Positions 1 through 64,000 of a stretch of 64,000 nucleotides of DNA are shown piece after piece (the first letter of the stretch is position 1; every line of letters starts with the position of its first letter). Below the pieces are notes generated by a model, which had not been told where the DNA came from, ran no database searches, and saw only the letters and a program-made list of their open reading frames with translations. The position numbers were made by a program, and so were the translations under genes. Source of the DNA: Prorocentrum cordatum (Eukaryota; Sar; Dinophyceae; Prorocentrales; Prorocentraceae). The stretch covers positions 31,001 to 95,000 of the forward strand of contig CAUYUJ010000369.1 in NCBI GenBank assembly GCA_963575745.1, written 5' to 3'.

Positions 1-110
1 ACCGCCACAACGGCGGGGCGACCCACGTCGAAGGACTGCCTGAACACTACGTGACCCAAGGACGATGGGTCCGAGCCCAGGGTCGCTCCCAGAAAAGGTA
101 GAGATGCACG

Positions 111-700
111 GCTGAAGGCCGTAGTAACTTGGGAAGCCCAGGGAGTAGAGGCGCAGATCTGAGCATGACGGGGCGAAAACCACCAAGTCGTCGGTCCCAG
201 AGCTGCGGGCCAGGCCGAACCTGGCAAAGTGAAAACAGCTACGGCGGGGTCAGGGGCCACTATGGCCACACGCAACACGTGATTGCAATGCGGACGGTAT
301 TGCTGGCACACACACACACTTGGGTCCAAAGGCAGGAAGGAAGTGCACGTACCAGGAGGGGCGGCAGGATGCCGCCAGGCGGGTCTGTCGTCGAAGGAGC
401 AGCTGAAGGCCGCTGTTTGATAGAGAAACCCAAGGATTATAAGCGCGTCTCGGGAGTGGACCTCGGTCGGTCCCGAAGCAGCGTAGCCGGGCACGGGACC
501 ACTCGGGCCACAGGTGAGAACCACTGCAGCGGGGCCAGGGGCCAACTAAGGTCTGCGCGCTGCGCTCCCCCGCGCTGCGATGCAGATGGTATTGCTGGTC
601 GACACACTTGGGTCCAAAGGCAGGAAGTGTGTGAACCAGGGAGGGAGGCAGCGAGGCTGCCACACGGTTGAGAGAGAACTGGAGGCAGCTGAAGGCCGAT
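111..700. repeat. ~290-bp tandem repeats in the 3' region of the giant LINE
   Basis: The anchor GCTGAAGGCCG occurs at 111, 402 and 688, giving two diverged units of about 291 and 286 bp and the start of a third. Both full units share an AGGGGCCA block, a GGTATTGCTGG block and CACTTGGGTCCAAAGGCAGG in the same order. No credible reading frame is present. Two CCCAGGG 7-mers (near 75 and 137) continue the motif found in the coding part. Most likely this is the element's 3' UTR. Nothing else is seen in 1-110 or 700-763. Confidence 0.6.
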
Positions 701-763
701 CACAGTGTGTAGTAAGGTTGAAATATCTGTCCACCTAGGTGGCGGGATGGGCGGGAAGGGAGC

Positions 764-3700
764 TCAGTCTCCCCATCGCTGCCTCTTTTTCCCACGCTCG
801 TCAGGTCTGCCTCCACCACGCTTGCCTCCCGTCTGCCAACGGTCGACGTGCCAGCCGTCGCTCCAGTCGCCCTGCCAGGTGCCCCAGGTGTCCCAGGAGC
901 TTGTCGCTCGGTCGCGCCAGCTGCTCTGCTGGTGGTTGCCCTTGCCCTTGCCGTCGGGCCGGGTGTGACGCAGGTACTCGGCCCGCACTTTGGCCCAATC
1001 GATGCGATAGTCGAACCTCGTGTCCATCAAGTAGGCGTTGTATCCGCAGCCCTTCCAGTCGTCCAAAAACTTGTTGATGGTCGCGTCCGAGTGCAGCCTC
1101 GGGTCTGATTTGGGCCCCCTGGATCCAGGGAGCCGAATGCCTTGCGTGTAGGCGGTCCACAGAGCGCAGAATACTGCACCCAACTCCGTTCGGTGCCTGG
1201 TGAGGCGTTTGGCGGGTGGCTCTCCGCGGCGCTCCAAGTCCACGGTGCCCAGCCAGACCTTGTACATGGGGCCCCCATGTGAGTCGGTCAGCAGGTTGAG
1301 TGTATGTCGCTCCGCTGAACGAGGGTGGGTAGGCCTATGTCCAGGAACCTGTGGGTTGCGTAGTGGGGGACGACGACTCCGCGCGTCGCCCCTGTCGCGG
1401 GCGACTTCGTCGTAATCTGCTCCCCTGGCTTCACTGGCATTTTGGTCGGTGCTGGCAGGGCCACCCCAGGCAGCAATCGGGTCGCGGTCAGAGCTGGGTT
1501 CCGAGCTGTCTGCCGTTGGGCTCCGCTGAGGCGCCTTGTCGCCAGGGCCGTCGTCGTCGACCTCCGTGGCAGAGCCCGAACAGGATGCAGGAGGAAGAGA
1601 CTCGTGGGGGTTTCCAAAGTCGGGTGACTCCACCTTTTCCGTAGGAGGGATCTCGTCTTCACCGCTCTCGTCCTTGGCAGCGTGGTCGGGCAGGTCCGAA
1701 TCACCCAGACGCGAGTCGTCGTCTCTCGTACCCAAGGGTTTGTCTGCGTCGGCCGCCGTAGGGGTGTTAGGTCTGTCCTCACTCATGGTCTGCACGTGCG
1801 ACTCGGCCAGGGAAGTGATGGTCGTCGAGGCCAGGGCGTCGGCGCTGAGGCTGAGTAGGAAACTCGGCAGTGTGCCCATTTCATGTCTGACAGGGCTGAG
1901 GCCACTCGCCGGGGCGAGGATCGAGGCGTGCTTCTCCCAGGACTCCTTATGCTTCTCGCCGTTGGTGAGGTGGGAGACGACCCGCGCAGCGGCCAGCCGT
2001 TTGCCTTCCCAGGGCTGGTTGAGCGGGACACAATCCTCAGGGATGCAGTCGCCGCACGCCGTCCTGAGGAACTCCGTCAGACGTCCGCCCGGCCAGTAGG
2101 CTTCGTCGCTCCTAGGCTCTGGGATGCTGTTGTCGCGGTTAGTGAGACAGAACTGTCGCCAGGTGTAGTCCAGCCCAGGGTGGAAGTCCCGGAGGTAGGT
2201 TACCAGGAGTTGCTGTACGGACACGTCTCCGCTGCCCGGTCCGCTCCTGGGGTCGTCTGGGCACAGCGTGGGGTTGTTGACATCCTTGCTGTCCAGGAGC
2301 GGGCCCTGCGGGACTGGCAGCTCTGGCAGGAGCTCCATGAGCTGTGCTAGCGACCTGGGGGCTCGCTCGGCAGCGGAGGCCGCACCACCCGTGGCGCTAG
2401 ACCCAGGGAGGTTTGCCGCTCCGGCCTTGGCGAAGCGATCTTGGGCCTTGGCGTCAGCGCCTAACCATGGGAGAGAGCTGAATATGTCCACTGGCACCTC
2501 AGCTCCTATCTGGCTGTTGAGCGTCGGGAGGACAGGGGCCTTGGCTGGGTACAGCGCTCCGAAGTCCCTATCAAGGATGTGGTCCAGGGTAGCAGGACCG
2601 ATATTCCATACGGGGACCAGGCAGCGTCGGCAGCACCAGGTGGCGTTCCAGCTGCGCTCCCACCAGGCTATGGCTCGCCTCTCGATGGGAAGCAGTCCGG
2701 CCTGCTCGGGGACCCCTACCCCCTCCGCTGGCTTCCATATGAAGCAGCCCAGGGGAGGAGCTCCTGTGTTCCAGACGAGGATCGGAGCCCCTGGGGGGCA
2801 TGTGTCGCACCGAGCGGAGTAGATTTTGCTCTGCGCAGCTTTGAGGCCGAACCGTTCGTTTCTAATCCGTAGGATGGGAATGGTGGTGTTGGCGCGCTCA
2901 GGGAACTGCATGCCGGTCGGCGCCATGATGAGATCCGACAGCGACCTCGTGTCCGCCTGGGGGCTGCATCCAAAGCCAAGTGGGAGGTGACCCAGGGAGG
3001 GGAGAGCGTCCGCCTTTTCGTCGCTTGCGGCACCCGTCTTCTGTTGCTCGTGCTCCTTGACCTTGTCGGCGATTGTTGCGCCGGTTGGTGCTGGAATGCC
3101 CTGTTCCTCCAGGTATCGGATCCAGCAGGTCTCGCAGTGCCATCCCATGTTCGCACCGTTGAGGTAGGCCTGGGGCCTGTTCTGTGCTACCATCAGGCGC
3201 GTGTCGTCGGAGATCCACGTGCCATCGGTGGAGCGTAGCTGGTGCTTACCGCAGCTGTCGCACTTGAACCTGCCATTTTTCTGCCCGGGTGTCAGCCTGT
3301 CGTCGGGAATGCGCGGAGGGTCCTGCCTGGTGCCTGGGGCGGGGGTGGACGGCAAGGGGGCGTTGAGGTCGGTGTTGGATAATGCAAATCCGCCGCCGAT
3401 GTAGGCGAGCCCGGCAAGCCGGTCGTCGTCACCCAGGGAGGCGTCGGAACCCGCAAGCGCGACGTGAAGCGCGCACACCGAGCAGCGGTGCGTACCCAGG
3501 GGAGCCAGGGAGGCGGCTGGGACGATCTTCTCGAGGACGAGCATCGGCGCCTTCCACTGAAAGTCCTGCCTGTCCATTTCACTCCAGGTCTGCGGGCAGC
3601 CGGCTGCCCGCGCCTCCGGGCGGTGGTGCGCCACCGCTACGAGCTTGGAGGTGTGGGGCAGGATTGCCTCGATGCGACCGTGGAGGTCGGCTAGGTCGTC

Positions 3701-5482
3701 TAGCGTGAGTCCCCAGGTTCGTGCCGAGTCGTGCCGGAACCCTGTGCGCTTCTTGCCAGGGACACAGAAACCCTGGATGGCTTCGATGACATCCCCGGTC
3801 TGCTCTGCGTGAGAGAAAGGCCACAGGAACACGCGTGGCTCGCGGAGCATTAGCATCATGACGACCAAGAGCGACCGGGCCTTGCAGGATTCCATGGGGA
3901 GGCCGTCGGTGTCTATAATCTCCTTACGGATCTGGTCCCGCTTAGGGTCGTCGAAAGCGCCACGGAGGATCTCCTGTAGGCCAGCCATTCCAGGGTGCTT
4001 CCTGTGCCTGCAGCAATCCTTGGTTGCTGCGCTCCACGCCTGGGGGACCTGTCGGTAGAGTCCCTTGGGGGTGCACTGGCGCCGCCCACAGAGTGTTACA
4101 CGCCTTCCTTTGACGTGCGGCACCGGTGGAAGAGAGTCGTCGTAGATTGCGTAGTTCGCGTCATGCCAGGGAGTGCCAAAGCCGAGCGTCCACACAATGG
4201 CAGCCCAGAGCATGTGGTAGACTAGATTGGGCGCGTCTAGACCCAGGGACATGTCGAACAGGAAGCCCACGTGCGACCAAGCCTTGCGGTCGAGGCTGCC
4301 AGGTTGTCGGGGCGTTTCCGCCAGCGAGAACTCGTGCGGGTGTAGTCCCGCCACCAGATAGATGAGCACGTGGAAGGCGGGCGTCGAGAGGATCTCGTTG
4401 AGACCGGCCGAGATGAGCTTACCCAGGGAGTCCCAGTCGAAGTCCTCATCCAGGGGAATGTTGTAGCGCTCGGCGAAACCGCTCGCCTGGGCGTCGCGTG
4501 CTTTCTTTTTGGCCGCATCAAGCTCGTTTCGCCCGCTCTCCCCCTTTGCATCGCAGCTCCAGGCAACAGGGGGCGGCACCCAGGTGGCGAGGGCGGGCAG
4601 CGGGTCAAAGCTCTCGTCGATGACCAGGGGCCTCCTGTGGCCAGCGGGGGCGCTGCCCCCGAATCGAGCCCAGAGGCGGGTCAAGCGCCCGTACTCAGAG
4701 AGCACACGCAGCTGGGACCAGGTGGCATTGGCGAACATGCGCCCGTCTCCCAACATCCGGGTGTTCCGCTTGGCCCTAGTGATCGCCACGTTCAGGCGTT
4801 TGGCGTCGTCGACAAAGCCCCAATTGTGACTCCCGTTGCTCCTCGTAGTCAGTACGATTACGATGTCCGCCTCACCACCCTGGCTGGAGTCGATGGTGGT
4901 GAGCTCGAGAGCCCCACTCTTCATGTGCTCGCCCGCAACCTGCACGAGTCCAGGGAAAGCAGTGCCGATGGCTGTTTGGGCGTTGCGGTCCTCCCGAAAG
5001 ACGGTTTCCCACCGGTGAACGTCCACCGTGTGCTCTTGGGGGTCGGGTCCGGGGCCGGGGGTGTCTTGTCCGTCGCGAGCAACGCTGCCTTTCCCTTTGC
5101 CTGACTTCCCCTTCTTGCCACCCTTGGAAATCCGCAGGACACCGCAGAGATGGCGGGGACCCTGCGGCCAGCCATCCATGAGGATGGCCGTCTGGAGCTG
5201 GTTGTCAACATCGATTCTGACGGTGGTGCCTTTTTCGAGCTCGGGCAGGAGTGCCCGCACGATGTCCACGGCCTGTGCTGCCTCGGGGAGGTTGGCGTAG
5301 CCAGGTTGGAGGTTAGACGTGACTTCCCAGTAGGGTGTGTCGACCAGCAGGAAACGGTGCTTGTCTCCGTTTTGCGGAGGGTCCAACTGCTCGAGGGTCG
5401 TGCGAAGGTCATCCTCGTCGGAGCCGGTGAGGGTGGCCAGCTCAGCCAGTCGTCCGGTTCCCAGGGTGTGATGTCTCTCCAT
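764..5482 (-). CDS. ORF E, C-terminal block: SF1 helicase motifs V-VI plus long zinc-bearing tail
   Basis: This is an open block of 1572 codons. Its first ~250 residues complete a Upf1-like superfamily 1 helicase: TTIDSSQGGEAD (motif V, about 4890) and GFVDDAKRLNVAITRAKR (motif VI, about 4780). Motifs I-IV are in the block just upstream in another frame, so the ATG at 5482 is probably not a true start; a -1 shift near 5460 joins the two. The remaining ~1300 residues match no family I recognise. They hold two CXXC clusters (CDSCGKH...HCETC and CDTC...CCRRC), an acidic Ser/Pro-rich stretch, and a basic Trp/Gly-rich end. The stop at 764 is the last codon of the element. Likely role: RNA or RNP remodelling during retrotransposition (inference). 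Confidence 0.75.
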   Translation of the reverse strand: MERHHTLGTGRLAELATLTGSDEDDLRTTLEQLDPPQNGDKHRFLLVDTPYWEVTSNLQPGYANLPEAAQAVDIVRALLPELEKGTTVRIDVDNQLQTAILMDGWPQGPRHLCGVLRISKGGKKGKSGKGKGSVARDGQDTPGPGPDPQEHTVDVHRWETVFREDRNAQTAIGTAFPGLVQVAGEHMKSGALELTTIDSSQGGEADIVIVLTTRSNGSHNWGFVDDAKRLNVAITRAKRNTRMLGDGRMFANATWSQLRVLSEYGRLTRLWARFGGSAPAGHRRPLVIDESFDPLPALATWVPPPVAWSCDAKGESGRNELDAAKKKARDAQASGFAERYNIPLDEDFDWDSLGKLISAGLNEILSTPAFHVLIYLVAGLHPHEFSLAETPRQPGSLDRKAWSHVGFLFDMSLGLDAPNLVYHMLWAAIVWTLGFGTPWHDANYAIYDDSLPPVPHVKGRRVTLCGRRQCTPKGLYRQVPQAWSAATKDCCRHRKHPGMAGLQEILRGAFDDPKRDQIRKEIIDTDGLPMESCKARSLLVVMMLMLREPRVFLWPFSHAEQTGDVIEAIQGFCVPGKKRTGFRHDSARTWGLTLDDLADLHGRIEAILPHTSKLVAVAHHRPEARAAGCPQTWSEMDRQDFQWKAPMLVLEKIVPAASLAPLGTHRCSVCALHVALAGSDASLGDDDRLAGLAYIGGGFALSNTDLNAPLPSTPAPGTRQDPPRIPDDRLTPGQKNGRFKCDSCGKHQLRSTDGTWISDDTRLMVAQNRPQAYLNGANMGWHCETCWIRYLEEQGIPAPTGATIADKVKEHEQQKTGAASDEKADALPSLGHLPLGFGCSPQADTRSLSDLIMAPTGMQFPERANTTIPILRIRNERFGLKAAQSKIYSARCDTCPPGAPILVWNTGAPPLGCFIWKPAEGVGVPEQAGLLPIERRAIAWWERSWNATWCCRRCLVPVWNIGPATLDHILDRDFGALYPAKAPVLPTLNSQIGAEVPVDIFSSLPWLGADAKAQDRFAKAGAANLPGSSATGGAASAAERAPRSLAQLMELLPELPVPQGPLLDSKDVNNPTLCPDDPRSGPGSGDVSVQQLLVTYLRDFHPGLDYTWRQFCLTNRDNSIPEPRSDEAYWPGGRLTEFLRTACGDCIPEDCVPLNQPWEGKRLAAARVVSHLTNGEKHKESWEKHASILAPASGLSPVRHEMGTLPSFLLSLSADALASTTITSLAESHVQTMSEDRPNTPTAADADKPLGTRDDDSRLGDSDLPDHAAKDESGEDEIPPTEKVESPDFGNPHESLPPASCSGSATEVDDDGPGDKAPQRSPTADSSEPSSDRDPIAAWGGPASTDQNASEARGADYDEVARDRGDARSRRPPLRNPQVPGHRPTHPRSAERHTLNLLTDSHGGPMYKVWLGTVDLERRGEPPAKRLTRHRTELGAVFCALWTAYTQGIRLPGSRGPKSDPRLHSDATINKFLDDWKGCGYNAYLMDTRFDYRIDWAKVRAEYLRHTRPDGKGKGNHQQSSWRDRATSSWDTWGTWQGDWSDGWHVDRWQTGGKRGGGRPDERGKKRQRWGD

Positions 5483-6975
5483 GGGATGCCTTCAACGATG
5501 GGCCTGTCCCTGAGCGGGTTCATGATGCCAGACGTCATGCCCTTGCCGTAGTAGGCTGCGTTCGGAAAGGCGAGAAGCTGCGGATGCATGCGGTAGCAGA
5601 TCGAGAGGTGGACCACAGCCGAGTCTTGGCCGCGGAGTGCGTGAAACATCATGTCAAATATGCTAACACAGAGTCCCAGGTCGTTCGCAAGCTTCGAGAG
5701 AACCGTAGGGGGCAACTGATTCGGATCGCCCACCAGGACCAGGGCTCCGCCGCTGTTGATCAGGTTTACCATAGACATGAGCGCGTGAAGCTCCGTGGCC
5801 TGCCCAGCCTCGTCGATTACCAGGAGGACGATGTGGGGACTGTCTTTCTGTCCGAGGGCCTCGGCCGCCTCGTGTGTGGACATGATTACCCTGGCGTCTC
5901 CTAGCAGGCTCGCCTTGTAGGGCTTGAAGTCCTGGCTCTTGTCCCCGTCCTGGAACGGGAACTCCCCGTGGGCATTCTTGTAGTGGCCCTCAGGTGTCAG
6001 GTCGACGAGTGCCTCGTTGACACGCCCCTTCCTTGCCAGGCGCACGAACTTCCCAGGGAACCCCGTGTCGGGATCGAGGCGACACTGCTGATGTGCTTCG
6101 GCCATCGCCAGGGCTGGTTGGTCTACCGCTGTGTTCGAGCCGGCTGCCAACGCAACTGCTTGCCCCGGGCGTAGGCAGCATCGCCACATCTCCAGACCAG
6201 CTACAGAAAAGGTGGTCTTGCCTGTCCCAGGGGGCCAGTGCAACAGTACGGCGTGGTGATGTAAGGTGGCCTGAAGGGCCCTGATCGCGTCGCTGTTTGG
6301 CTTGTGTTTGTCCACCCTGTCGCGGAAGGTATCCAGGCTGGGAGTGGGGCGCACCCTCTGGAAGACAGAACCTGTCGCGTCCGAGATCTCGTCATCGGAG
6401 AAAGCCTTCAAACCCAGGGGAAGCGGGGGTGCCTGTTGTAGAAGGCCGCATCGGACAGCCTGAGTGTGGTCGGCGTCGGGAACGTCGCAGCCCAGGGTGA
6501 CGGCAGCCCTGGCCCTCAGGTTCAAGCCCACTGCGCTGGTGCGCCTCAGGTCGTTGGCCGCAAGTCGGTCGGCACGTGGGGCGTGCAAGAAGGCCAAGAG
6601 GAACGTCAGGGGAGACAGCTGGCGGGCGAACAGATCCGCGGCGTTCTGTCGGAGGTGGTAGATCCGGTCGAGAGCCCAACACTGGCGCCAGAACTGGATG
6701 TCGGAGGGGGCCTCGTCTACTCGATACCAGGGAGCGTCTTCGTTTGGGGGACGCTTCGCCTTGGTCTCGTCTTCGTGGAAAGGTCCCCACTTTCCACTGT
6801 TGTACAGCACTATGCACCTGTCGGAGGGGTACCTGGTGGACGGGTTAAGACCGAGCACTTGGGCGTCTCTTGGGTGGGTGGCACCGCCCAGGGAGGGGGG
6901 CCACCAGACCGTGACGTCAGCAATCTTGTCGACTGTGGGGCCCGTGACAGAAATGTACAGTGCCTTCCTCGTCTC
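5460..6975 (-). CDS. ORF E, central block: Upf1-like SF1 helicase motifs I-IV
   Basis: The frame is open from 7242 to 4921, but only about 6975-5460 looks like real protein. It holds Walker A WPPGTGKTT (about 6225), SNTAVDQ (Ia), VIDEAGQATE (motif II, about 5815), GDPNQLPP (motif III, about 5720) and ICYRMHPQL (motif IV, about 5590), a good match to Upf1/SMUBP2-type helicases. The DEAG box and GDPNQLPP suggest an NTPase-competent core. It joins the upstream block by a +1 shift near 6960 and the downstream block by a -1 shift near 5460. No start codon is needed here; it is the middle of one broken ORF. Confidence 0.8.
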
Positions 6976-8185
6976 CCTCCTGGGTCCTGGATGCCACTTT
7001 GTACTTAGAGGGCCACTCCAGCAGGTAGAGTTCCTTGCCCTCTGGAAATTCCAGCGCATTGCGTAGCCGGAAGGTGTCGAGGTCGCCCAGGTCCGAGTTA
7101 GCGTCGATCCTACTGACGCGGGCGCCGAGCGCGCAGTTACCTTTCCTGGCCAGGTCTTCGCGTGTGGAGTCTTTTCTGTTGTCCACCGTCTCGACCGAGG
7201 CCTGGCTTTCCACCCAGGCGATCCTCCGAAGTGTCTGCCCACGATCCTGAAGAGAGTAAGGCCACTGTGAGGGGAGTCGAACGGCCTCGGGCAGGTCCCC
7301 TAGCGCCGCCTTGGGGTGGACCCTGGGAAGCGGAGAGTCCAGGGGCACAGAGTAGAGACTGACTACGTCGGCGGCCGCCTGCAGTGCCAACGAATCATCC
7401 AGCTGCTGCTCCGACGGACTTGCTAGTGATGCATCTACTTCCTTGGACAGCATCACCCTTCGCTGCTGGTTGGGCTGGTCCCAGGTGGGCGGAGGGTGGG
7501 GCGGCGGGGGCGGAGGTAAAGGTCCATCCGAGGCGTCTGTGGGTTGCCCAGGCGCAGCAGGCGGTGGTCCGATGGTCGAGTTTGCTAGCGCTCTGGCCTC
7601 GCCACCGAGGTCGGACTGTCTGAGGCCCGTCCGTGTAGCCTCACGTGTGTCCATCAGGTGCAACCTCACTTGCTCTGGGTCGGACCTGGTACCTCCAGGG
7701 CAGTTGTACGTTGGCTCGTCGTCCCAGAGAGGGTAGGTGGTGGGCACGTGCAGCGCGTCTTCTGGGATCACGAGACCAGGGAGTGAGCGCACACCGTCTT
7801 GGGATACCAGGGGTTGGACGGGCCTCCAGCCTGGCCAGGGCCTTCGCTCAATATACACACGGTGACTTGAGTCCCAGGAAGATCCAGTGCACCTGATCCA
7901 CAAATTCCCAGGGGTGACAAAGGTGTTTGGGTCGGGCCACCCGTCTCCGTAGCGCGCTCCCGACATCTCGTAGTGCTTGTCGCTTAGGATGTGCTGCGTG
8001 TCGTCCACGGGCTCCTGGCAGATCTCGCACCAGTGGCGCCACCCGCCGTTGAAGAAGACCCAACGCATCCAGGGACAGAACCGGGCAAAGAAGACGCGTG
8101 TGCCCAAACGGAATGGCGGCCCGTCCTCACTGTGCGGCAGACAGGAGGGCCAACGACGGGTGGGGCCTTGGTTGTTCTTAGGCAT
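6917..8185 (-). CDS. ORF E, N-terminal block: zinc finger protein
   Basis: The start is ATG at 8183-8185 in a good eukaryotic context (GGGACCATGCC), 83 bp after the pol stop. Near residue 55 it has CEICQEPVDDTQHILSDKHY, a CX2CX8HX5H finger resembling U1/matrin-type fingers. A proline-rich run (PPPPPPPHPPP) and an ordinary globular stretch follow. The frame ends at 6917, but similarity of composition and the helicase context argue that it passes by a +1 shift near 6960 into the helicase core. No function is recognised beyond zinc binding; it may be the nucleic-acid-binding arm of the helicase. Confidence 0.7.
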   Translation of the reverse strand: MPKNNQGPTRRWPSCLPHSEDGPPFRLGTRVFFARFCPWMRWVFFNGGWRHWCEICQEPVDDTQHILSDKHYEMSGARYGDGWPDPNTFVTPGNLWIRCTGSSWDSSHRVYIERRPWPGWRPVQPLVSQDGVRSLPGLVIPEDALHVPTTYPLWDDEPTYNCPGGTRSDPEQVRLHLMDTREATRTGLRQSDLGGEARALANSTIGPPPAAPGQPTDASDGPLPPPPPPHPPPTWDQPNQQRRVMLSKEVDASLASPSEQQLDDSLALQAAADVVSLYSVPLDSPLPRVHPKAALGDLPEAVRLPSQWPYSLQDRGQTLRRIAWVESQASVETVDNRKDSTREDLARKGNCALGARVSRIDANSDLGDLDTFRLRNALEFPEGKELYLLEWPSKYKVASRTQEGDEEGTVHFCHGPHSRQDC

Positions 8186-8268
8186 GGTCCCAGGGCGTCG
8201 AGTCGAACCCAGGGCGGCAGATGAAGGCTGCGGGCTGTCGGGACCTTAGTATGTCGGACCAGGAGCGA
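8186..8268 (-). other. 83-bp intercistronic spacer between pol and ORF E
   Basis: This is the only clear non-coding gap between cistrons of the giant element. It contains two CCCTGGG 7-mers (sense strand; plus-strand positions near 8187 and 8209), one abutting the ORF E start codon. No hairpin or splice-acceptor-like polypyrimidine tract is obvious on the sense strand. Confidence 0.5.
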
Positions 8269-9240
8269 TCAGGGGGGATGAGGAGGAGGGTTTTCAAGAG
8301 CGTCAACGAACAGGGCGACCTGGTCCAAGTCGCAGAGGTCGACTCCAGCGGCGGGGAAGAGGGGAGGAGGGGGGCGATGGGTACCTTCCCAAACGACCCA
8401 GGTGGTGACCGCGTGATCACCGGCGTGCCTGAGGGCGCTGGCCCAAAAGACCCCTAGTGTCGCGAGGCGGTCGGCCGCTTTGTTGAGCCGGCGTCGCACC
8501 GCCTGCCATGTAAGGGCCCAGCCGGACTCACTGGCTTGCCTGCGGGCGAAATCCATTTGTGGCGCCAGATGGAGCCGCCGATAGCGTCCAGTGCCGGCCA
8601 CGTATCGGATGGCGGCCAGGTTGTCGCCAACCACTCTGACGCCACGAAGCGAGCCTTCAACGTGGGGGAGCAGGGCGAGGCCAGCTCTGCACCCTGAGGC
8701 CTCGGCCGTCTGTGCGTTGTCGCAGCTTGGGAGGGCAACCACAGCGACCGCGACGACGCGCGGGTAGCCGCGGCGTGGGTCGTGTCTCCAAAGAACCGCC
8801 GCCGCACCGGAGACCTTGTCCCCTTCTCCTATTCGGCGCGCTCCCCCATCGAACGTGAGCTCATAGGGCCATTGGGCAGAATCGGCGGCGGGAAGCGGGG
8901 AGTCTCTGACAATGATTTCCTCGCCTGCGTCTATATCCATGCCGGCCCTGAGCACGAGGGCGCGTTGGTCACAGAGTCTGCAATACGCTTTGGTCCAGAG
9001 GGCACTGGGGTCCCTGTCTGTCCTGGGGCATGGGAACCAGCCCACCCCAGGGGGCATCCAGCCCGCTCTGGGGTCGCAAGCTTGGAGAACGGCTAGCCTG
9101 CCCCCACTACGTGTGGCTCTCGTTGTGATAGGGAGGCGCCGGATTTCCCCTCCAGCGCGTGGTGCTTGTCTGCCGAGATGCGGCAAGATGCGGTCCGGCG
9201 GCCCCGCGGATGCGCCGTAGGTGCGGCCCTTGGGGATTGC
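8269..9240 (-). CDS. pol, C-terminal block: RNase H
   Basis: This is a ribonuclease H domain with all four acidic residues visible in order: TFDGGAR, TAEASG, GDNLAAI and NKAADRLA. It would remove RNA from the RNA:DNA hybrid. A CRLCDQ zinc-like pair precedes it. The frame is open up to 9408, but the only upstream start is TTG, and the RT block joins through another frame, so this is the end of one pol polyprotein rather than a separate gene. The stop is at 8269. LINEs of the R1/I and Tad lineages also place RNase H after RT. Confidence 0.8.
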   Translation of the reverse strand, partial: AIPKGRTYGASAGPPDRILPHLGRQAPRAGGEIRRLPITTRATRSGGRLAVLQACDPRAGWMPPGVGWFPCPRTDRDPSALWTKAYCRLCDQRALVLRAGMDIDAGEEIIVRDSPLPAADSAQWPYELTFDGGARRIGEGDKVSGAAAVLWRHDPRRGYPRVVAVAVVALPSCDNAQTAEASGCRAGLALLPHVEGSLRGVRVVGDNLAAIRYVAGTGRYRRLHLAPQMDFARRQASESGWALTWQAVRRRLNKAADRLATLGVFWASALRHAGDHAVTTWVVWEGTHRPPPPLFPAAGVDLCDLDQVALFVDALENPPPHPP

Positions 9241-9540
9241 ACAGCTGACAGGGGTCAAGCATAGGGACCCAGACTGCGGTTTCGTCTGCCGGGGCGACGG
9301 GAGGCTGCCCTTCGTGCAGGTCATCGTCAGCTTCGTCGTCTTCCTGGAGGTCGGAGTCGGGAACAGCGATACCCTGGACGATGAGCCTGGCGGCTTCGTC
9401 GGCGCCAATGGGAGTGCAGTCCAAGTTCACACAGTACCTGAAGGAGATCTGGTGTAGTACGCGGCAAACTAGCCTCTGGCGTTGTCCCCTAGTGCACATC
9501 GCCGTGGCTAGGTCCCAGGGACGGTCCCGGCCTCTAGTTT
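9230..9540 (-). CDS. pol, RT-to-RNase H linker block
   Basis: The RT frame stops at 9534 right after a run of seven A (sense strand, plus positions 9539-9545). Slipping one base there enters a frame that stays open to 9107 and reads as acidic, protein-like sequence (SDLQEDDEADDDLHEG, then PCQLC). A second +1 shift between about 9250 and 9110 enters the RNase H frame. The block has no start codon of its own. It is either a decayed segment or the product of homopolymer miscounts. Confidence 0.5.
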
Positions 9541-11552
9541 TTTTCCCAGGCAAGGGCAGCCGCGGGGCACCAGCACCATACGTGCTCGGTTGTGGCTTCT
9601 CCAAGACCACAGAGAGGACAGGCTCCATAGAGTCCTTGCCGCATGGAGACGCTAATGCTAGCATGGTGCCTTCTTCGCTCGGCAGCGAGTGGGCGCAGGT
9701 CTTCGGGGAGGGCGTCGTCGTCTAGGAGAGGCCAGAGGACGGCCTCACCACTCCAGGACCCAAGGCAGGTGTCACACCAGGCCTGTCCGACATCTCGTTG
9801 GCCGGCCGTGAGCCAAACTCTCTTGGCAGGTCCGCCGCAGCTGCACTGGTGGGGGATCCTGTCTGCCACGCTTCGCCGGCGCGCAGAACCGGGTAGCCCA
9901 TTGGCCAGAAGTCGGAGGACGTGGTGTGCCTCGGTAAAAGATGCACAGTGTCCCAGGAGAGACCATTCCGCGCCATCTGTCTGTGCCCATCTGCGCTCGT
10001 CGCTGGTTGTGGTGAACCACCTGTTGACGATGTGCCCGTGGAGCTGCGCCCAGGCCGCGACATAGACCACCCGACCGAAGTAGCGAGCCCGCAGTCGGGG
10101 GGGCTCTCTCACCGCACGATTGACTAAGTCGGCAGCCCTGGAGTCGGTCAGTACCTTGGGGCCAGGTCTGAGGGGCTCGTGCCGCGGGGGAAATTCCCGA
10201 GCCCATTTCACAAATTTGTTCCACCTTCTCCCGGCCTTGTGCCGTGACTGTGGCGGGCCCCACAGGTCGTCCAGGACGTGTGCCCTGGCCGCAATTGCAC
10301 GCGAGGTGGCGACCGGGCACTTAGGGCAGCCGGGAACCTGGAAGCGGATGCCCAGGCCAGTGAGAATGTTGTCGGGAATCCAGGAAGCGGATGCGAGGCC
10401 GAGAGCGACTCTAAGGTGGGCACGGAGCGTCCTTTCATGAACGGTGTCGGGGAGGGAGTAGTGCGAGGGGTAGGGGATGAGCGCAATCAGATAGGTATTC
10501 CAGGCAAGGGCAGTTTTGCTAGGTGACATATTGGCGAGGTGCAGGGCCATGGCTCTGTCCCGGAGCTTGGGAAGAGGTTTGCCCCAAGTGCCCGCGACGA
10601 GGGCATCGAGCTGACCTCGGGTCATGGTGCCCCGGGGCGGTAGGATCTCTCCTTCGGCGGCCCGAGATACGACGCAGGCGCCGAGGTAGGGCCACTGAGG
10701 GCGCACAGCGGAAGAGCCGAAAGGAGTGTAGTCCATAGCACGTCTCCACCACTCGTGGTTGCTGGCTGGAACCAGCGCCGTTTTGAAGTTGCACTTGCAG
10801 GGGCAGCTCCAAGGAGTGCACAACGCGGCGCTGTCCAGTCCACCGGTCCGTTTGATCATTTCCAGAATAAGTGCAGCCGGAAGGCCCGCGACCGTCGTCG
10901 CGGTGCCCTTGTCAGTGAAGTCCACGGGGGCAGTGGCTAGATGTTGCCTGACGTCGATTCTGGATGGCGCCTCGATTCCCTTGCACTTGTGGGCTTCAAC
11001 CAGGAGTCCCGCCGTCCTTGCGAGCCACGGCAGCGCAATGCCAGCACGGAGTGTTTGGGCAGTGGCGCCTAGAAGTGCGGCCAAGTCGTCCACGTACGTC
11101 GGGTCATCCGCCCCGGTGATGTTAGCAAGGGCGCTGATGAGAGGGTCATATCCCAAGCACCAGAGGAGCGGGGAGGAAGTGCCTCCCATTCCGATGGATC
11201 GGAGGAGCCTCCTTATCCTGCTCTTGCATTTCCCTTTGCAGGTGCGCACGCTCCTGCTGCTGACCAGGGCGTCCACATAGTGTAGGAGCCAGCTGGGGAG
11301 TTGCCAACGCTCCGTCAGCTGCCCCATCCATTGCAGGGATATACGTTCAAAAGCTTTGTTCTGGTCGCAGAAGAGGACGGCAGTGCTGGGAGCTGGGCCC
11401 AGGTATCTTGTGGCGCACTGTATGTATTGGTCCACGGCCTCTTGGTGCTCGCCAAGCAGGGCTGTCCACGATGGTCCGGGTTCGGTGTCGGCCACCGGGT
11501 CCAGGGCGAGGTGGTTCGTGACGGATGATGTTGGGACCACACTGCCCCCCCC
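9534..11552 (-). CDS. pol: reverse transcriptase palm, thumb and zinc knuckle
   Basis: This block encodes the RNA-dependent DNA polymerase core of the LINE. Motif A is LFCDQNKAFERI (about 11360), motif B is GMGGTSSPLLW, and motif C is DPTYVDDLAAL (about 11090), so both catalytic aspartates of YVDD and the motif A Asp are kept. A long thumb/connection follows, then QCSCGG, and CPLCGLGEATTEHVWCWC close to the end, resembling the CCHC finger at the end of many LINE pol proteins. The upstream frame supplies fingers motifs; the junction is at a G8 run (11545-11552). The stop at 9534 is created by the A7 slip. Confidence 0.85.
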   Translation of the reverse strand, partial: GGGSVVPTSSVTNHLALDPVADTEPGPSWTALLGEHQEAVDQYIQCATRYLGPAPSTAVLFCDQNKAFERISLQWMGQLTERWQLPSWLLHYVDALVSSRSVRTCKGKCKSRIRRLLRSIGMGGTSSPLLWCLGYDPLISALANITGADDPTYVDDLAALLGATAQTLRAGIALPWLARTAGLLVEAHKCKGIEAPSRIDVRQHLATAPVDFTDKGTATTVAGLPAALILEMIKRTGGLDSAALCTPWSCPCKCNFKTALVPASNHEWWRRAMDYTPFGSSAVRPQWPYLGACVVSRAAEGEILPPRGTMTRGQLDALVAGTWGKPLPKLRDRAMALHLANMSPSKTALAWNTYLIALIPYPSHYSLPDTVHERTLRAHLRVALGLASASWIPDNILTGLGIRFQVPGCPKCPVATSRAIAARAHVLDDLWGPPQSRHKAGRRWNKFVKWAREFPPRHEPLRPGPKVLTDSRAADLVNRAVREPPRLRARYFGRVVYVAAWAQLHGHIVNRWFTTTSDERRWAQTDGAEWSLLGHCASFTEAHHVLRLLANGLPGSARRRSVADRIPHQCSCGGPAKRVWLTAGQRDVGQAWCDTCLGSWSGEAVLWPLLDDDALPEDLRPLAAERRRHHASISVSMRQGLYGACPLCGLGEATTEHVWCWCPAAALAWEKN

Positions 11553-12276
11553 GCTTGGCCGCTTGATTGGGGCTGAGCCTGGGTTCGATCACGGGGCCGA
11601 GGTGGTCGGCAATGGTCGCGCCGTGCAGTCTCCGTAGGCAGGTGGGGAGTTGCAAGGGTCGCATATCGTTGGGCAGCTCCGCGGCTGCCTTTTTGCCGAT
11701 CCAAACCAATAGATCGATGGAGGGGCCTAGGACCAAGTCTATGAGCTCTGGATTCAGATCCGCGGCGTACCAGGCTTGGGCAAGCAGGCAGGCAACGAAG
11801 CGGGCCCCAGGGTGGTAAAATTCGCACGGTTCTCCATCCACCCCAGGAGCACTGCCGCTTGGGCCCAGGACGAGGGAGGCAATCCTGCCCCACTGCGGGT
11901 TGCGGGAATCCGGAAACTGCCCAAGATCCTCGTGCCCGAAGTACTCGTCAAGGATTCGGTCCGCAGCTGGGGGGAGGGGGGGGGCAGTTTGCCAGATGCG
12001 GCTCCGGCTCCGCCATAGGACGTCGTCGACTTCTTTCGTGCGTTCCTTCCACCTCCCAGCAGTGTCACGCACACCCAGAATGGCGTGCGTTTTGACGAAG
12101 ATTTCACGGCCCGTGCGGTAGTGCGAGGCGAGAGCGGGGCGTTCGACGCCGGGGCCCCTTTGACCGGGGGTGAGTCGAGCAGCCCGTCTCTTAGCAGTGT
12201 CGTTGTCCCACTTCCGCAGCCAAAGGGCGGCCTGTTGGGGTGTCAGGTCGTTGCCGTCCCACTCGTACTCGGCAAG
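11545..12276 (-). CDS. pol: reverse transcriptase N-terminal motifs
   Basis: This block continues in the endonuclease frame after an in-frame TAG. It has the LINE RT fingers signature: APGVDGEPCEFYH (motif 0/1), then RPLQLPTCLRRLHGATIADHL and LSPNQAAKRGG (motif 2 region). It then runs out of register at the G8 run 11545-11552, where a +1 shift restores the palm frame. The first potential starts (GTG near 12072) are internal, so I do not treat this as a separate gene. Confidence 0.75.
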
Positions 12277-12279
12277 CTA
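12277..12279 (-). other. In-frame TAG between endonuclease and RT
   Basis: The endonuclease frame reaches TAG here, but the same frame stays open and protein-like on both sides (before: RPVGTLAA; after: LAEYEWDGNDLTPQQAALW). This is either a single nonsense mutation in a dead copy or a readthrough codon. No obvious readthrough signal is visible downstream. Confidence 0.7.
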
Positions 12280-13752
12280 GGCCGCGAGCGTCCCCACTGG
12301 GCGTGTGCTGGACTCGGATCTCGCCGCCGCGGCGAGCAGGGTACCTGGTGAGCGGTTGGTTTTGCTCCTGTGCCACTTCCTCCACCAGTCTTGTATGGCC
12401 GCCGGCATGGCGTGGCGACCAAGAATGAGAAGGGCGGGAATGAGGGGGACGGTGTAATCGCCCACCAGGGGGGGCGCCGGGGGGGGAGCTGAAGGCTCCT
12501 GTTCTCTCTCTCCCTCACCGTCGTCGTTGTCCCTGTGTCTAGCTGGGAACTGACCAGGGACCGCCGGACGGACCCAGTCGGCGGGTTGTAGGAGGCCGGT
12601 CAGGTCAATGTCGGGCAGTCCGAAGGTACGCTCGAGGAAGGCGTAGAGGGTTCTTAGCTCCGCATGCGCCTCGCTCGGGAGCAGGCGCAAGTCACCGGCC
12701 CGAATGGTGTTGTCTCTGCAAGTTCTGGGGGCGCCCTGTAATTCCAGGTACAGGATGGCGTGGTCAGATACTGACGGTTTCCATGCCTTCCTGACTCCGT
12801 AGGCCCCAAGCTGTCGGTAAGGGCACGCGACAATGTCGATTTGCGACTCGTTGTCTGCGTCCACCCTGGTGGGCGCGTCGCAGTGGCAGACGCTAGATCC
12901 TGTCTGCGCGAGTAGGTCGGAGAGGACCGCGGCCTCGTCAGTTTCGCCATCTCTGGGGTTGTCAACCTGTATGTTCATGTCACCTCCCCAGTATGTGGGG
13001 GTGTCATCCCATCTCTCGATGGCCTGACGAATGGCATCTATGGTTTCGGCCTTCCTGGACGGAGGGAGGTACACCGATACCAGGCGGTAGGTGCTTTCAC
13101 CTCGTCTGATCGTGGCTGCGACGGCACACCCAGGGACAAGGTCTTCGGTCCGGAGAAGCGCCGAGCCATGCGGGATGAGGATTGCCACCCCGCCGGCGCG
13201 GCCCCCAGCTGGTCCTATGTAGGCCGGCGATGCGATAAGGGTGCGTGCGTGGAACATGGTGGACCAGACGGCCGCTTCATGCTCAGTCCAGTGGGTCTCC
13301 TGAATGAATCCGAGCCTCCCGTTGGTGGTCATCTGCGTTAGGAAGGCGTGCTTGATCATGTTCTTGTGTGCAGTCGTGCTCTTGAGGTATCTGACGTTCC
13401 AGCAGCCCAGTGTGAGCGTGCCGGGCTGAGTGGCGTTAACAATTGCATCAACTAAGGTCCGCAAAGACCGGTCCCCGCACAAGTCCGCCCACGTGGGGTT
13501 GTCCCAGGCGGTTGCATGCAGGTAGGCCCAGAGGGAACGCGGCCGCCGGACGGTGTATTTACAGTGTAGCGCCAAGGCGCGTCCCAGGGAGGAGCTGGCG
13601 GCTTGCCAAGCTCTAGTTCTCGCCCCCGGAACGAGATTCGTGGTCGGGGGAGACCCGAGGGCGCGGCACAGCGACCCTGGGTCTTCAGGCGAGTCTAGGG
13701 GAGCGGCGGCCCGTGCTCGACATGCTGCTGCTGCAGCATGGTTCGTACTATG
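12280..13752 (-). CDS. pol: APE-type endonuclease
   Basis: This is an endonuclease/exonuclease/phosphatase fold that nicks target DNA in LINEs. In order it shows CWNVR (Asn), FIQETHW (Glu), AGGVAIL, VSVYLPP, GGDMNI (Asp/Asn), SQIDIVA (Asp) and SVSDHAILYLEL (Asp-His), so every expected catalytic position is present. The frame is open from 13752, but there is no ATG; the first possible starts are TTG (13575) and similar codons. The preceding methyltransferase frame ends at 13695, overlapping this open frame by ~55 bp, which supports a fused methyltransferase-endonuclease polyprotein joined by a -1 shift. Confidence 0.85.
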
Positions 13753-15125
13753 TCATCTGGGAAAGGGTTTTCGGCGAGCGGTGCCCAAGGGCAGTTTCTG
13801 TCCGCGAAGCTGCGCGCCTGTCTGCATGCGGTCCACACGCGCCTCTCGGTCGGTGCCTCATGCTGCTGTCCGGGCATGGGTTCGTCCCTGCTCCACGCCA
13901 GGATGGAGGAAACGAGTCTGCGTTGGAGGCAACTAGGGTCGCAATGGATCCCTACGGCATCGTAGAGCATTCCCCCCCTGATGTCTAAGGACCGGTAGTA
14001 GGACCCGAGGCCCACTGCTCGAGCCCGCTCTTCGGGGGATGGGACCCTGAGTCCATGTTCTCTTCCGTGCGCGAGCAGCCATCCTGCCCAAGCCTTCACC
14101 TTTCCTTCGCTGGCTAAACTCTCCCGCTCTCTACCTTGACAGACGAGCGCCAGCCCTTCTGTGCAGCCTTGGAAGCATCGCTCGGCTCCGGTTTCCGCGA
14201 GGATGTTCCTAATGCCGTTCCTGGTGTCGGCGAGAGTGCGGAGGAGCCACCTGTAGCTGCTGTCTTCGCTGTACAGGAGGCACAGTGGGTGCGTCTGGTA
14301 GCTGCACGGGACTATGGCTTCGGGGGCACTGGACGGAGCCCTGGACTGGGTCCAGGTGGGGATGCGTCCGTCTGGTCTGTATGTCCACCGTCTTTCCCAG
14401 GGGCTTGGGAGTCTGGGACACGCGACGGGAGCTTCAGCGGGAGGACAACTACTGAGCCAGAGGCGGTCTCTCGGGCTGGCCACTGAGGGGGCGGCGTCGA
14501 GGCGAACCGCCCAGTCGGGTGGTATCTCTCCCAGGGCCGTACACATTGCCTGCTCGTGTGCCGCTAGCATCGTGGCTGGGCTTCCACAGCACACTAGGAC
14601 GCGAACATCCGGCCGAAGCCTGCGCGCGATGCTCCATAGGAGCGGCACGGCAAAGAAGTGCACTGACTGGGAGCCAGCAAGCCCGTCCAATCCTCCGTGC
14701 TGGCTGGCTGTGGACAGGTTTGCACATGGGAGTCCGGCAATGATGACCAGGAGGCTTCCGGGGTCAAGGGTTCTCAGGTGGTCGGACCAGGGATTCTGAC
14801 TGTCGTCTCCTCTTAGTAGGTCCCAGACGTCAACTCCTAGTCTCTCGTGCGGAGGGCCCCCGTCAAAGTGTGTAGCGTTGTCGCGGTCCCAGCGCCTCTC
14901 AACTCGAGATGCAGCTTCTTCGTTTATTTCGACAAAGGCGGAGGATCTGAAGCGTGGAACCGTGGCAACTTTTGCCATGAGGTCACCGATCGCTAGTCTC
15001 GCCAGCCCCCATCCATCGAAGAGTGAGACGAGGTGTAGGCTTGGTCCTGAGGCAGCACTCGGGCTCAGTCTGGGGTCGACAATACTCGGGCTCTTTCTTG
15101 CTGAATGAAATCGAGCGTCCAGTCG
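13695..15125 (-). CDS. pol: C5 cytosine DNA methyltransferase domain
   Basis: The domain resembles the DNMT catalytic fold, closest by eye to DNMT3-type wording. Motif I is LVSLFDGWGLARL (about 15035-15000, upstream of the first ATG at 14978). Motif II is AFVEINEEAA. Motif IV is IIAGLPCANLS with the catalytic Cys (about 14726). Motif VIII is SPRDRLWLSS, motif IX is SPEERARAVGLGSYY, and motif X is MLYDAVGIHCDPSC. The ENV of motif VI is not recognisable; VLVCCGSPAT stands in its place, so the catalytic Glu appears to be missing. Because motif I lies before the ATG, the true start must be upstream: a -1 shift from the 15643 ORF between 15128 and 15065. Length is about 470 codons. Confidence 0.8.
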   Translation of the reverse strand, partial: RLDARFHSARKSPSIVDPRLSPSAASGPSLHLVSLFDGWGLARLAIGDLMAKVATVPRFRSSAFVEINEEAASRVERRWDRDNATHFDGGPPHERLGVDVWDLLRGDDSQNPWSDHLRTLDPGSLLVIIAGLPCANLSTASQHGGLDGLAGSQSVHFFAVPLLWSIARRLRPDVRVLVCCGSPATMLAAHEQAMCTALGEIPPDWAVRLDAAPSVASPRDRLWLSSCPPAEAPVACPRLPSPWERRWTYRPDGRIPTWTQSRAPSSAPEAIVPCSYQTHPLCLLYSEDSSYRWLLRTLADTRNGIRNILAETGAERCFQGCTEGLALVCQGRERESLASEGKVKAWAGWLLAHGREHGLRVPSPEERARAVGLGSYYRSLDIRGGMLYDAVGIHCDPSCLQRRLVSSILAWSRDEPMPGQQHEAPTERRVWTACRQARSFADRNCPWAPLAENPFPDDIVRTMLQQQHVEHGPPLP

Positions 15126-15643
15126 TCACCTTGCCTGGGGTCGGCGTTTGTATGGAGCCTGAGGTGCCCCGAGATGTCCCAGGTGTCGTCGGAGGGGCCG
15201 AGGGAGACAATGCCGTCCTGCTGAAGAGTTCTGAGCGTGCTGATGATCTGCACGTTGTCCAGACCTGCGATTTGGTACGCAGCGAGCGTAGTGTCTGCAG
15301 GGGCGACTGGGGAGAGGCCGGTCCGTTCGTTCCTGTGGCGCTCCCATACCTGTTGGAGCACGTCGGCAGGCTGGGGAGCTGCGGTGGCCTCGTCTGGCGT
15401 GAACCCCGCTGGTCGGGGCCGCGCCCTGCGGGTCTGGCCGTCCTCTGCACTTGCTGGTCTGGATGCCTGCCTTGCGATGCCGCGGCCTGCGACGGCAGTG
15501 GAGGTGCCTTCGCCTGCTCTATGGCGGGTACGCTCCCAGAGGTCGACCAGGGTCCTGGAATTGGGTGCCCTGGTGCCTGGTCTGGTGGACCTCTCCCTGC
15601 TGGTGTTGCCTGCTGTTCTGGCTCGCGCCGTGCCTCGTGGCAT
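15065..15643 (-). CDS. pol, N-terminal region (start of pol ORF)
   Basis: The start is ATG 15641-15643, which shares its A with the stop of ORF C (TAATG). The 192 codons are basic and Arg/Ala-rich for the first half, then globular (ADTTLAAYQIAGLDNVQIIS). The second part resembles a small winged-helix-like fold by composition only; I recognise no family. It stops at 15065, while the methyltransferase frame opens at 15125, so a single -1 shift in this 60-bp overlap would fuse them. It is probably the leader of the pol polyprotein. Confidence 0.6.
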   Translation of the reverse strand: MPRGTARARTAGNTSRERSTRPGTRAPNSRTLVDLWERTRHRAGEGTSTAVAGRGIARQASRPASAEDGQTRRARPRPAGFTPDEATAAPQPADVLQQVWERHRNERTGLSPVAPADTTLAAYQIAGLDNVQIISTLRTLQQDGIVSLGPSDDTWDISGHLRLHTNADPRQGDDWTLDFIQQERARVLSTPD

Positions 15644-15645
15644 TA
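15641..15645 (-). promoter_or_regulatory. TAATG stop-start overlap between ORF C and pol
   Basis: On the sense strand ORF C ends TAA and pol begins ATG, sharing one A. The same pentanucleotide drives termination-reinitiation between ORF1 and ORF2 of the silkworm LINE SART1 (established knowledge). This makes it a credible translational coupling site here (inference). Confidence 0.65.
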
Positions 15646-18600
15646 CCCTACGTGCGCCTCCGCCATGCCCCGGGGAGCTCGGCGGGACGGGCTTCTGTGC
15701 GCCCTGTCGGCGGCGGCGCTGCGTGGCTGGGCACTAGCTCCGGGCAGTCGCGGTCCGGCCGCGCTTCTGGTTCGGCCACGCCTGGCAACAGCGGTCTCTG
15801 CTGTGCTCCCGACAGTTTCAGCCGGTGCGCGTGCGCGTCTGGGCGTGCTGGCGCGTCGGGCGGCGTTTCCAGATCTGCGGAGGTTCCTTGCGGAGGCCTC
15901 TTCTGTTTCACTTAGGACCTGGTCTCTGTCGTCAGTGAATGGCGCGCCGGCTCCCGCGCGCAGAACGGTGCGGAGCATGGCTGGCGTAAGGCCCTGGAAG
16001 GGGGCCTCGGGCGCCGACACGCTGTCCGAACGAGCGGCCGGGCTGTCAGCGAGCTGCCTTAGTTGGGCACAGGCCGCGTCTGCCGTTACCGCCGCAACGC
16101 GTGTATGAATTATCCTACCCATGGGGTTGCGCGTCCCAGGGGGGGGATGGGTGCTCCAATAGGCGCTGAAGGCGTCTGGAATTCGCATTGGTAGGCCAAG
16201 GTCTTCATGTAGGTCCCGCACGGTTTTGTCGAGTTGTGGTACTGCAGCAGCCCAAGCTATCGCGCTCAGCACTCGGTTCCATTCCTGTGGCGCGCACCTG
16301 TGCTTGCCTGAGCGTGCACGCCATAGCTTCATACTCCCGCATCCAATCCGCCTCCAATCCGCCTCCATGCACGGAGGGAGTTCAGGCCCGCTTCTCGGCG
16401 CATCTCCTCGACCCAGGGGATCGCTACTGCAGCTTTGCACCGTGCCTGGAGGCGGTCTCCTGCTCTGGGCTGGTGCCGGGTCCATTGAGGCCCGTGGAGG
16501 TGCGGTTGTCAGGGATCCTTCCCCTCCGTTGTTCGCTGCCCTGGCGGCTGCTGGTGTACACTGTCTGTCCCTGGCGCTGGCCGGAGTCGCGGCCCCCCCG
16601 TTTCCAGCTGCGGGCTGCTCCGGGTTGGCACGCGCGCCTGTTGGGGAGGTCTGCTCGCTCCTGGGCGTACCTGCGTTAGTGTGGTTCTCGAGACTGCCTG
16701 CGGTGCCCATTCCATTTACTCCTGCTGGCGCGGCAGGGGTATCCGTTGGCGCGGGGTTGTCTGTGCTCCCAGGGCTCCGTCTCGCTTCGTCGACAGGGGC
16801 ACGGGTCTGCGCAGCCCCCCCGCTGGGTGTCGCGGGATTCACAGGGGTCATTCGCGGGGGCCCTTGCCTGGTCTTATCCTCGCGGCCTTCGCCGTTGTCC
16901 ACCTCTCTGCCTCCTGGCGAGCTGGCCAGGGATGGTGGTGCCGCACCCTCGTCTGGTGCTGGTACCAAGGTCTGTGGTTGTGTCCCACTCGCATTCGTAG
17001 CAGGGCTGTCATTAGACCCCACGTTGGGGCCTGTCCCCGTCTGTACTGTCGGCGCTGTCGTCATCCCTAGGCCTGTCGGGGGCGCTGTCGAGCCGGGGCC
17101 TGGGGTGGCTGACGGTCTCTCGACGCTGGCTTGCGTGCCTGCGACGTCCATCGCGGGGTTCGCCCGGCTGCGGCTTCTGCGCTCGTTCATACCTGGAGGG
17201 TCAACAGGCCTGTCCCCCGCGTCTGTGGTTCTGGCTGCCTGGGAGCCTCCTCTCCGTCCCAGAGTCACCCTACCAGGATCGTGGCGCTGCCGCTCCTCCC
17301 AGTGGAGGTTTGAGAGCCTGTTGATCAGGGCGTCCAGGGCGCTGGTGACATTCTCTGGGATGGGATGCGCAGTGGCGGCGTCCACGTCTGCACCTCTAGA
17401 CCCCGGGATCTCGAGCCATGGCTGGTGTGCCGAATAAGTGGCGTCGGGTCCAGGCGCGAGCCATTGCGTGAAAGGGAGCTGTCTCGTGACCTCCTCTCGG
17501 ATTCCGAGCTCACGGATGAGCTGCCACACGTGGTCACGGTCCAGGTTCCCCGGGTTGGCTAGCTGCAGGATCCAGATTGCGGCGAACACGTCCCAGTTGT
17601 ACCTCTGTACGGGCCGGCCTTCCAGGTGCCTTCGAATTTCGAGTGCAATCCGGCGCTGCACGCCCCGTGCCACGTCGTGGACCGCTTGTTCAGGGACAAC
17701 TACAACGAACCTACACAACATGCCTCGCGCGATGCCTACGGCGTCCTCGTCTGCTCGCACCAGGTCGCCCGGGGAGGGTCTGCATGTGCTCACGAGGACT
17801 TCGGCCAGCTCTGGGAAATGCGTGGGCCTGGCTGGTCCAGGGAGTGGGTTGAGGGAGGCGGTGGTGCGCCTGGGGAGAGGTCGCTGCGAAGGCGCGTTGA
17901 CCCGCAGTCCCACGGAAGCGGGCGATGGGGTCGCCGTGGGAGCGGAGTCCAGGCGTGCCACGTGTATTGAACCAGCGGCCAGTTTCAGCTTCAGCCTGGG
18001 TTGTGGTCTGTCTGCACCTCTTGCGGCTGCTCTAATGTCTGCATCTGCGGGGAAGAGTATCGTTACCCAGGTAGGGACTGAAGTGAAGAGGAAGCCTGCT
18101 TCGCCGCTCGCGGTAAGCTCAACGGCTCCCCCGGCCGCCACTGCTGCGAGCAGGTATTCCCCAGGCTGAAGGACGGTCTCGTAGTCCCGCAAGCCCTCTC
18201 CGCGGAACTCGTTGGGTACCGTGTTGGGTGCACTCCTGCTCATTGCCCTGGCGTTGTCCCGTAGCCAGTCGTCTGTGATGACAGGTGGGGCGACCCTGGT
18301 GTTGGCTGGGTGTGAGGTACCGTTCGGGCCGTCTGGCAGTGGCCAGAGTCGAGTTAGTATCTGCGCATTCGCCGAGCCAACAGCCGCTGAGTAGAGCCGA
18401 AGCGCGCTGTGCCCAGGGAGCCAAGCATCTGGGCGCATGTTACGAAGGCGAACTTCTCCAAGCTGGGCGCCGTGCCTATCCATCGTGGTGATCTCGAGTA
18501 TTTGGGGCTGAATGGCACGCCTGGGGGCTTGTCGGACGGAGGTGCTGGCCAGGGCGTCCACGTGCTCCTGCTGTTGTCTGGAGACAGCGGCCGCTCTGTG

Positions 18601-18765
18601 CATAGGATCCCTGCTCGGCGTCGCAGGGAAGATCCTGACTGTCTGGGCACCGATCACTATGCAGCTGGTGCCTACAAAGGCCGCTGCCATGGCGTCTGCC
18701 GCCGCCAGGCGTATGCGGACTTGCGTCATGTACCTAATAGTCAGAGACCTCAGGGAACCAGGCAT
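15643..18765 (-). CDS. ORF C, 1040-codon protein of unknown function
   Basis: This is an intact frame from ATG 18763-18765 to TAA at 15643-15645. The start lies inside the end of ORF B (32-bp overlap). The first ~300 residues look globular (for example CIVIGAQTVRIFPATPSR, GEYLLAAVAAGGAVEL). A middle domain follows (RYNWDVFAAIWILQLANPGNL), then a long Gly/Pro/Thr/Asn-rich, probably disordered section, and an Arg-rich end. No catalytic motif, zinc cluster or membrane segment is seen. Its place before pol is where LINEs usually encode the RNA-binding ORF1 protein, so an RNA-packaging role is possible, but this is inference from position only. Confidence 0.75.
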   Translation of the reverse strand: MPGSLRSLTIRYMTQVRIRLAAADAMAAAFVGTSCIVIGAQTVRIFPATPSRDPMHRAAAVSRQQQEHVDALASTSVRQAPRRAIQPQILEITTMDRHGAQLGEVRLRNMRPDAWLPGHSALRLYSAAVGSANAQILTRLWPLPDGPNGTSHPANTRVAPPVITDDWLRDNARAMSRSAPNTVPNEFRGEGLRDYETVLQPGEYLLAAVAAGGAVELTASGEAGFLFTSVPTWVTILFPADADIRAAARGADRPQPRLKLKLAAGSIHVARLDSAPTATPSPASVGLRVNAPSQRPLPRRTTASLNPLPGPARPTHFPELAEVLVSTCRPSPGDLVRADEDAVGIARGMLCRFVVVVPEQAVHDVARGVQRRIALEIRRHLEGRPVQRYNWDVFAAIWILQLANPGNLDRDHVWQLIRELGIREEVTRQLPFTQWLAPGPDATYSAHQPWLEIPGSRGADVDAATAHPIPENVTSALDALINRLSNLHWEERQRHDPGRVTLGRRGGSQAARTTDAGDRPVDPPGMNERRSRSRANPAMDVAGTQASVERPSATPGPGSTAPPTGLGMTTAPTVQTGTGPNVGSNDSPATNASGTQPQTLVPAPDEGAAPPSLASSPGGREVDNGEGREDKTRQGPPRMTPVNPATPSGGAAQTRAPVDEARRSPGSTDNPAPTDTPAAPAGVNGMGTAGSLENHTNAGTPRSEQTSPTGARANPEQPAAGNGGAATPASARDRQCTPAAARAANNGGEGSLTTAPPRASMDPAPAQSRRPPPGTVQSCSSDPLGRGDAPRSGPELPPCMEADWRRIGCGSMKLWRARSGKHRCAPQEWNRVLSAIAWAAAVPQLDKTVRDLHEDLGLPMRIPDAFSAYWSTHPPPGTRNPMGRIIHTRVAAVTADAACAQLRQLADSPAARSDSVSAPEAPFQGLTPAMLRTVLRAGAGAPFTDDRDQVLSETEEASARNLRRSGNAARRASTPRRARAPAETVGSTAETAVARRGRTRSAAGPRLPGASAQPRSAAADRAHRSPSRRAPRGMAEAHVG
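18734..18765 (-). promoter_or_regulatory. 32-bp overlap of ORF B end and ORF C start
   Basis: ORF B stops with TAG at 18734-18736, while ORF C starts with ATG at 18763-18765, upstream of that stop. Such an overlap would require reinitiation after backward scanning, frameshifting or leaky scanning if a single mRNA is used. Confidence 0.55.
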
Positions 18766-20779
18766 ACACAGTGGAGACTTGCTCGACCGTGTCAGGTCCG
18801 GTGGTGGCCTCTACGGCTTGCATGACGTCAGCCGGCCATGTTTGTCCCATGTCTGCGAGGTTCCACCGCAGGTGGAAGCCGTCCTCGGGGTCGGAGAGGC
18901 GCACAAAGGAGGGTCCACCGTCCCAGCGTCCTTCCAGGAGGATGCGGCGTGGCCCTAGTGCTGGTGAGGAGGATCCGTCTCCAAATATACGCGGGAGCTC
19001 GTCACGGAGGTGCCTCAGGACAGGGGCGGCGATCCTTTCTGGAGTAGCAAGAAGGAGTAGTCCTGTCCCACAGATGCCCACTCTGTGACCCATGGCCCCG
19101 GCTGTCGCAGAAGCAATGGAGTGGGCTAAGCATACTGCTCTGGGGGGGACTGGGATGTGCACTGAGTCACTCGTCTCGTGGGTTCTCCAGATGCACGCAG
19201 TCGGGTGGGCCAGCGTGGTAATTTGATCTGCCGGATGTAAGTTGTCCAGGGGGGCACGTAGGCCGTCCTCTCCAGTCATGGGCCTTGCTGCACGACAGCG
19301 AAGTACATTGTGGAAGAGCATCTCGAGTCCTTGGTGCCTTAGAAGTTCGCCCCTGGGGAGCTGCACTCTCGTGGTGACCCACTCGGCCGTGATCGTACCG
19401 TTGCTGGATTGTCTTAGCTCTTCCTTCCACCGCATGATCTGCGCGACGACGCCGTCGTTGCCGCTCTCGGGGGGTAAGATGTGTAGAGCGTCGGAGGTGC
19501 CCCAGGATCTCCCTCCCCAGAATACGACTATTGACGGGGGCAGAATTGTGCGAAGTGCCCTGCCTGATATGTCGAATTGTGCCGCAAATAGCTGTTGCAT
19601 TGGCGGGCTGGACTTGCCGGTTCGGTAGGGGTAGCCGATCGGGACGAGGTGGGTGATCTTGCTGGTCGCTCTATACCCCCACTGCGCGTTTGCCAGGGTC
19701 GCGAGCTCGATGGGGCCCGGTCCTCCAGGGGATGGCACTCCCTCGGTGGCCAGGGCGAGGACACAGCACAGACATCCCGCTGCAGAAGCTGCCGCCAGGG
19801 CAGCGTCCATCTGTGCAGCTTGCGCATCTACCATGGGGATCGTTGGGACGGCGCTCCCAGGGGGCTGGTCTCTGCGCTCCGTGACCAAGGCTTTGATCTG
19901 CTCCCAAGCATCGGGGCCTGCGAGGGCAAAAGTGACCCCGGTCTCATCGGCTACTCGATCGCCAACGTACGCAGTTCTGGAGACTACCAGATCGGCTGCA
20001 ATGTCCCGGACCGCCGTGGTTAGTAGGCTCACAGGGAACCGCATAGGTCCTCTCCTCCTGGGTTCGTCCTCTGGTGGATTCCACCCGAGAAGTAGGGCCC
20101 ATCTTCCAAATGTGATCCTCGGAGCTTGTCGTATCCTGTCTGCCCTGCTGGTGGGACCGGGGGGTCGTAATGGCAGCGGTGATCCAGGGCTTTGCGAGCT
20201 GGTCTGCGTGTCATCAGGGTCCGGGCCGTCTCCACCGTCAGGCGGGGTTCCGTCCACGTCCATCGGGGCTTGTTCCATCTCCAGAGAAGCCCTCCTCCCG
20301 CTCACATGCTCGTGGATCCTGCGCATGTCCGCCTGCGTGACATATGTGTGGGGCCGTCGAATCGATAGCGTCTGCGCTCTGAGGCAGTCCAGGTCTGGAG
20401 CTAGATGCCTGACGACCTCGGCTAGCTTGTGTAGACCCAGGAAAGGCTGCAGCGGGGCTAGAGCACCGTCCCGTAGTTGCAGCAGGTCTGGTGGTACCGC
20501 CACGGCAGCGGCGTCAGCGTCGCAGACTCGCCCTGGCAGCCTTACGGTGATGCTACCCCTGTCGTTTGAGCGGCAGTTAGGGCAGTTTACTGGGAAGCAT
20601 CTTCCGTAGGTGTGGGCCTGCGTCGGCTGGCTCACCCTCCACTGGCTCAGACACTCGGCGTGGAACAGATGACCGCATGGCATCAGGACTTCTGCAGTGC
20701 CCAGGATGTTCCCGCTGCAGATCACGCATAGGGGAGTTCCTACGTCAAGGTCCCAAGGGGGGACCTCTACAGCGTCCAT
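18734..20779 (-). CDS. ORF B, RING-H2 finger protein
   Basis: This is an intact 681-codon frame starting at ATG 20777-20779. A RING-H2 finger sits right at the N-terminus (residues ~18-75): CVIC, then PCGHLFHAEC, then CPNC, the C3H2C3 spacing of E3 ubiquitin ligases. The remaining ~600 residues match no family I know; they include a proline-rich stretch and globular segments (for example RAVCLAHSIASATAGAMG). The start overlaps the ORF A stop by 13 bp and the end overlaps ORF C by 32 bp. A ubiquitin-ligase or SUMO-ligase activity acting on host or element proteins is plausible but unproven. Confidence 0.8.
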   Translation of the reverse strand: MDAVEVPPWDLDVGTPLCVICSGNILGTAEVLMPCGHLFHAECLSQWRVSQPTQAHTYGRCFPVNCPNCRSNDRGSITVRLPGRVCDADAAAVAVPPDLLQLRDGALAPLQPFLGLHKLAEVVRHLAPDLDCLRAQTLSIRRPHTYVTQADMRRIHEHVSGRRASLEMEQAPMDVDGTPPDGGDGPDPDDTQTSSQSPGSPLPLRPPGPTSRADRIRQAPRITFGRWALLLGWNPPEDEPRRRGPMRFPVSLLTTAVRDIAADLVVSRTAYVGDRVADETGVTFALAGPDAWEQIKALVTERRDQPPGSAVPTIPMVDAQAAQMDAALAAASAAGCLCCVLALATEGVPSPGGPGPIELATLANAQWGYRATSKITHLVPIGYPYRTGKSSPPMQQLFAAQFDISGRALRTILPPSIVVFWGGRSWGTSDALHILPPESGNDGVVAQIMRWKEELRQSSNGTITAEWVTTRVQLPRGELLRHQGLEMLFHNVLRCRAARPMTGEDGLRAPLDNLHPADQITTLAHPTACIWRTHETSDSVHIPVPPRAVCLAHSIASATAGAMGHRVGICGTGLLLLATPERIAAPVLRHLRDELPRIFGDGSSSPALGPRRILLEGRWDGGPSFVRLSDPEDGFHLRWNLADMGQTWPADVMQAVEATTGPDTVEQVSTVYAWFPEVSDY
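20767..20779 (-). promoter_or_regulatory. 13-bp overlap of ORF A stop and ORF B start
   Basis: On the sense strand ATGGACGCTGTAG contains both the ORF B start (ATG) and the ORF A stop (TAG) in another frame. With the other two overlaps it suggests that all cistrons are read from one long mRNA. Confidence 0.55.
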
Positions 20780-22260
20780 ATTCTCTGGGGAAGTCTGGCA
20801 TTGTCTCCGGGGGGGCGGCCAATCCGGGCAAGGCCGTCTCCCAGACTCTCGATGAGAGCTCTGGCGGAGACACTAGCGTCAAGATACGTCAGGCTGGCCG
20901 CCTCGCCGAGGTGACAAATGAGGGCCTGGATCTGCAGGTTACTGAGCTCGGAGTATGGCGCCAGATTGGCTCCTGGCACCTCCCTGCTGAGACTGGTAAC
21001 CACGTCCTCCGGCGTGTGCATCTCGGCTCTCGTCATCCAACGGTAGAGTACGTCGTAAGGCCGGGAGTCCACCGCTCGCACCATCAGCACTGGCCTCAGG
21101 AGGGGAAAGTAGTGTGGCGCCAGGCAGAGCCACAGGGCTTTGGAGATCCAGGAGCCTGGTTGCCCATTAGCTCCGTGGTCTAACAGCATGCTCTGAGCCA
21201 GGCACTGTGCCTGGTCGCCATTGACGGAAGTCCTTCCTTCAGGGGCGGGCATGGTCCCCCTGCCTGCACCCTCCTCGTCTCGCTGTCTGGCGTCTAGCGT
21301 GCGGATGAGTCTGTCCAGGTGCTCTTCTCTCGTGCTGCCTGGTGGTAATCTGCCCTGGGGGATAGCCACGTTCGCTCGGTTGAGCAACTGTCGTATGTCC
21401 GCGTGCCAGGGGGCGGTTGTGCTCGCGGCTTCCGCAGTCGCGGCCTCTGCTCCAGGGCGCGCCCTTTCTTCGTGCGTGGGCCAGTGATTCCTTGGATTCG
21501 TTCTCTGCTCGGTCCTGGCCTGCTCCGCTCGCAACCTCGCTCCCGCTTCTACTGCCTGCCGGTCCCCTGACAGGATGGCCGTCTGAAGGGAGCCACTCGC
21601 GTCTAGTTGCTCCATCATCCATTCCTGCAGCCGCGGCGCAATGTAGCTGCCCACTTCGGGTGCCTCGAGCGTAGATCCAGTGGCCCTGGAGGATGTGTCT
21701 GCCTCTGACGCAAGGACTACCTGGGCGCCCCTATATGAGAGGACGCCTCGTGCTCTCCACCATGTGGCTGCCTGGTTGATGATGTTAGTATTGATATTGG
21801 TGGTCCTAAACGACTGCTCGAGCACGATACGGCCCCTGTCTGCGGCGGTGCCCCATACGAAGGGGGCCAGGATTCTACTCCACCGCATGCCTGGGGTAAC
21901 GGAGTTACTGGCCACCATCCTCCTGATTCGTTGCACCTCGTCGACGAAGGCTTCTCGCTGGGAACGCCCCGCGGGGGATAGGTCCTGCACGGAGTCTGGG
22001 GGGCGTCTGTGGAGGGCTGTTTCTCTGCCTCCATCTCCGCCAATGGGGCCTCTTCCGTCGCGCCAGGGGTTGTCCACGCCCATGGGGGAGTGTCCACCAC
22101 TGGGTCGTTCCGCGTGCTCGAGGTCGTGGACACCACTGTCTGACTCTAGGCGTCGGATGACGGCGTCTGTAACGAGGTTTCCCATGGGGGGGTCCTTGCC
22201 CCATTTGGGCATGTATTGGGCGCCAGTCGGTGCGTGCTGCTGCCTGTAGCGCACCTCTCA
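20767..22260 (-). CDS. ORF A, C-terminal block
   Basis: About 490 codons end at TAG 20767-20769. The most upstream possible start in frame is GTG (22254), and the preceding frame is protein-like up to that point, so this is a continuation of ORF A through a +1 shift near 22250. It contains Arg/Glu-rich helical stretches and a globular end (ALWLCLAPHYFPLLRPVLMVRAV). No known domain was recognised. Confidence 0.6.
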
Positions 22261-22600
22261 CAACCTCGGCTGCCTGGGCGTGTGGACTGTCTCTGTTGTG
22301 CCACCAGCGTCTGCTGAGGACCATGCCGTTTCGTGAGTCGCTCATGGCTCGGTCCAGGTGGTCCTCGCCGATGGTGGCGCTTAGCCAGCGGAGATCACCC
22401 AGGTGTGCCACGGTGTTCGGTCCTATCGCGATCATCGCGGTTGGCCTACTCGTTGAGGGACCCCATCCAGTTCGGTGGCGGGTACGCGTTCGGGTCCTCG
22501 TGATAGAGCTGCGGGGGGACCAGCCGTCCAGTCGCCCCTCTGGGCAAGTCCTAAGTACGCGGCGTATTTTCTGGCAGACATTAAGGGCCCAGGAGTCTGG
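22250..22600 (-). CDS. ORF A, short block between two shifts
   Basis: Between the stop of the upstream frame (22581) and the C-terminal block, a third frame reads as ordinary protein (LNVCQKIRRVLRTCPEG, TAMIAIGPNTVAHLGDLRW, SDSRNGMVLSRRWW). Two +1 shifts are needed to connect it. It has no start codon of its own. Confidence 0.5.
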
Positions 22601-23770
22601 CGCGGAGCAGAGTAAGGCTAGGGAGACCGCTGCTGTGCGCAGTTGCCAAGTGTCTCCAGGCTCCCAGGAGTTCGCCCACGAGCCAAGTCGGGGTGAAGTC
22701 GGAGGGGCCAGGTTGAGCTGGGGAGTAAAGGTGCTCTGCGACTGGGGCGTACCGCATGCCCGCCCTGACAAGCTGCAACAGCAAGATGCTATCCAGAAGG
22801 TCGAGCACGTGCCTGTTGAGTGGCTGTTCCGAATCGGCGTCTGGGTGACCCTGATGGAGGTCGCCCGATTGCCGCTCGCCCTGGTTATAGCTCCATGGGT
22901 TGGCCAACCTGTGGCAAGTGATGCAGCGTCGGCCCGTGGGGTCTCGAAGCATCCACGAACCGCAGAAGTTGCATCGTTGAGTCGGGCAGAAGAAGTCCGG
23001 CAGCAGCAGGCGGTGCGCTGTGGTGGACCAGGGCCATGCGTTGTCATTACTGTCGCCACCTTGGATCGGTACCCCAGGAATGCCCGTTGAGCTGGCGGTT
23101 ACTCCTGTAAGGGCTGGCTCTACCCATGGTACTGGGCCTCTACCTGCTTGTCGTCTCGAGTGTACGTCGTCCCCAACCCGTTCAAGATTGCCCCTCCTGA
23201 TGGCCCACTGTCTGATGTCCCCATGGTCCGGAAAGTGAACTACGTTCTGTCTGCGCTCGTGGATTAGGACTCTATGCGCATACTCCCCGGTTTCGTCGTC
23301 CATGGGGTCCTGGGTCCCGTCTGGTCGGTTAGGGCCGCTACTGTGCGGGGGCACTGCGTCACCGGGAGACCTGGTGGGCAAGAGCATCCTGTCTGTGTCG
23401 AATCCACTCGGGAGTTCCATACCTATGTCGCAGTAGTGCGCTGCAGCGACCATGGCAACATATTCTAGACGCGCTAGTTGCCTTTCCGCTACGGAGGGAT
23501 CATCCGCGTCCAATCTCTCCCTCCTTATACTGGGGTCATGGGTGGTACTCGCGAAGCGGAAGGCGAGCACCTGTATCGGGTCTGGCTGCGCACCCCCGAG
23601 GCGCCCTTCGCGATCTCCTCCCGTGACGGACCAGACTAGCCAGGAGAGGTCCAAGATGGCGAGGGTCGGGGCCGAGGTGGCTCGTTGCGAACCGAGCCCA
23701 GGGAGGAGGGCTTCTGCTGGAGCCGCACGCAGGGGGCTGCCTACTCGCATGCCTGGGGACCAGGGCGGTG
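22581..23770 (-). CDS. ORF A, zinc-ribbon block
   Basis: This frame carries CPTQRCNFCGSWMLRD followed by RRCITCHRL, a four-cysteine zinc ribbon near 22950, within globular sequence (LARLEYVAMVAAAHYCDIGM; HVLDLLDSILLLQLVRAGM). Its open frame extends to 23948 but has only a GTG there. Protein-like sequence begins after a -1 shift near 23770. It ends at TAG 22581. The zinc ribbon could bind nucleic acid; no family was recognised. Confidence 0.6.
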
Positions 23771-24500
23771 CCCCCTCCACGCGCGGTGCGTGAGGAGCTC
23801 CAGGTCCCTGGTTTCGCTCGGTGTCCTCGGTGCCCCTCGATCGGGGATTTCGCGCCAGGGACCGTCGATACGCACTAGGTGGCGGCGGAGGGCGTTCATG
23901 GTGCCTCCCCTGCCAGTGACCCGAGCGTCCGCGACGCGCGGCCCACACATGGGTCCGTCAGCCTCCCGACTGGCTGCCCAGTCAGCGTTCGTATGCCCAG
24001 TGGCGTCCATCCATCGAGCGTGGAGGTCGGTTGCGTACTGCCCTCTGTCCCTATGGGCTTGGCTGGGGTCCTCCTCGGCTTCCGAGGGGGCGCCCTGGTT
24101 TTCCCTCCGCAGTTCCTCCTCCAGGGCAAGGTCGGGAGAGGGGTAGGAGAGCGGGTCGGGCGAGACGGGCGCTCTGGGAGCCGCGCACCTCAACACGAAT
24201 GGGGAGCCGTTGGCCGTCCTGATGAGGGGCCCCCGGTCCCGTCCTTGAGGCGGGCCTTCGCAGCCGTGGCCAACGCCGCACAGGGGGCCGTCTGGATGCT
24301 CAAGCCCAGGGGATGGGTCGGGATGGGAGTGGATGGGAGGGAAGCGGGTGGGCGAGGGAAGGGAGACGCAAGGCGATCCCGCGACGACGATCGGAGGTCC
24401 GATGTGATCGATCCGATCGACCAGGGAACCTGTCCCGTCGGCGGGGTCAGCGAAGACCCCGCTGGCATCGGAAACGTGGAGCCGCCCCATGGACAACTCC
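23741..24500 (-). CDS. ORF A, second block
   Basis: Protein-like sequence (GRLHVSDASGVFADPADG, SLVDRIDHIGPPIVVAGSP, an acidic LALEEELRRENQGAPSEAEE helix) in a frame that opens at 24514 with TTG only, so a -1 shift from the N-terminal block is required. It ends at 23741. The phrase VVAGSPCVSLPSPTRF recalls the Pro-Cys loop of methyltransferases, but no supporting motifs are near. The function is unknown. Confidence 0.5.
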
Positions 24501-26595
24501 GTCGTCGTTCCCAAGGAAGGTCGGTCACGGTCGGTCGTCTCAGCAGCGGGGCGTGCCTCTCTGAGCCCCTATTGCCGGGCCCACCTGTCTCTTGCTCGCT
24601 TCTTCCTGGCTGAACGCCAGTCTCGTCGATGAGGTTAGCGGTGTGGAGGCCGGGCGCTGCTCCTGCGGCGGTGTCCATGTCTCCAGGGAGGGGGGCGGCG
24701 GAGTCAGGGCGGGAGCCGATTGATCTGCTTGTACTGCTGGCTGCGCCTGCCGCGCGGTCTTCGACGCGCCTGCTCTGGGATGGCCCCGTTGCGGAGCCAG
24801 CCCCATCTGCGCCTACGTCAGCGGGGTCGGTCGATCGCCCGCAGCTGGCGTGGGGGCCCACCTGATGGGGGAGGCCCTGAGCGGATACACCAGGAATACC
24901 AGGAGGGTCGATGTCGTCTCCACTCGTGGTCACAGCCTCTGCGGCGCTCTCGGTGCCCATTGGCGCTGTCTCTGGATCTCGAGCTGAAGGCTCGTCACTT
25001 CTGAGGTTACTCGATACGCCTTGGAGCCTCGAGCTGAAGGCTCGCTCCGCATGAGAATCCCGAGCTGAAGGCTCGTCCCATCCGCAGCTGTCCAACTGGG
25101 GGGCGGGTGGCTGACGAGAGTCCTCGGGGTTACAGGAGTGACCAGGGAGTTGACTGGTCGCAGCATCGCCGCCGGCGCCAAACAGTCCGCTCGAGGCGCC
25201 CCAAGCTGCAGACCCCCTCAAATCTGCTGTCTCGCTGGGAGCTCCACGGGCTGAAGGCCCGTTTTCTGCGTGTGCCGTACTGCCGCCTCCAGGAAGGGCG
25301 GCAGGCGCGCGGCGACGCCCGTCGCCACTCGTGGTCACATCTTCTGCGGCGCTCCCGACGTCCATCGGTGCCGTCTCTGGTTCTCGAGCTGAAGGCTCGT
25401 CACCTCTGAGATTGCTCGATGCGCCTTGGAGCCTCGAGCTGAAAGCTCGTTCCGTGTGGGAGTCCCGAGCTGAAGGTTCGCCCCGTCTGAGGCTGCCTGA
25501 CCGGGGGGCGGGTGGCGGACGAGAGTCCTCGGGATTACGGAAGTGACCAGAGAGTAGACTGGTCGCCGCGTCGCCGTCGGCGCCCACCAGTCCGCTTGAG
25601 GAGTCCCTGGCAGCAGACCCCCTCAAATCTGCTGTCTCGCAGGGCGCCCCAAGGGCTGAAGGCCCATCTTCTGTGTGAACCACTCTGCTGCATCCAAGGA
25701 GGGCGGCGGGCGCATGGCGACAGCCGTCTAGCCGTCTGCTTACGTCCGCGGGGGGAGTCGGCTGCACGGCTAGGACGCAGGCCTCCACGGCTACAGGGCT
25801 GGCCCCTTCGCAGCTGAAGGCTGCTTCTCTCGGCATTGAAGCGCCCAAGGGGGGGCGCTCGGCGGAATGGAGGCGCAAGCCCCTGGGATGCGAATCGGGT
25901 ACAAGGGCAGGCGTCTGCCCGTCTCCCCTCCTGTCGCAACCGCGGTCACCCTCTTGAGTGGCCCCAACCCTAGTCCCCCCGCCCTCGTCGGTGAGGCCCC
26001 TGGACCGGTCGTCGGGGGCGTCTCTCTGGCGGTCGCCCCTTCGCGACCAGAGCGGGCCTGGGTCCGTCGGGGGACTCACTTGTTCTGGAGTGGGGCCCTC
26101 GCCCCCCGTGATCCTGGCATCGCCGCGGGCGATCCAGCTCTGCCCTGCACCGCCAGGAGAGAAGGAAATTGGGCGCCCAGCCATGGGCAGAGGAAGGGTA
26201 GGGGTGAGGGAGGGAGATAAGTTCGGCGGGAGGGCGTCATTCCTGTCAATGTCAAACCCAGGGAAGCGACTGAAGGTCGCTATATCAGTGTGTCTCGCGG
26301 CGTTAAACGTGTCTCCCCATCTTCCCGTCTGGCTGAAGGCCATCGGTTCTCGTGCGCATGCAACGTCAACGGGAGCGATCACGGGGTCCGCGGACGCGTT
26401 CGGACCGCCCGTACTCGGGGGGTCCCAGGGGGCGAGGGGCGACGGCTGCCCTGGCGGGATGGTGTCCTGTGATCCAGGGGGAGGATGTCTTGAGTCTGCC
26501 AGTCCGTGGGCCCCCTGGCCGTCGACTGGGCTTGCATCGTCACCCGCGGAGTTCCCAGGAAACCTAGGACCGTCGTCGATCGGCCTCCAATCCAT
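24480..26595 (-). CDS. ORF A, N-terminal proline-rich region
   Basis: I choose ATG 26593-26595 as the start: its context is ACCATGG, an ideal eukaryotic start, and it is the first ATG after the leader relics. The frame is open further up to 26844, but only a TTG occurs there, outside the element. The sequence is low-complexity, Pro/Ser/Gly/Ala/Asp-rich and probably disordered. Residues encoded by ~25730-24921 form two copies of a 135-residue repeat with recurring EPSARD and SSRLQG phrases. A disordered, RNP-forming N-terminal arm is possible. No known domain was recognised. Confidence 0.6.
24921..25730 (-). repeat. Two-copy 405-bp in-frame tandem duplication in ORF A
   Basis: The phrase CACTCGTGGTCACA occurs at 24921 and 25326, an exact 405-bp (135-codon) step, and surrounding blocks (GACTCCCGAGGA-like, GAGCTGAAGGCTCG) repeat in order. 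The step is a multiple of three, so the frame is kept. The short phrase GAGCTGAAGGCTCG (coding EPSAR on the sense strand) is itself repeated several times within each unit. Confidence 0.7.
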
Positions 26596-26762
26596 GGTAA
26601 ACCCGACCTGGGCCAAGCTGCTGCGAGGAGCCGTAGGCGCGGAACCCAGGGAGTCTGATATGGCCGGAGCGCGGCCCGGGGGGAAGCGCGCGGCCCGCAA
26701 ACTCCTAGGGGATGCCCCCTTGAGCTGGGAGACCCGGCCGAGGAGCCAGGGCCCAGAGACGG

Positions 26763-26810
26763 CTTGAGCCAGGGTTTGAGCCAGAGGGGCTTGAGCCAGA
26801 GGCTGCGGTC
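26763..26810 (-). other. Three tandem spliced-leader-like relics at the element 5' end
   Basis: On the minus strand 26810-26790 reads G + ACCGCAGCCTCTGGCTCAAG, which aligns to the dinoflagellate spliced leader (ending CGTAGCCATTTTGGCTCAAG) with two substitutions and a 2-nt gap. It is followed directly by CCCCTCTGGCTCAAA (26789-26775) and CCCTGGCTCAAG (26774-26763). Tandem truncated leaders are the known hallmark of mRNAs trans-spliced, reverse transcribed, inserted and trans-spliced again. They set the 5' boundary of the retrotransposed cDNA. Confidence 0.75.
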
Positions 26811-27110
26811 TGGTGGGGATACGCGAAGCGTCAAGGAAGTACAATCCATTTCATCGGGGCAGGCATGTGCTGTTCGGACGTCTGCGAGTATAGGTTTTTT
26901 GCGAGTAGCGGAACGCGGTAAGTGATACTCGGACCCCGTTTAGGAGGCATGGACTCCCACCCAACATTTTTCCGCGAGATCCCCGCTTTTTCCTCTCCTC
27001 ATCATCATCCTCCTCCCCCACCTCCCCTTCCTGCTCCTCCTCCACCTCCTCCTCCTCCTCCTGCTCCTCCTCATCCTCTTCCTCCTCTTTTTAGTCTGAA
27101 TATCCGTCGC
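26811..27110. other. Flanking DNA with pyrimidine tract
   Basis: Sequence outside the giant element. From about 26990 to 27105 it is a CCT/CTC-rich tract. No gene is seen. Confidence 0.4.
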
Positions 27111-27235
27111 CCCCTGTCGATTCATCGCAGGGGTGCCTGGCGTGCTAGATCCTTTCGGTTTTGGTTTGGGTTCTTTGTCCAAAAGAACTCCCCCTGGGGC
27201 ACCTGCGCGTCCCGCCAGGGTGCCCATCTCGTCGG
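27110..27235 (+). repeat. Dispersed module with GATTCATCGCAGGGG and CCAAAAGAACT boxes
   Basis: The block (CGCCCCCTGTCGATTCATCG, GGTTTTGGTT, CCAAAAGAACTCCCCCTGG) recurs at about 58470-58590 and 61160-61290, each time next to the GATGGCC array. It is a shared head or tail of that repeat family. Confidence 0.6.
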
Positions 27236-27239
27236 CTCC

Positions 27240-27830
27240 TTCGCTCAAGATGGCTCAAGATGGCCTGCAAGATGGCCAAGATGGCCTCCAAGACGGCTAA
27301 GATGGCCCCAAGATGCCTCCAAGACGGCCCAAGATGCACCCAAACCGGCCTAAGATGGCCTCAAGATGGTTCCAGACGGCCCAAGAGGCCCCCAAGAGAG
27401 GTCCAAGACGGCCCAAGAGGCTTCCAAGAGGTCCTCCAGGAGGGCCCGAAGAGGCCAAAATCATTGATGTTCCCCAGGCGTTTGAAAGATTTTGGCATTT
27501 GCGTCTTTTCGGCTTTCCGACGGCCCAAGACGGCCCAAGAGGCCCCCAAGGTCGCCCCAAGATCGCCCACGAGGCCTCCAAGAGGGCCCCAAGACGGCCC
27601 CAAGAGGGCCCCAAGACGGCCCCAAGAGGGCCCCAAGACGGCCCAAGAGACCTCCAAGACGCCCAAGATGGCCTCCAAGACGGCCCCGAAGCGCCCCAAG
27701 AGGACCCCAAGTCGGTTCAGAGAGGCCCCCAGGACGGCTCCCGACGGCGTCAGGCGTGCCAGGAACCCACCAAGATTGCCGAAGTTGGCTCGAAGCTGGC
27801 CCAAGACGGTGTTGAAGTCCCATGAATGGC
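27240..27830. repeat. GATGGCC/AAGACGGCC array, copy A
   Basis: The sequence is built from short variants of CAAGATGGCC, CCAAGACGGCC and CAAGAGGCC. It carries one T-rich core (about 27470-27523) and the GGCGTCAGGCGTGCCAGGAA anchor (about 27746), the same parts found in the 57-63 kb array. Many frames are open on both strands because of composition; none is a convincing gene. Confidence 0.65.
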
Positions 27831-28320
27831 GTTTTGACACGATTCGGGATCGTCAATACACAACAGTCAGGTTGATCCGTGGCGTTGGGATCCCGAGACC
27901 AATGTTTTGGGCATGCTTCAGGGTATTCAAACGGTTGCCTTCCACCGAGGAAGTTCCTTCAGTGGACGTGAATCCAGGTAGGGGCCATGAAGAGGGAGCT
28001 TGGAGGGAGGATGGATTCCAACATCGTTGATGAGTCTTGGGTTTACACTGGTCCTCCTCCTCCACCTCACCCTCTTATTATGAGCATCGCCTTTCTTATT
28101 AATAGTAGGAGTATCATTATTATGATTATCATTGTGACCAGTCTTACTGATCTTAGTATTCGTATTATTTGTCCTGTAAGTGTTCAACAACAAAGTATCA
28201 TGTGTAATATGTTGCTGAGTAGTATGATTATTCTTGTTACAGTATTCGTATTGGTGTTATTCGCCTTCGGCTTGATATTACTCTATCCGTATGTTCAGTA
28301 TTATGTGTTTCTTGATATTA
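27831..28320. other. Non-coding, locally AT-rich DNA
   Basis: An AT-rich island (about 28080-28320, TTATTA and ATTATTATG phrases) stands out against the GC-rich surroundings. No gene, RNA or repeat unit is recognised. Confidence 0.4.
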
Positions 28321-28490
28321 TTATCCTCCTCCTCCCCCTCCTCCCCACCCTCCCCCTCCCCCTCCTCCTCCTCTTCCTCCTCCTCCTCCTCCTCCTCCTC
28401 CTCCTCCTCCTGCTCCTCCTCCTCCTCCTCCTCCTCCTCCTCCGCCTCCTCCTCCTCTTCCTCTTTCTTCTCCTCCTTCCCCTGGCTGCT
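28321..28490. repeat. (CCT)n microsatellite
   Basis: A nearly continuous CCT/CTC run with short interruptions. A CT-rich stretch follows at 28590-28650. The rest of 28490-28916 shows nothing recognisable. Confidence 0.8.
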
Positions 28491-28916
28491 CGTCCGCCTA
28501 ATCAGGCACAGGCCAGAAGAGGCCATGACTGTCGAAGCTGGGCGCTTCCAGCTTCAGCCTCCTCAGTTGACTGTGATGATCTATCGTTTTCTCTCTCTCT
28601 CTCTTCTTCTCTTCCTCTCTCTTTTTCTTTCCTTCTCTCTCCCCCTCTACATCCTGGTTCCGTTGCCCAGTTGGCTCCCGGAGGGACCCCCATGTCGGAA
28701 GAGGACGCCCATCACCGATCCTGGCCAGGCCGATCATGGGCCCGGGTTCACTATGCCTCCCTTGCCACGCCAGGAGGGCGTACTCACCGATCCTAGGCCC
28801 ATGGTGAGCCTGGCCAAGATCGGTGAAATGGGTGGACGTCGTGATGCTGTTCACCACATGTCTCCCCAGAGGTCTTAACCCCTTCCCGCGGACCGGCTTT
28901 CCAATCCAAATCGTTT

Positions 28917-30032
28917 TTCCCGACCTAGGCTCTGCCTAGAAGGGTTCTTACTCTCTGGGCTTAAAGGGGCTGGGCAGTGGAAAGCGCCCCAGGCGGTTCC
29001 CCCCAGTATCCGCCCCGCGGTTCCCCCAGTTGCGCCCCCTGGGTTCACCCAGCTTAGCTTAGCTAAGCTTAGCTTAGCTTAGCTTATCTCATCTTAGCTT
29101 AGCGTAGCTTAGCTTAGCGTGGCTTAGCTTAGCGTTAGCTTTAGCTTTAGCTTAGCTTAGCTTTGCTTAGTTTAGCTTATAGCATCTTAGTTTAGCTTAG
29201 CTTAGCTGAACGTAGCTTAGCTTAGCTTAGTTTAGCTTCGCTTAGCTTAGCGTAGCTTGGTTTAGCTTAGCTTAGCCTAGCTTAGCTTAGCCTAGCCTAG
29301 CTTGGTTTAGCTTAGCTTAGCGCAGCATAGCGCAGCGCAGCATTAGCACAGCATAGCATAGCATAGCACAGCCTAGCATAGCACAGCATAGCATAGCTCA
29401 GCCTAGCATAGAATAGCATAGCATAGCATAGCGCAGCATAGCGCAGCATAGCATAGCATAGGATAGCATAGCATAGCATTGCTTAGCATAGCACAGCGCA
29501 GCATAGCATAGCATAGCACAGCACAGCGCAGCACAGCATAGCATAGCATAGCATAGCGCAGCATAGCATAGCATAGCATAGCATAGCATGGCGCAGCATA
29601 GCATATCATAGCATAGCCTAGCATAGCATATCATAGCGCAGCAGACCATAGCATCGCATAGCAGAGCAGGTAAAGCAAAAACAAAATCAAGCAAAAGCAA
29701 AAACAAAAGCAATGCAAAAGCAACAGCAGACGCAAAAGCAAAGGCAAAGGCAAAAGCAAGAGCAACAGCAAAGCCAATGCAAAGCAAAAGCAACACCAAT
29801 GCGAAAGTGTAGATGTAGGTGTAGGTGTAGGTGTAGATGTGGATGTAGGTGTAGATGTAGATGTAGATGTAGGTGTAGATGTAGGTGTAGGTGTAGATGT
29901 AGATGTGAGTCTCGCTGTTGATGTTGATGTAGATGTAGATGCAGGTGTATATGTAAATGTAGCTGTCGGTGTAGATGTTAGATGTTGCTTTCCTAAATGC
30001 TCAACTCCTAGGTAGGGTCGCACTGGGATAAT
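28917..30032 (+). mobile_element. 1.1-kb satellite-filled inverted-terminus element, copy 1
   Basis: It starts TTCCCGACCTAGGCT and ends with CCTAGGTAGGG (30007-30017) then TCGCACTGGGATAAT. An inverted copy lies at 53716-54860, whose tips are CCCTACCTAGG and CCTAGGTAGGG, an 11-bp perfect inverted repeat; in copy 1 the left tip has one change. Inside, four satellites follow in order: GCTTA (29050-29330), GCATA (29330-29660), GCAAAA (29665-29800) and GTAGAT (29810-29985). It encodes no protein. No target duplication is evident. It resembles a MITE-like or satellite-carrying non-autonomous element. Confidence 0.7.
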
Positions 30033-30221
30033 TTGATTGTCCTGGAGATCGGTACCCGATAAGGGCCCCAGGACGAGCAAACGAAAATCCGACGCCGTGG
30101 CCTTCTCCAAGAGGCCGGCATGTCATCCCGAGCCGATGCGTGCGCGGCCCCAGCACCACGGAAGGTCCCCCAAGGGCAGAATATTCAAAAACCCTCCGCC
30201 GCGACTTGCTCACGAGGCGAG

Positions 30222-30475
30222 GCGGAGGCGGAGGAGGAGGAGGAGAAGGAGAAGGAGGAGGAAGGAGAGGAGGAGGAGGAGGAAGAGGAGAAGGAGGAGG
30301 AGGAGGAGGAGGAAGAAGATGAAGGACGAGGAGGGAGGGAGGAGGAGGAGGAGGAGGAGGAAGGGGAGGGAGAGGACGGGGACAAGGGGAGGAGAAGGAG
30401 CTCGAGGAGGAGGAGAAAGAGGAGGAGGAGGAGGAGGAGGAGGAGAAGGAGGAGGAGGAGGAGGAGGTGTATACA
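30222..30475. repeat. (GGA)n purine tract
   Basis: An imperfect GGA/GAG run of about 250 bp; the apparent Glu-, Arg- or Leu/Ser-rich frames over it are artefacts of the repeat. Confidence 0.8.
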
Positions 30476-32455
30476 AAAAAACGCCGTGCCTTGCTCATCG
30501 AGGCGAGGCGGTCCGGGGCCGCATGGCTCGCCGCAGCGCCGCCTGCTCCCGGAGAGGGGGCCCCGCTGCCCCCCAGCGGGGGGCCCCCCCGAGCCCACGG
30601 CACGGGCAGCGCCGCCGAGCCCGCTCCGGAGAGGCATCGCCCGACGGCGGGCACGCCAGGGCATGCCGTCCTTCTCCTGGCGAACCGCGACCCTGGCACC
30701 CTTCCCTCTTGAGGATGGGCGGCCACCGGGGTCAGGCGCGTGAGGGCGCCGTCCAGTCCGAATGTACCTGTGCACCCTCACGGCCTGCGGGCAACGGCGA
30801 AAGCGAAACAGCGAAACAGCGAAAGCGGCGCACCTGCGCGGGTGGCCCTGGAGAGGGGCTTCTGCGCCGCCCCTGGCATGAGGCAGAGGGGCCCGGTGGA
30901 GAGCAGGCAGGGCCCCTGGACCCCAGGGAACGACTCCCTGGGCCGAGCTCCTCGTCCCCGAGGAGGAGGAGGAGGACGAGGACGACGACGACGACGACGA
31001 CCGTCGCCGCCGAACTCTGGCGGTGGGATTTCGTCCAAGAGCCCTCGCGAGAGGCGACGCCGCAACCCGTGAGCAGGCTTTGGACCGCAGCGCTAGCACT
31101 GCCCAAGCAGGCGAAACGTCGTTCAAGGGTCCCTGCGCGCCTATCAACGGAAGATCCCAAGATCAGCACGGAGTGGAACTGCTTCGCCGTATTATCCGCC
31201 GCAAGCTCCAACGAGGGTACTTGACTCCGTCGAACCCTCTGGGGTCAGAGGCGTGTGAGGCATTCTCCCCCAAGAGCTAGAATGTTTGGGTTCAGAGTTC
31301 GCCCCAGCGATGAAAAAAGTCGCGCGTTCGGAGGGGGAGGGGGTGCATTGATCCAGTGGGACAGGGATGCAGAAACCTTGAAAGGCAAAAGAATATTCGT
31401 AGTTCGATAGAGCCACCGGATACCGCGAAAGCCCTATGAATCAAGGAAATTGCAATACGAATCCGCAAAAACAGCAACAAGCATGTGATCACCAAGAAGA
31501 CTCTTGCCATGAATGGAGAACGGAGTACTTGGTAGGAACCACAGAGGTGTGCATTTAGTGATGCCAGGCCGCACTGAGACGAAAATGCTGCGGATGAATA
31601 CAAATAGCTCAGATGGTGCGAGAGGGGCTTTCAACGGCTCCATTATTACCCTTACATCGCCGATCCATCGCGGTCGAAAGTCTAACCCCTAAACCCCGAC
31701 CACCCCCCAACCACCCCCCCCTGAGAATCACCTCCGATAGTCCCACACCCACCCAAATGGTGCAATAGGATCAAAAAGCATTACCTCGATCAAACCGCGA
31801 ACAACTTTAAATATGTTTGCCGATTACGCCCACCATACGAATGACGTGCTCTGACCACGGCCAGGGTCACGCCGATCACAGCAAGATCACACACCGACCG
31901 CAATATCAGAACAAAAAAACACGTGAACAGGACGAACCGACCACGTGGTCAACGACAACGCGGTCGGCCGATCACATTGGCCAGCGAACTGATTAGCGAG
32001 CTGATGATCACGCGATCGGCTGTTAGTTCGAGCTTGGTGACAAATCACCTAGTCCCATCGACCCTGCCTCGGCCTAGAAATCTCTCATGCTACACAGGGG
32101 CCGCATATCACGGAAACAAGCCTGCGAACTGGAATGTAGTCTTTGACAAATTCCGATCGCCGACATGCTGAAATTCAATCGCCACTGACGACGCGGTTTG
32201 AGACTTGATGCCGAAAAAATAAAGACGTTCGATAGCACCTCCCTCTACCAGCGTCAACACGAGCGGGATCTTCCCCTGCGCACAAAGTTCGAGCTCCCTT
32301 ACCACGAGCTGCTGAGCCGAGCCTCCTGAGCGGCCTGATCGCAACTTCGCCTGCCTGCTTCGCGCACAGGATTGGTTGAACCTTTTCCCCCCCACCATTC
32401 GGCCATGATGGGCCTGTCTTCCACCACCACCACCGTCACCATAAGTTGGCGGGGG
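30476..32455. other. No recognised gene
   Basis: GC-rich to 31.2 kb (with GAC/GAG runs near 30960-31005), then more balanced composition to 32.4 kb. Several overlapping open frames exist, but none has family resemblance or consistent codon bias. A CCCCTAAACCCC phrase at about 31686 is isolated. Confidence 0.4.
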
Positions 32456-32459
32456 AGGG

Positions 32460-32875
32460 GGTCCTCCTCCTCCTCCTCCTCCTCCTCCTCCTCCTCCTCC
32501 TCCTCCACCTCCACCTCGTCCTCCTCCTCCTCCTCCTCCTCCTCTCCTCCTCCTCCTCCTCCTCCTCCTCCTCCTCCTCCTCCTCCCTCCTCCTCCTCCC
32601 TCCTCCTCCTCCTCCTCCTCCTCCTCCTCCTCCTCCTCCTCCTCCTCCTCCTCCTCCTCCTCCTCCTCCTCCTCCTCCTCCTCCTCCTCCTCCTCCTCCT
32701 CCTCCTCCTCCTCCTCCTCCTCCTCCTCCTCCTCCTCCTCCTCCTCCTCCTCCTCCCTCCTCCTCCTCCTCCTCCTCCTCCTCCTCCTCCTCCTCCTCCT
32801 CCTCCTCCTCCTCCTCCTCCTCCTCCTCTTTTTCCTCCTCCTCCTCCTCCTCGTCCTCCACCTCCTTCCTCCTCC
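32460..32875. repeat. Long (CCT)n microsatellite
   Basis: About 415 bp of almost uninterrupted CCT, one of the longest simple repeats here. Long Leu, Ser, Pro or Glu, Gly, Arg frames across it are artefacts. It could form triplex (H-DNA) structure. Confidence 0.9.
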
Positions 32876-33317
32876 AACTTATGTTGGTGGTGGTGGAAAA
32901 CAGGCCCATCACACCCAACGACATTGGCAGAATGGCGCCTGCCGATCCACGGCACGCAGACGGCAGGCAGCCCCTGCGGAGAGAAACCCGTGCGAACCGC
33001 GGCGGGGCGACGACCCCAGGCCCTCGACGCCGTGCCTCGCTGCTCGCGGCGCAGCTCCCCGGAGCGCTGGACCCCCTCCTGGCACCGCTGCCTTCGGCAG
33101 CCGCCGCACCTCCACCGCACCTCCACCGCACCGCTGCCTTCGGCAGCCGCTGGTTGCCGAGGACCTGAGGCTTGAGCCGACTGCGAGGGCACAGGAGAAT
33201 CTCCGCTGCCGAGCCGCGGCGGCGCGGACACGGACGAGGTTACGCACGGCCCGCCACGCCCCTCTCGCTCCCTCTCTCTCCCTCGCCCTCCCCAACCGGT
33301 CTCCCCCAGACCACAGA

Positions 33318-33516
33318 GGCCTCCCAGATGGGGTCCGAGCAGATGGGGTCGGAGGAAGGCGCCGCATCGGCGATGCATCGGCGATGCACTGGCGAGGGTC
33401 GGCGTGGAGAACATCGGGCTCCACATCGAGCCGCATCAGGCGATGCGTCGGCGATGCGGCGCGAGCCTCCGACCCCATCTGCTCGGACCCCATCTGGGAG
33501 GCCTCGAAACCAGGCC
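33318..33516. repeat. Foldback element (large inverted repeat)
   Basis: The left arm begins GAGGCCTCCCAGATGGGGTC at about 33318. The right arm ends with its reverse complement at about 33513. The central 36 bp of each arm (including CCGAGCAGATGGGGTCGGAGG) are identical in inverse, and the arms extend with lower identity through GCATCGGCGATGC blocks. The loop is ~45 bp. No gene is seen in 33517-33984 (one short G7 run at 33736). Confidence 0.65.
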
Positions 33517-33984
33517 CTTCCTTCCCCCTTCCACGTGGCACTGCTGGCCTCCAGAGGGAGGGCCTCCTGTCTCGAAAGGGCACCTGACACTAATCCTGGC
33601 CGGGCCAGACCTAGAGGCTCTGTGCTGCGGTGGCCCTCCCGAAGGCTCCTGTGAACGGACAGAACAGCGTACTCGGCTGGGACAACAGTGATGTCAGGAT
33701 CCGCCACCGTGCCCTCGGTGCACACTATCCCGAAGGGGGGGGGATAGCGTATGATAAGAATGCCGGCGGCGCCACATGGCACGGTATCTGTGCGGAGCCA
33801 GCCGTAAGCAAGGACGGGCCGAAGAGGCAAAGATACAAGCAAAAGACTTACAAAATTGCTTAAACAGCCGCCATCGTGCCGCTGGGCACGGAGTGGGCGT
33901 GTCCTCAGGTCCTTTTACGCAATCCCCTGGAGCCTGTCCTCGGTGGCGAGGAGCCTCTTAAGGGCCGGGACCCCAAATTCTCAC

Positions 33985-34370
33985 ATCATTTCTGCCTGAC
34001 GCGCGCCCCCTGGGGTTCCTGGCGCTGTGGCGCAGGACTTTCTAGGGCCCAAGAAGAGGACCGATCGCCATTCGGTCGCTCCAAGACGCTCAAGATAGCC
34101 CCCAGACGGCCCAAGAGACCTCCGAGACGCCTCAAGAGGCCTCCAGGAGACCTCCCAAGATGGCCCCGAAGAGGCCAAATGATCAAGTCTCTAAAACATG
34201 TTGTAAGATTTGGGCGTTCTCGCTTTTACGGCTTCCAGACGCTCCCAGACGGCCCTAGAGGCCCCATGGCTGCCCCAACACGGCCCAAGAAACCTGCAAA
34301 ACAGGCCCAGAGGCGCCCAAACTTCCCAAGAGGGCCCCAGGACGGCCCCGCAAGGGGTATAGATCACCGG
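33985..34370. repeat. GATGGCC/AAGACGGCC array, copy B
   Basis: A short, diverged member of the same family as 27240-27830 and 56971-62990, with a degenerate T-rich core at about 34196-34245 (GATTTGGGCGTTCTCGCTTTT). Non-coding. Confidence 0.55.
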
Positions 34371-34387
34371 GGGCCTTGGCTACCCTA

Positions 34388-34592
34388 GGCCCTACCCAAG
34401 GCCCTAGGCTTCCCAAGGGTAGGCCCTACCCAAGGCCCTAGGCTTCCCAAGGGTAGGCCCTACCCAAGGCCCTAGGCTTCCCAAGGGTAGGCCCTACCCA
34501 AGGCCCTAGGCTTCCCAAGGGTAGGCCCTACCCAAGGCCCTAGGCTTCCCAAGGGTAGGCCCTACCCAAGGCCCTAGGCTTCCCAAGGGGTA
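34388..34592. repeat. 34-bp palindromic tandem array, six units
   Basis: CCCTACCC occurs at 34390, 34424, 34458, 34492, 34526 and 34560, an exact 34-bp step. Each unit contains CCTTGGG/CCCAAGG-type and TAGGGCC/GGCCCTA inverted pieces, so single strands can fold on themselves. Confidence 0.85.
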
Positions 34593-34675
34593 GCCCTAGG
34601 GTAGCTCTAGGGGTGGGCCCCAGGGGTAGCCCCAGGGTAGCCCTAGGGGTAGGCCCTAGGGGTAACCCTTTATTG
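34593..34675. repeat. TAGCCCTAGGGGTAGG repeats, short block
   Basis: Variants of GGGTAGCCCTAGGGGTAGGC. The same family forms the larger block at 36513-36758, so the two blocks bracket 34676-36512 in the same orientation. Confidence 0.7.
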
Positions 34676-35200
34676 CGGATTACAATATGATTCCTTTGGT
34701 CGGGCGGGCGGGCGGGACATTAATAGCATTGGTTGCCTTGGTGGCGGATTACATATATTGATTCCCTGTGTGGTGGATTATCAACTGATTATTCTTGTCG
34801 GGCGGGCGGGCGGGACACTAAAGGCATTGATTGCATGTGTGGCGGGTGGCACACTGATTCTTATTGTGGCAGATTACACATTGATTCCTTTTGTCGGGCG
34901 GGCGGGCGGGACATTAAAGGCAATGATTGCTTGCGTGGCGAATTACGAATGGATTCTCTTTTATTGCGGATTACAAACTGATTCCTTTGGTCGGGCGGGC
35001 GGGCGGGACATTAAAAGCATTGGTTGCTTTGGTGGCGGATTACAAAGTGATTACATGTGGCAGCGGGTTACAAGTTGATTACTATTGTGGCGGATTACAA
35101 GCTGATTCTTTTGGTCGGGCGGGCGGGCGGGGCATTAAAGGCATTGCTTGCTTTGCTGGCGGATTACATATTGATGCCCTTTGTGGCGGAGTGGGAGTGG
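34676..35200. repeat. ~97-bp satellite with CGGG core
   Basis: TCGGGCGGGCGGGCGGG occurs at 34700, 34798, 34894, 34991 and 35115 (steps 98, 96, 97, 124). Each is preceded by GGCGGATTACA...TGATTC and followed by GACATTAAAGGCATTG. The core has four G-runs per copy and could form a G-quadruplex. Confidence 0.8.
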
Positions 35201-35252
35201 AAGAGGAGGAGAAGGGGGAGGAGGAGCAGGAGGGGGAGGCGGAGGGCGACGA

Positions 35253-35285
<33 letters not shown>

Positions 35286-35400
35286 TCCCGCCGCCTCCTC
35301 CGCCTCCGCCGCCACCTCCTCCTCCTCCTCATCCTCCTCCTCCTCCTCCCCCTCCTCCTCCTCCTCCTCCTCCACCTCCTCCTCCTCCCTCGCTACTCCC
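35201..35400. repeat. GGA, GAC and CCT trinucleotide tracts
   Basis: Consecutive short trinucleotide tracts with a strand-switch from purine-rich to pyrimidine-rich. Non-coding. Confidence 0.6.
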
Positions 35401-35489
35401 TCGATCCCCTGCTTCCCCCCCCCCCGCTCCCCCTTCCGAGGGCAGGGCGCCCGCGCCGCCCCCCGGCGACCGCGGCCCCGGCGCCGCAG

Positions 35490-36440
35490 ACCCCCCCTCG
35501 CAGACCCCCCCTCTGGGACCCCCCCTCGCTGACCCCCCCTCGCAGACCCCCCCTCACAGACCCCCCCTCTGGGACCCCCCCTCGCTGACCCCCCCATCGC
35601 TGACCCCCCCTCGCAGACCCCCCCTCGCAGACCCCCCCTCTGGGACCCCCCCTCGCTGACCCCCCCTCGCAGACCCCCCCTCCCCCCCTCACAGACCCCC
35701 CCTCGCTGACCCCCCCTCGCAGACCCCCCCTCGCTGACCCCCCCTCGCTGACCCCCCCTCGCTGACCCCCCCTCGCTGACCCCCCCTCGCTCCTCTGGGA
35801 CCCCCCCTCGCTGACCCCCCCTCTGGGACCCCCCTCGCTGACCCCCCCTCTGACCCCCCCTCTGGGACCCCCCTCACAGACCCCCCCTCGCTGACCCCCC
35901 CTCGCAGACCCCCCCTCGCTGACCCCCCCTCGCTGACACCCCCCTCGCGACCCCCTCGCTGACCCCCCCTCTGGGGCCCCCCCTCGCTGAACCCCCTCGC
36001 TCGCCCCTCTGGGACCCCCCCTCTCGTGACCCCCCCTCGCAGACCCCCCTCGCTGACCCCCCCCTCGCTGACCCCCCCCTCTGAGGACCCCCCCTCGCTG
36101 ACCCCCCTCGCTGACCCCTCTGGGACCCCCCTGACTGAGACCCCCCCTCTGGGACCCCCCCTCGCTGACCCCCCCTCGCTGACCCCCCCTCGCGCAGACC
36201 CCCCCCTCCTGACCCCCCCTCGCTGACCCCCCCTCGCAGACCCCCCCTCGCTGACCCCCCCTCGCTGACCCCCCCTCTGACCCTGACCCCCCCTCGCTGA
36301 CCCCCCCCGGGACCCCCCAGACGACAGAACTCGCTGACCCCCCCCTGGGACCCCCCCTCGCAGACCCCCCCTCTGGGACCCCCCCTTCACAGACCCCCCC
36401 TCGCTGACCCCCCCTCTGGGACCCCCCCTCGCACACCGTC
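35490..36440. repeat. C-rich 14-17-bp tandem array
   Basis: About 950 bp of units such as CCCCCCCTCGCTGA, CCCCCCCTCGCAGA and CCCCCCCTCTGGGA. The long Gly/Arg/Ser-rich open frame on the minus strand is an artefact of the repeat. Confidence 0.85.
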
Positions 36441-36512
36441 CCCCCCTCGGGGATTCCCTCCCCCCTCTCGGAGACTCGGAAGACGAGGGGCCAGGAGGAG
36501 GGAGGAGGGGAC

Positions 36513-36758
36513 AGACCTAGGGTAGCCCTAGGGTAGCTCTAGGGGTAGGCCCTAGGGTAGCCCTAGGGTAGCCCTAGGGGTAGGCCCTAGGGGTAGCCCT
36601 AGGGTAGCCCTAGGGGTAGGCCCTAAGGGTAGCCCCAGGGTAGCCCTAGGGGTAGGCCCTAGGGTAGCCCTAGGGTAGCCCTAGGGGTAGGCCCTAGGGT
36701 GGCCCTAGGGTAGCCCTGGGGGTAGGCCCTAGGGGTAGCCCTAGGGTAGCCCTTCCTT
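36513..36758. repeat. TAGCCCTAGGGGTAGG repeats, long block
   Basis: About 245 bp of variants of GGGTAGCCCTAGGGGTAGGC, the same family as 34593-34675. Confidence 0.75.
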
Positions 36759-36831
36759 GGGTGATCTATAAGCCGCAAGGGGCCCAAAAGAAAGAACACG
36801 CACCGACAATCCGAGCCTTCAGCCCAAGAAG

Positions 36832-37071
36832 AGTTTGAAAGGGGTTGGGAGGCCCAGCCAGCAGTTTCGCCTTAGGCGAAGCCCAGCCCCAGCTCTGTTG
36901 TACCATAGTAGCGATAGTCCCAGTAGCAGTAGGAGTGTCCTTTTGGTCTCGATGGCGAACCGCATGCCTCACAATGAGGCACAAACATATCTGGGCGGCC
37001 GGCCGCTTGAGCCGACGCGGCCGCGGGCACGCGCTCGTTCCCGCTCCTTGTGTCCCTCAGCTCGCTTTAGG
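36832..37071 (-). repeat. 3' LTR-like direct repeat
   Basis: It shares with 56708-56970 the phrases AAAGGGGTTGGGAGGCCCA, TAGGCGAAGCCCAGCCCC, GGTCTCGATGGCGAA and GGGCGGCCGGCCGCTTGAGC, in the same order and orientation. The copies differ by substitutions and a ~25-bp indel. Confidence 0.65.
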
Positions 37072-37228
37072 GCCGGAGTGGAGGGAGACGAAGCGTGAGT
37101 CCGCCGCCCCTACACAGCAGGCACAGCAGCTAATATGTACAAAAGGCAGCAAAAGGGCGGGACCGAAAGAAAGGTGGACCCGCACGCAAGTTGCCCTTCC
37201 TGTACCGTTCTGTACGTGAAGGTATTCC

Positions 37229-38274
37229 TCAGGCGGCCGCAGAGCAAGATGTCCGGCCAGCCCGGTAAGGAGTGTGACTCTTTAGGTCATGTTTGAAGGC
37301 CTGTATACCCCCCATGGCCTGTAGGAGCATCTCTCTGTCGATACTCCCCTTGGTGTGACCGTCCGCAGTCATATCGCGGGTGTCGCACAAGTGAATACCG
37401 CACACGATTCCACGCTCCATCATCTGTCGTATCCAACGAATGTGTCCTAAAAGGGTACTTCCAGTCGGCTTCTTCAAGTCTTTGTTTGACAATAACTTGA
37501 AAACAGACTAAGCATCTATGGTCGAAGTGACCTTGATGCTCAGGCCACCCAACTCAAGCATGTCTTTCAACTGAGTGGGCGCGAGCGGCCCTGCGTGGAG
37601 CTCGTGCAGAGTCACGATCGTGGGATAACAGTCCTCCAAATTACGGGCTGCTGCTACTGTCTCTGCTGAATAACTCGAGCGGACCTGCAAGCGGTAAGAC
37701 TTGCAGTACGCATCGATCAAGTGGACGACGGGCTTACCAGATGGCATGCTTCCACGCCGTAGCAGGTTTGTCCCGCGAATACCATAGCCCTTTGACCTTT
37801 GACGTCGCTCAGGCGTCGGCAACCTGAGTCGCTGTGCAGGTCGACCGCGCCCGTAAGGATCATCGTCTTATATACGATCCTCTTGGGGCAGGCCTGCATC
37901 TTCCGTGTGATCGCGCTCAGTAGTCGCACTTGAATATTGGTCGATGTTTGGACACGTTGTAGAGATACAACATACACCATCAACCACACCTGGGTGATCA
38001 ATGCATACGCCATCGCACCCCTGAGGCTGGCGAACGCGTCTGCAACCATCTTGAATGCCTGAGCGTCAGCGTCGGCGCAGGCATGTTCAGGATGTTGTGT
38101 AGGACGGAGCTGCTTGATGTATTCGTCTTGGTCCGAAGTAACATCGCCGTCCTCATCGTTGGCATATAATATCACAGCACACGTCGTGCACGTGTGCTTA
38201 TTGAGTTTACACATACCGCAGGTGTCCTCTACACACTTGCCATACTTGTCAATGGTGTCCTCAGTGCTGGCCAT
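37229..38274 (-). pseudogene. copia RNase H domain, frameshifted
   Basis: Three frames carry pieces in order: VDDINMASTEDTIDKYGKCV and LRGAMAYALITQVWLMVYVV, then VDLHSDSGCRRLSDVKGQ (RNase H Asp), then KSYRLQVRSSYSAETVAAAR (the S-x-E stretch), then HIRWIRQMMERGIVCGIHLC and MTADGHTKGSIDREMLLQ, the usual copia C-terminus. It is broken by at least two indels. It lies next to the 3' LTR-like repeat as expected for the end of copia pol. Confidence 0.75.
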
Positions 38275-38870
38275 ATTGATATCATCAACACGTTGGCCCT
38301 AAGCAAGTTGCTGCTCGTCTCGAACTCCTCGTCGTAGGACGTGGGTCCGAGGCAAAAACCTCGCGTGGTCCTTCTGAGCTTTAGTGAGAAAGCTCGCGGG
38401 GCGTCTTTGGTGCCACTGCCTGGCTTAAGGCACCGCAAGCAATTCTTTGACTCGTCGCAGGTGTTCGAATCCTGGGAGAGCCCAGAGCACCGCGGCCGAT
38501 CCAGGCGGCAAAGTAAACCACACCACGCGTTCCTTTTCACCAGTTGCCCCAGCAAGCTCCTGGCAGGCCAACCCCTTCAGGAGGGCCATGTCGATGTCGA
38601 GGGAAGCAATGACCCATTGCTTCTTGCACGCAGCCGCGCTCGCGAGCAATCGCTGGCCTGACCGCCGCGCCGTTCCCGAAAAGGTTCCCACGTCGAAGGC
38701 TCCAAGGTCCATTTAGCCTCGAGGCGCCAGGCGAAGTCTGATGGCACGTTCCATCTCGCCCTTCTCGTCCTTCACAAACTCCCATTTGTTCACGCACCTC
38801 AAAGTCAAGGTGTTTGACGCGTTGGATACGTCTTGCATTTTGAAACACTTGTTGCCAATCCATGTCTTGA
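38275..38870 (-). pseudogene. copia reverse transcriptase remnant
   Basis: Recognisable pieces: FDVGTFSGTARRSGQRLLAS, WVIASLDIDMALLKGLACQE (motif A Asp kept), TLPPGSAAVLWALPGFE, LKPGSGTKDAPRAFSLKLRR and TRGFCLGPTSYDEEFE; motif C survives as RVDDIN at the join with the RNase H block. The wording matches the Ty1/copia RT of dinoflagellate elements as I remember it. Frames change at about 38560 and 38280. Confidence 0.75.
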
Positions 38871-39960
38871 GTTCGGTGTAGAGGGCCTTCGATACTTTCT
38901 CGGAATTCGCCTGGACGTCAGCCTACGCGAGGAGGTCGCCCTCCTTGACGACCACAGTTCGTTTTGCAGCGGCGGCAACATACACTCGCATAGTGGTCAC
39001 ACGGTCGGCATCTAATGACACGCGCTGTTGCTCGGACAAGACTACCTTTGACATTTCTGCCACGAAGCAGACTTCGACATATTGTCCGTTTTCGCATGAG
39101 TCCAGTCCGTGGCTGCAGTCTTCGCCCATGGAGCGCAATGGGGCGCGATACGTCTCCTCGGTGTCAGAGTCGAGGATGCATCACCACTTAGGCTGGCGCC
39201 CCCGCTGCTCATCATCTAAAGTGAACAGCGCACTACAGTCTGGAACCATCTGCGCGGGCATTGTGAAAAGGTCCTCTGGTGGTGTCGCCCCCAGCAGTTC
39301 CCTTTCATCTTGCAGTTCAGCACGCCACACTTCCATGACGTGTGATTCGAGATCCGCCCCCGATGCCTCATAGATCGTAGGAAGCCGCCCATCATCATGT
39401 GGTGGTTCGCCTTCTGAGGCTTCACTTGCAGTTACATCTGGCGTCGGTGCACCTGCCAATTCCTCAAACCGTAGCATGCCCGGGTGGACTTCAGGCACTG
39501 GGTGATTTTCGAATGTGCTGATCCAGTTATCTCATGTATATTCAACGCGGCGCCTTCTGCTTCACAGCAGTGAAACCCTGGATTCGCTTCGCTGCCACAG
39601 TGAATCAACGTGCAACTGTCAGCATAAGCGAGCAGAAGTAGCCCATGTATAATTTCAGCTAACCTGACCGAAACTACATTCCCAATGTGGAAGAAATTTC
39701 TGATAAGGCAGTGTACAGGCTAGATGCAGCTTAGGAGATAGACGGCTTGCACTCGTCATCTGAAGCGCCCCCTTCTTGGTCGGTACATAGCCAAATGTCA
39801 CAGCAGGTCCCCCCGCTGGTAAACTGGCCACGAACGTCAACACGGTCCGTCGCGCAGCGTTGTCGGAGCCGATTTCTCTGGCGATTAGCGCTTCGATACA
39901 GAGTGAATGTCGCGCATCGCCGCATTGCACCTGAACATCGCGATTTCCCACTCGAATGAT
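38871..39960 (-). pseudogene. copia pol linker between integrase and RT
   Basis: Protein-like fragments in changing frames: MLRFEELAGAPTPDVTASEA and EDLFTMPAQMVPDCSALF (39498-39181), and GQVIIRVGNRDVQVQCGDAR, TVLTFVASLPAGGPAVTFGY (39972-39655). Two instances of the AGAP/AGGPA phrase occur. It corresponds to the variable region after integrase. Confidence 0.55.
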
Positions 39961-40870
39961 GACTTGACCCATCTCGGGATCGTTCCTTGCAACTGGGAAT
40001 GGGCCAATCCAGCCTCCCCTGTCGTCCTTCGCGATTGTGGGGCGATGGCAATCAACTCAATGTCCGTCGTCGTAGTAATGCTGACCATTAGCAGTTGCCT
40101 TAGTGCGTAATGCACGATTGGACTTGGCTACTGCTGTAGCCTGCGCGATAGCTTCAACGCATACCCTGCGCATCGTCCGTTCACGAGAATGATCCGACGA
40201 CACCGTCGGATGTTCGTGGTCCAGGACAGGCAAGTCAGGGAGCACTGCTGGTTGCCGTCCAAACAGGGCGCTGCATGGAGGCACCTCGCTGTCGAAAATG
40301 AACGCACTGGCGGCAAACAAGGCCACGTGCAGTAGTCGTGTGAACACAAGAAGAATGTCTAACCTGTTGAGTTTTGCTTCCATGACATGAGGTAGATGGC
40401 GCAATATGCCATTTCTGGCTTCGATCGTCGCAGCGTGTTGTCCACGCGCTCGCATCCTGAGCTCAGCGCCATATGCCTTATGGACTGCTTTCGCAGTGTC
40501 ATTGTTGAGAGCACCCTCACCGTCGGAGTAGAGTACCTTTGCAGGTCCAAAATGCATCCAGCATCGATGGTATGCATCTAGGATACTGGTCATCGTTTTG
40601 CTTGGTATCTCGATTCCAGTGGCATATCGATGCATATATCGATGATATGAAATAAGTTGTGTTCTCGTTTGTAGAACATCAGGTATCATTGCACTTCGTC
40701 GTTGAATTTGCCAGGCAGTGCGGTAGATGGCATAACCGCATGTCCTGGCTTATCCCAAGCCCTGCACTCCCGACATGTGTCGCAGACACCCTTGATCAGG
40801 TTGAGTCTGACACTGTCCAGACCTATCTTGGTTAAGACGAGTCTCATCTTAGGTTCTTGCGCATAAAATC
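39961..40870 (-). pseudogene. copia integrase remnant
   Basis: In order: zinc-type pre-integrase piece (LIKGVCDTCRECRAWDKPGH), a frame-shifted first catalytic Asp region (FHIIDICI, about 40630), KVLYSDGEGALNNDTAKAV with the second Asp, and GQHAATIEARNGILRHL with the Glu. The core is intact from ATG 40689 to 40057, but the upstream join is broken. It would catalyse DNA integration of the cDNA in an active copy. Confidence 0.75.
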
Positions 40871-41277
40871 AACGCAAACGCAACTGCCCCACCTCGCGCG
40901 TCACCACGCTTGGGTCAAGTCTTCGTAGATTTTGAAGACTGGTTTGTACATCGAGCCGTGACCAGTCTGGTAATCGCGGTCGTGCAGCAGGGTTCCCCGC
41001 TGGTGGCGGTGGAGGTGCCTCTCCTCCTTGCTGTCGGCCACGTCTGACTCTAACCGGTGGCAGTCGGAGGTGGTCATCCGAACTCCCAGCTCCACTCGAG
41101 GCAGGTTGGCCTGCAGCAGGTTCAGCAACACGTCTGCCTACTGTAGTATCGTGGCTGCTGGCGCCCGCTGTGGGTCCGCCTCTACAGCCGACCGGGTCTT
41201 GGCGGTGTTAGCCGCGTAAGTGGTGGTGCGGCTGGCGCCTCGGATGGTGGCGCTGCTGGTTCAGCAGGAACCGGCGG

Positions 41278-41775
41278 TTAAGGTCCTGCTGCCGGTTCGG
41301 CAGGAACCGGCGGTACCTGCCCATGATCGTCAGGCGGTTTCCAGGGTTTGGCAAACTTGCATTTGCCAGGTGTCAGTACGTGTCCAGGCTTGTTCTGGCC
41401 GTAGTTCTTCTTGCAGCACGGACATTCCAAATGGTAGCCTTCCTCATCGCACCACCTGCAATACCTTGGATTTCTGTCACGTGAGGGAGAAAGCATGTTA
41501 ACATTGTCCGCGCACGCAGGACATCCGAGCCCTCCCGGAGGTGGTCTCGTGATCGAACCGTCGGGTTGCCGAGGGATACTCGGATCGTCCAAATCATATC
41601 CCCTCACGCTGGTAACTAACACGGTGGAAGAATAAGGGTGGCCATGGAAGGGATCACGCTTCACCTGGAAAAGATCGTGTGCGATCTGAGCTGCATCGGC
41701 AAAGAAAAGCCATGGACAGTTCTCTGTCACATACCAACGCATGTTGACGATGACCAGCACATCGTCCTCGTTCAA
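41278..41775 (-). CDS. Cysteine-rich protein fragment of unknown function
   Basis: A 165-codon open frame with clustered cysteines: GCPACADN, then PRYCRWCDEEGYHLECPCCK, a CX2C...CX2C...CX2C pattern that may bind zinc. The N-terminus (DVLVIVNMRWYVTENCPWLF) is globular. It ends in a proline-rich stretch containing PAEPAAG. It sits between integrase and protease of the copia-like element. No family was recognised. Nothing is recognised in 40871-41277. Confidence 0.5.
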   Translation of the reverse strand: MNEDDVLVIVNMRWYVTENCPWLFFADAAQIAHDLFQVKRDPFHGHPYSSTVLVTSVRGYDLDDPSIPRQPDGSITRPPPGGLGCPACADNVNMLSPSRDRNPRYCRWCDEEGYHLECPCCKKNYGQNKPGHVLTPGKCKFAKPWKPPDDHGQVPPVPAEPAAGP

Positions 41776-42024
41776 AAAGGGTAGTTATCCCGGCAAAGCA
41801 ACCTAACAGCGATGTGTAGAAGCATATCTGGAAGCATTGCCCTTGAGATTCATGCAGGAGTCCTGTTGTAGAATTTGGGTGTAATCGCAGTCGCAGTCGC
41901 AATCGCAATGGCAGTTGCAGCGGCAACGGCAGTCGCAGTCGCAGCCTCAGCCGCAGCCTGCTTCAGCCTCAGCCTGCGTCAGCCTCAGCCTCAGCCTCAG
42001 CCCGCCTCGGCCTCAGCCTCTGCC

Positions 42025-42099
<75 letters not shown>

Positions 42100-42101
42100 A
42101 A

Positions 42102-42182
<81 letters not shown>

Positions 42183-42247
42183 CTAGTACTAGTACTAGTA
42201 CTAGTACTAGTAGTACTAGTAGTAGTAGTAGTAGTAGTAGTAGTAGC

Positions 42248-42286
<39 letters not shown>

Positions 42287-42301
42287 GGTAGTAGTAGTAG
42301 C

Positions 42302-42349
<48 letters not shown>

Positions 42350-42392
42350 GGTAGTAGTGGTAGTAGTGGTATTAGTGGTAGTAGTGGTAGTG

Positions 42393-42456
<64 letters not shown>

Positions 42457-42470
42457 TAGTAGTACGAGTA
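42025..42470. repeat. (TAG)n microsatellite with TGG/CAG variants
   Basis: About 445 bp of AGT/TAG triplets with short ACTAGT and GGTGGT variants. Upstream 41880-42020 is CAG/CCTCAG-rich. Ser, Val, Thr or Leu homopolymer frames across it are artefacts. Confidence 0.9.
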
Positions 42471-42667
42471 GCACCAATAGTAACATGCAGGCGCTGCAAG
42501 GCGTGTCTGTATCCGTGTTTTCATCGCTCTGCATTATCTCCCTACTGCGTTGGTCTGTACCATCGTTTGCACATCAAAAAAACTGCATGCAGGATGCAGA
42601 CTGAGGCGAGGCAGGAGCAAAACTGCACTGCCACGGACAGCTCCGCCTGACGCGTGAGTGACGTCCA

Positions 42668-42730
42668 TGGCTTGAGCTGGCGGGTTTTGCTTGAGCCTAC
42701 GTCCTTAACCTGAGCCGAATGGCATTGGAC
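42668..42730 (-). other. Possible cluster of spliced-leader-like relics
   Basis: The minus strand reads GCCATTCGGCTCAGG, then CGTAGGCTCAAG, then GCCAGCTCAAGCCATGG. Each is a partial match to the 3' half of the dinoflagellate leader. The match is weaker than at 26763-26810. Confidence 0.35.
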
Positions 42731-42739
42731 GAGGAAGAG

Positions 42740-43560
42740 GAGGCGGAGGAGGATCGAGGAGGAGGATCAAGGAGGATGATCGACGAGGTGGTCAAAACGC
42801 ACCCTGGACAGGGCGCCCCCCCCGTGACCGCTTCTCGCGGCGGGGGGGGGCGCCCCAGAGATTTGCGGGATGGTCAGAACGCGCCCTGGCCAGAGCGCCC
42901 CCCCGTGACCGTTTCTCGCGGCGGGGGGGGCGCTCCAGAATCCAGAGAGGGAGACACAACGCGCCCATCCAGGATGCCCCCCCGTGACCGCTGCTTGCGG
43001 CGGGGGGGGCGCCCTGGAGGGGCGTGCGTCGTCGTCGTCGTCGCCGTCATGACGGCGACGACGGCGACGACGGCGACGGAGGAGGATCGAGGAGGAGGAT
43101 CAAGGAGGATGATCGAAGAGGTGGTCAAAACGCGCCCTGGCCAGGGCGCCCCCCCCGTGACCGCTTCTCGCGGCGGGGGGGGCGCCCCAGAGATTTGCGG
43201 AGGTGGTCAGAACGCGCCCTGGCCAGAGCGACCCCCCTGACCGTTTCTCGCGGCGGGGGGGGCGCTCCAGAATCCAAAGAGGGAGACACAACGCGCCCTT
43301 CCAAGATGCCCCCCCGTGACCGCTGCTTGCGGCGGGGGGGGCGCCCTGGAGGGGCGTGCGTCGTCGTCGTCGTCGCCGTCATGACGGCGACGACGGCGAC
43401 GACGGCGACGGAGGAGGATCGAGGAGGAGGATCAAGGAGGATGATCGAAGAGGTGGTCAGAACGCGCCCTGGCCAGGGCGCCCCCCCCCGTGACCGCTTC
43501 TCGCGGCGGGGGGGGGCGCCCCAGAGATTTGCGGAGGTGGTCAGAACGCGCCGAGCCGAA
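42740..43560. repeat. ~335-bp GC-rich tandem repeat, about 2.4 units
   Basis: The phrase AGGAGGATGATCGA starts at about 42772, 43106 and 43437. Each unit carries CGCCCTGGCCAGGGCGCCCCC, CGTGACCGCTTCTCGCGGCG and a GTCGTCGTCGTCGCCGTCATGA run. Non-coding in appearance. Confidence 0.75.
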
Positions 43561-44130
43561 GCGCCCCCCCCTCGTCCTCCCCCTCCTCCCCCGCCTCCTC
43601 CTCCGAAGGCCGAAATGGCTGCGCGGCGACCGGCCGGGGCAGCCGGCCGGGGCAGCCGGCCGCCCTCCCCTCGTCCTCCTCCTCCTCCCTCCTTCCTCCT
43701 CCTTCCTCCTCCTCCTCCTCCCTCCTCCTCCTCCTCCTCCTCCTCCTCCTCCTCCTCCTCCTCCTCCCTGGTCGTCCTCCTCCTCCTGCTCGTCCTCCTC
43801 CTCCTCGTCCTCCTCCTGCTCCTGCTCGTCCGTCCTCCTCCTCCTCCTCCTCCTGGTGGTCCTCCTCGTGTTCGTTTTCCTCCCCCTCCTCGTCCTCCTC
43901 CTGCTCCGGTTCGTCCTCTTTTTTCCTGCTCCTCCTCTTCATCTCCTGCTCCTCCTCCTCCTCCTCCTCCCTCCTCCTCCTCCTCTCCTCCTCCTCTCCT
44001 CCTCTCCTCCTCCTCCTCCTCCTCCTCCTCCTCCTCCTCCTCCTCCTCCTCCTCCTCCTCCTCCTGCTCGTCCTCGTTCTCCTCCTCCTGCTCGTCCTCC
44101 TCCTCCTCCTGCACGTCCCCCTGCTCCTCC
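43560..44130. repeat. CCT/CTC-rich tract
   Basis: About 570 bp of imperfect CCT triplets with GTC interruptions; frames through it are compositional artefacts. Confidence 0.8.
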
Positions 44131-44269
44131 CACCCGTTCCCCCCCTCCGACCCCTCCTGAACCCCAGGGGGGAGTTGCGCCTTGACGGCGGGGAGCCCGA
44201 GGTGTGTTCTGGGAACACGAAGAACACGAAGTGGGCTACAGTTGGATCCTCGCATTCAAAAAATAAGCC

Positions 44270-44635
44270 CGGGAATCTCAGCCTGCCTCAGCATCAGCCT
44301 GCCTCAGCGTGTGCAGCCTTAGTCTGCCTTCAGCCTCGGACTCAGCCTCAGCCTGCCTCAGCCTCAGCCTGCATCAGCCTCAGCCTCAGCCTCAGCCTGC
44401 ATCAGCATCAGCCTGCCTCAGCGTCTGCCTCAGCCTGCCTCAGCCCCAGCCTCAGCCTCAACCTCAGCCTCAACCTCAGCCTGCCTCAGCCTCAGCCTGC
44501 GGCAGCCTCGGCCTCAGCCTCAGCCTGCATCAGCCTCAGCCTGCATCAGCCTCAGCCTCAGCCTCAGCCTCACTGAGCCTGCCTCAGCCTCAGCCTCAGC
44601 CTGCCTCAGCCTCTGCCTCAGCCTCAGCCTCATCT
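44270..44635. repeat. (CAGCCT)n hexamer array
   Basis: About 365 bp of CAGCCT, CAGCAT and TGCCTCAG variants. Confidence 0.85.
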
Positions 44636-44640
44636 GTGGA

Positions 44641-44830
44641 TTCCCCATAGTCACTGGCGGCGCTGGGGGCCTCAGCATCAGCCTCAGAGGTGGATTCCCC
44701 ATAGTCAAGGGCGGCGCTGGGGGCCTCAGCCTCAGCCTCAGCGGTGCGTTCCCCACAGTCACTGGCGGCGCTGGGGGCCTCAGCCTCAGCCTCAGTGGTG
44801 CGTTCCCCATAGTCACTGGCGGATCCGCGG
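44641..44830. repeat. 54-bp tandem repeat, four starts
   Basis: TTCCCCATAGTCA or TTCCCCACAGTCA starts at 44641, 44695, 44749 and 44803, an exact 54-bp step. Each is followed by GGCGGCGCTGGGGGCCTCAG. Confidence 0.85.
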
Positions 44831-44859
44831 ATTCTCCCCGGATCCTGCCCGGACCTCCC

Positions 44860-45170
44860 TGGGGAGTCATGATGCTTTCTTTTGAGACCATTAGAAACCT
44901 ATCAGTCTTCGCTGTTAGGTAAAAATATAGAAGGCGGTGGTTGGCCATGATCTCGGTCGGTTTTCGTATCAGTACCCCATGGGATTCGCGTAAGCCAGTA
45001 GTACACTGGTCCAATGCATATTCCCTCGCAGTGCCAAGTAGTTGGCAAATGCCCTCGCAGTTGGCCAATGTAGTCCATGGTGGTCTCTGGCCCACCCAAG
45101 TCTCCACTGGTTGTTCTCGTAAATAAAGTAGTCGAAGATCGTTCTGTCGCATAGCAACCTTACCAGGAGA
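44860..45170 (-). pseudogene. Coding remnant of the copia-like element
   Basis: Protein-like fragments (TIFDYFIYENNQWRLGWARD, HWPTARAFANYLALRGNMHW) end at an out-of-frame join. They lie between the poly-A tract and the 54-bp repeat. The family is not recognised; probably part of the same polyprotein. Confidence 0.4.
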
Positions 45171-45172
45171 GA

Positions 45173-45183
45173 AAAAAAAAGAG

Positions 45184-45264
<81 letters not shown>
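45173..45264. repeat. Poly-A tract (~80 A)
   Basis: A run of about 80 A preceded by GAGAAAAAAAAAGAG. On the minus strand it is a poly-T that interrupts the copia-like coding remnants. It could be a simple expansion or the tail of a plus-strand retro-insertion. Confidence 0.85.
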
Positions 45265-45266
<2 letters not shown>

Positions 45267-45269
45267 TTA

Positions 45270-46300
45270 TATGCAGCAGATATTATTTGGGGTGTTCGTA
45301 CCAGGTATCGTAGTTGACCTGAGGTTGAAATATGAAGGTAGTCTAGTCGTTCTGCAGCTGGGTTGTAGTATGACAACAGTGACGAAACAAACCCCCAGGT
45401 CGTGCATCACGGCATCCTGGACATCCTTGTTTCCAAGGTCAACAAAAGAGAGTTTGTCGAGGTTTCCCTCTGAAGACAAACTTCGGCTGAATGCTAGCTG
45501 CGATATACCTCCATTTCCTCAACAGAATGCCAGCATGTGAAGCTTATTGCGTCGTCCATAACATAAGGTTGGGATTATGGAGAATACATATGCGTACGAT
45601 TCAGCAGGTGGCCCCGCAAGCAACGCGATGAAAATTCCCTCTGCATCGTCGCTTTCCGTGTCGGAATCAAGGGGTGCATCGGTGTAGTACGCACTACATC
45701 CGAAACCTTTAAGATCATCTCCACAATCATCCCAGCCTTCTTCGACCATCTTGGGTATACTCCGCTTCTTGGTATGCGTTATGTTTTCTGTTTGTTTGAT
45801 TCGGGCATTGGTCGGTAGTGCTGTCTGTTGTTCAGTCGCTTGTTCAGCATCAGATGAACTGAGCGTCGGAAATGCAGGAATAGAGGGGGGCGCGCGGCCG
45901 CGCCCAATCGAAGGGGGAGGGGGGCGATCGTCATCGACGATCGCAACTCGCCTTGGGCGTGGACGTGGGGCCCCGTGTCCAATGAGAGCCGATTCGGGCT
46001 GCTCCCAATAAAATCGAATACGATTTTGGTTGCACCATCCAGTAACGGCGCATTGCAGTTGCACCCGATAGGCAGGCCCTGGACTCCGATGCCTTGCATG
46101 ATCTGATTGTCGCCCAGGTTCATCTTTACCCGTCTGGCGACATGGTCCCATTCAGGGCCATTCTTCCGAGACTGAACGTAAGTTCGAACGCCTTTATCCA
46201 CTCGTGCGTGGATGCTAAGGTGCACAGCACTTGTGTGATTTCTCCGTGTCCTGTATAAACCCATCTGATCAATCAATCTCGCGGCCATGATAGAAGATGT
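45270..46300 (-). pseudogene. Polyprotein remnant between protease and integrase
   Basis: Fragments in several frames: PKMVEEGWDDCGDDLKGFGC, LDSDTESDDAEGIFIALLAG, PPAESYAYVFS and LIDQMGLYRTRRNHTSAVHL. An acidic stretch and a Pro/Arg-rich stretch occur. No domain was recognised. Frames shift at least twice. Confidence 0.45.
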
Positions 46301-46466
46301 TGTGTAACGCCATTCTGCCCTCTGAGCCCCTTGGCCATGCCAGTCTCATTCACGCTCAGTAAGTTGTGCAGGTTTCCCTCCTGTTTGGCGCGTGCACCTC
46401 CACAAGTTGGTCGGGATGCGCGCGCAAATAGTTGCCACTTGCAGATATGATCCGCTAGGCAGCTTG

Positions 46467-47120
46467 CTAGAACGGCCGCGTTTCAAACTGAAATGGTAAA
46501 ATCGCACACGCACGACCTGCAAGTCGAGATCTTAAATGGCGTCTCATGTAGGACCCTGCTTCCAGAAATAACCTGGTGGTCCCAGAGGCACAATAGTCAT
46601 ACGCACAGCCCGAGCCTTGGTCATCAAGTTCTGGATGCGTTGATTGTGTGGCCCTGCCCGCTTCCCAGGCAGTCTCACGCACCATTCAGCAGGTGTTGCC
46701 ACCCATAACAATTGGTAATCTCCCGAGAATAAAGCACCCAAATATTGTGCACCAGAAGAGGTCACAACCTCTGCATGTGCAATACGGTCGCACATATAAA
46801 CACGGGATCGGAGTTCAGCGCAAGCTGCCCTATATCCTCAATGACAAACGCACGAGAATGAGAATGATGCGATAAACACTCATTTTCTGCAGCGGCCACA
46901 CGGCCGGGTCCACTGCTAGCCGCGGCAGCCGCGCAGCCGGGCTTGCCACTGTCTCTGGCGCGCACAGCCGGCGCCTGAGAAAAGAAGGCAGGTTCCCCCG
47001 CACTTGATGACAGCACCAGAGTGTTCGGCCTGTCGGAGCAAGCGCGGGCGGCCGCGGCACGCGCCTGCCCCCGTCACTTATTTGGCGATGGGGGCGCCCA
47101 AATGCCCGTGCCATGCTGCG
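46467..47120 (-). pseudogene. Polyprotein remnant
   Basis: Protein-like fragments (SGAQYLGALFSGDYQLLWVA followed by TPAEWCVRLPG; SSSAGEPAFFSQAPAVRARD; FVIEDIGQLALNSDPVF) keep the spaced AG-x-PA phrase, which identifies the correct frames. No family was recognised. Confidence 0.4.
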
Positions 47121-48119
47121 CTGCAGAACCGCTGCTCAGGTGCCCCTGCCCGTGCATCGGGCGGCGTCCACTTAGTGCCCTCCTCGTAGATGGCCCCATA
47201 TTCTTTCGCCTGCACGTTGCGCAGGGCGAAGCCCTGGTCGGCCGAGGTAGGGCTAGTCCCGAAAGACGTATTCAAGGTGTTATACACCAAAGACTGGATC
47301 GTGAAAGCGAACGCCCCCTCGCTGATGGAGAAGATGATGCCCTTGGTGTCCTGTGACCTCATATATGTATGGGCATCACTTTCAGCAGGTGTCCCCACGA
47401 CTGGTTCTGGGTCAGATGCCTCTTTGACGAGCAACGGGCCATCCTCGCATTGGGGATTGGCCGCAATAGTAAACGGCATCGACCCTTTCATCCTCAGTTG
47501 CGGCCCCGTACTCGTCGACCTTGAATGCCAGATGTCCACAAGGGGCCCTCATCAAATCAAATACTCTGACACCCTTTCCAAGGAGAAGCTTGCACATCTC
47601 AGAACCAGGGACGAACATCTTCTCGCGCCCCTGCTCTAGGATCAGGATAGTCTCCATGTTGGACATGCTCCTCAAACCAAGAATAGCAAGGAGGTTCTCC
47701 CCTGAACCCTCAGCCACGTTTGTTGAGTAGGTATCAAGTCTCGGCACAGCAGGTGCCCCCGCCGGGCCTCCCCTTTCCTCACACGCAGTCTTGCAGAGCA
47801 AGGAGTTATCACATACCGCGGCACCATGTCCCACTCCTGACACGTAGAGCCTCTTCGTCAGGTTCAGCTTCTTGATGGCGTGTCCGTGGGAACGGGATAC
47901 CCGCTCGAACGTCTGCGCCGCCTTTAGACCAATGTTGATATTGCTGCCAATGCCCAAAAGGATTGTCAGCATGCCATCCACCATGGTCCCACTGTTTGCT
48001 GCCAGAGCCAATTCATGGCGTTCTCCAAACAGTCCCGGAACTTCAGACAGCGTCGTACCGTACATACCTCCTGCGGCGCCTCTGCTCCAACACCCAGTCG
48101 TTTCTTGACGGAGATGCAC
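47078..48119 (-). pseudogene. copia retropepsin-like protease, active-site Asp lost
   Basis: The block PGLFGERHELALAANSGTMV, MLTILLGIGSNINIGLKAAQ, KRLYVSGVGHGAAVCDN and NLLAILGLRSMSNMETILIL follows retropepsin layout: flap, and a hydrophobic-ILG end. The D-T/S-G triad position reads GIG, so the catalytic Asp is absent. It would cleave the Gag-Pol polyprotein in an active copy. It continues after a shift near 47500 into 47539-47078 (IIFSISEGAFAFTIQSLVYN; DARAGAPEQ). Confidence 0.6.
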
Positions 48120-49029
48120 AGACGTTCATGTATCCACGAGCCTCCTCTTCCGTTGTGGGGTTCTTATCCAAAATCCAAGCTGTAGGATACTCGTCATACG
48201 TGTATGGGCGCGATGCAGATATAGTAGGCATGTTCAGGAACGTATCCTCGTAAGCACGCGTGCCTATCTGACCATCTGTGCTTACCATTAACACGGCACG
48301 CAGCATGCTGCGCTCGGATATCGCACTGACGCCACTGCGCACGCTCACCGGGCTTTCCGTTCTGCGCTGGCTGCGCGGACGGGTGTCTCGCCCGTATGGC
48401 ATGTAGGTATGTGGAGACTGAAGCCACTGAGCGCTCCTGTCGGTGGCTCTCGCTAAACGCCTCAGCCACGCGTCGTTGGCCGGCAACGCGGCAGGTGCGG
48501 TTGCAGCAGGTGCCCCTGAATCATTAGCAGCTTCCGCTATTAGTGGCCTGGGCGCATCCACGGCAGGCACGATCGCATCCGTCGCCTGCCCCGGGTTGGC
48601 TGGTGACGCAGGTTGCCCCGCTGGCGTCATTGTAGGGGCTGCCGTGTTATTCATCATCATCGCCGTGACACGGTTGAGCTCTTCGCGAAGGTCCCTGAGT
48701 TCGTTAACCCCCCGGAGTATCTCTCCATGGCGATCTTGTGCATCCTGATCTCCAGCACGGGCATAATGAAACTCAGCTGAGATAAGACCAACGCCCCTGC
48801 AAATGGCGCAGGGCGCCTTAGTTGCGGTACTTTCCATTGCCAGCCAACTGTCTGTCCACATGAGCACGTGCAACTCGGCCCCAGCACTGTGCATGAAATA
48901 TGTGACCACACTGAAGCCTCCAGACCTTGTCGCGATGCATGACGTGATCCCGGCATATGGCATACTTGTTAAAGTCACCGTCACTGATGATTGGCGGTGT
49001 TGCCGATGGCCTGATACGCGACTGGCCAT
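48043..49029 (-). pseudogene. RING finger and Ala/Pro-rich linker of the copia-like polyprotein
   Basis: Across one frameshift near 48810 the pieces YAICRDHVMHRDKVW, LQCGHIFHAQC and KAPCAICRG make a full RING-H2 finger (about 48965-48785). An acidic coiled stretch (HGEILRGVNELRDLREELNR), an Ala/Pro-rich linker with PAGQPASPAN and SGAPAAT, and a globular end follow. Its stop overlaps the protease block in another frame. A RING is not part of standard copia proteins. Confidence 0.6.
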
Positions 49030-51150
49030 CCCGTGGTTTCACCAGTCTCATACTGAATCGGTGGGACCGACGATGACTGCAGGGCTGAAAGTGCTGCCGG
49101 GTTATACGCAGTTGTCCCTGCTATGGTTGGAGTAGCAAGTTGCCCCGCACGGCCCAGCACCCTGTTTGCCTGACGCTCATGGTTGCGACGATGGCGGGCC
49201 GATTGCATCGCAAGGTTGGCCTGCTGCGCCTCGTGAATGGCCAGAATCTCTGGGCGCAGCTCCCCCATGAATGATGGCACTACCAGGCCTGGGGCCTGCT
49301 GCTGCACATCGGAATCCATAGGGGTGGCCAAATAACCATAATGAAGAATCTGGCCCGGCACACCTGACATGTAACTGGAGCCGCGCGTCAACTGAGACTG
49401 ATAGAGGTCGTCGGCCGTCGCCCGTACATACGGGTTTCCCGGCTGCGCCCCCACACGAGGGTTACCAATTACCGGAGCATGATGGTCAGGATACAATGGG
49501 GAGTCCATCGGTGGTGCCGCGGGGCGTTCTCCAGCTATCGGATCGCATGTCGGATGACTGAAAAATGCTGGCACGTATCCATACCGATTGGGGTTGCCTG
49601 GCGATGGATTTGGATCCGGAACATACTCCCACGGCGGCGTCCAGTTGGCGCTGAGGAGGTCGATGCCGCCCCTACGCATACTCCGTGCGGCTTCTCGCAT
49701 CTGCCGGTACATCCACTCTTGCTGACCAACTAGGCTCTGGGCCCTTTGTGCAACATGGTGATCAGGAAAAGCAAGTTGCCCCGCATGTGGTCGCGGCGAT
49801 GCGAATGGCGATGTCGCCTGTAAAACCTGGTAGAGCTGCGGGTCCATCCGAATGCTGTGGAGCCTTGCCTGTAGGCTGTTGGTGCTTCCAGCACTCTGTG
49901 GAGTCCAAAATCGAGTTGCGGCTCGGCTCATAGGTGCGAATGACGCAGGTTGCCCTGCAGGTACTGGCAATTGCTGCACCTGAGCACGCCGCGGATCGCT
50001 GGCGCACAGCATGGCGGCGGGAGTAATGCCACTCAAAGTCATACCTGTCACATCCGCAGCGTAGGCCTCAATCCATGATCCGTCAGATCCCCCTGCAGGT
50101 GCCCCCGCATGACATACAGATCGCAGCAAACATATAGTAGAGAACTCGATATCCTGAATGGGCGTCGGTTCGGGACACTTCAAATTGTAGGGGGTCTTTG
50201 GAATAAACCTATCTTTCAACGACGACGCATCATTCCGACATTTGTAGATCCTTCCCATAGAAAGATCACTGCACGGATACTGCTGTTTGTTATCCCACAG
50301 GTACAGGGGATTGATCCATACGTGTCCCACGCGCTTGTACCTGCACCGGTCATTGGGCAGAATACCGATAAGCTGGACGATGCGAGTCGGAGGAATTATG
50401 CCGCCCCGGCCTGCTGACATTATGATATCATTTGCTGAGCGCCAAATCGACAGGTTATCCCGAAGCAGGGTCTTCAGGCGAACCATAACCAATACCTCGG
50501 AGTCGACACGCAGGCCGGACTGGATTCGGATGTCGCCTGGAAAATATGGGCAGGCATGAACAAACTGTCTGCATTTTTTCTTGATGGTGTCGTCGGCGCG
50601 GCATGACAGTCCAATGCTGAATAGATTCGGGATGCTTGCCCACTGGGTACCATGAATAAAATTGCAAGGTGCACCTGGAAGAATCAAATCTGTGATTTTC
50701 ATATACAATGATTCCGGGCACCGTATCCCAGGACTGGTGTGTCCATTACTTGGCCGAATGAAATATGTCTCGTGCGCCTCGGAGGCACACTGGCACTTCT
50801 TGAGCTGTAGCCAGTTCTTCTGCATTCCAGTACTGTCGAACATGCCAATCAGGTCCAGCACAGCTAATGCTTGGCATGCCCAGTGTTGGTTCCTGAGGCG
50901 CCGGCGCACAGTTCCCAGGCGTTCGCGACGATGGCGATCACATCCTTGAGGCGGCCACTGCTCGAGCAACTCTGAAAGCTCAACCAATCCGTCGAATTCA
51001 TCGAAAGACGGCGCTGCTCGCAGGAACCTATCAGAGAGATGGTTGTTATGAAAGGGCCTGTGGCGAAGAGCAGTCGCAAGCCACTCTGAGCAGCGGCGCT
51101 GCTCCCCAAAGCTCAACCCTGGCCCCTTAAAAACCCTCTGCTTTAAGGAT
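48981..51150 (-). CDS. Tpt1/KptA-like RNA 2'-phosphotransferase domain plus Gag-like tail
   Basis: The frame is open 51893-48981 without a stop; from about 51150 it reads as real protein. The domain (about 51085-50350) follows Tpt1/KptA layout: CSEWLATALRHRP and VELSELLEQ (N-lobe), FIHGTQWASIPNLFSIGLSC, RQFVHACPYF, IQSGLRVDSEVLVMVRL, SIWRSANDIIMSAG and GIIPPTRIVQL (C-lobe). The Arg-His-Arg positions expected for NAD-dependent removal of an RNA 2'-phosphate appear to be kept. A ~460-residue Pro/Gln/Met-rich tail follows with HAGQLAF, RAGQLAT and PAGQPASF. It is part of the copia-like polyprotein upstream of the RING. Confidence 0.65.
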
Positions 51151-51156
51151 CCCAAC

Positions 51157-51813
51157 CTAGTCGCCCTCCTCCGAATCGCACGCGAGCGCCAGGCGTTTAC
51201 GCAGAATACTACGCACCATTTGGCGCGCGCAAGCGGCCCCGTCGGCAAGGGCGGCGGCATCCTCAATGTCGCATTGCACCACAACGCATCGATCAGACCC
51301 GCCGTCACATTGAGGATGGCATGCTGGGCTGATCGCCATGCGATTGGACGCACGTAAACTGCCCCATGACTGCCGGCACTCAACGGGCACTTCCAAAGTA
51401 AGAGCAGGTTGCCCTGCAGAACTCTGAGCAGGTTGCCCCGCTGAACTCTGGGCCGTCGTCGATGCTGCGGGTACACGAGCGCCTGCCGATGATAAGGCAG
51501 CGCCTGCTGTTCCCCTAAGCGTCCGAGGACTCCCTGGCGGGGTGCTGATGTCAGAGTCCCGGCGTTTCTTCTCCTTGATGTTGTAGCACTCGGCTGTCTT
51601 ATCTTTGGGAGCTGACCCTGATGCCTTCGACGCGGCTTCCAAGAACTTCTTGTCGGCACCACGCCGAATTGAAGAGACGCCCCTTGATGATCCCTCCAGC
51701 GTCGGCACCCAGCCAGTCCTGCGCGCCCGACCCAGTGCAGGGCCGCGACGCGGTACAGGGCCCTTCGGAGTAGGAGCGCTGGTGCCATGAAACGCAGCTG
51801 CTGCGGCAGCCAC
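51157..51813 (-). pseudogene. Polyprotein block upstream of the Tpt1-like domain
   Basis: 218 codons: basic and Pro/Gly-rich first (KGPVPRRGPALGRARRTG), Lys-rich middle, a tandem SSAGQPAQSSAGQPALTLEV, then Cys-containing globular sequence (CHPQCDGGSDRCVVVQCDIE). The stop at 51157 falls just before the Tpt1-like block opens in another frame, so one indel separates them. Confidence 0.5.
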
Positions 51814-51829
51814 CGCTGGCCCTCTGGAT

Positions 51830-53715
51830 CGACGTCAGTCAGCAGGTTGCCTCGCAGGTCGCTGCTGCTTGCTGTCTCCAGGGTTAGGATCATCTGGGCC
51901 CCTCCTCTTCCTCAGTTTGGGCGGTGGTCGGAGCTGATCAGGTCCGAGCGACTTAGACGGACTCGACGAATCCGAAGATTGAGAAATATCCATACGCGGA
52001 TCTGGCTTCGGCTTGGGAGCTGCCTTCGCGGTTTCCCCTGCCGGTACCCATGGCCCATGCCGCACGGGATCCCTGCCAGGGTTCAGGTCTATATCGCCAG
52101 GCTTTCTGAGTGCCATATTCCCGGTGGCGACCTTTCCCCTGACGGACAGGTTAGATTTAGCAGCACTAAACCTTTGGTCAACAATAGCCTTTACCCATCC
52201 CCCAGACCCAGAGCGGTAAGCGACACTTCTTCCTGGAGAACAATCAATGTCTCCTGCGACGGCATACTCAGGACCTATAGGGGCGCCCGCATCGCACGCG
52301 ACGTCGTGGCAAGGGAGCGCGCGTCAGAATCCTCCGAGGCGCACTGTGCAGGGGCCGCCTCCGCGGGGTCTACCTCATCAGCCATCGCATCAACCTCATC
52401 TTCATCAGCTTCATGTCGATCGTCTTCTTCTGATTTGGGTGAAGCGGGTTTCCCCGCATGCCAATCACGATTGAACTGCTTCAAATAATGAAGAGGTGAA
52501 AGATGCGTCCATATCCTGCTAGACGGGGATACTTATTCGGGCGTAGCTTCCTCGTAATCTTTTTGTTCCGCCACCTGCTCCTCACGTGGCGTCGAGTGAG
52601 GGTCGGCGCAGCAAGCCCGACCATCACCATGAGACCAAGCCCACGGTGTCCTTTGAAAGTCTGGGCTTCTTGATGGGCGTCTCATGGGGCAGCCAGGCCT
52701 GGTCGGCAGGTTCGGGGCATGAGCAACAAACGCTTCTGTAGAGCTTCCGTTCCTCGACGATAGCTCTCTCGAGGTCGCGCTCGACGATCTTTTCTTGTGC
52801 GTTGACAGGCCCTGTCCCTGTTGAGCGAATGATCTCGCCGTCTTGACCTCGCTTAATATTGCGAAGAGAATACCAGTGACGGATCCGGTGCCCAGCCCAA
52901 CCCTTGTTCAGCCAATATCGCATCGCATCTGGGGGCCTGCACTGACGAGCCAATCCAGCTTCCGCGTAGACAACAAGGCGCTGCATTCCGCCCTCTGGAT
53001 ATCCTTCTTGCGGTTGATCTTCTTGGCGCGGGAGCCCCCGCAGACGGCCCCTCCTCGGGGGGGCGCCGGGCTATTGGTCTGCCATGGAAACGCCTTCGGG
53101 GCACCCGCATCAGGAGAATGAGGACGCTGGAGGCCGCTAGAGCGAGCGCCACTGGAGCGCGCACGCGCACGATTGGGTGAGCGACTGGGAAACCGACCGC
53201 GGCGTACCAGACGAGCGTCGTCTTCCCATTCTTCGTCATCATCATCGGCGCTATACCTTTTTCCTCCAGACCTGGCGGCTTGCCGATCGCTCCTGGCGGC
53301 CCATAGAGCGGTCCGACGCGACGAATGCGCAGTGAAATCCTTCATTGCGGCAAAGCTCATATTGAATACGCCCAGACAGATCACTAACATCTCGCGGATT
53401 TCCCTGCAAAGGGTAATCATCAGTCAATTCCATGTTTGTCGGATTTCCAATGGCCCGAGGATAAGGCATCAACTGTAATTCCTCCTCTGTCGCAGGAATC
53501 AAAGCTTCTGAGTCCGCGGGCGCCCCCGCCATGTCGGCATCTCCTTCGGCGGGCACGTGGAAGTTCTCGACAAGCTCAACATCTGCAGGTTGCCCCGCGA
53601 TGGGTATGCCCAGCCAGTCTGCCAGATCGATATCGCTGTGGCAGCGCAGCCCTCCTCGAATAGCTCGTCGGCGCAATTCTCGAGGGACACGCTGGCACTC
53701 AGATATCTGGCAGCC
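51830..53715 (-). pseudogene. Polyprotein block between Gag and the Tpt1-like domain
   Basis: Pieces in shifting frames: DIDLADWLGIPIAGQPADVE, DMAGAPADSEALIPATEEEL, an acidic-then-Arg/Ser-rich stretch (DDDDEEWEDDARLVRRG), LNKGWAGHRIRHWYSLRNIK, IVERDLERAIVEERKLYRSV, and WHAGKPASPKSEEDDRHEAD. No catalytic domain was recognised. Confidence 0.5.
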
Positions 53716-54860
53716 ATTATCCCAGCGCGACCCTACCTAGGAGTCGGAGCATTTAGGAAAGCAACATCTACATCTACACTGGCAGCTACATTTACGTCTA
53801 CACATGCATCTACATCTACATAAACACAAACAGCGATATTCACATCCACATCTACATCTACACCTACATCTACACCTACATCGACATCTACATCTAGATC
53901 TACATTTACATCTACATCTATACCTACACCCACATCTACACCTATACCTACACCTACATCTACATATGCATTACAATTTCGCATTGGTTTTGATGTTGGT
54001 TTGCATTGCCTTTGCTTTTGCTATTGTCTTTGCTTCGGCCTCTGCATTGGCTGTTGCTGTTGTGTTTGCTGTTGAGTTTGTGTTGCGTTTGTTTTGCTGC
54101 TGTTTGTTTTTGTGTTGGCTTTGCCTGCGCACAGACACTCTCACACGCAGCACACCTGCACTGTGCTATGCTATGCTACGCGATGCTGCGCTAAGCTATG
54201 TTATGCTATGATATGTTTTGCTGTGCTATGAGATGCTGCACTGTGCTATGCTACGCGGCGCTATGATATGCAATGCGATGCTGTGATATGCTGCGCAACG
54301 CTATGCTATAGTATGGTATACGTTGCTATGATATGCTGAACGGTGCTATGCTATGCTATGCTATGATTGGCTATGCTATGCTATGCTATGATGTGCTAAT
54401 GCTGCGCTGCGCTATGCTGCGCTGCGCTGCGCTAAGTTAAGCTAAGGTAAGCTAAGCGATGCTAAGCTAAGCTAAAGCTAAGCTAAGCTAAGCTAGGCTA
54501 GGCTAAGCTAAGCCAAGCTAAGCTAAGCTAAGCCAAGCTAGGCTAAGCTAAGCCAAGCTAAGCTACCCTAGTCTAAGCTAAGCTAAGATGAGAGAAGCTA
54601 AGCTAAGAGAAGTTAAGCTAAGCTAAGCTAAGCCAGGCTAGGCAAAGCTAAGCTAAGCTAAGTTAAGCTAAGCTGGCATGAGATAAGCTAAGCTAGGCTA
54701 AGCAAAGCTCAGCAAAGCTAAGCTAAGCCGGGTGAACCCAGGGGGCGCAACTGGGGGACCCGCGGGGCGGATACCGGGGGAACCGCCCGGGGCGGCTTCC
54801 ACTGCCCGGCACCTTTAAGAAAGAGAATAAGAACCCTCTCGGCGGAGCCTAGGTAGGGAA
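53716..54860 (-). mobile_element. 1.1-kb satellite-filled inverted-terminus element, copy 2 (inverted)
   Basis: The reverse complement of 28917-30032, with tips CCCTACCTAGG (53731-53741) and CCTAGGTAGGG (54848-54858). The same four satellites occur in mirrored order: GTAGAT-type (ATCTAC) 53760-53970, GCAAAA-type 54000-54120, GCATA-type 54150-54420 and GCTTA-type 54425-54725. It sits inside the copia Gag coding region, separating the zinc knuckle part from the rest, so it inserted later than the copia-like element. Confidence 0.7.
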
Positions 54861-56240
54861 TGAAGTGAACAACTGCAGCTGAGCTATCGGCGGGGCCAGC
54901 TGAAAGAGACTCCAAGTCAACATACTGCATGTCAGAAAAGGTCTGAGCCAGATGCATCGACGGACCCCTGCCTCTCCCATCGCCTTGAGGGCATTCGCGG
55001 CGAAAGTGATGCGCGCTGTGGCATATGTCGCACTCCATAGCCTTAGAATTGGCATCCTTCGGTTTTCCCCGACGCCCCTTACCTTTTCCTTATGCATGCC
55101 TGCGATTCCTGCCCGCGCCCAAAAACATATCCTCATACTGTGGTCCGGTAAGGGATGCTAGGAATGCTAATACGCCTCTGCCATGTAATCGCCGACGCTT
55201 ACCCTTACCCTCACCTGGACCCTTGCTTTTCCCCCTGAGTGCTCGTCGTACGATGCGCTGTACTTCACGGACGGGCTTCTTCATGAATCGCCTCCATCTG
55301 CGCTTATGTTTTTTGGTATCCAAAAAATAACCATTGCACCTGTTGCTCTTCCGTGAGGTATGCAGGCGTATCGGAGTAGTCAAGGGCAGTGGCCTCATCG
55401 CCCGAAGACGCATCGGCGTCAGCACCGGAATCGAAATCGGACTCGGCAGGTTGCCCCGCTGAGCCCATTAGGGCAATGGCTTGTGCAGGGGGTACCGCGT
55501 CGGGCGGCCCCCGAAACCTGGACCTGGAGTCTTGCGACCCTGAGGCCGATCCACCATTCTGAACCAGTAGTGTAGTAGTCTCAGTTGGTTGTGGATCGTC
55601 ATTCCAGACGTGAATTGCAGGTTGCCCTGCGTTTGCCTCAGCGCGAAAGGTCTCAGTCCGATGGCCGCGACTGAAAATACCACAAATATCGCAGAGGGTT
55701 CTCTCAGCGATGTGTGCACATGACCTCGCGCGTTCAAGTCGGGCATCAAACTGTTGCTGCTCTCACGGCATGCGGTGGTTTAGTGGCTGTAGGAGTTGCT
55801 GCGCACGCGATGTCCCCACTCCAGGAGCTCTGAATAAGATAACTGCTAAGATTTGGAAGTTGGGGATGTTAAAACCTGCCGTTTCAGCTTCATAACGGGC
55901 TATCCCGAAGCGTGCTGACGTCTGGTCGATTCGTTCTCCTGCATGGACTCGGAAGTCCATGAGTGCTGTACCAGAGAGTTGGCGCTCCTCTTCTAAATTC
56001 TCGAACTTCGTGCTTAAAAGGAACATAGTGTAGGTGGCGCCGTCGGTGTGGCGGCCACCTCTGCGAACACCAAAATTTATAACTGCTGGGGGGGCTCTCA
56101 TGGCTATGGTCCGCGCGAGGCCTCCCAAATCGCTGCAGGGCTGCAGCTTGCTGGGAGGGCGTCATGTTGCCTGTGGTCACGTTGATCCAGGCATGTACCT
56201 CGCGGACGAATTCGCAGAAATGTACCTGACCGGCTGGGTC
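54861..56240 (-). pseudogene. copia Gag remnant with zinc knuckle
   Basis: A capsid-like stretch comes first (EERQLSGTALMDFRVHAGER, ETAGFNIPNFQILAVILFRA; 56128-55763). A linker with AGQPA phrases follows (about 55620 and 55450), then a basic KKPVREVQRIVRRALRGKSK segment (about 55240). Last is the nucleocapsid knuckle CDICHSAHHFRREC (CX2CX4HX4C, about 55035-54995) with QGDGRGRG after it. Frames change several times. Coding is cut by the inserted element at 54860. Confidence 0.65.
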
Positions 56241-56621
56241 CTAATGAGGGCCGGTCGTTCTTGTGTCGTCTCCACGACGCATGTGTCCTACCGCGCGCCC
56301 GATAGCGACCCATGTGAGCCCTAAGATAGCAACACCAATCCAATGACCTCGCAAGTCGTAGTCGGATGTGGTCGGTTGGGGCTTCCGATGTGTGGTCGTA
56401 AATCTGCGCGGGGGTGGAGGCGGCACCGCGTCGTATCGCATGCGTCCATGCATTATGTCTTCGAAGAAGTTTCGAATTGGAGTAGGTGGGTGGACTTCAG
56501 GAGTGTAGTAGCGCAGGGATGTAAGACGAAAATGAGAGGCCTCCGCGTAAGCAGAGGCGTCACTGCAGGTGTCCTTGCTATACTGCGTATTTAAACAGTC
56601 CTCCGCGCAAACCCACTGCAC
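56241..56621 (-). pseudogene. Open frame at the Gag N-terminus
   Basis: 127 codons opening with GTG; a Tyr/Pro-rich N-part and one hydrophobic segment (WIGVAILGLTWVAIGRAVG) that could be membrane-spanning. It lies between the PBS-like site and the Gag capsid. It may be part of Gag or an unrelated leader ORF. Confidence 0.35.
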
Positions 56622-56695
56622 CCCGATGTTCCACCATGTCTGTAGTCCACCAGATAGTGCCGTGGATGGTGAGGAATAGAGCTAGCCATAGGCCA

Positions 56696-56707
56696 GCTCC
56701 GCTACCA
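56696..56707 (-). promoter_or_regulatory. PBS-like site next to the 5' LTR
   Basis: On the minus strand it reads TGGTAGCGGAGC, which matches 10 of 12 bases of the common initiator-Met-tRNA primer-binding sequence TGGTATCAGAGC, immediately inside the 5' terminal repeat as required for an LTR element. Confidence 0.55.
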
Positions 56708-56970
56708 AGTTTTAAAGGGGTTGGGAGGCCCAACCAGCAGCTTCGCTCTAGGCGAAGCCCAGCCCCAGCTCTCTTGTACCGTAGTAACGAGAGTCCCAAT
56801 AGTAGAGGGCGTACCATCTTAAGCAGTGGGAAGGTTTTTGTTGGTCTCGATGGCGAATCGTATGCCTAACAAGGAAGCACAATCATATCTGGGCGGCCGG
56901 CCGCTTGAGCCGACGCGGCCGCGGGCACACGCTCGTTTCCGCTCCTTGTGTCCCTCAGCTTGCTTTAGAG
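56708..56970 (-). repeat. 5' LTR-like direct repeat
   Basis: Partner of 36832-37071. Its outer edge (about 56970) joins directly to the GATGGCC array, suggesting that the copia-like element inserted into that array. Confidence 0.65.
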
Positions 56971-57122
56971 TAGAGGCCCCCCAGACGGCTCCCGACGGCG
57001 TCAGACGTGCCAGGAACCCACCAAGATGGCCGAAGTTGGCTCGAAGCTGGCCCAAAAGGGCCCAAGAGGCCCCCAAGAGAACCTCCAGGAAGGCCAGAAG
57101 AGGCCAAAAACATTGATTATCC

Positions 57123-57175
57123 TTCGGTTTTTGACGGATTTTGACATTTCCTTCTTTTCGGCCTTCCGACGGCCC
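57123..57175 (+). repeat. T-rich core of the array, first of about 12
   Basis: The core is like GGTTTTTGACGGATTTTGAC followed by ATTTCCTTCTTTTCGGCCTT and CCGACGG. Similar cores start near 57532, 58190, 58874, 59273, 59690, 60082, 60487, 60886, 61542, 61950 and 62568, and outside the array near 27470 and 34196. They are the least repetitive and best conserved part of each unit. Confidence 0.65.
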
Positions 57176-57260
57176 GAGACAGTCAAAGAGCTCCCAGAGA
57201 TCGCCGAAAGATCGCCCAAGAGGCCTCCAAGACGGCCACGATGACCTTCAAGACGCCCAC

Positions 57261-57299
57261 GTGTTCCCCGAAGGCTTTCCAAACCGATTCGGGGAACAC
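57261..57299. repeat. Conserved hairpin, first of seven copies
   Basis: Stems GTGTTCCCCGAA and TTCGGGGAACAC flank a 15-nt loop (GGCTTTCCAAACCGA). Further copies are at 58325-58363, 59412-59450 (damaged), 60220-60258, 61019-61057, 62234-62272 and 63000-63038. The last differs in the stem but still pairs over GTTCCCCGA/TCGGGGAAC. Confidence 0.75.
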
Positions 57300-60200
57300 T
57301 TCAAGATGGCCTCCAAGATGGCCAAGATGGCCCAAGATGGCCTCCAAGATGGTCCAAGATGGCCTCCAAGTCCGCCCAGGATGGTCCAAGACGGCCTCCA
57401 AGACGGCCCAAGAGAGCCCAAGACGGCCCAAGAGAGCCCAAGAGGCCCCCCAGAGGCCTCCCAGACGGTCCAAGAGCCCTCCAAGAGGTCCTCCAGGAGG
57501 GCCCGAAGAGGCCAAAATCATTGATTCTCCTTAGGTTTTTGAAGGATTTGGGAATTCGCATCTTCTCGGCATTCCGACGGCTCAAGACGGCCCAAGAGGC
57601 CCCCAAGATCGCCCAAGAGGCCCCCAAGTGGGCCCCATGACGGCCCAAGTGGCCTCCAAGATGGCCCCAAGAGGGCCCCAAGAGGGCCCCAAGACGGCCC
57701 AAGAGGCCTCCAACACGCCCAAGATGGCCTCCAAGACGCCCAAGATGGCCTCCAAGACGGCCCCGAAGCGCCCCAAGAGGGTCCCCCGTTGGCCCAGAAA
57801 GGCCCCCGTCGGGAGCGGCGTCAGACGTGCCAAGAACCCACCAAGAGGCCCCCAAGATCGCCCAAGAGGCCCCCAAGACGGCACCATGACGGCCCAAGTG
57901 GCCTCCAAGATGGCCCCAAGAGGGCCCCAAGACGGCCCAAGAGGCCTCCAACACGCCCAAGATGGCCTCCAAGACGCCCAAGATGGCCTCCAAGACGGCC
58001 CCGAAGCGCCCCAAGAGGGTCCCCCGTTGGCCCAGAAAGGCCCCCCAGACGGCTCCCGACGGCGTCAGACGTGCCAGGAACACACCAAGATGGCCGAAGT
58101 TGGCTCGAAGCTGGCCCAAAAGGGCCCAAGAGGCCCCCAAGAGGGCCTCCAGGAAGGCCAGAAGAGGCCAAAAACATTGATTATCCTTCGGTTTTTGACG
58201 GATTTTGACATTTCCTTCTTTTCGGCCTTCAGACGGCCCGAGACGGCCCAAGAGCCCCCAAAGATCGCCGAAAGATCGCCCAAGAGGCCTCCAAGACGGC
58301 CACGATGACCTTCAAGACGCCCACGTGTTCCCCGAAGGCTTTCCAAACCGATTCGGGGAACACATGGTCCGATGGCTTGGCAGGTCTGGCCTCAACGTTC
58401 GGCCACATAGGCGCTTCCACAAAGGCAGGGGGCGGCGGTGATTCGCCGTAGGGGTCTTCGATCCGCCACCCCCTGTTGCTTCAGCAAAGGGGTGCCCGGC
58501 GTGCCAAATCCTATCGGTTTTGGTTTTGGTTCTTTTTCCAAAAGAACTCTCCCACTCCCAATGGGTTTCGGCCCGTCCTGCCGGGGTCCTGGGATTTTTT
58601 CCACGGACCTCACTTCCCCAATTTTCTGCCCCAGACGGCTCCAAGATGGCCTCAAAGATGGCCAAGATGGCCCAAGATGGCCTCCAAGATGGTCCAAGAT
58701 CGCCTCCAAGACCGCCCAAAATGGTCCAAGGCGGCCTCCAAGACGGCCCAAGAGAGTCCAAGGGGGCCCCAGACGGGCCAAGAGGCCCCCCAGAGGCCTC
58801 CCAGACGGCCCAAGAGGCCTCCAAGAGGTCCTCCAGGAGGGCCCGAAGAGGCCAAAATCATTGATTTTCCTAAGGTTTTTGAAGGATTTGGGAATGTGTT
58901 TCTTCTCGGCATTCCGACGGCTCCAGACGGCCGAAGAGGCCCCCAAGATCGCCCAAGAGGCCCCCAAGACGGCACCATGATGGCCCAAGTGGCCTCCAAG
59001 ACGGCCCCAGGAGGGCCCCAAGACGGCCCAAGAGGCCTCCAACACGCCCACGGTGGCCTCCAAGACGCTAAAGATGGCCTCCAAGACGGATCCGAAGCGC
59101 CCCAAGGTGGTCCCCCGTTGGCCCAGAAAGGCCCCCAAGACGGCTCCGACGGCGTCAGACGTGCCAGGAACCCACCAAGATGGCCGAAGTTGGCTCGAAG
59201 CTGGCCCAAAAGGGCCCAAGAGGCCCCCAAGAGGGCCTCCAGGAAGGCCAGAAGAGGCAACATAGATTTTCCAGAGGTTTTGCACGGATTTTGGCATTTC
59301 CTTCTTTTCGGCCTTCAGACGGCCCGAGACGGCCCAAGAGCCCCCAAAGATCGCCGAAAGATCGCCCAAGAGGCCACCAAGACGGGCCACGATTACCTTC
59401 AAGACGCCCAACTGTCCCCGAAATGCTTTCCAAAACCGATTCGGGGAACCATGGTGCCCGATGGCTTGGCAGTCTGCCTCACGTTCGGCCACAAGACGGC
59501 CAAGGATGACCTCCAAGACGGCAAACCATGTGGCCTCACGAGTCCGCCCAGATGGTCCAAGACGGCCCTCCAAGACAGCCAAGACAGTCTCAGAGAGTTC
59601 AAGAGCGCCCGCAAACGACCCAAAGAGGCCCCCCAGAGGCCTCCCAACTGCCCCCAGAGGCTCCACAAAGTCCTCCAGGAGGCCCGAAGGATTTTGGAAT
59701 GTGCTTCTTCTCGGCATTCCGACAGGTCACGACGGCCCAAGATTCCCCAAGATCGCCCAAGAGGCCCCCAAGAGAGCCCCATGATGGCCCAAGTGGCCTC
59801 CAAGATGGCCCCTAGAGGGCCCCAAGAGGGCCCAAGAGGCCTCCAACACGCCCAAGATGGCCTCCAAGACGCCCAAGATGGCCTCCAATACGGCCCTGGA
59901 GCGCCCCAAGAGGGTCCCCCGTTGGCCCAGAAAGGCCCCCAAAACGGCTCCCGACGGCGTCAGACGTGCCAGGAACCCACCAAGATGGCCGAAGTTGGCT
60001 CGAAGCGGGCCCAAAAGGGCCCAAGAGGCCCCCAAGAGGGCCTCCAGGAAGGCCAGAAGAGGCCAAAAACATTGATTTTCCTTAGGTCTTTGACGGAATT
60101 TGGCATTTCCTTTTTTTCGGCCTTCCGACGGCCCGAGACGGCCCAAGAGCCCCCAAAGATCGCCGAAAGATCGCCCAAGAGGCCTCCAAGACGGCCACGA

Positions 60201-63044
60201 TGACCTTCAAGACGCCCACGTGTTCCCCGAAGGCTTTCCAAACCGATTCGGGGAACACATGGTCCGATGGCTTGGCAGGTCTGGCCTCTCAACGTTCGGC
60301 CACACAAGACGGCCAGGATGACTCCAAGAACGGCACCAGCATGGCCTCCAAGTCCGCCCAAGATGGTCCAAGACGGCCTCCAAGACAGTCCTCAGAGAGT
60401 TCAGAGACGGCCCAAAACGACCCAAGAGGCCCCCCAGAGGCCTCCCAGACGGCCCAAGAGGGCTCCACAAGTCCTCCAGGAGGGCCCAAGGATTTTGGAA
60501 TGTGCTTCTTCTCGGCATTCCGACAGGTCACGACGGCCCAAGAGGCCCCCAAGATCGCCCAAGAGGCCCACCAAAGGGCACCATGATGGCCCAAGTGGCC
60601 TCCAAGACGGCCCCAGGAGGGCCCCAAGACGGCCCAAGAGGCCTCCAACACGCCCACGGTGGCCTCCAAGACGCTAAAGATGGCCTCCAAGACGGATCCG
60701 AAGCGCCCCAAGGTGGTCCCCCGTTGGCCCAGAAAGGCCCCCAAGACGGCTCCCGACGGCGTCAGACGTGCCAGGAACCCACCAAGATGGCCGAAGTTGG
60801 CTCGAAGCTGGCCCAAAAGGGCCCAAGAGGCCCCCAAGAGGGCCTCCAGGAAGGCCAGAAGAGGCCAACATAGATTTTCCAGAGGTTTTGACGGATTTTG
60901 GGCATTTCCTTCTTTTCGGCCTTCCGACGGCCCGAGACGGCCCAAGAGCCCCCAAAGATCGCCGAAAGATCGCCCAAGAGGCCTCCAAGACGGCCACGAT
61001 GACCTTCAAGACGCCCACGTGTTCCCCGAAGGCTTTCCAAACCGATTCGGGGAACACATGGTCCGATGGCTTGGCAGGTCTGGCCTCAACGTTCGGCCAC
61101 ATAGGCGCTTCCAAAAAGGCAGGGGGCGGCGGTGATTCGCCGTAGGCGTCTTAGATCCGCCGCCCCCTGTCGATTCATCGCAGGGGTGCCTGGCGTGCTG
61201 GATCCTGTCGGTTTTGGTTTTGGTTCTTTTTCCAAAAGAACTCCCCCTGGCGCTTCGGCCCGTCCCGCCGGGGTCCCGGGAGGATTGCCCAGGACCCCAA
61301 CGTCCACAAAAAAATCCTCCAAGACGGCTCAAGATGGCCTCCAAGATGCCTCCAAGACGGCCAAGATGGCCCCAAGATGTCTCCAAGACGGCCCAAGATG
61401 CACTCAAGACAGCCTGAGATAGCCTCAAGATGGCCCAAGACGGTCGAAGACGGCTCTAAGAGGCCTCCCGGACGGCCCAAGAGGGCTTCACGAAGTCCTC
61501 CAGGAGGGCCCGAAGATGCCAAACTCATTGATTGTCCTTAGGTTTTTGAAGGATTTTGGCATTTGCTTCTTCTCGGCATTCCGACGGCTCAAGACGGCCC
61601 AAGAGGCCCCCAAGATCGCCCCAACATCGCCCCAAGATCGCCCCAAGATCGCCCAAGTGGCCTCCAAGATGGCCCCATGACGGCCCAAGAGGCCCCAAAG
61701 ACGGCCCCAAGAGGGCCCCAAGAGGCTTCCAAAACGCCCAAGATGGCCTCTAAGACGGCCCCGAAGCGCCCCAAGAGGGCCCCAAGTCGGCCCAGAGAGG
61801 CCCCCAAGACGGCTCCCGACGGCGTCGGACGTGCCAGGAACCCACCAAGATGGCCGAAGTTGGCTCGAAGCTGGCCCAAGACGGCCCAAGAGGCCTCCAA
61901 GAGGGCCTCCAGGAAGGCCAGAAAAAGGCCAAAAGCACTGATTTTCTTTAGGTTTTTGAAGGATTTTGACATGTGCTTCTTTAAGGCCTTCCGACGGCCC
62001 GTGACGGCCCAAGAGTCGCCCGAGGATCGCCCAAGAGGCCTCCAAGATGGCCCCAGAACGGCCCAAGAGGACCTCAATACGGCCCCAAGAGGCCCCCAAG
62101 ACGGCCCAAGAGGCCTCCAAAACGCTCAAGATGGCCTCCAAGACGGCCCAAGAGCCCTCCAAGACGTCCCCCAAGAAGACCCGAAAGGGTCAAAATGGCT
62201 CCACACGGCCAAGATGACCTTCAAGATGCCCACGTGTTCCCCGAAGGCTTTCCGAACCGATTCGGGGAACACATGGTCCGATAGCTTGGCAAGTCTGGCC
62301 TCAACGTTCGGCCACATAGGCGCTTCCAAAAAGGCAGGGGGCGGCGGTGATTCGCCGTAGGCGTCTTAGATCCGCGCACAAGATGGTACAAGATGGCTTC
62401 CAAGACGGCTCGAGAGAGTCCAAGATGCCTTCAAGTTCGTCCAAGAAGCCTCCAAGACGGCCCAAGATGGCTCCAAGATGGCCTAAGACTGGCCGAGAGG
62501 CCCCCGAGAGGCCTCCACGAGCTCCACCAGGAAGACCCGAAAGGGCGAAATTCCTAGATTTTCCGTAGGTTGTTTGAAGGATTTAGGAATTGTCGTCTTT
62601 CAGCTCTCTGACGGCCCAAGACGGCCCAAGAGGCCCCCAACATCGTCCCAAGAGTGCCCAAGAGGCCTCCAAGATGGCCCCATGACAGCCCAAGATGCCC
62701 CCAAGAGGGCCCCAAGAAGAGCCCAAGACGGCCCAAGAGGGACCCCAAGACGCCGAAGATGGCCTCCAAGACGGCCAAGATAGCCTGCAAGATGCCTCCA
62801 AGACGACCAAGAAGGCCTCCAAGACGGGGAAGATGGCCCCAAGATGCACCCAAGACGGCGCCAGATGGCCTCAAGATGGCCTTAGACTGCCCAGAAGGCC
62901 TGCAAAAGGCCTCCAAGACGGCCCAAGAGTCCTCCAAGACGTCCTACAGGAAGGCCCGAAAGCTCGGAAGCCACCTGGTCCGATAGCTCGCCCGACTCCG
63001 TGTTCCCCGAATGCTTTCGAAACCCACTCGGGGAACGCGTGGCC

Positions 63045-63480
63045 CGATAGCTTGGCCAAACCCAAACCCCACTTTCGGCCACGCAGGCGCTTCCAAAAAG
63101 GCAGGGGGCGGCGGTGATTCGCCGCAGGCGTCTTCGATACGATCGGCTTAGGATACGCCCCAGGAATTCTGGGACATCTGGCGGCCCTCGCTTCTGCAGC
63201 CTCTGAGGAGCGTTCGAGGATCCTGGACATCCTGGAACTCTTCACAAAGTTTGGAAAGCGTCTCAAAGAAGACGAAGAAGGAGAAGAAGAAGAAGAAGGG
63301 GCGCGCCAGGGGCGGCGCCGGAGGCGCCGCCAGGGGGGGATGCCCCAGCGCAGACCCAAGAAATTCGCGCGGAGCGCCAACAGTTTATGTTTATGGCGTT
63401 GCTCCTCTGATGAACCCTGAAGGGTCTGAGCCGCCCGCTCCATGGCGCGACGGGGCGCGGAGGAAGGCTGCATGATCGCC
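63045..63480. other. End of the array and flank; no recognised gene
   Basis: CAAAAAGGCAGGGGGCGGCG and GGTGATTCGCCG at about 63095-63125 match the tail modules at 58430, 61120 and 62335. The rest shows no gene. Confidence 0.4.
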
Positions 63481-63536
63481 GCCCCGCGCGGACACGACAC
63501 GGACGACAGCGGCGACGACGACGACGAGTGACGACG

Positions 63537-63572
<36 letters not shown>

Positions 63573-63735
63573 ACGGACGACGACGACGAGTGACGACGAC
63601 GACGACGACGACACGGACGACGACGACGAGTGACGACGACGACGAGCACGACGAGCACGACGACGACGACGACGACGACGAGCACGACGATGAGCCCGAC
63701 GACGAGCACGACGACGAGCACGACGACGACGAGGC
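63480..63735. repeat. (GAC)n microsatellite
   Basis: GACGAC runs with GAGTGAC and GAGCAC interruptions. 63736-64000 is GC-rich with a GGA run (63875-63945); no gene is seen there. Confidence 0.85.
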
Positions 63736-64000
63736 CTCCCGCCGTGATACCTGCACGGCGCGAGGGCGGAGGGCTTTCGGGCCGTGCCCCCCCGGGGCTC
63801 CGAGCCGCTGCTCGAGACCGCCTGGGAAGGCGCCCTCGGCGAGGCGAGGCGGCGGGAACGCGCCCCCGAGGCGAGGAGGAGGAGGAGGAGGAGGAGGAGG
63901 AGGAGAAGGTCGAGAAGCAGGAGGAAAAGGAGGAGGAGCCCACGAGCGCGCCTTGTCTTTCAGCGCCGAACCTGAACGCTGAACCGGCAATTGTCCCCCG

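Follow-up and report, generated by a model that had tools for sequence, protein, structure and literature searches.

The window that we analysed, a stretch of 64,000 nucleotides from the dinoflagellate Prorocentrum cordatum, very probably contains one giant three-ORF LINE of the APE type, 27.7 kb long, in a defective copy, and this is the best explanation of the region as a whole. The copy is a single retrotransposon of 27,705 bp that lies on the minus strand, as do all of its features given below, and runs from window position 26,809 to 896 bases past the low end of the window. An earlier note on this DNA, made from the letters alone, had proposed one element of five consecutive ORFs between 26.8 and 0.7 kb. 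Its high end was right, but its low end falls short, and the minus strand has many more overlapping frames than five; the copies point to three ORFs.

Copies of the parts are common in this genome. We found the RT at 65 or more places, and the RING, helicase and DNMT regions at no fewer than 63, 58 and 89 (the window is included in each count, and 66, 65 and 90 rows for RT, helicase and DNMT reduce to 65, 58 and 89 places). Two copies are collinear with the window end to end and have an identical set and order of domains: C15322 (window 26774 to coordinate -949, 91-92% identity) and C19757 (26771 to -908, 71-87% identity). C16291 is collinear from 26771 to 1133 with 92-93% identity, its 3' end not being reached, and C18576 is a 5'-truncated copy that starts at window 13035.

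The earlier note had asked whether the RT region is ever accompanied by the other ORFs elsewhere, and would have given up the single element if it never was; we found the opposite. A helicase is encoded at the predicted place in 17 of 20 RT copies and is missing from that place in three. This count leaves out C19757, which was known beforehand, and C18545, whose scores are identical to those of C15294. Marker pairs on the same strand, in the right order and less than 45 kb apart numbered 78 (six of them the window's own), and 68 of these deviate from the expected spacing by no more than 2.5 kb; three pairs had the wrong order or strand. Tandem insertions do exist here, such as a further leader-tagged unit that directly adjoins the duplication at contig 30,092, so one could think of separate mobile elements that piled up by chance, with a LINE that came to lie next to RING genes and a helicase gene. 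We rejected this, and consider its probability to be close to nil, since it is contradicted by the collinear end-to-end copies, their sharp common ends, the marker spacing, the predicted-place test and the selection on the parts.

The ends of the element are well defined. A 5' target site duplication, GTATCCCCACCAG (26810..26822), lies within a target motif that is conserved upstream of the element (26810 to about 26838), and the identical 13 bases come right after the A-run at the other end (contig C369, 30,104-30,092). Other copies have matched variants of this duplication. The 5' end of the element itself is formed by three relict dinoflagellate spliced leaders (26771..26809), degenerate and arranged in tandem, which we compared with the DinoSL sequence (PMC6050394). 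All 40 scored matches to the 5' start, including the window, begin at 26775-26771, within 4 nt, and a relict DinoSL is present at 23 of 24 5' joints, counted by eye with small mismatches tolerated; C19955 is without one. Leaders at nearly every joint indicate that the template copied is a trans-spliced mRNA, with the leader at its start and a short A-run at its end.

The alignment of copies that the earlier note had called for did give shared ends, and matched duplications surround seven of the nine copies read at both ends (they are absent in C17689 and C19955, and the one in C8025 sits in a simple repeat), but none of the copies read has ORF1, ORF2 and ORF3 all intact. C20678 contains 5 kb of N, which its 2,677-aa frame spans. 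C18494 enters without its 5' flank, C19199, C19144 and C13799 without a 3' end in the DNA retrieved, and a single duplicated locus accounts for three of the 20 5' flanks.

One form of the target motif is embedded in a repeat longer than 1.3 kb (40 of 1,380 candidates scored), and another form lies in unrelated DNA (L002). A seventh match in the target scan (L028) had 6 mismatches and we treated it as chance. At the other end, the 3' UTR (1..763) has a diverged 288-bp repeat and runs 896 bases past the window (L009). Rfam gave nothing at the gathering cut-off for the window and three target loci.

Some copies (C10447, C13221, C11470) have flanks in common and are plainly duplicates or haplotypes. 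This would suit a large segmental duplication or a host gene cluster that spread without retrotransposition of its own and carried the RT as a passenger. However, the upstream flanks of the remaining copies appear unrelated, and the variant-matched target duplications, the 5'-truncated copy, the leader tags and the 3' A-run are marks of RNA-based insertion. The junctions contradict a segmental duplication, and we rejected it as highly improbable. The junctions and frames fit an APE-type LINE: APE and RT share one reading frame, there are target duplications and a 5'-truncated copy (C18576), and none of the joints that we read has a long terminal repeat.

ORF1 territory covers 13695..26595 (about 4,300 codons) and is frameshift-broken in the window copy. 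Its putative start, the ATG at 26595, has its exact context in the window only, among six sequences searched. Because no copy that we read is fully intact, and the longest stop-free ORF1 frame among those listed is 2,417 aa, we pieced ORF1 together from frame continuity, which holds from segment C to RING and from RING to segment E in 4/4 copies each, from B to C in 2/4 and from E to DNMT in 1/3. The copies thus point to RING and the DNMT-like domain belonging to one giant ORF1, and not to separate polycistronic ORFs as had been proposed. We dropped the ATG/stop overlaps at C/RING and RING/E as re-initiation sites, since a single frame runs there in four copies. The N-terminal region has a 405-bp tandem duplication (24915..25728), and C19757 holds additional copies of its unit.

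Within ORF1, the RING-H2 zinc finger (20552..20731; Pfam zf-RING_2, E 2.1e-8) has a profile that matches the synoviolin RING (9.3e-5), and the zinc ligands of the RING-H2 pattern are retained in all four copies covering the finger. Segment E (15646..18735) is long and conserved (Ka/Ks 0.22-0.36) and has no known domain, with no match in Pfam or NCBIfam. The DNMT-like domain (13908..15038) was recognised by profile and motifs: its ORF has no Pfam match, and a profile built with three relatives matches M.HhaI (2.6e-5) and DRM2 (7.6e-4). Motif IV has Cys in the window, C15322 and C16291 and Ser in C19757. Motif VI reads ESP in two copies and EGP in one, the window having G instead of Glu, and ENA or ENV in the outside relatives. 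The domain appears to be of the C5 methyltransferase type but divergent.

ORF2 begins with the APE endonuclease part (12280..13704; Ka/Ks 0.11-0.28), which matches Exo_endo_phos_2 at 3.8e-6 with 27.2 bits, slightly below the Pfam cut-off of 27.4. The RT and a C-terminal Cys/His-rich region follow (9537..12276; the frame shifts at about 11.5 kb); Pfam finds RVT_1 with YVDD at 1.7e-7. RNase H (8272..9426) matches Pfam RVT_3 (1.7e-5) and has the active-site motifs. An in-frame stop (12277..12279) is a defect of the window copy, as the site is open in P0008 and in C15322, C18576 and C19757. Around the RT there are stop-free frames of 1,814 aa in C18960 and 1,802 aa in C17736.

ORF2 is in the -1 frame relative to ORF1 in 5/5 sequences, and the sequence CTC-CCC-TAG (13695..13703) holds the ORF1 stop and a proposed -1 shift site. 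We propose that ORF2 may be made via a -1 ribosomal shift at CCC-TAG, which would give a low-level ORF1-ORF2 product. It could instead be translated, without any frameshifting, from an mRNA of its own that is trans-spliced and either starts at a non-AUG codon or includes an undetected exon, as leader addition is described as general for dinoflagellate mRNAs in the available text of PMC6050394 and an internal AG might take a leader. Against this are the tight -1 overlap in all five sequences and the position of the first AUG, which is codon 115 in 4/4, beyond the APE GCWN/S motif at 99, with no AUG ahead of that motif in any of the four. We regard a separate mRNA as unlikely, though a serious contender, and favor the shift.

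ORF3 territory (764..8185, about 2,470 codons, ATG at 8185) is frameshifted in the window at ~6.97 and ~5.46 kb, while C13378 and C17285 have stop-free ORF3 frames of 2,502 aa. By direct reading it has a C2H2-like zinc finger (7940..8035), whose Cys/His pattern is retained in 4/5 copies; C15322 is without the first Cys. The helicase core (4754..6240) is of the SF1 Upf1/Sen1-like type with a Lys/Gly-rich insert (AAA_11 3.5e-23, AAA_12 2.1e-17). Its closest relatives of solved structure are SEN1 (9e-17) and UPF1 (3e-15), and motifs I, II, III and VI are present. Single copies have changes in these motifs (C15322 in motif I, C19757 in motif II, C18576 in motif VI).

The coding-frame Ka/Ks of the seven main segments is 0.11-0.32, and the off-frame control is above 1. 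Since the off-frame controls have no such constraint, the signatures go beyond chance, and the comparison shows purifying selection on parts of the element (RING 0.12-0.33, DNMT 0.09-0.34, helicase 0.15-0.35, RT 0.12-0.19). ORF1 N-terminal pieces have weaker values, up to 0.68. The combination of a DNMT, a RING and a helicase within a single unit, which the earlier note had stressed, is conserved and selected.

The accessory domains of one LINE might also be decaying captures with no role in transposition, as catalytic motifs are altered in the window copy and several others. However, Ka/Ks for RING, DNMT and helicase is near or somewhat above that of RT, with off-frame values above 1, and relatives of the DNMT and helicase were found elsewhere in public data. 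We consider decaying captures to be improbable, and continue with selected parts of one LINE.

The window copy, as assembled, is dead, judging from its frameshifts, its in-frame stop and the lost glutamate of DNMT motif VI. Its ORF2 switches frame about three times and its helicase is split at the two places in ORF3, and because relatives and other copies stay in one frame across these places, the splits are specific to this copy. APE, RT and RNase H, which had been called complete, all matched in the order given, but with the stop and the frame changes in ORF2. The RING-H2 was found too, as were the DNMT (by profile), with its motif-VI glutamate lost, and the Upf1-like helicase, which is split. 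A defective copy is unable itself to modify chromatin or to do the rest of what was ascribed to it.

For intact copies, ORF2 would nick a preferred sequence and the RNA would then be copied by target-primed reverse transcription. The helicase may strip proteins and structure off a very long RNA and thereby let all 28 kb be copied, the DNMT may mark RNA, cDNA or the new copy, and the RING part may recruit ubiquitin transfer, either to factors of the host or to the particle of the element itself. These roles of the three domains are inferred. LINEs usually have one or two ORFs and a few kb, and that a unit of 27.7 kb is still inserted at full length raises the question of how a LINE can copy such long RNA; the conserved helicase is a testable answer. 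That selection has kept both a DNMT and a RING in a single selfish element suggests that the element interacts directly with the methylation and ubiquitin systems of its host, in a lineage whose chromatin is unusual. Elements this large also bear on the growth of dinoflagellate genomes and on their gene models.

A more tentative reading, possible but on balance doubtful when its parts are taken jointly, is that the life cycle is built on trans-splicing, with an acceptor-like target, leader-tagged arrays and a source of retrogenes. Insertion would occur right behind a sequence ending TATCCCCACCAG, which resembles a 3' splice acceptor, with CCCCACCAG as the putative trans-splice acceptor, and each new copy would therefore get a fresh host leader. 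In head-to-tail arrays every duplication would restore target and acceptor, so that an array could give one transcript that is then cleaved into units each with a leader, some of them smaller partners that retain the ORF3 C-terminal domain only. If true, the retrogenes of dinoflagellates would have a further source in machinery able to copy leader-tagged RNA from one end to the other.

Relatives are few. Protein searches gave six for the helicase, three for the RT and three for the DNMT (each among 8,000 candidates scored). The RT and helicase queries had no relative in viral contigs, nor did the RT query in genome contigs. In the literature that we searched, we found no element described with this size, with a RING/helicase set, with leader-tagged ends or with this target.

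The DNMT-LINE core is already known from SymbioLINE-Dnmt of Symbiodinium (de Mendoza et al. 2018, PMC5890265). According to the available text of that paper, both elements live in a dinoflagellate host, have a DNMT ORF immediately upstream of the endonuclease-RT-RNase H ORF, show target duplications and lack a long poly-A. SymbioLINE-Dnmt gave no de novo DNA methylation when tested in yeast (PMC5890265). The present element differs in its giant ORF1, an ORF3 and a 27.7 kb unit. It also carries a helicase and a RING, words that occur 0 times in the main text of PMC5890265, and leader tags and a preferred target are not among the features described in its available text.

Insect TRAS/Jockey LINEs also have an SF1 helicase, but theirs come from plus-strand RNA viruses according to the text available for PMC6338049, whereas here it is Upf1/Sen1/IGHMBP2-like and in its own ORF. 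Terminons, Burro and Ogre are likewise unusually large retroelements with extra ORFs, and Burro1 has a RING-related motif, comparable to the RING-H2 here. However, these are Penelope-like or LTR elements, and the available part of this account of giant retroelements mentions no giant APE-type LINE (PMC6431247).

Dinoflagellate retrogenes likewise have tandem degenerate leaders at the 5' joint, which record repeated RNA-based copying (available text of PMC6050394, PMC12014239 and PMC3229502). There the tag is on a host gene, whereas here it is on an RT-bearing element and comes with a target duplication. The retrotransposon behind the retrogenes is called unknown in the available text of PMC6050394, which leans to LTR elements; leader tags on an RT-bearing element would favor LINEs as their makers.

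We searched the 4.128-Gb assembly (21,875 contigs; the window is C369:31001-95000) for copies of the giant LINE that the earlier note had proposed. The domains it named are all present on the window's minus strand: RING, APE, RT, RNase H and SF1 helicase domains lie in the frames from 26.8 to 0.8 kb, and a DNMT-like domain is detected by profile only. The window's reading frames did not hold up. The coding frame switches frequently along this copy, while in public relatives these parts sit in single frames (APE and RT joined in P0008, RT and RNase H joined in P0007, the helicase unbroken in P0001), so the window copy is damaged. Among solved proteins the helicase comes closest to SEN1 and UPF1, with IGHMBP2 as the nearest family model, and it has a Lys/Gly-rich insert between its motifs, as does P0001. 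Two DNMT relatives, P0011 and P0012, have SLFDG, PC, ENA and PRRR motifs; a third, P0010, lacks SLFDG and has ENV and PRVR instead of ENA and PRRR. At motif VI of the element's DNMT, three copies have ESP or EGP, and the window has GSP. Each of the four copies covering the RING ligands keeps them intact.

A chance pile-up of separate elements, in which RT copies never lie beside the other ORFs, was not borne out. Counting the window, the best-scored candidates gave at least 65 RT places (the other 64 at 81–93% identity to the window RT query), 63 RING, 58 helicase and 89 DNMT places, and overlaps between these lists are lower bounds because the lists contain best-scored candidates only. At least 78 marker pairs (6 of them the window's own) lie on one contig and strand, in the right order and within 45 kb, and 68 of the 78 are no more than 2.5 kb off the window spacing; three pairs had the wrong order or strand. 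For the first 20 RT places without a listed helicase, excluding C19757 (known full length) and C18545 (likely a duplicate of C15294), we read 1.1 kb at the predicted helicase position. A helicase is encoded there in 17; C7486 has, as judged by eye, what looks to be 3' UTR of the element itself, and the remaining two have other DNA. Copies with the same ORF order, which the earlier note had proposed to look for, were found when whole loci were compared with the window by blastn. C15322 is collinear to window coordinate -949 (91–92%), the last 54 bases lying beyond the element (duplication and leader present at both loci), C19757 to -908 (71–87%), and C16291 from 26771 to 1133 (92–93%). C20678 matches in pieces at 71–85% (its 5' end is outside the stretch fetched, and it holds 5 kb of N), and C18576 is 5'-truncated at window 13035.

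The copies share their ends. With the first 376 bases as query, all 40 scored matches (the best 40 of 253 candidates) begin within 4 nt of each other. The 5' joint is (T)CCGTAGCC..TGGCTCAAG, which is the dinoflagellate spliced leader, often internally shortened and present three times in tandem in the window. The leader is quoted as DCCGUAGCCAUUUUGGCUCAAG in PMC6050394, and tandem degenerate leaders are explained, in the account excerpted from PMC3229502, by repeated trans-splicing and RNA-based re-insertion cycles. By eye, allowing small mismatches, a relict leader is present at 23 of 24 junctions; C19955 lacks the leader's 5' half.

Upstream of the leader, AATTCTAGACGCTTCGCGTATCCCCACCAG is common to 18 of 20 newly read flanks (degenerate in C20399, C2727 and C14778; the tail of another copy, in a head-to-tail array, in C17433 and C13378) and is missing from C8025 and C19955. 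C10447, C13221 and C11470 have one common flank and were counted as one locus. The DNA before AATTCTAGACGCTTCGCGTATCCCCACCAG looks unrelated among most copies. At the 3' end the element finishes with CGCCTGCGGCTGTAA and a short A-rich run, followed by (G)TATCCCCACCAG. A matched duplication, sometimes with one base different, was found in seven of the nine copies read at both ends (C369, C15322, C19757, C18576, C14100, C8025 and C13378) and in neither C17689 nor C19955. Local variants are reproduced in it: CGCCAG in C15322, GATGTATCCCC in C18576 and TAACCCC in C14100. The C8025 duplication is a (GTGC)n stretch and, being a simple repeat, a weak case; since both joints of this copy (L036, L081) lie in (GTGC)n rather than the target motif, target preference is not absolute. 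The earlier note had looked to aligned copies for ends and target duplications, and both emerged; together they place the element at contig 57,809 to 30,105, or 27,705 bp including leaders.

In a scan of 303,024 fetched bases with up to 6 mismatches (shuffled control, 0.5 hits per strand), four joints of the element had the target motif, as did two empty sites, where CCCATCCA..AACGATG comes next. The same CCCATCCAGAAACGATG comes after the duplication in C14100 and C13378, and C19757 and C18576 have close variants of it. In L027:3670-3800 and relatives, the motif is inside a very high-copy repeat (best 40 of 1,380 candidates, 97–100%), some copies of which form inverted pairs 5.6–18 kb apart.

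The junctions show that a leader-tagged RNA is copied all the way to the 5' end and enters the genome at a preferred motif, with a duplication of ~12–13 bp. The known route for such insertion is target-primed reverse transcription by a LINE, and new copies would arise when the element's LINE machinery reverse transcribes the leader-tagged RNA in this way. The helicase would aid copying of the very long RNA, and this role has the clearest logic because a full-length 27.7 kb insertion requires a very processive copying complex. The DNMT and RING parts would also have roles in the element's cycle.

Every domain tested is under constraint, although the pairs are not independent tests because of common ancestry. 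Pairwise Ka/Ks against the window was 0.12–0.19 for RT, 0.09–0.34 for DNMT, 0.12–0.33 for RING, 0.15–0.35 for the helicase and 0.25–0.37 for the C-terminal part of ORF3, the helicase ORF. Constraint is weaker in the N-terminal piece A (0.42–0.68) of ORF1, the RING and DNMT ORF, and in its piece B2 (up to 0.67), and the upstream RT part of C16291, in a stretch with a broken frame, gave 0.49. Seven segments were compared with C15322, C19757 and C18576 (18 segment-copy comparisons), and their aligned bases gave 1.07 to 3.28 when read off-frame versus 0.11–0.32 in-frame.

Pieced from frame continuity across copies, ORF1 is read as probably one frame of ~4,300 codons. Its pieces C and RING are linked in one frame in 4/4 copies, RING and the domain-free segment E in 4/4, B and C in 2/4, and E through DNMT in 1/3 (C16291). 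ORF2 (APE-RT-RNase H) is in the -1 frame relative to ORF1 in all five sequences. The context CGCTCCCCTAGACTCGCC is identical in the four sequences where it was found, ten of these bases being fixed by the search pattern itself (C20678 was unmatched and C18576 lacks the region). The ORF2 frame opens only 4 codons upstream of this site in two of the four, and in all four its first AUG is codon 115, behind the APE GCWN/S motif (codon 99). The simplest reading would be a -1 shift on CCC-TAG, with the proline codon in the P site slipping back by one base to pair again on CCC. The ORF3 start ATG (MPKNNQ) is conserved in five of six sequences searched. Intact frames, which the earlier note had hoped copies would supply, were recovered for ORF3, whose frame stays open over 2,502 aa in both C13378 and C17285 (maybe duplicates of one locus), and not for ORF1, of which no copy read is fully open (longest stop-free frame among the matches listed, 2,417 aa).

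Other leader-tagged units adjoin the element. In L009, a fetched stretch of C369, a second unit of ~6.7 kb runs head to tail with it from contig 30,091 down to ~23,430 and ends in CAAAAA and GTATCCCCACCAG. Its 1,792-aa open frame has ~119-aa tandem repeats, and the C-terminal domain of this frame shares 33% identity with the C-terminus of ORF3; the unit is perhaps a non-autonomous partner. A third unit, from ~23,416 downward, has a relict leader at its start, a related 5' UTR (83%) and an ORF1 piece B 44% identical to the window's, which suggests a related giant LINE family. In L014 (C15322, local 30.7–38 kb) the unit adjoining the element's end contains segments homologous to pieces B and C of ORF1 and to parts of ORF3 (30–41%), with no RT match between the ORF1-like and ORF3-like parts. 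Elsewhere in the window, inverted repeats of ~1.1 kb (28917-30032 and 53716-54860, 78% identical) flank 24 kb and may mark the termini of a large DNA element or of a virus-like insertion; within this stretch, a 970-aa minus-strand ORF (48981-51893) has a Tpt1/KptA RNA 2'-phosphotransferase domain (E 2.7e-10).

In the open-access literature, where an absence is weak evidence, we found no description of dinoflagellate LINEs that bear a helicase or RING, are giant or are leader-tagged. The giants in the excerpted text of a review of giant transposons (PMC6431247) are LTR and Penelope-like elements, with no giant LINE found there. The DNMT-LINE core of the element has a precedent in SymbioLINE-Dnmt, as outlined in PMC5890265.
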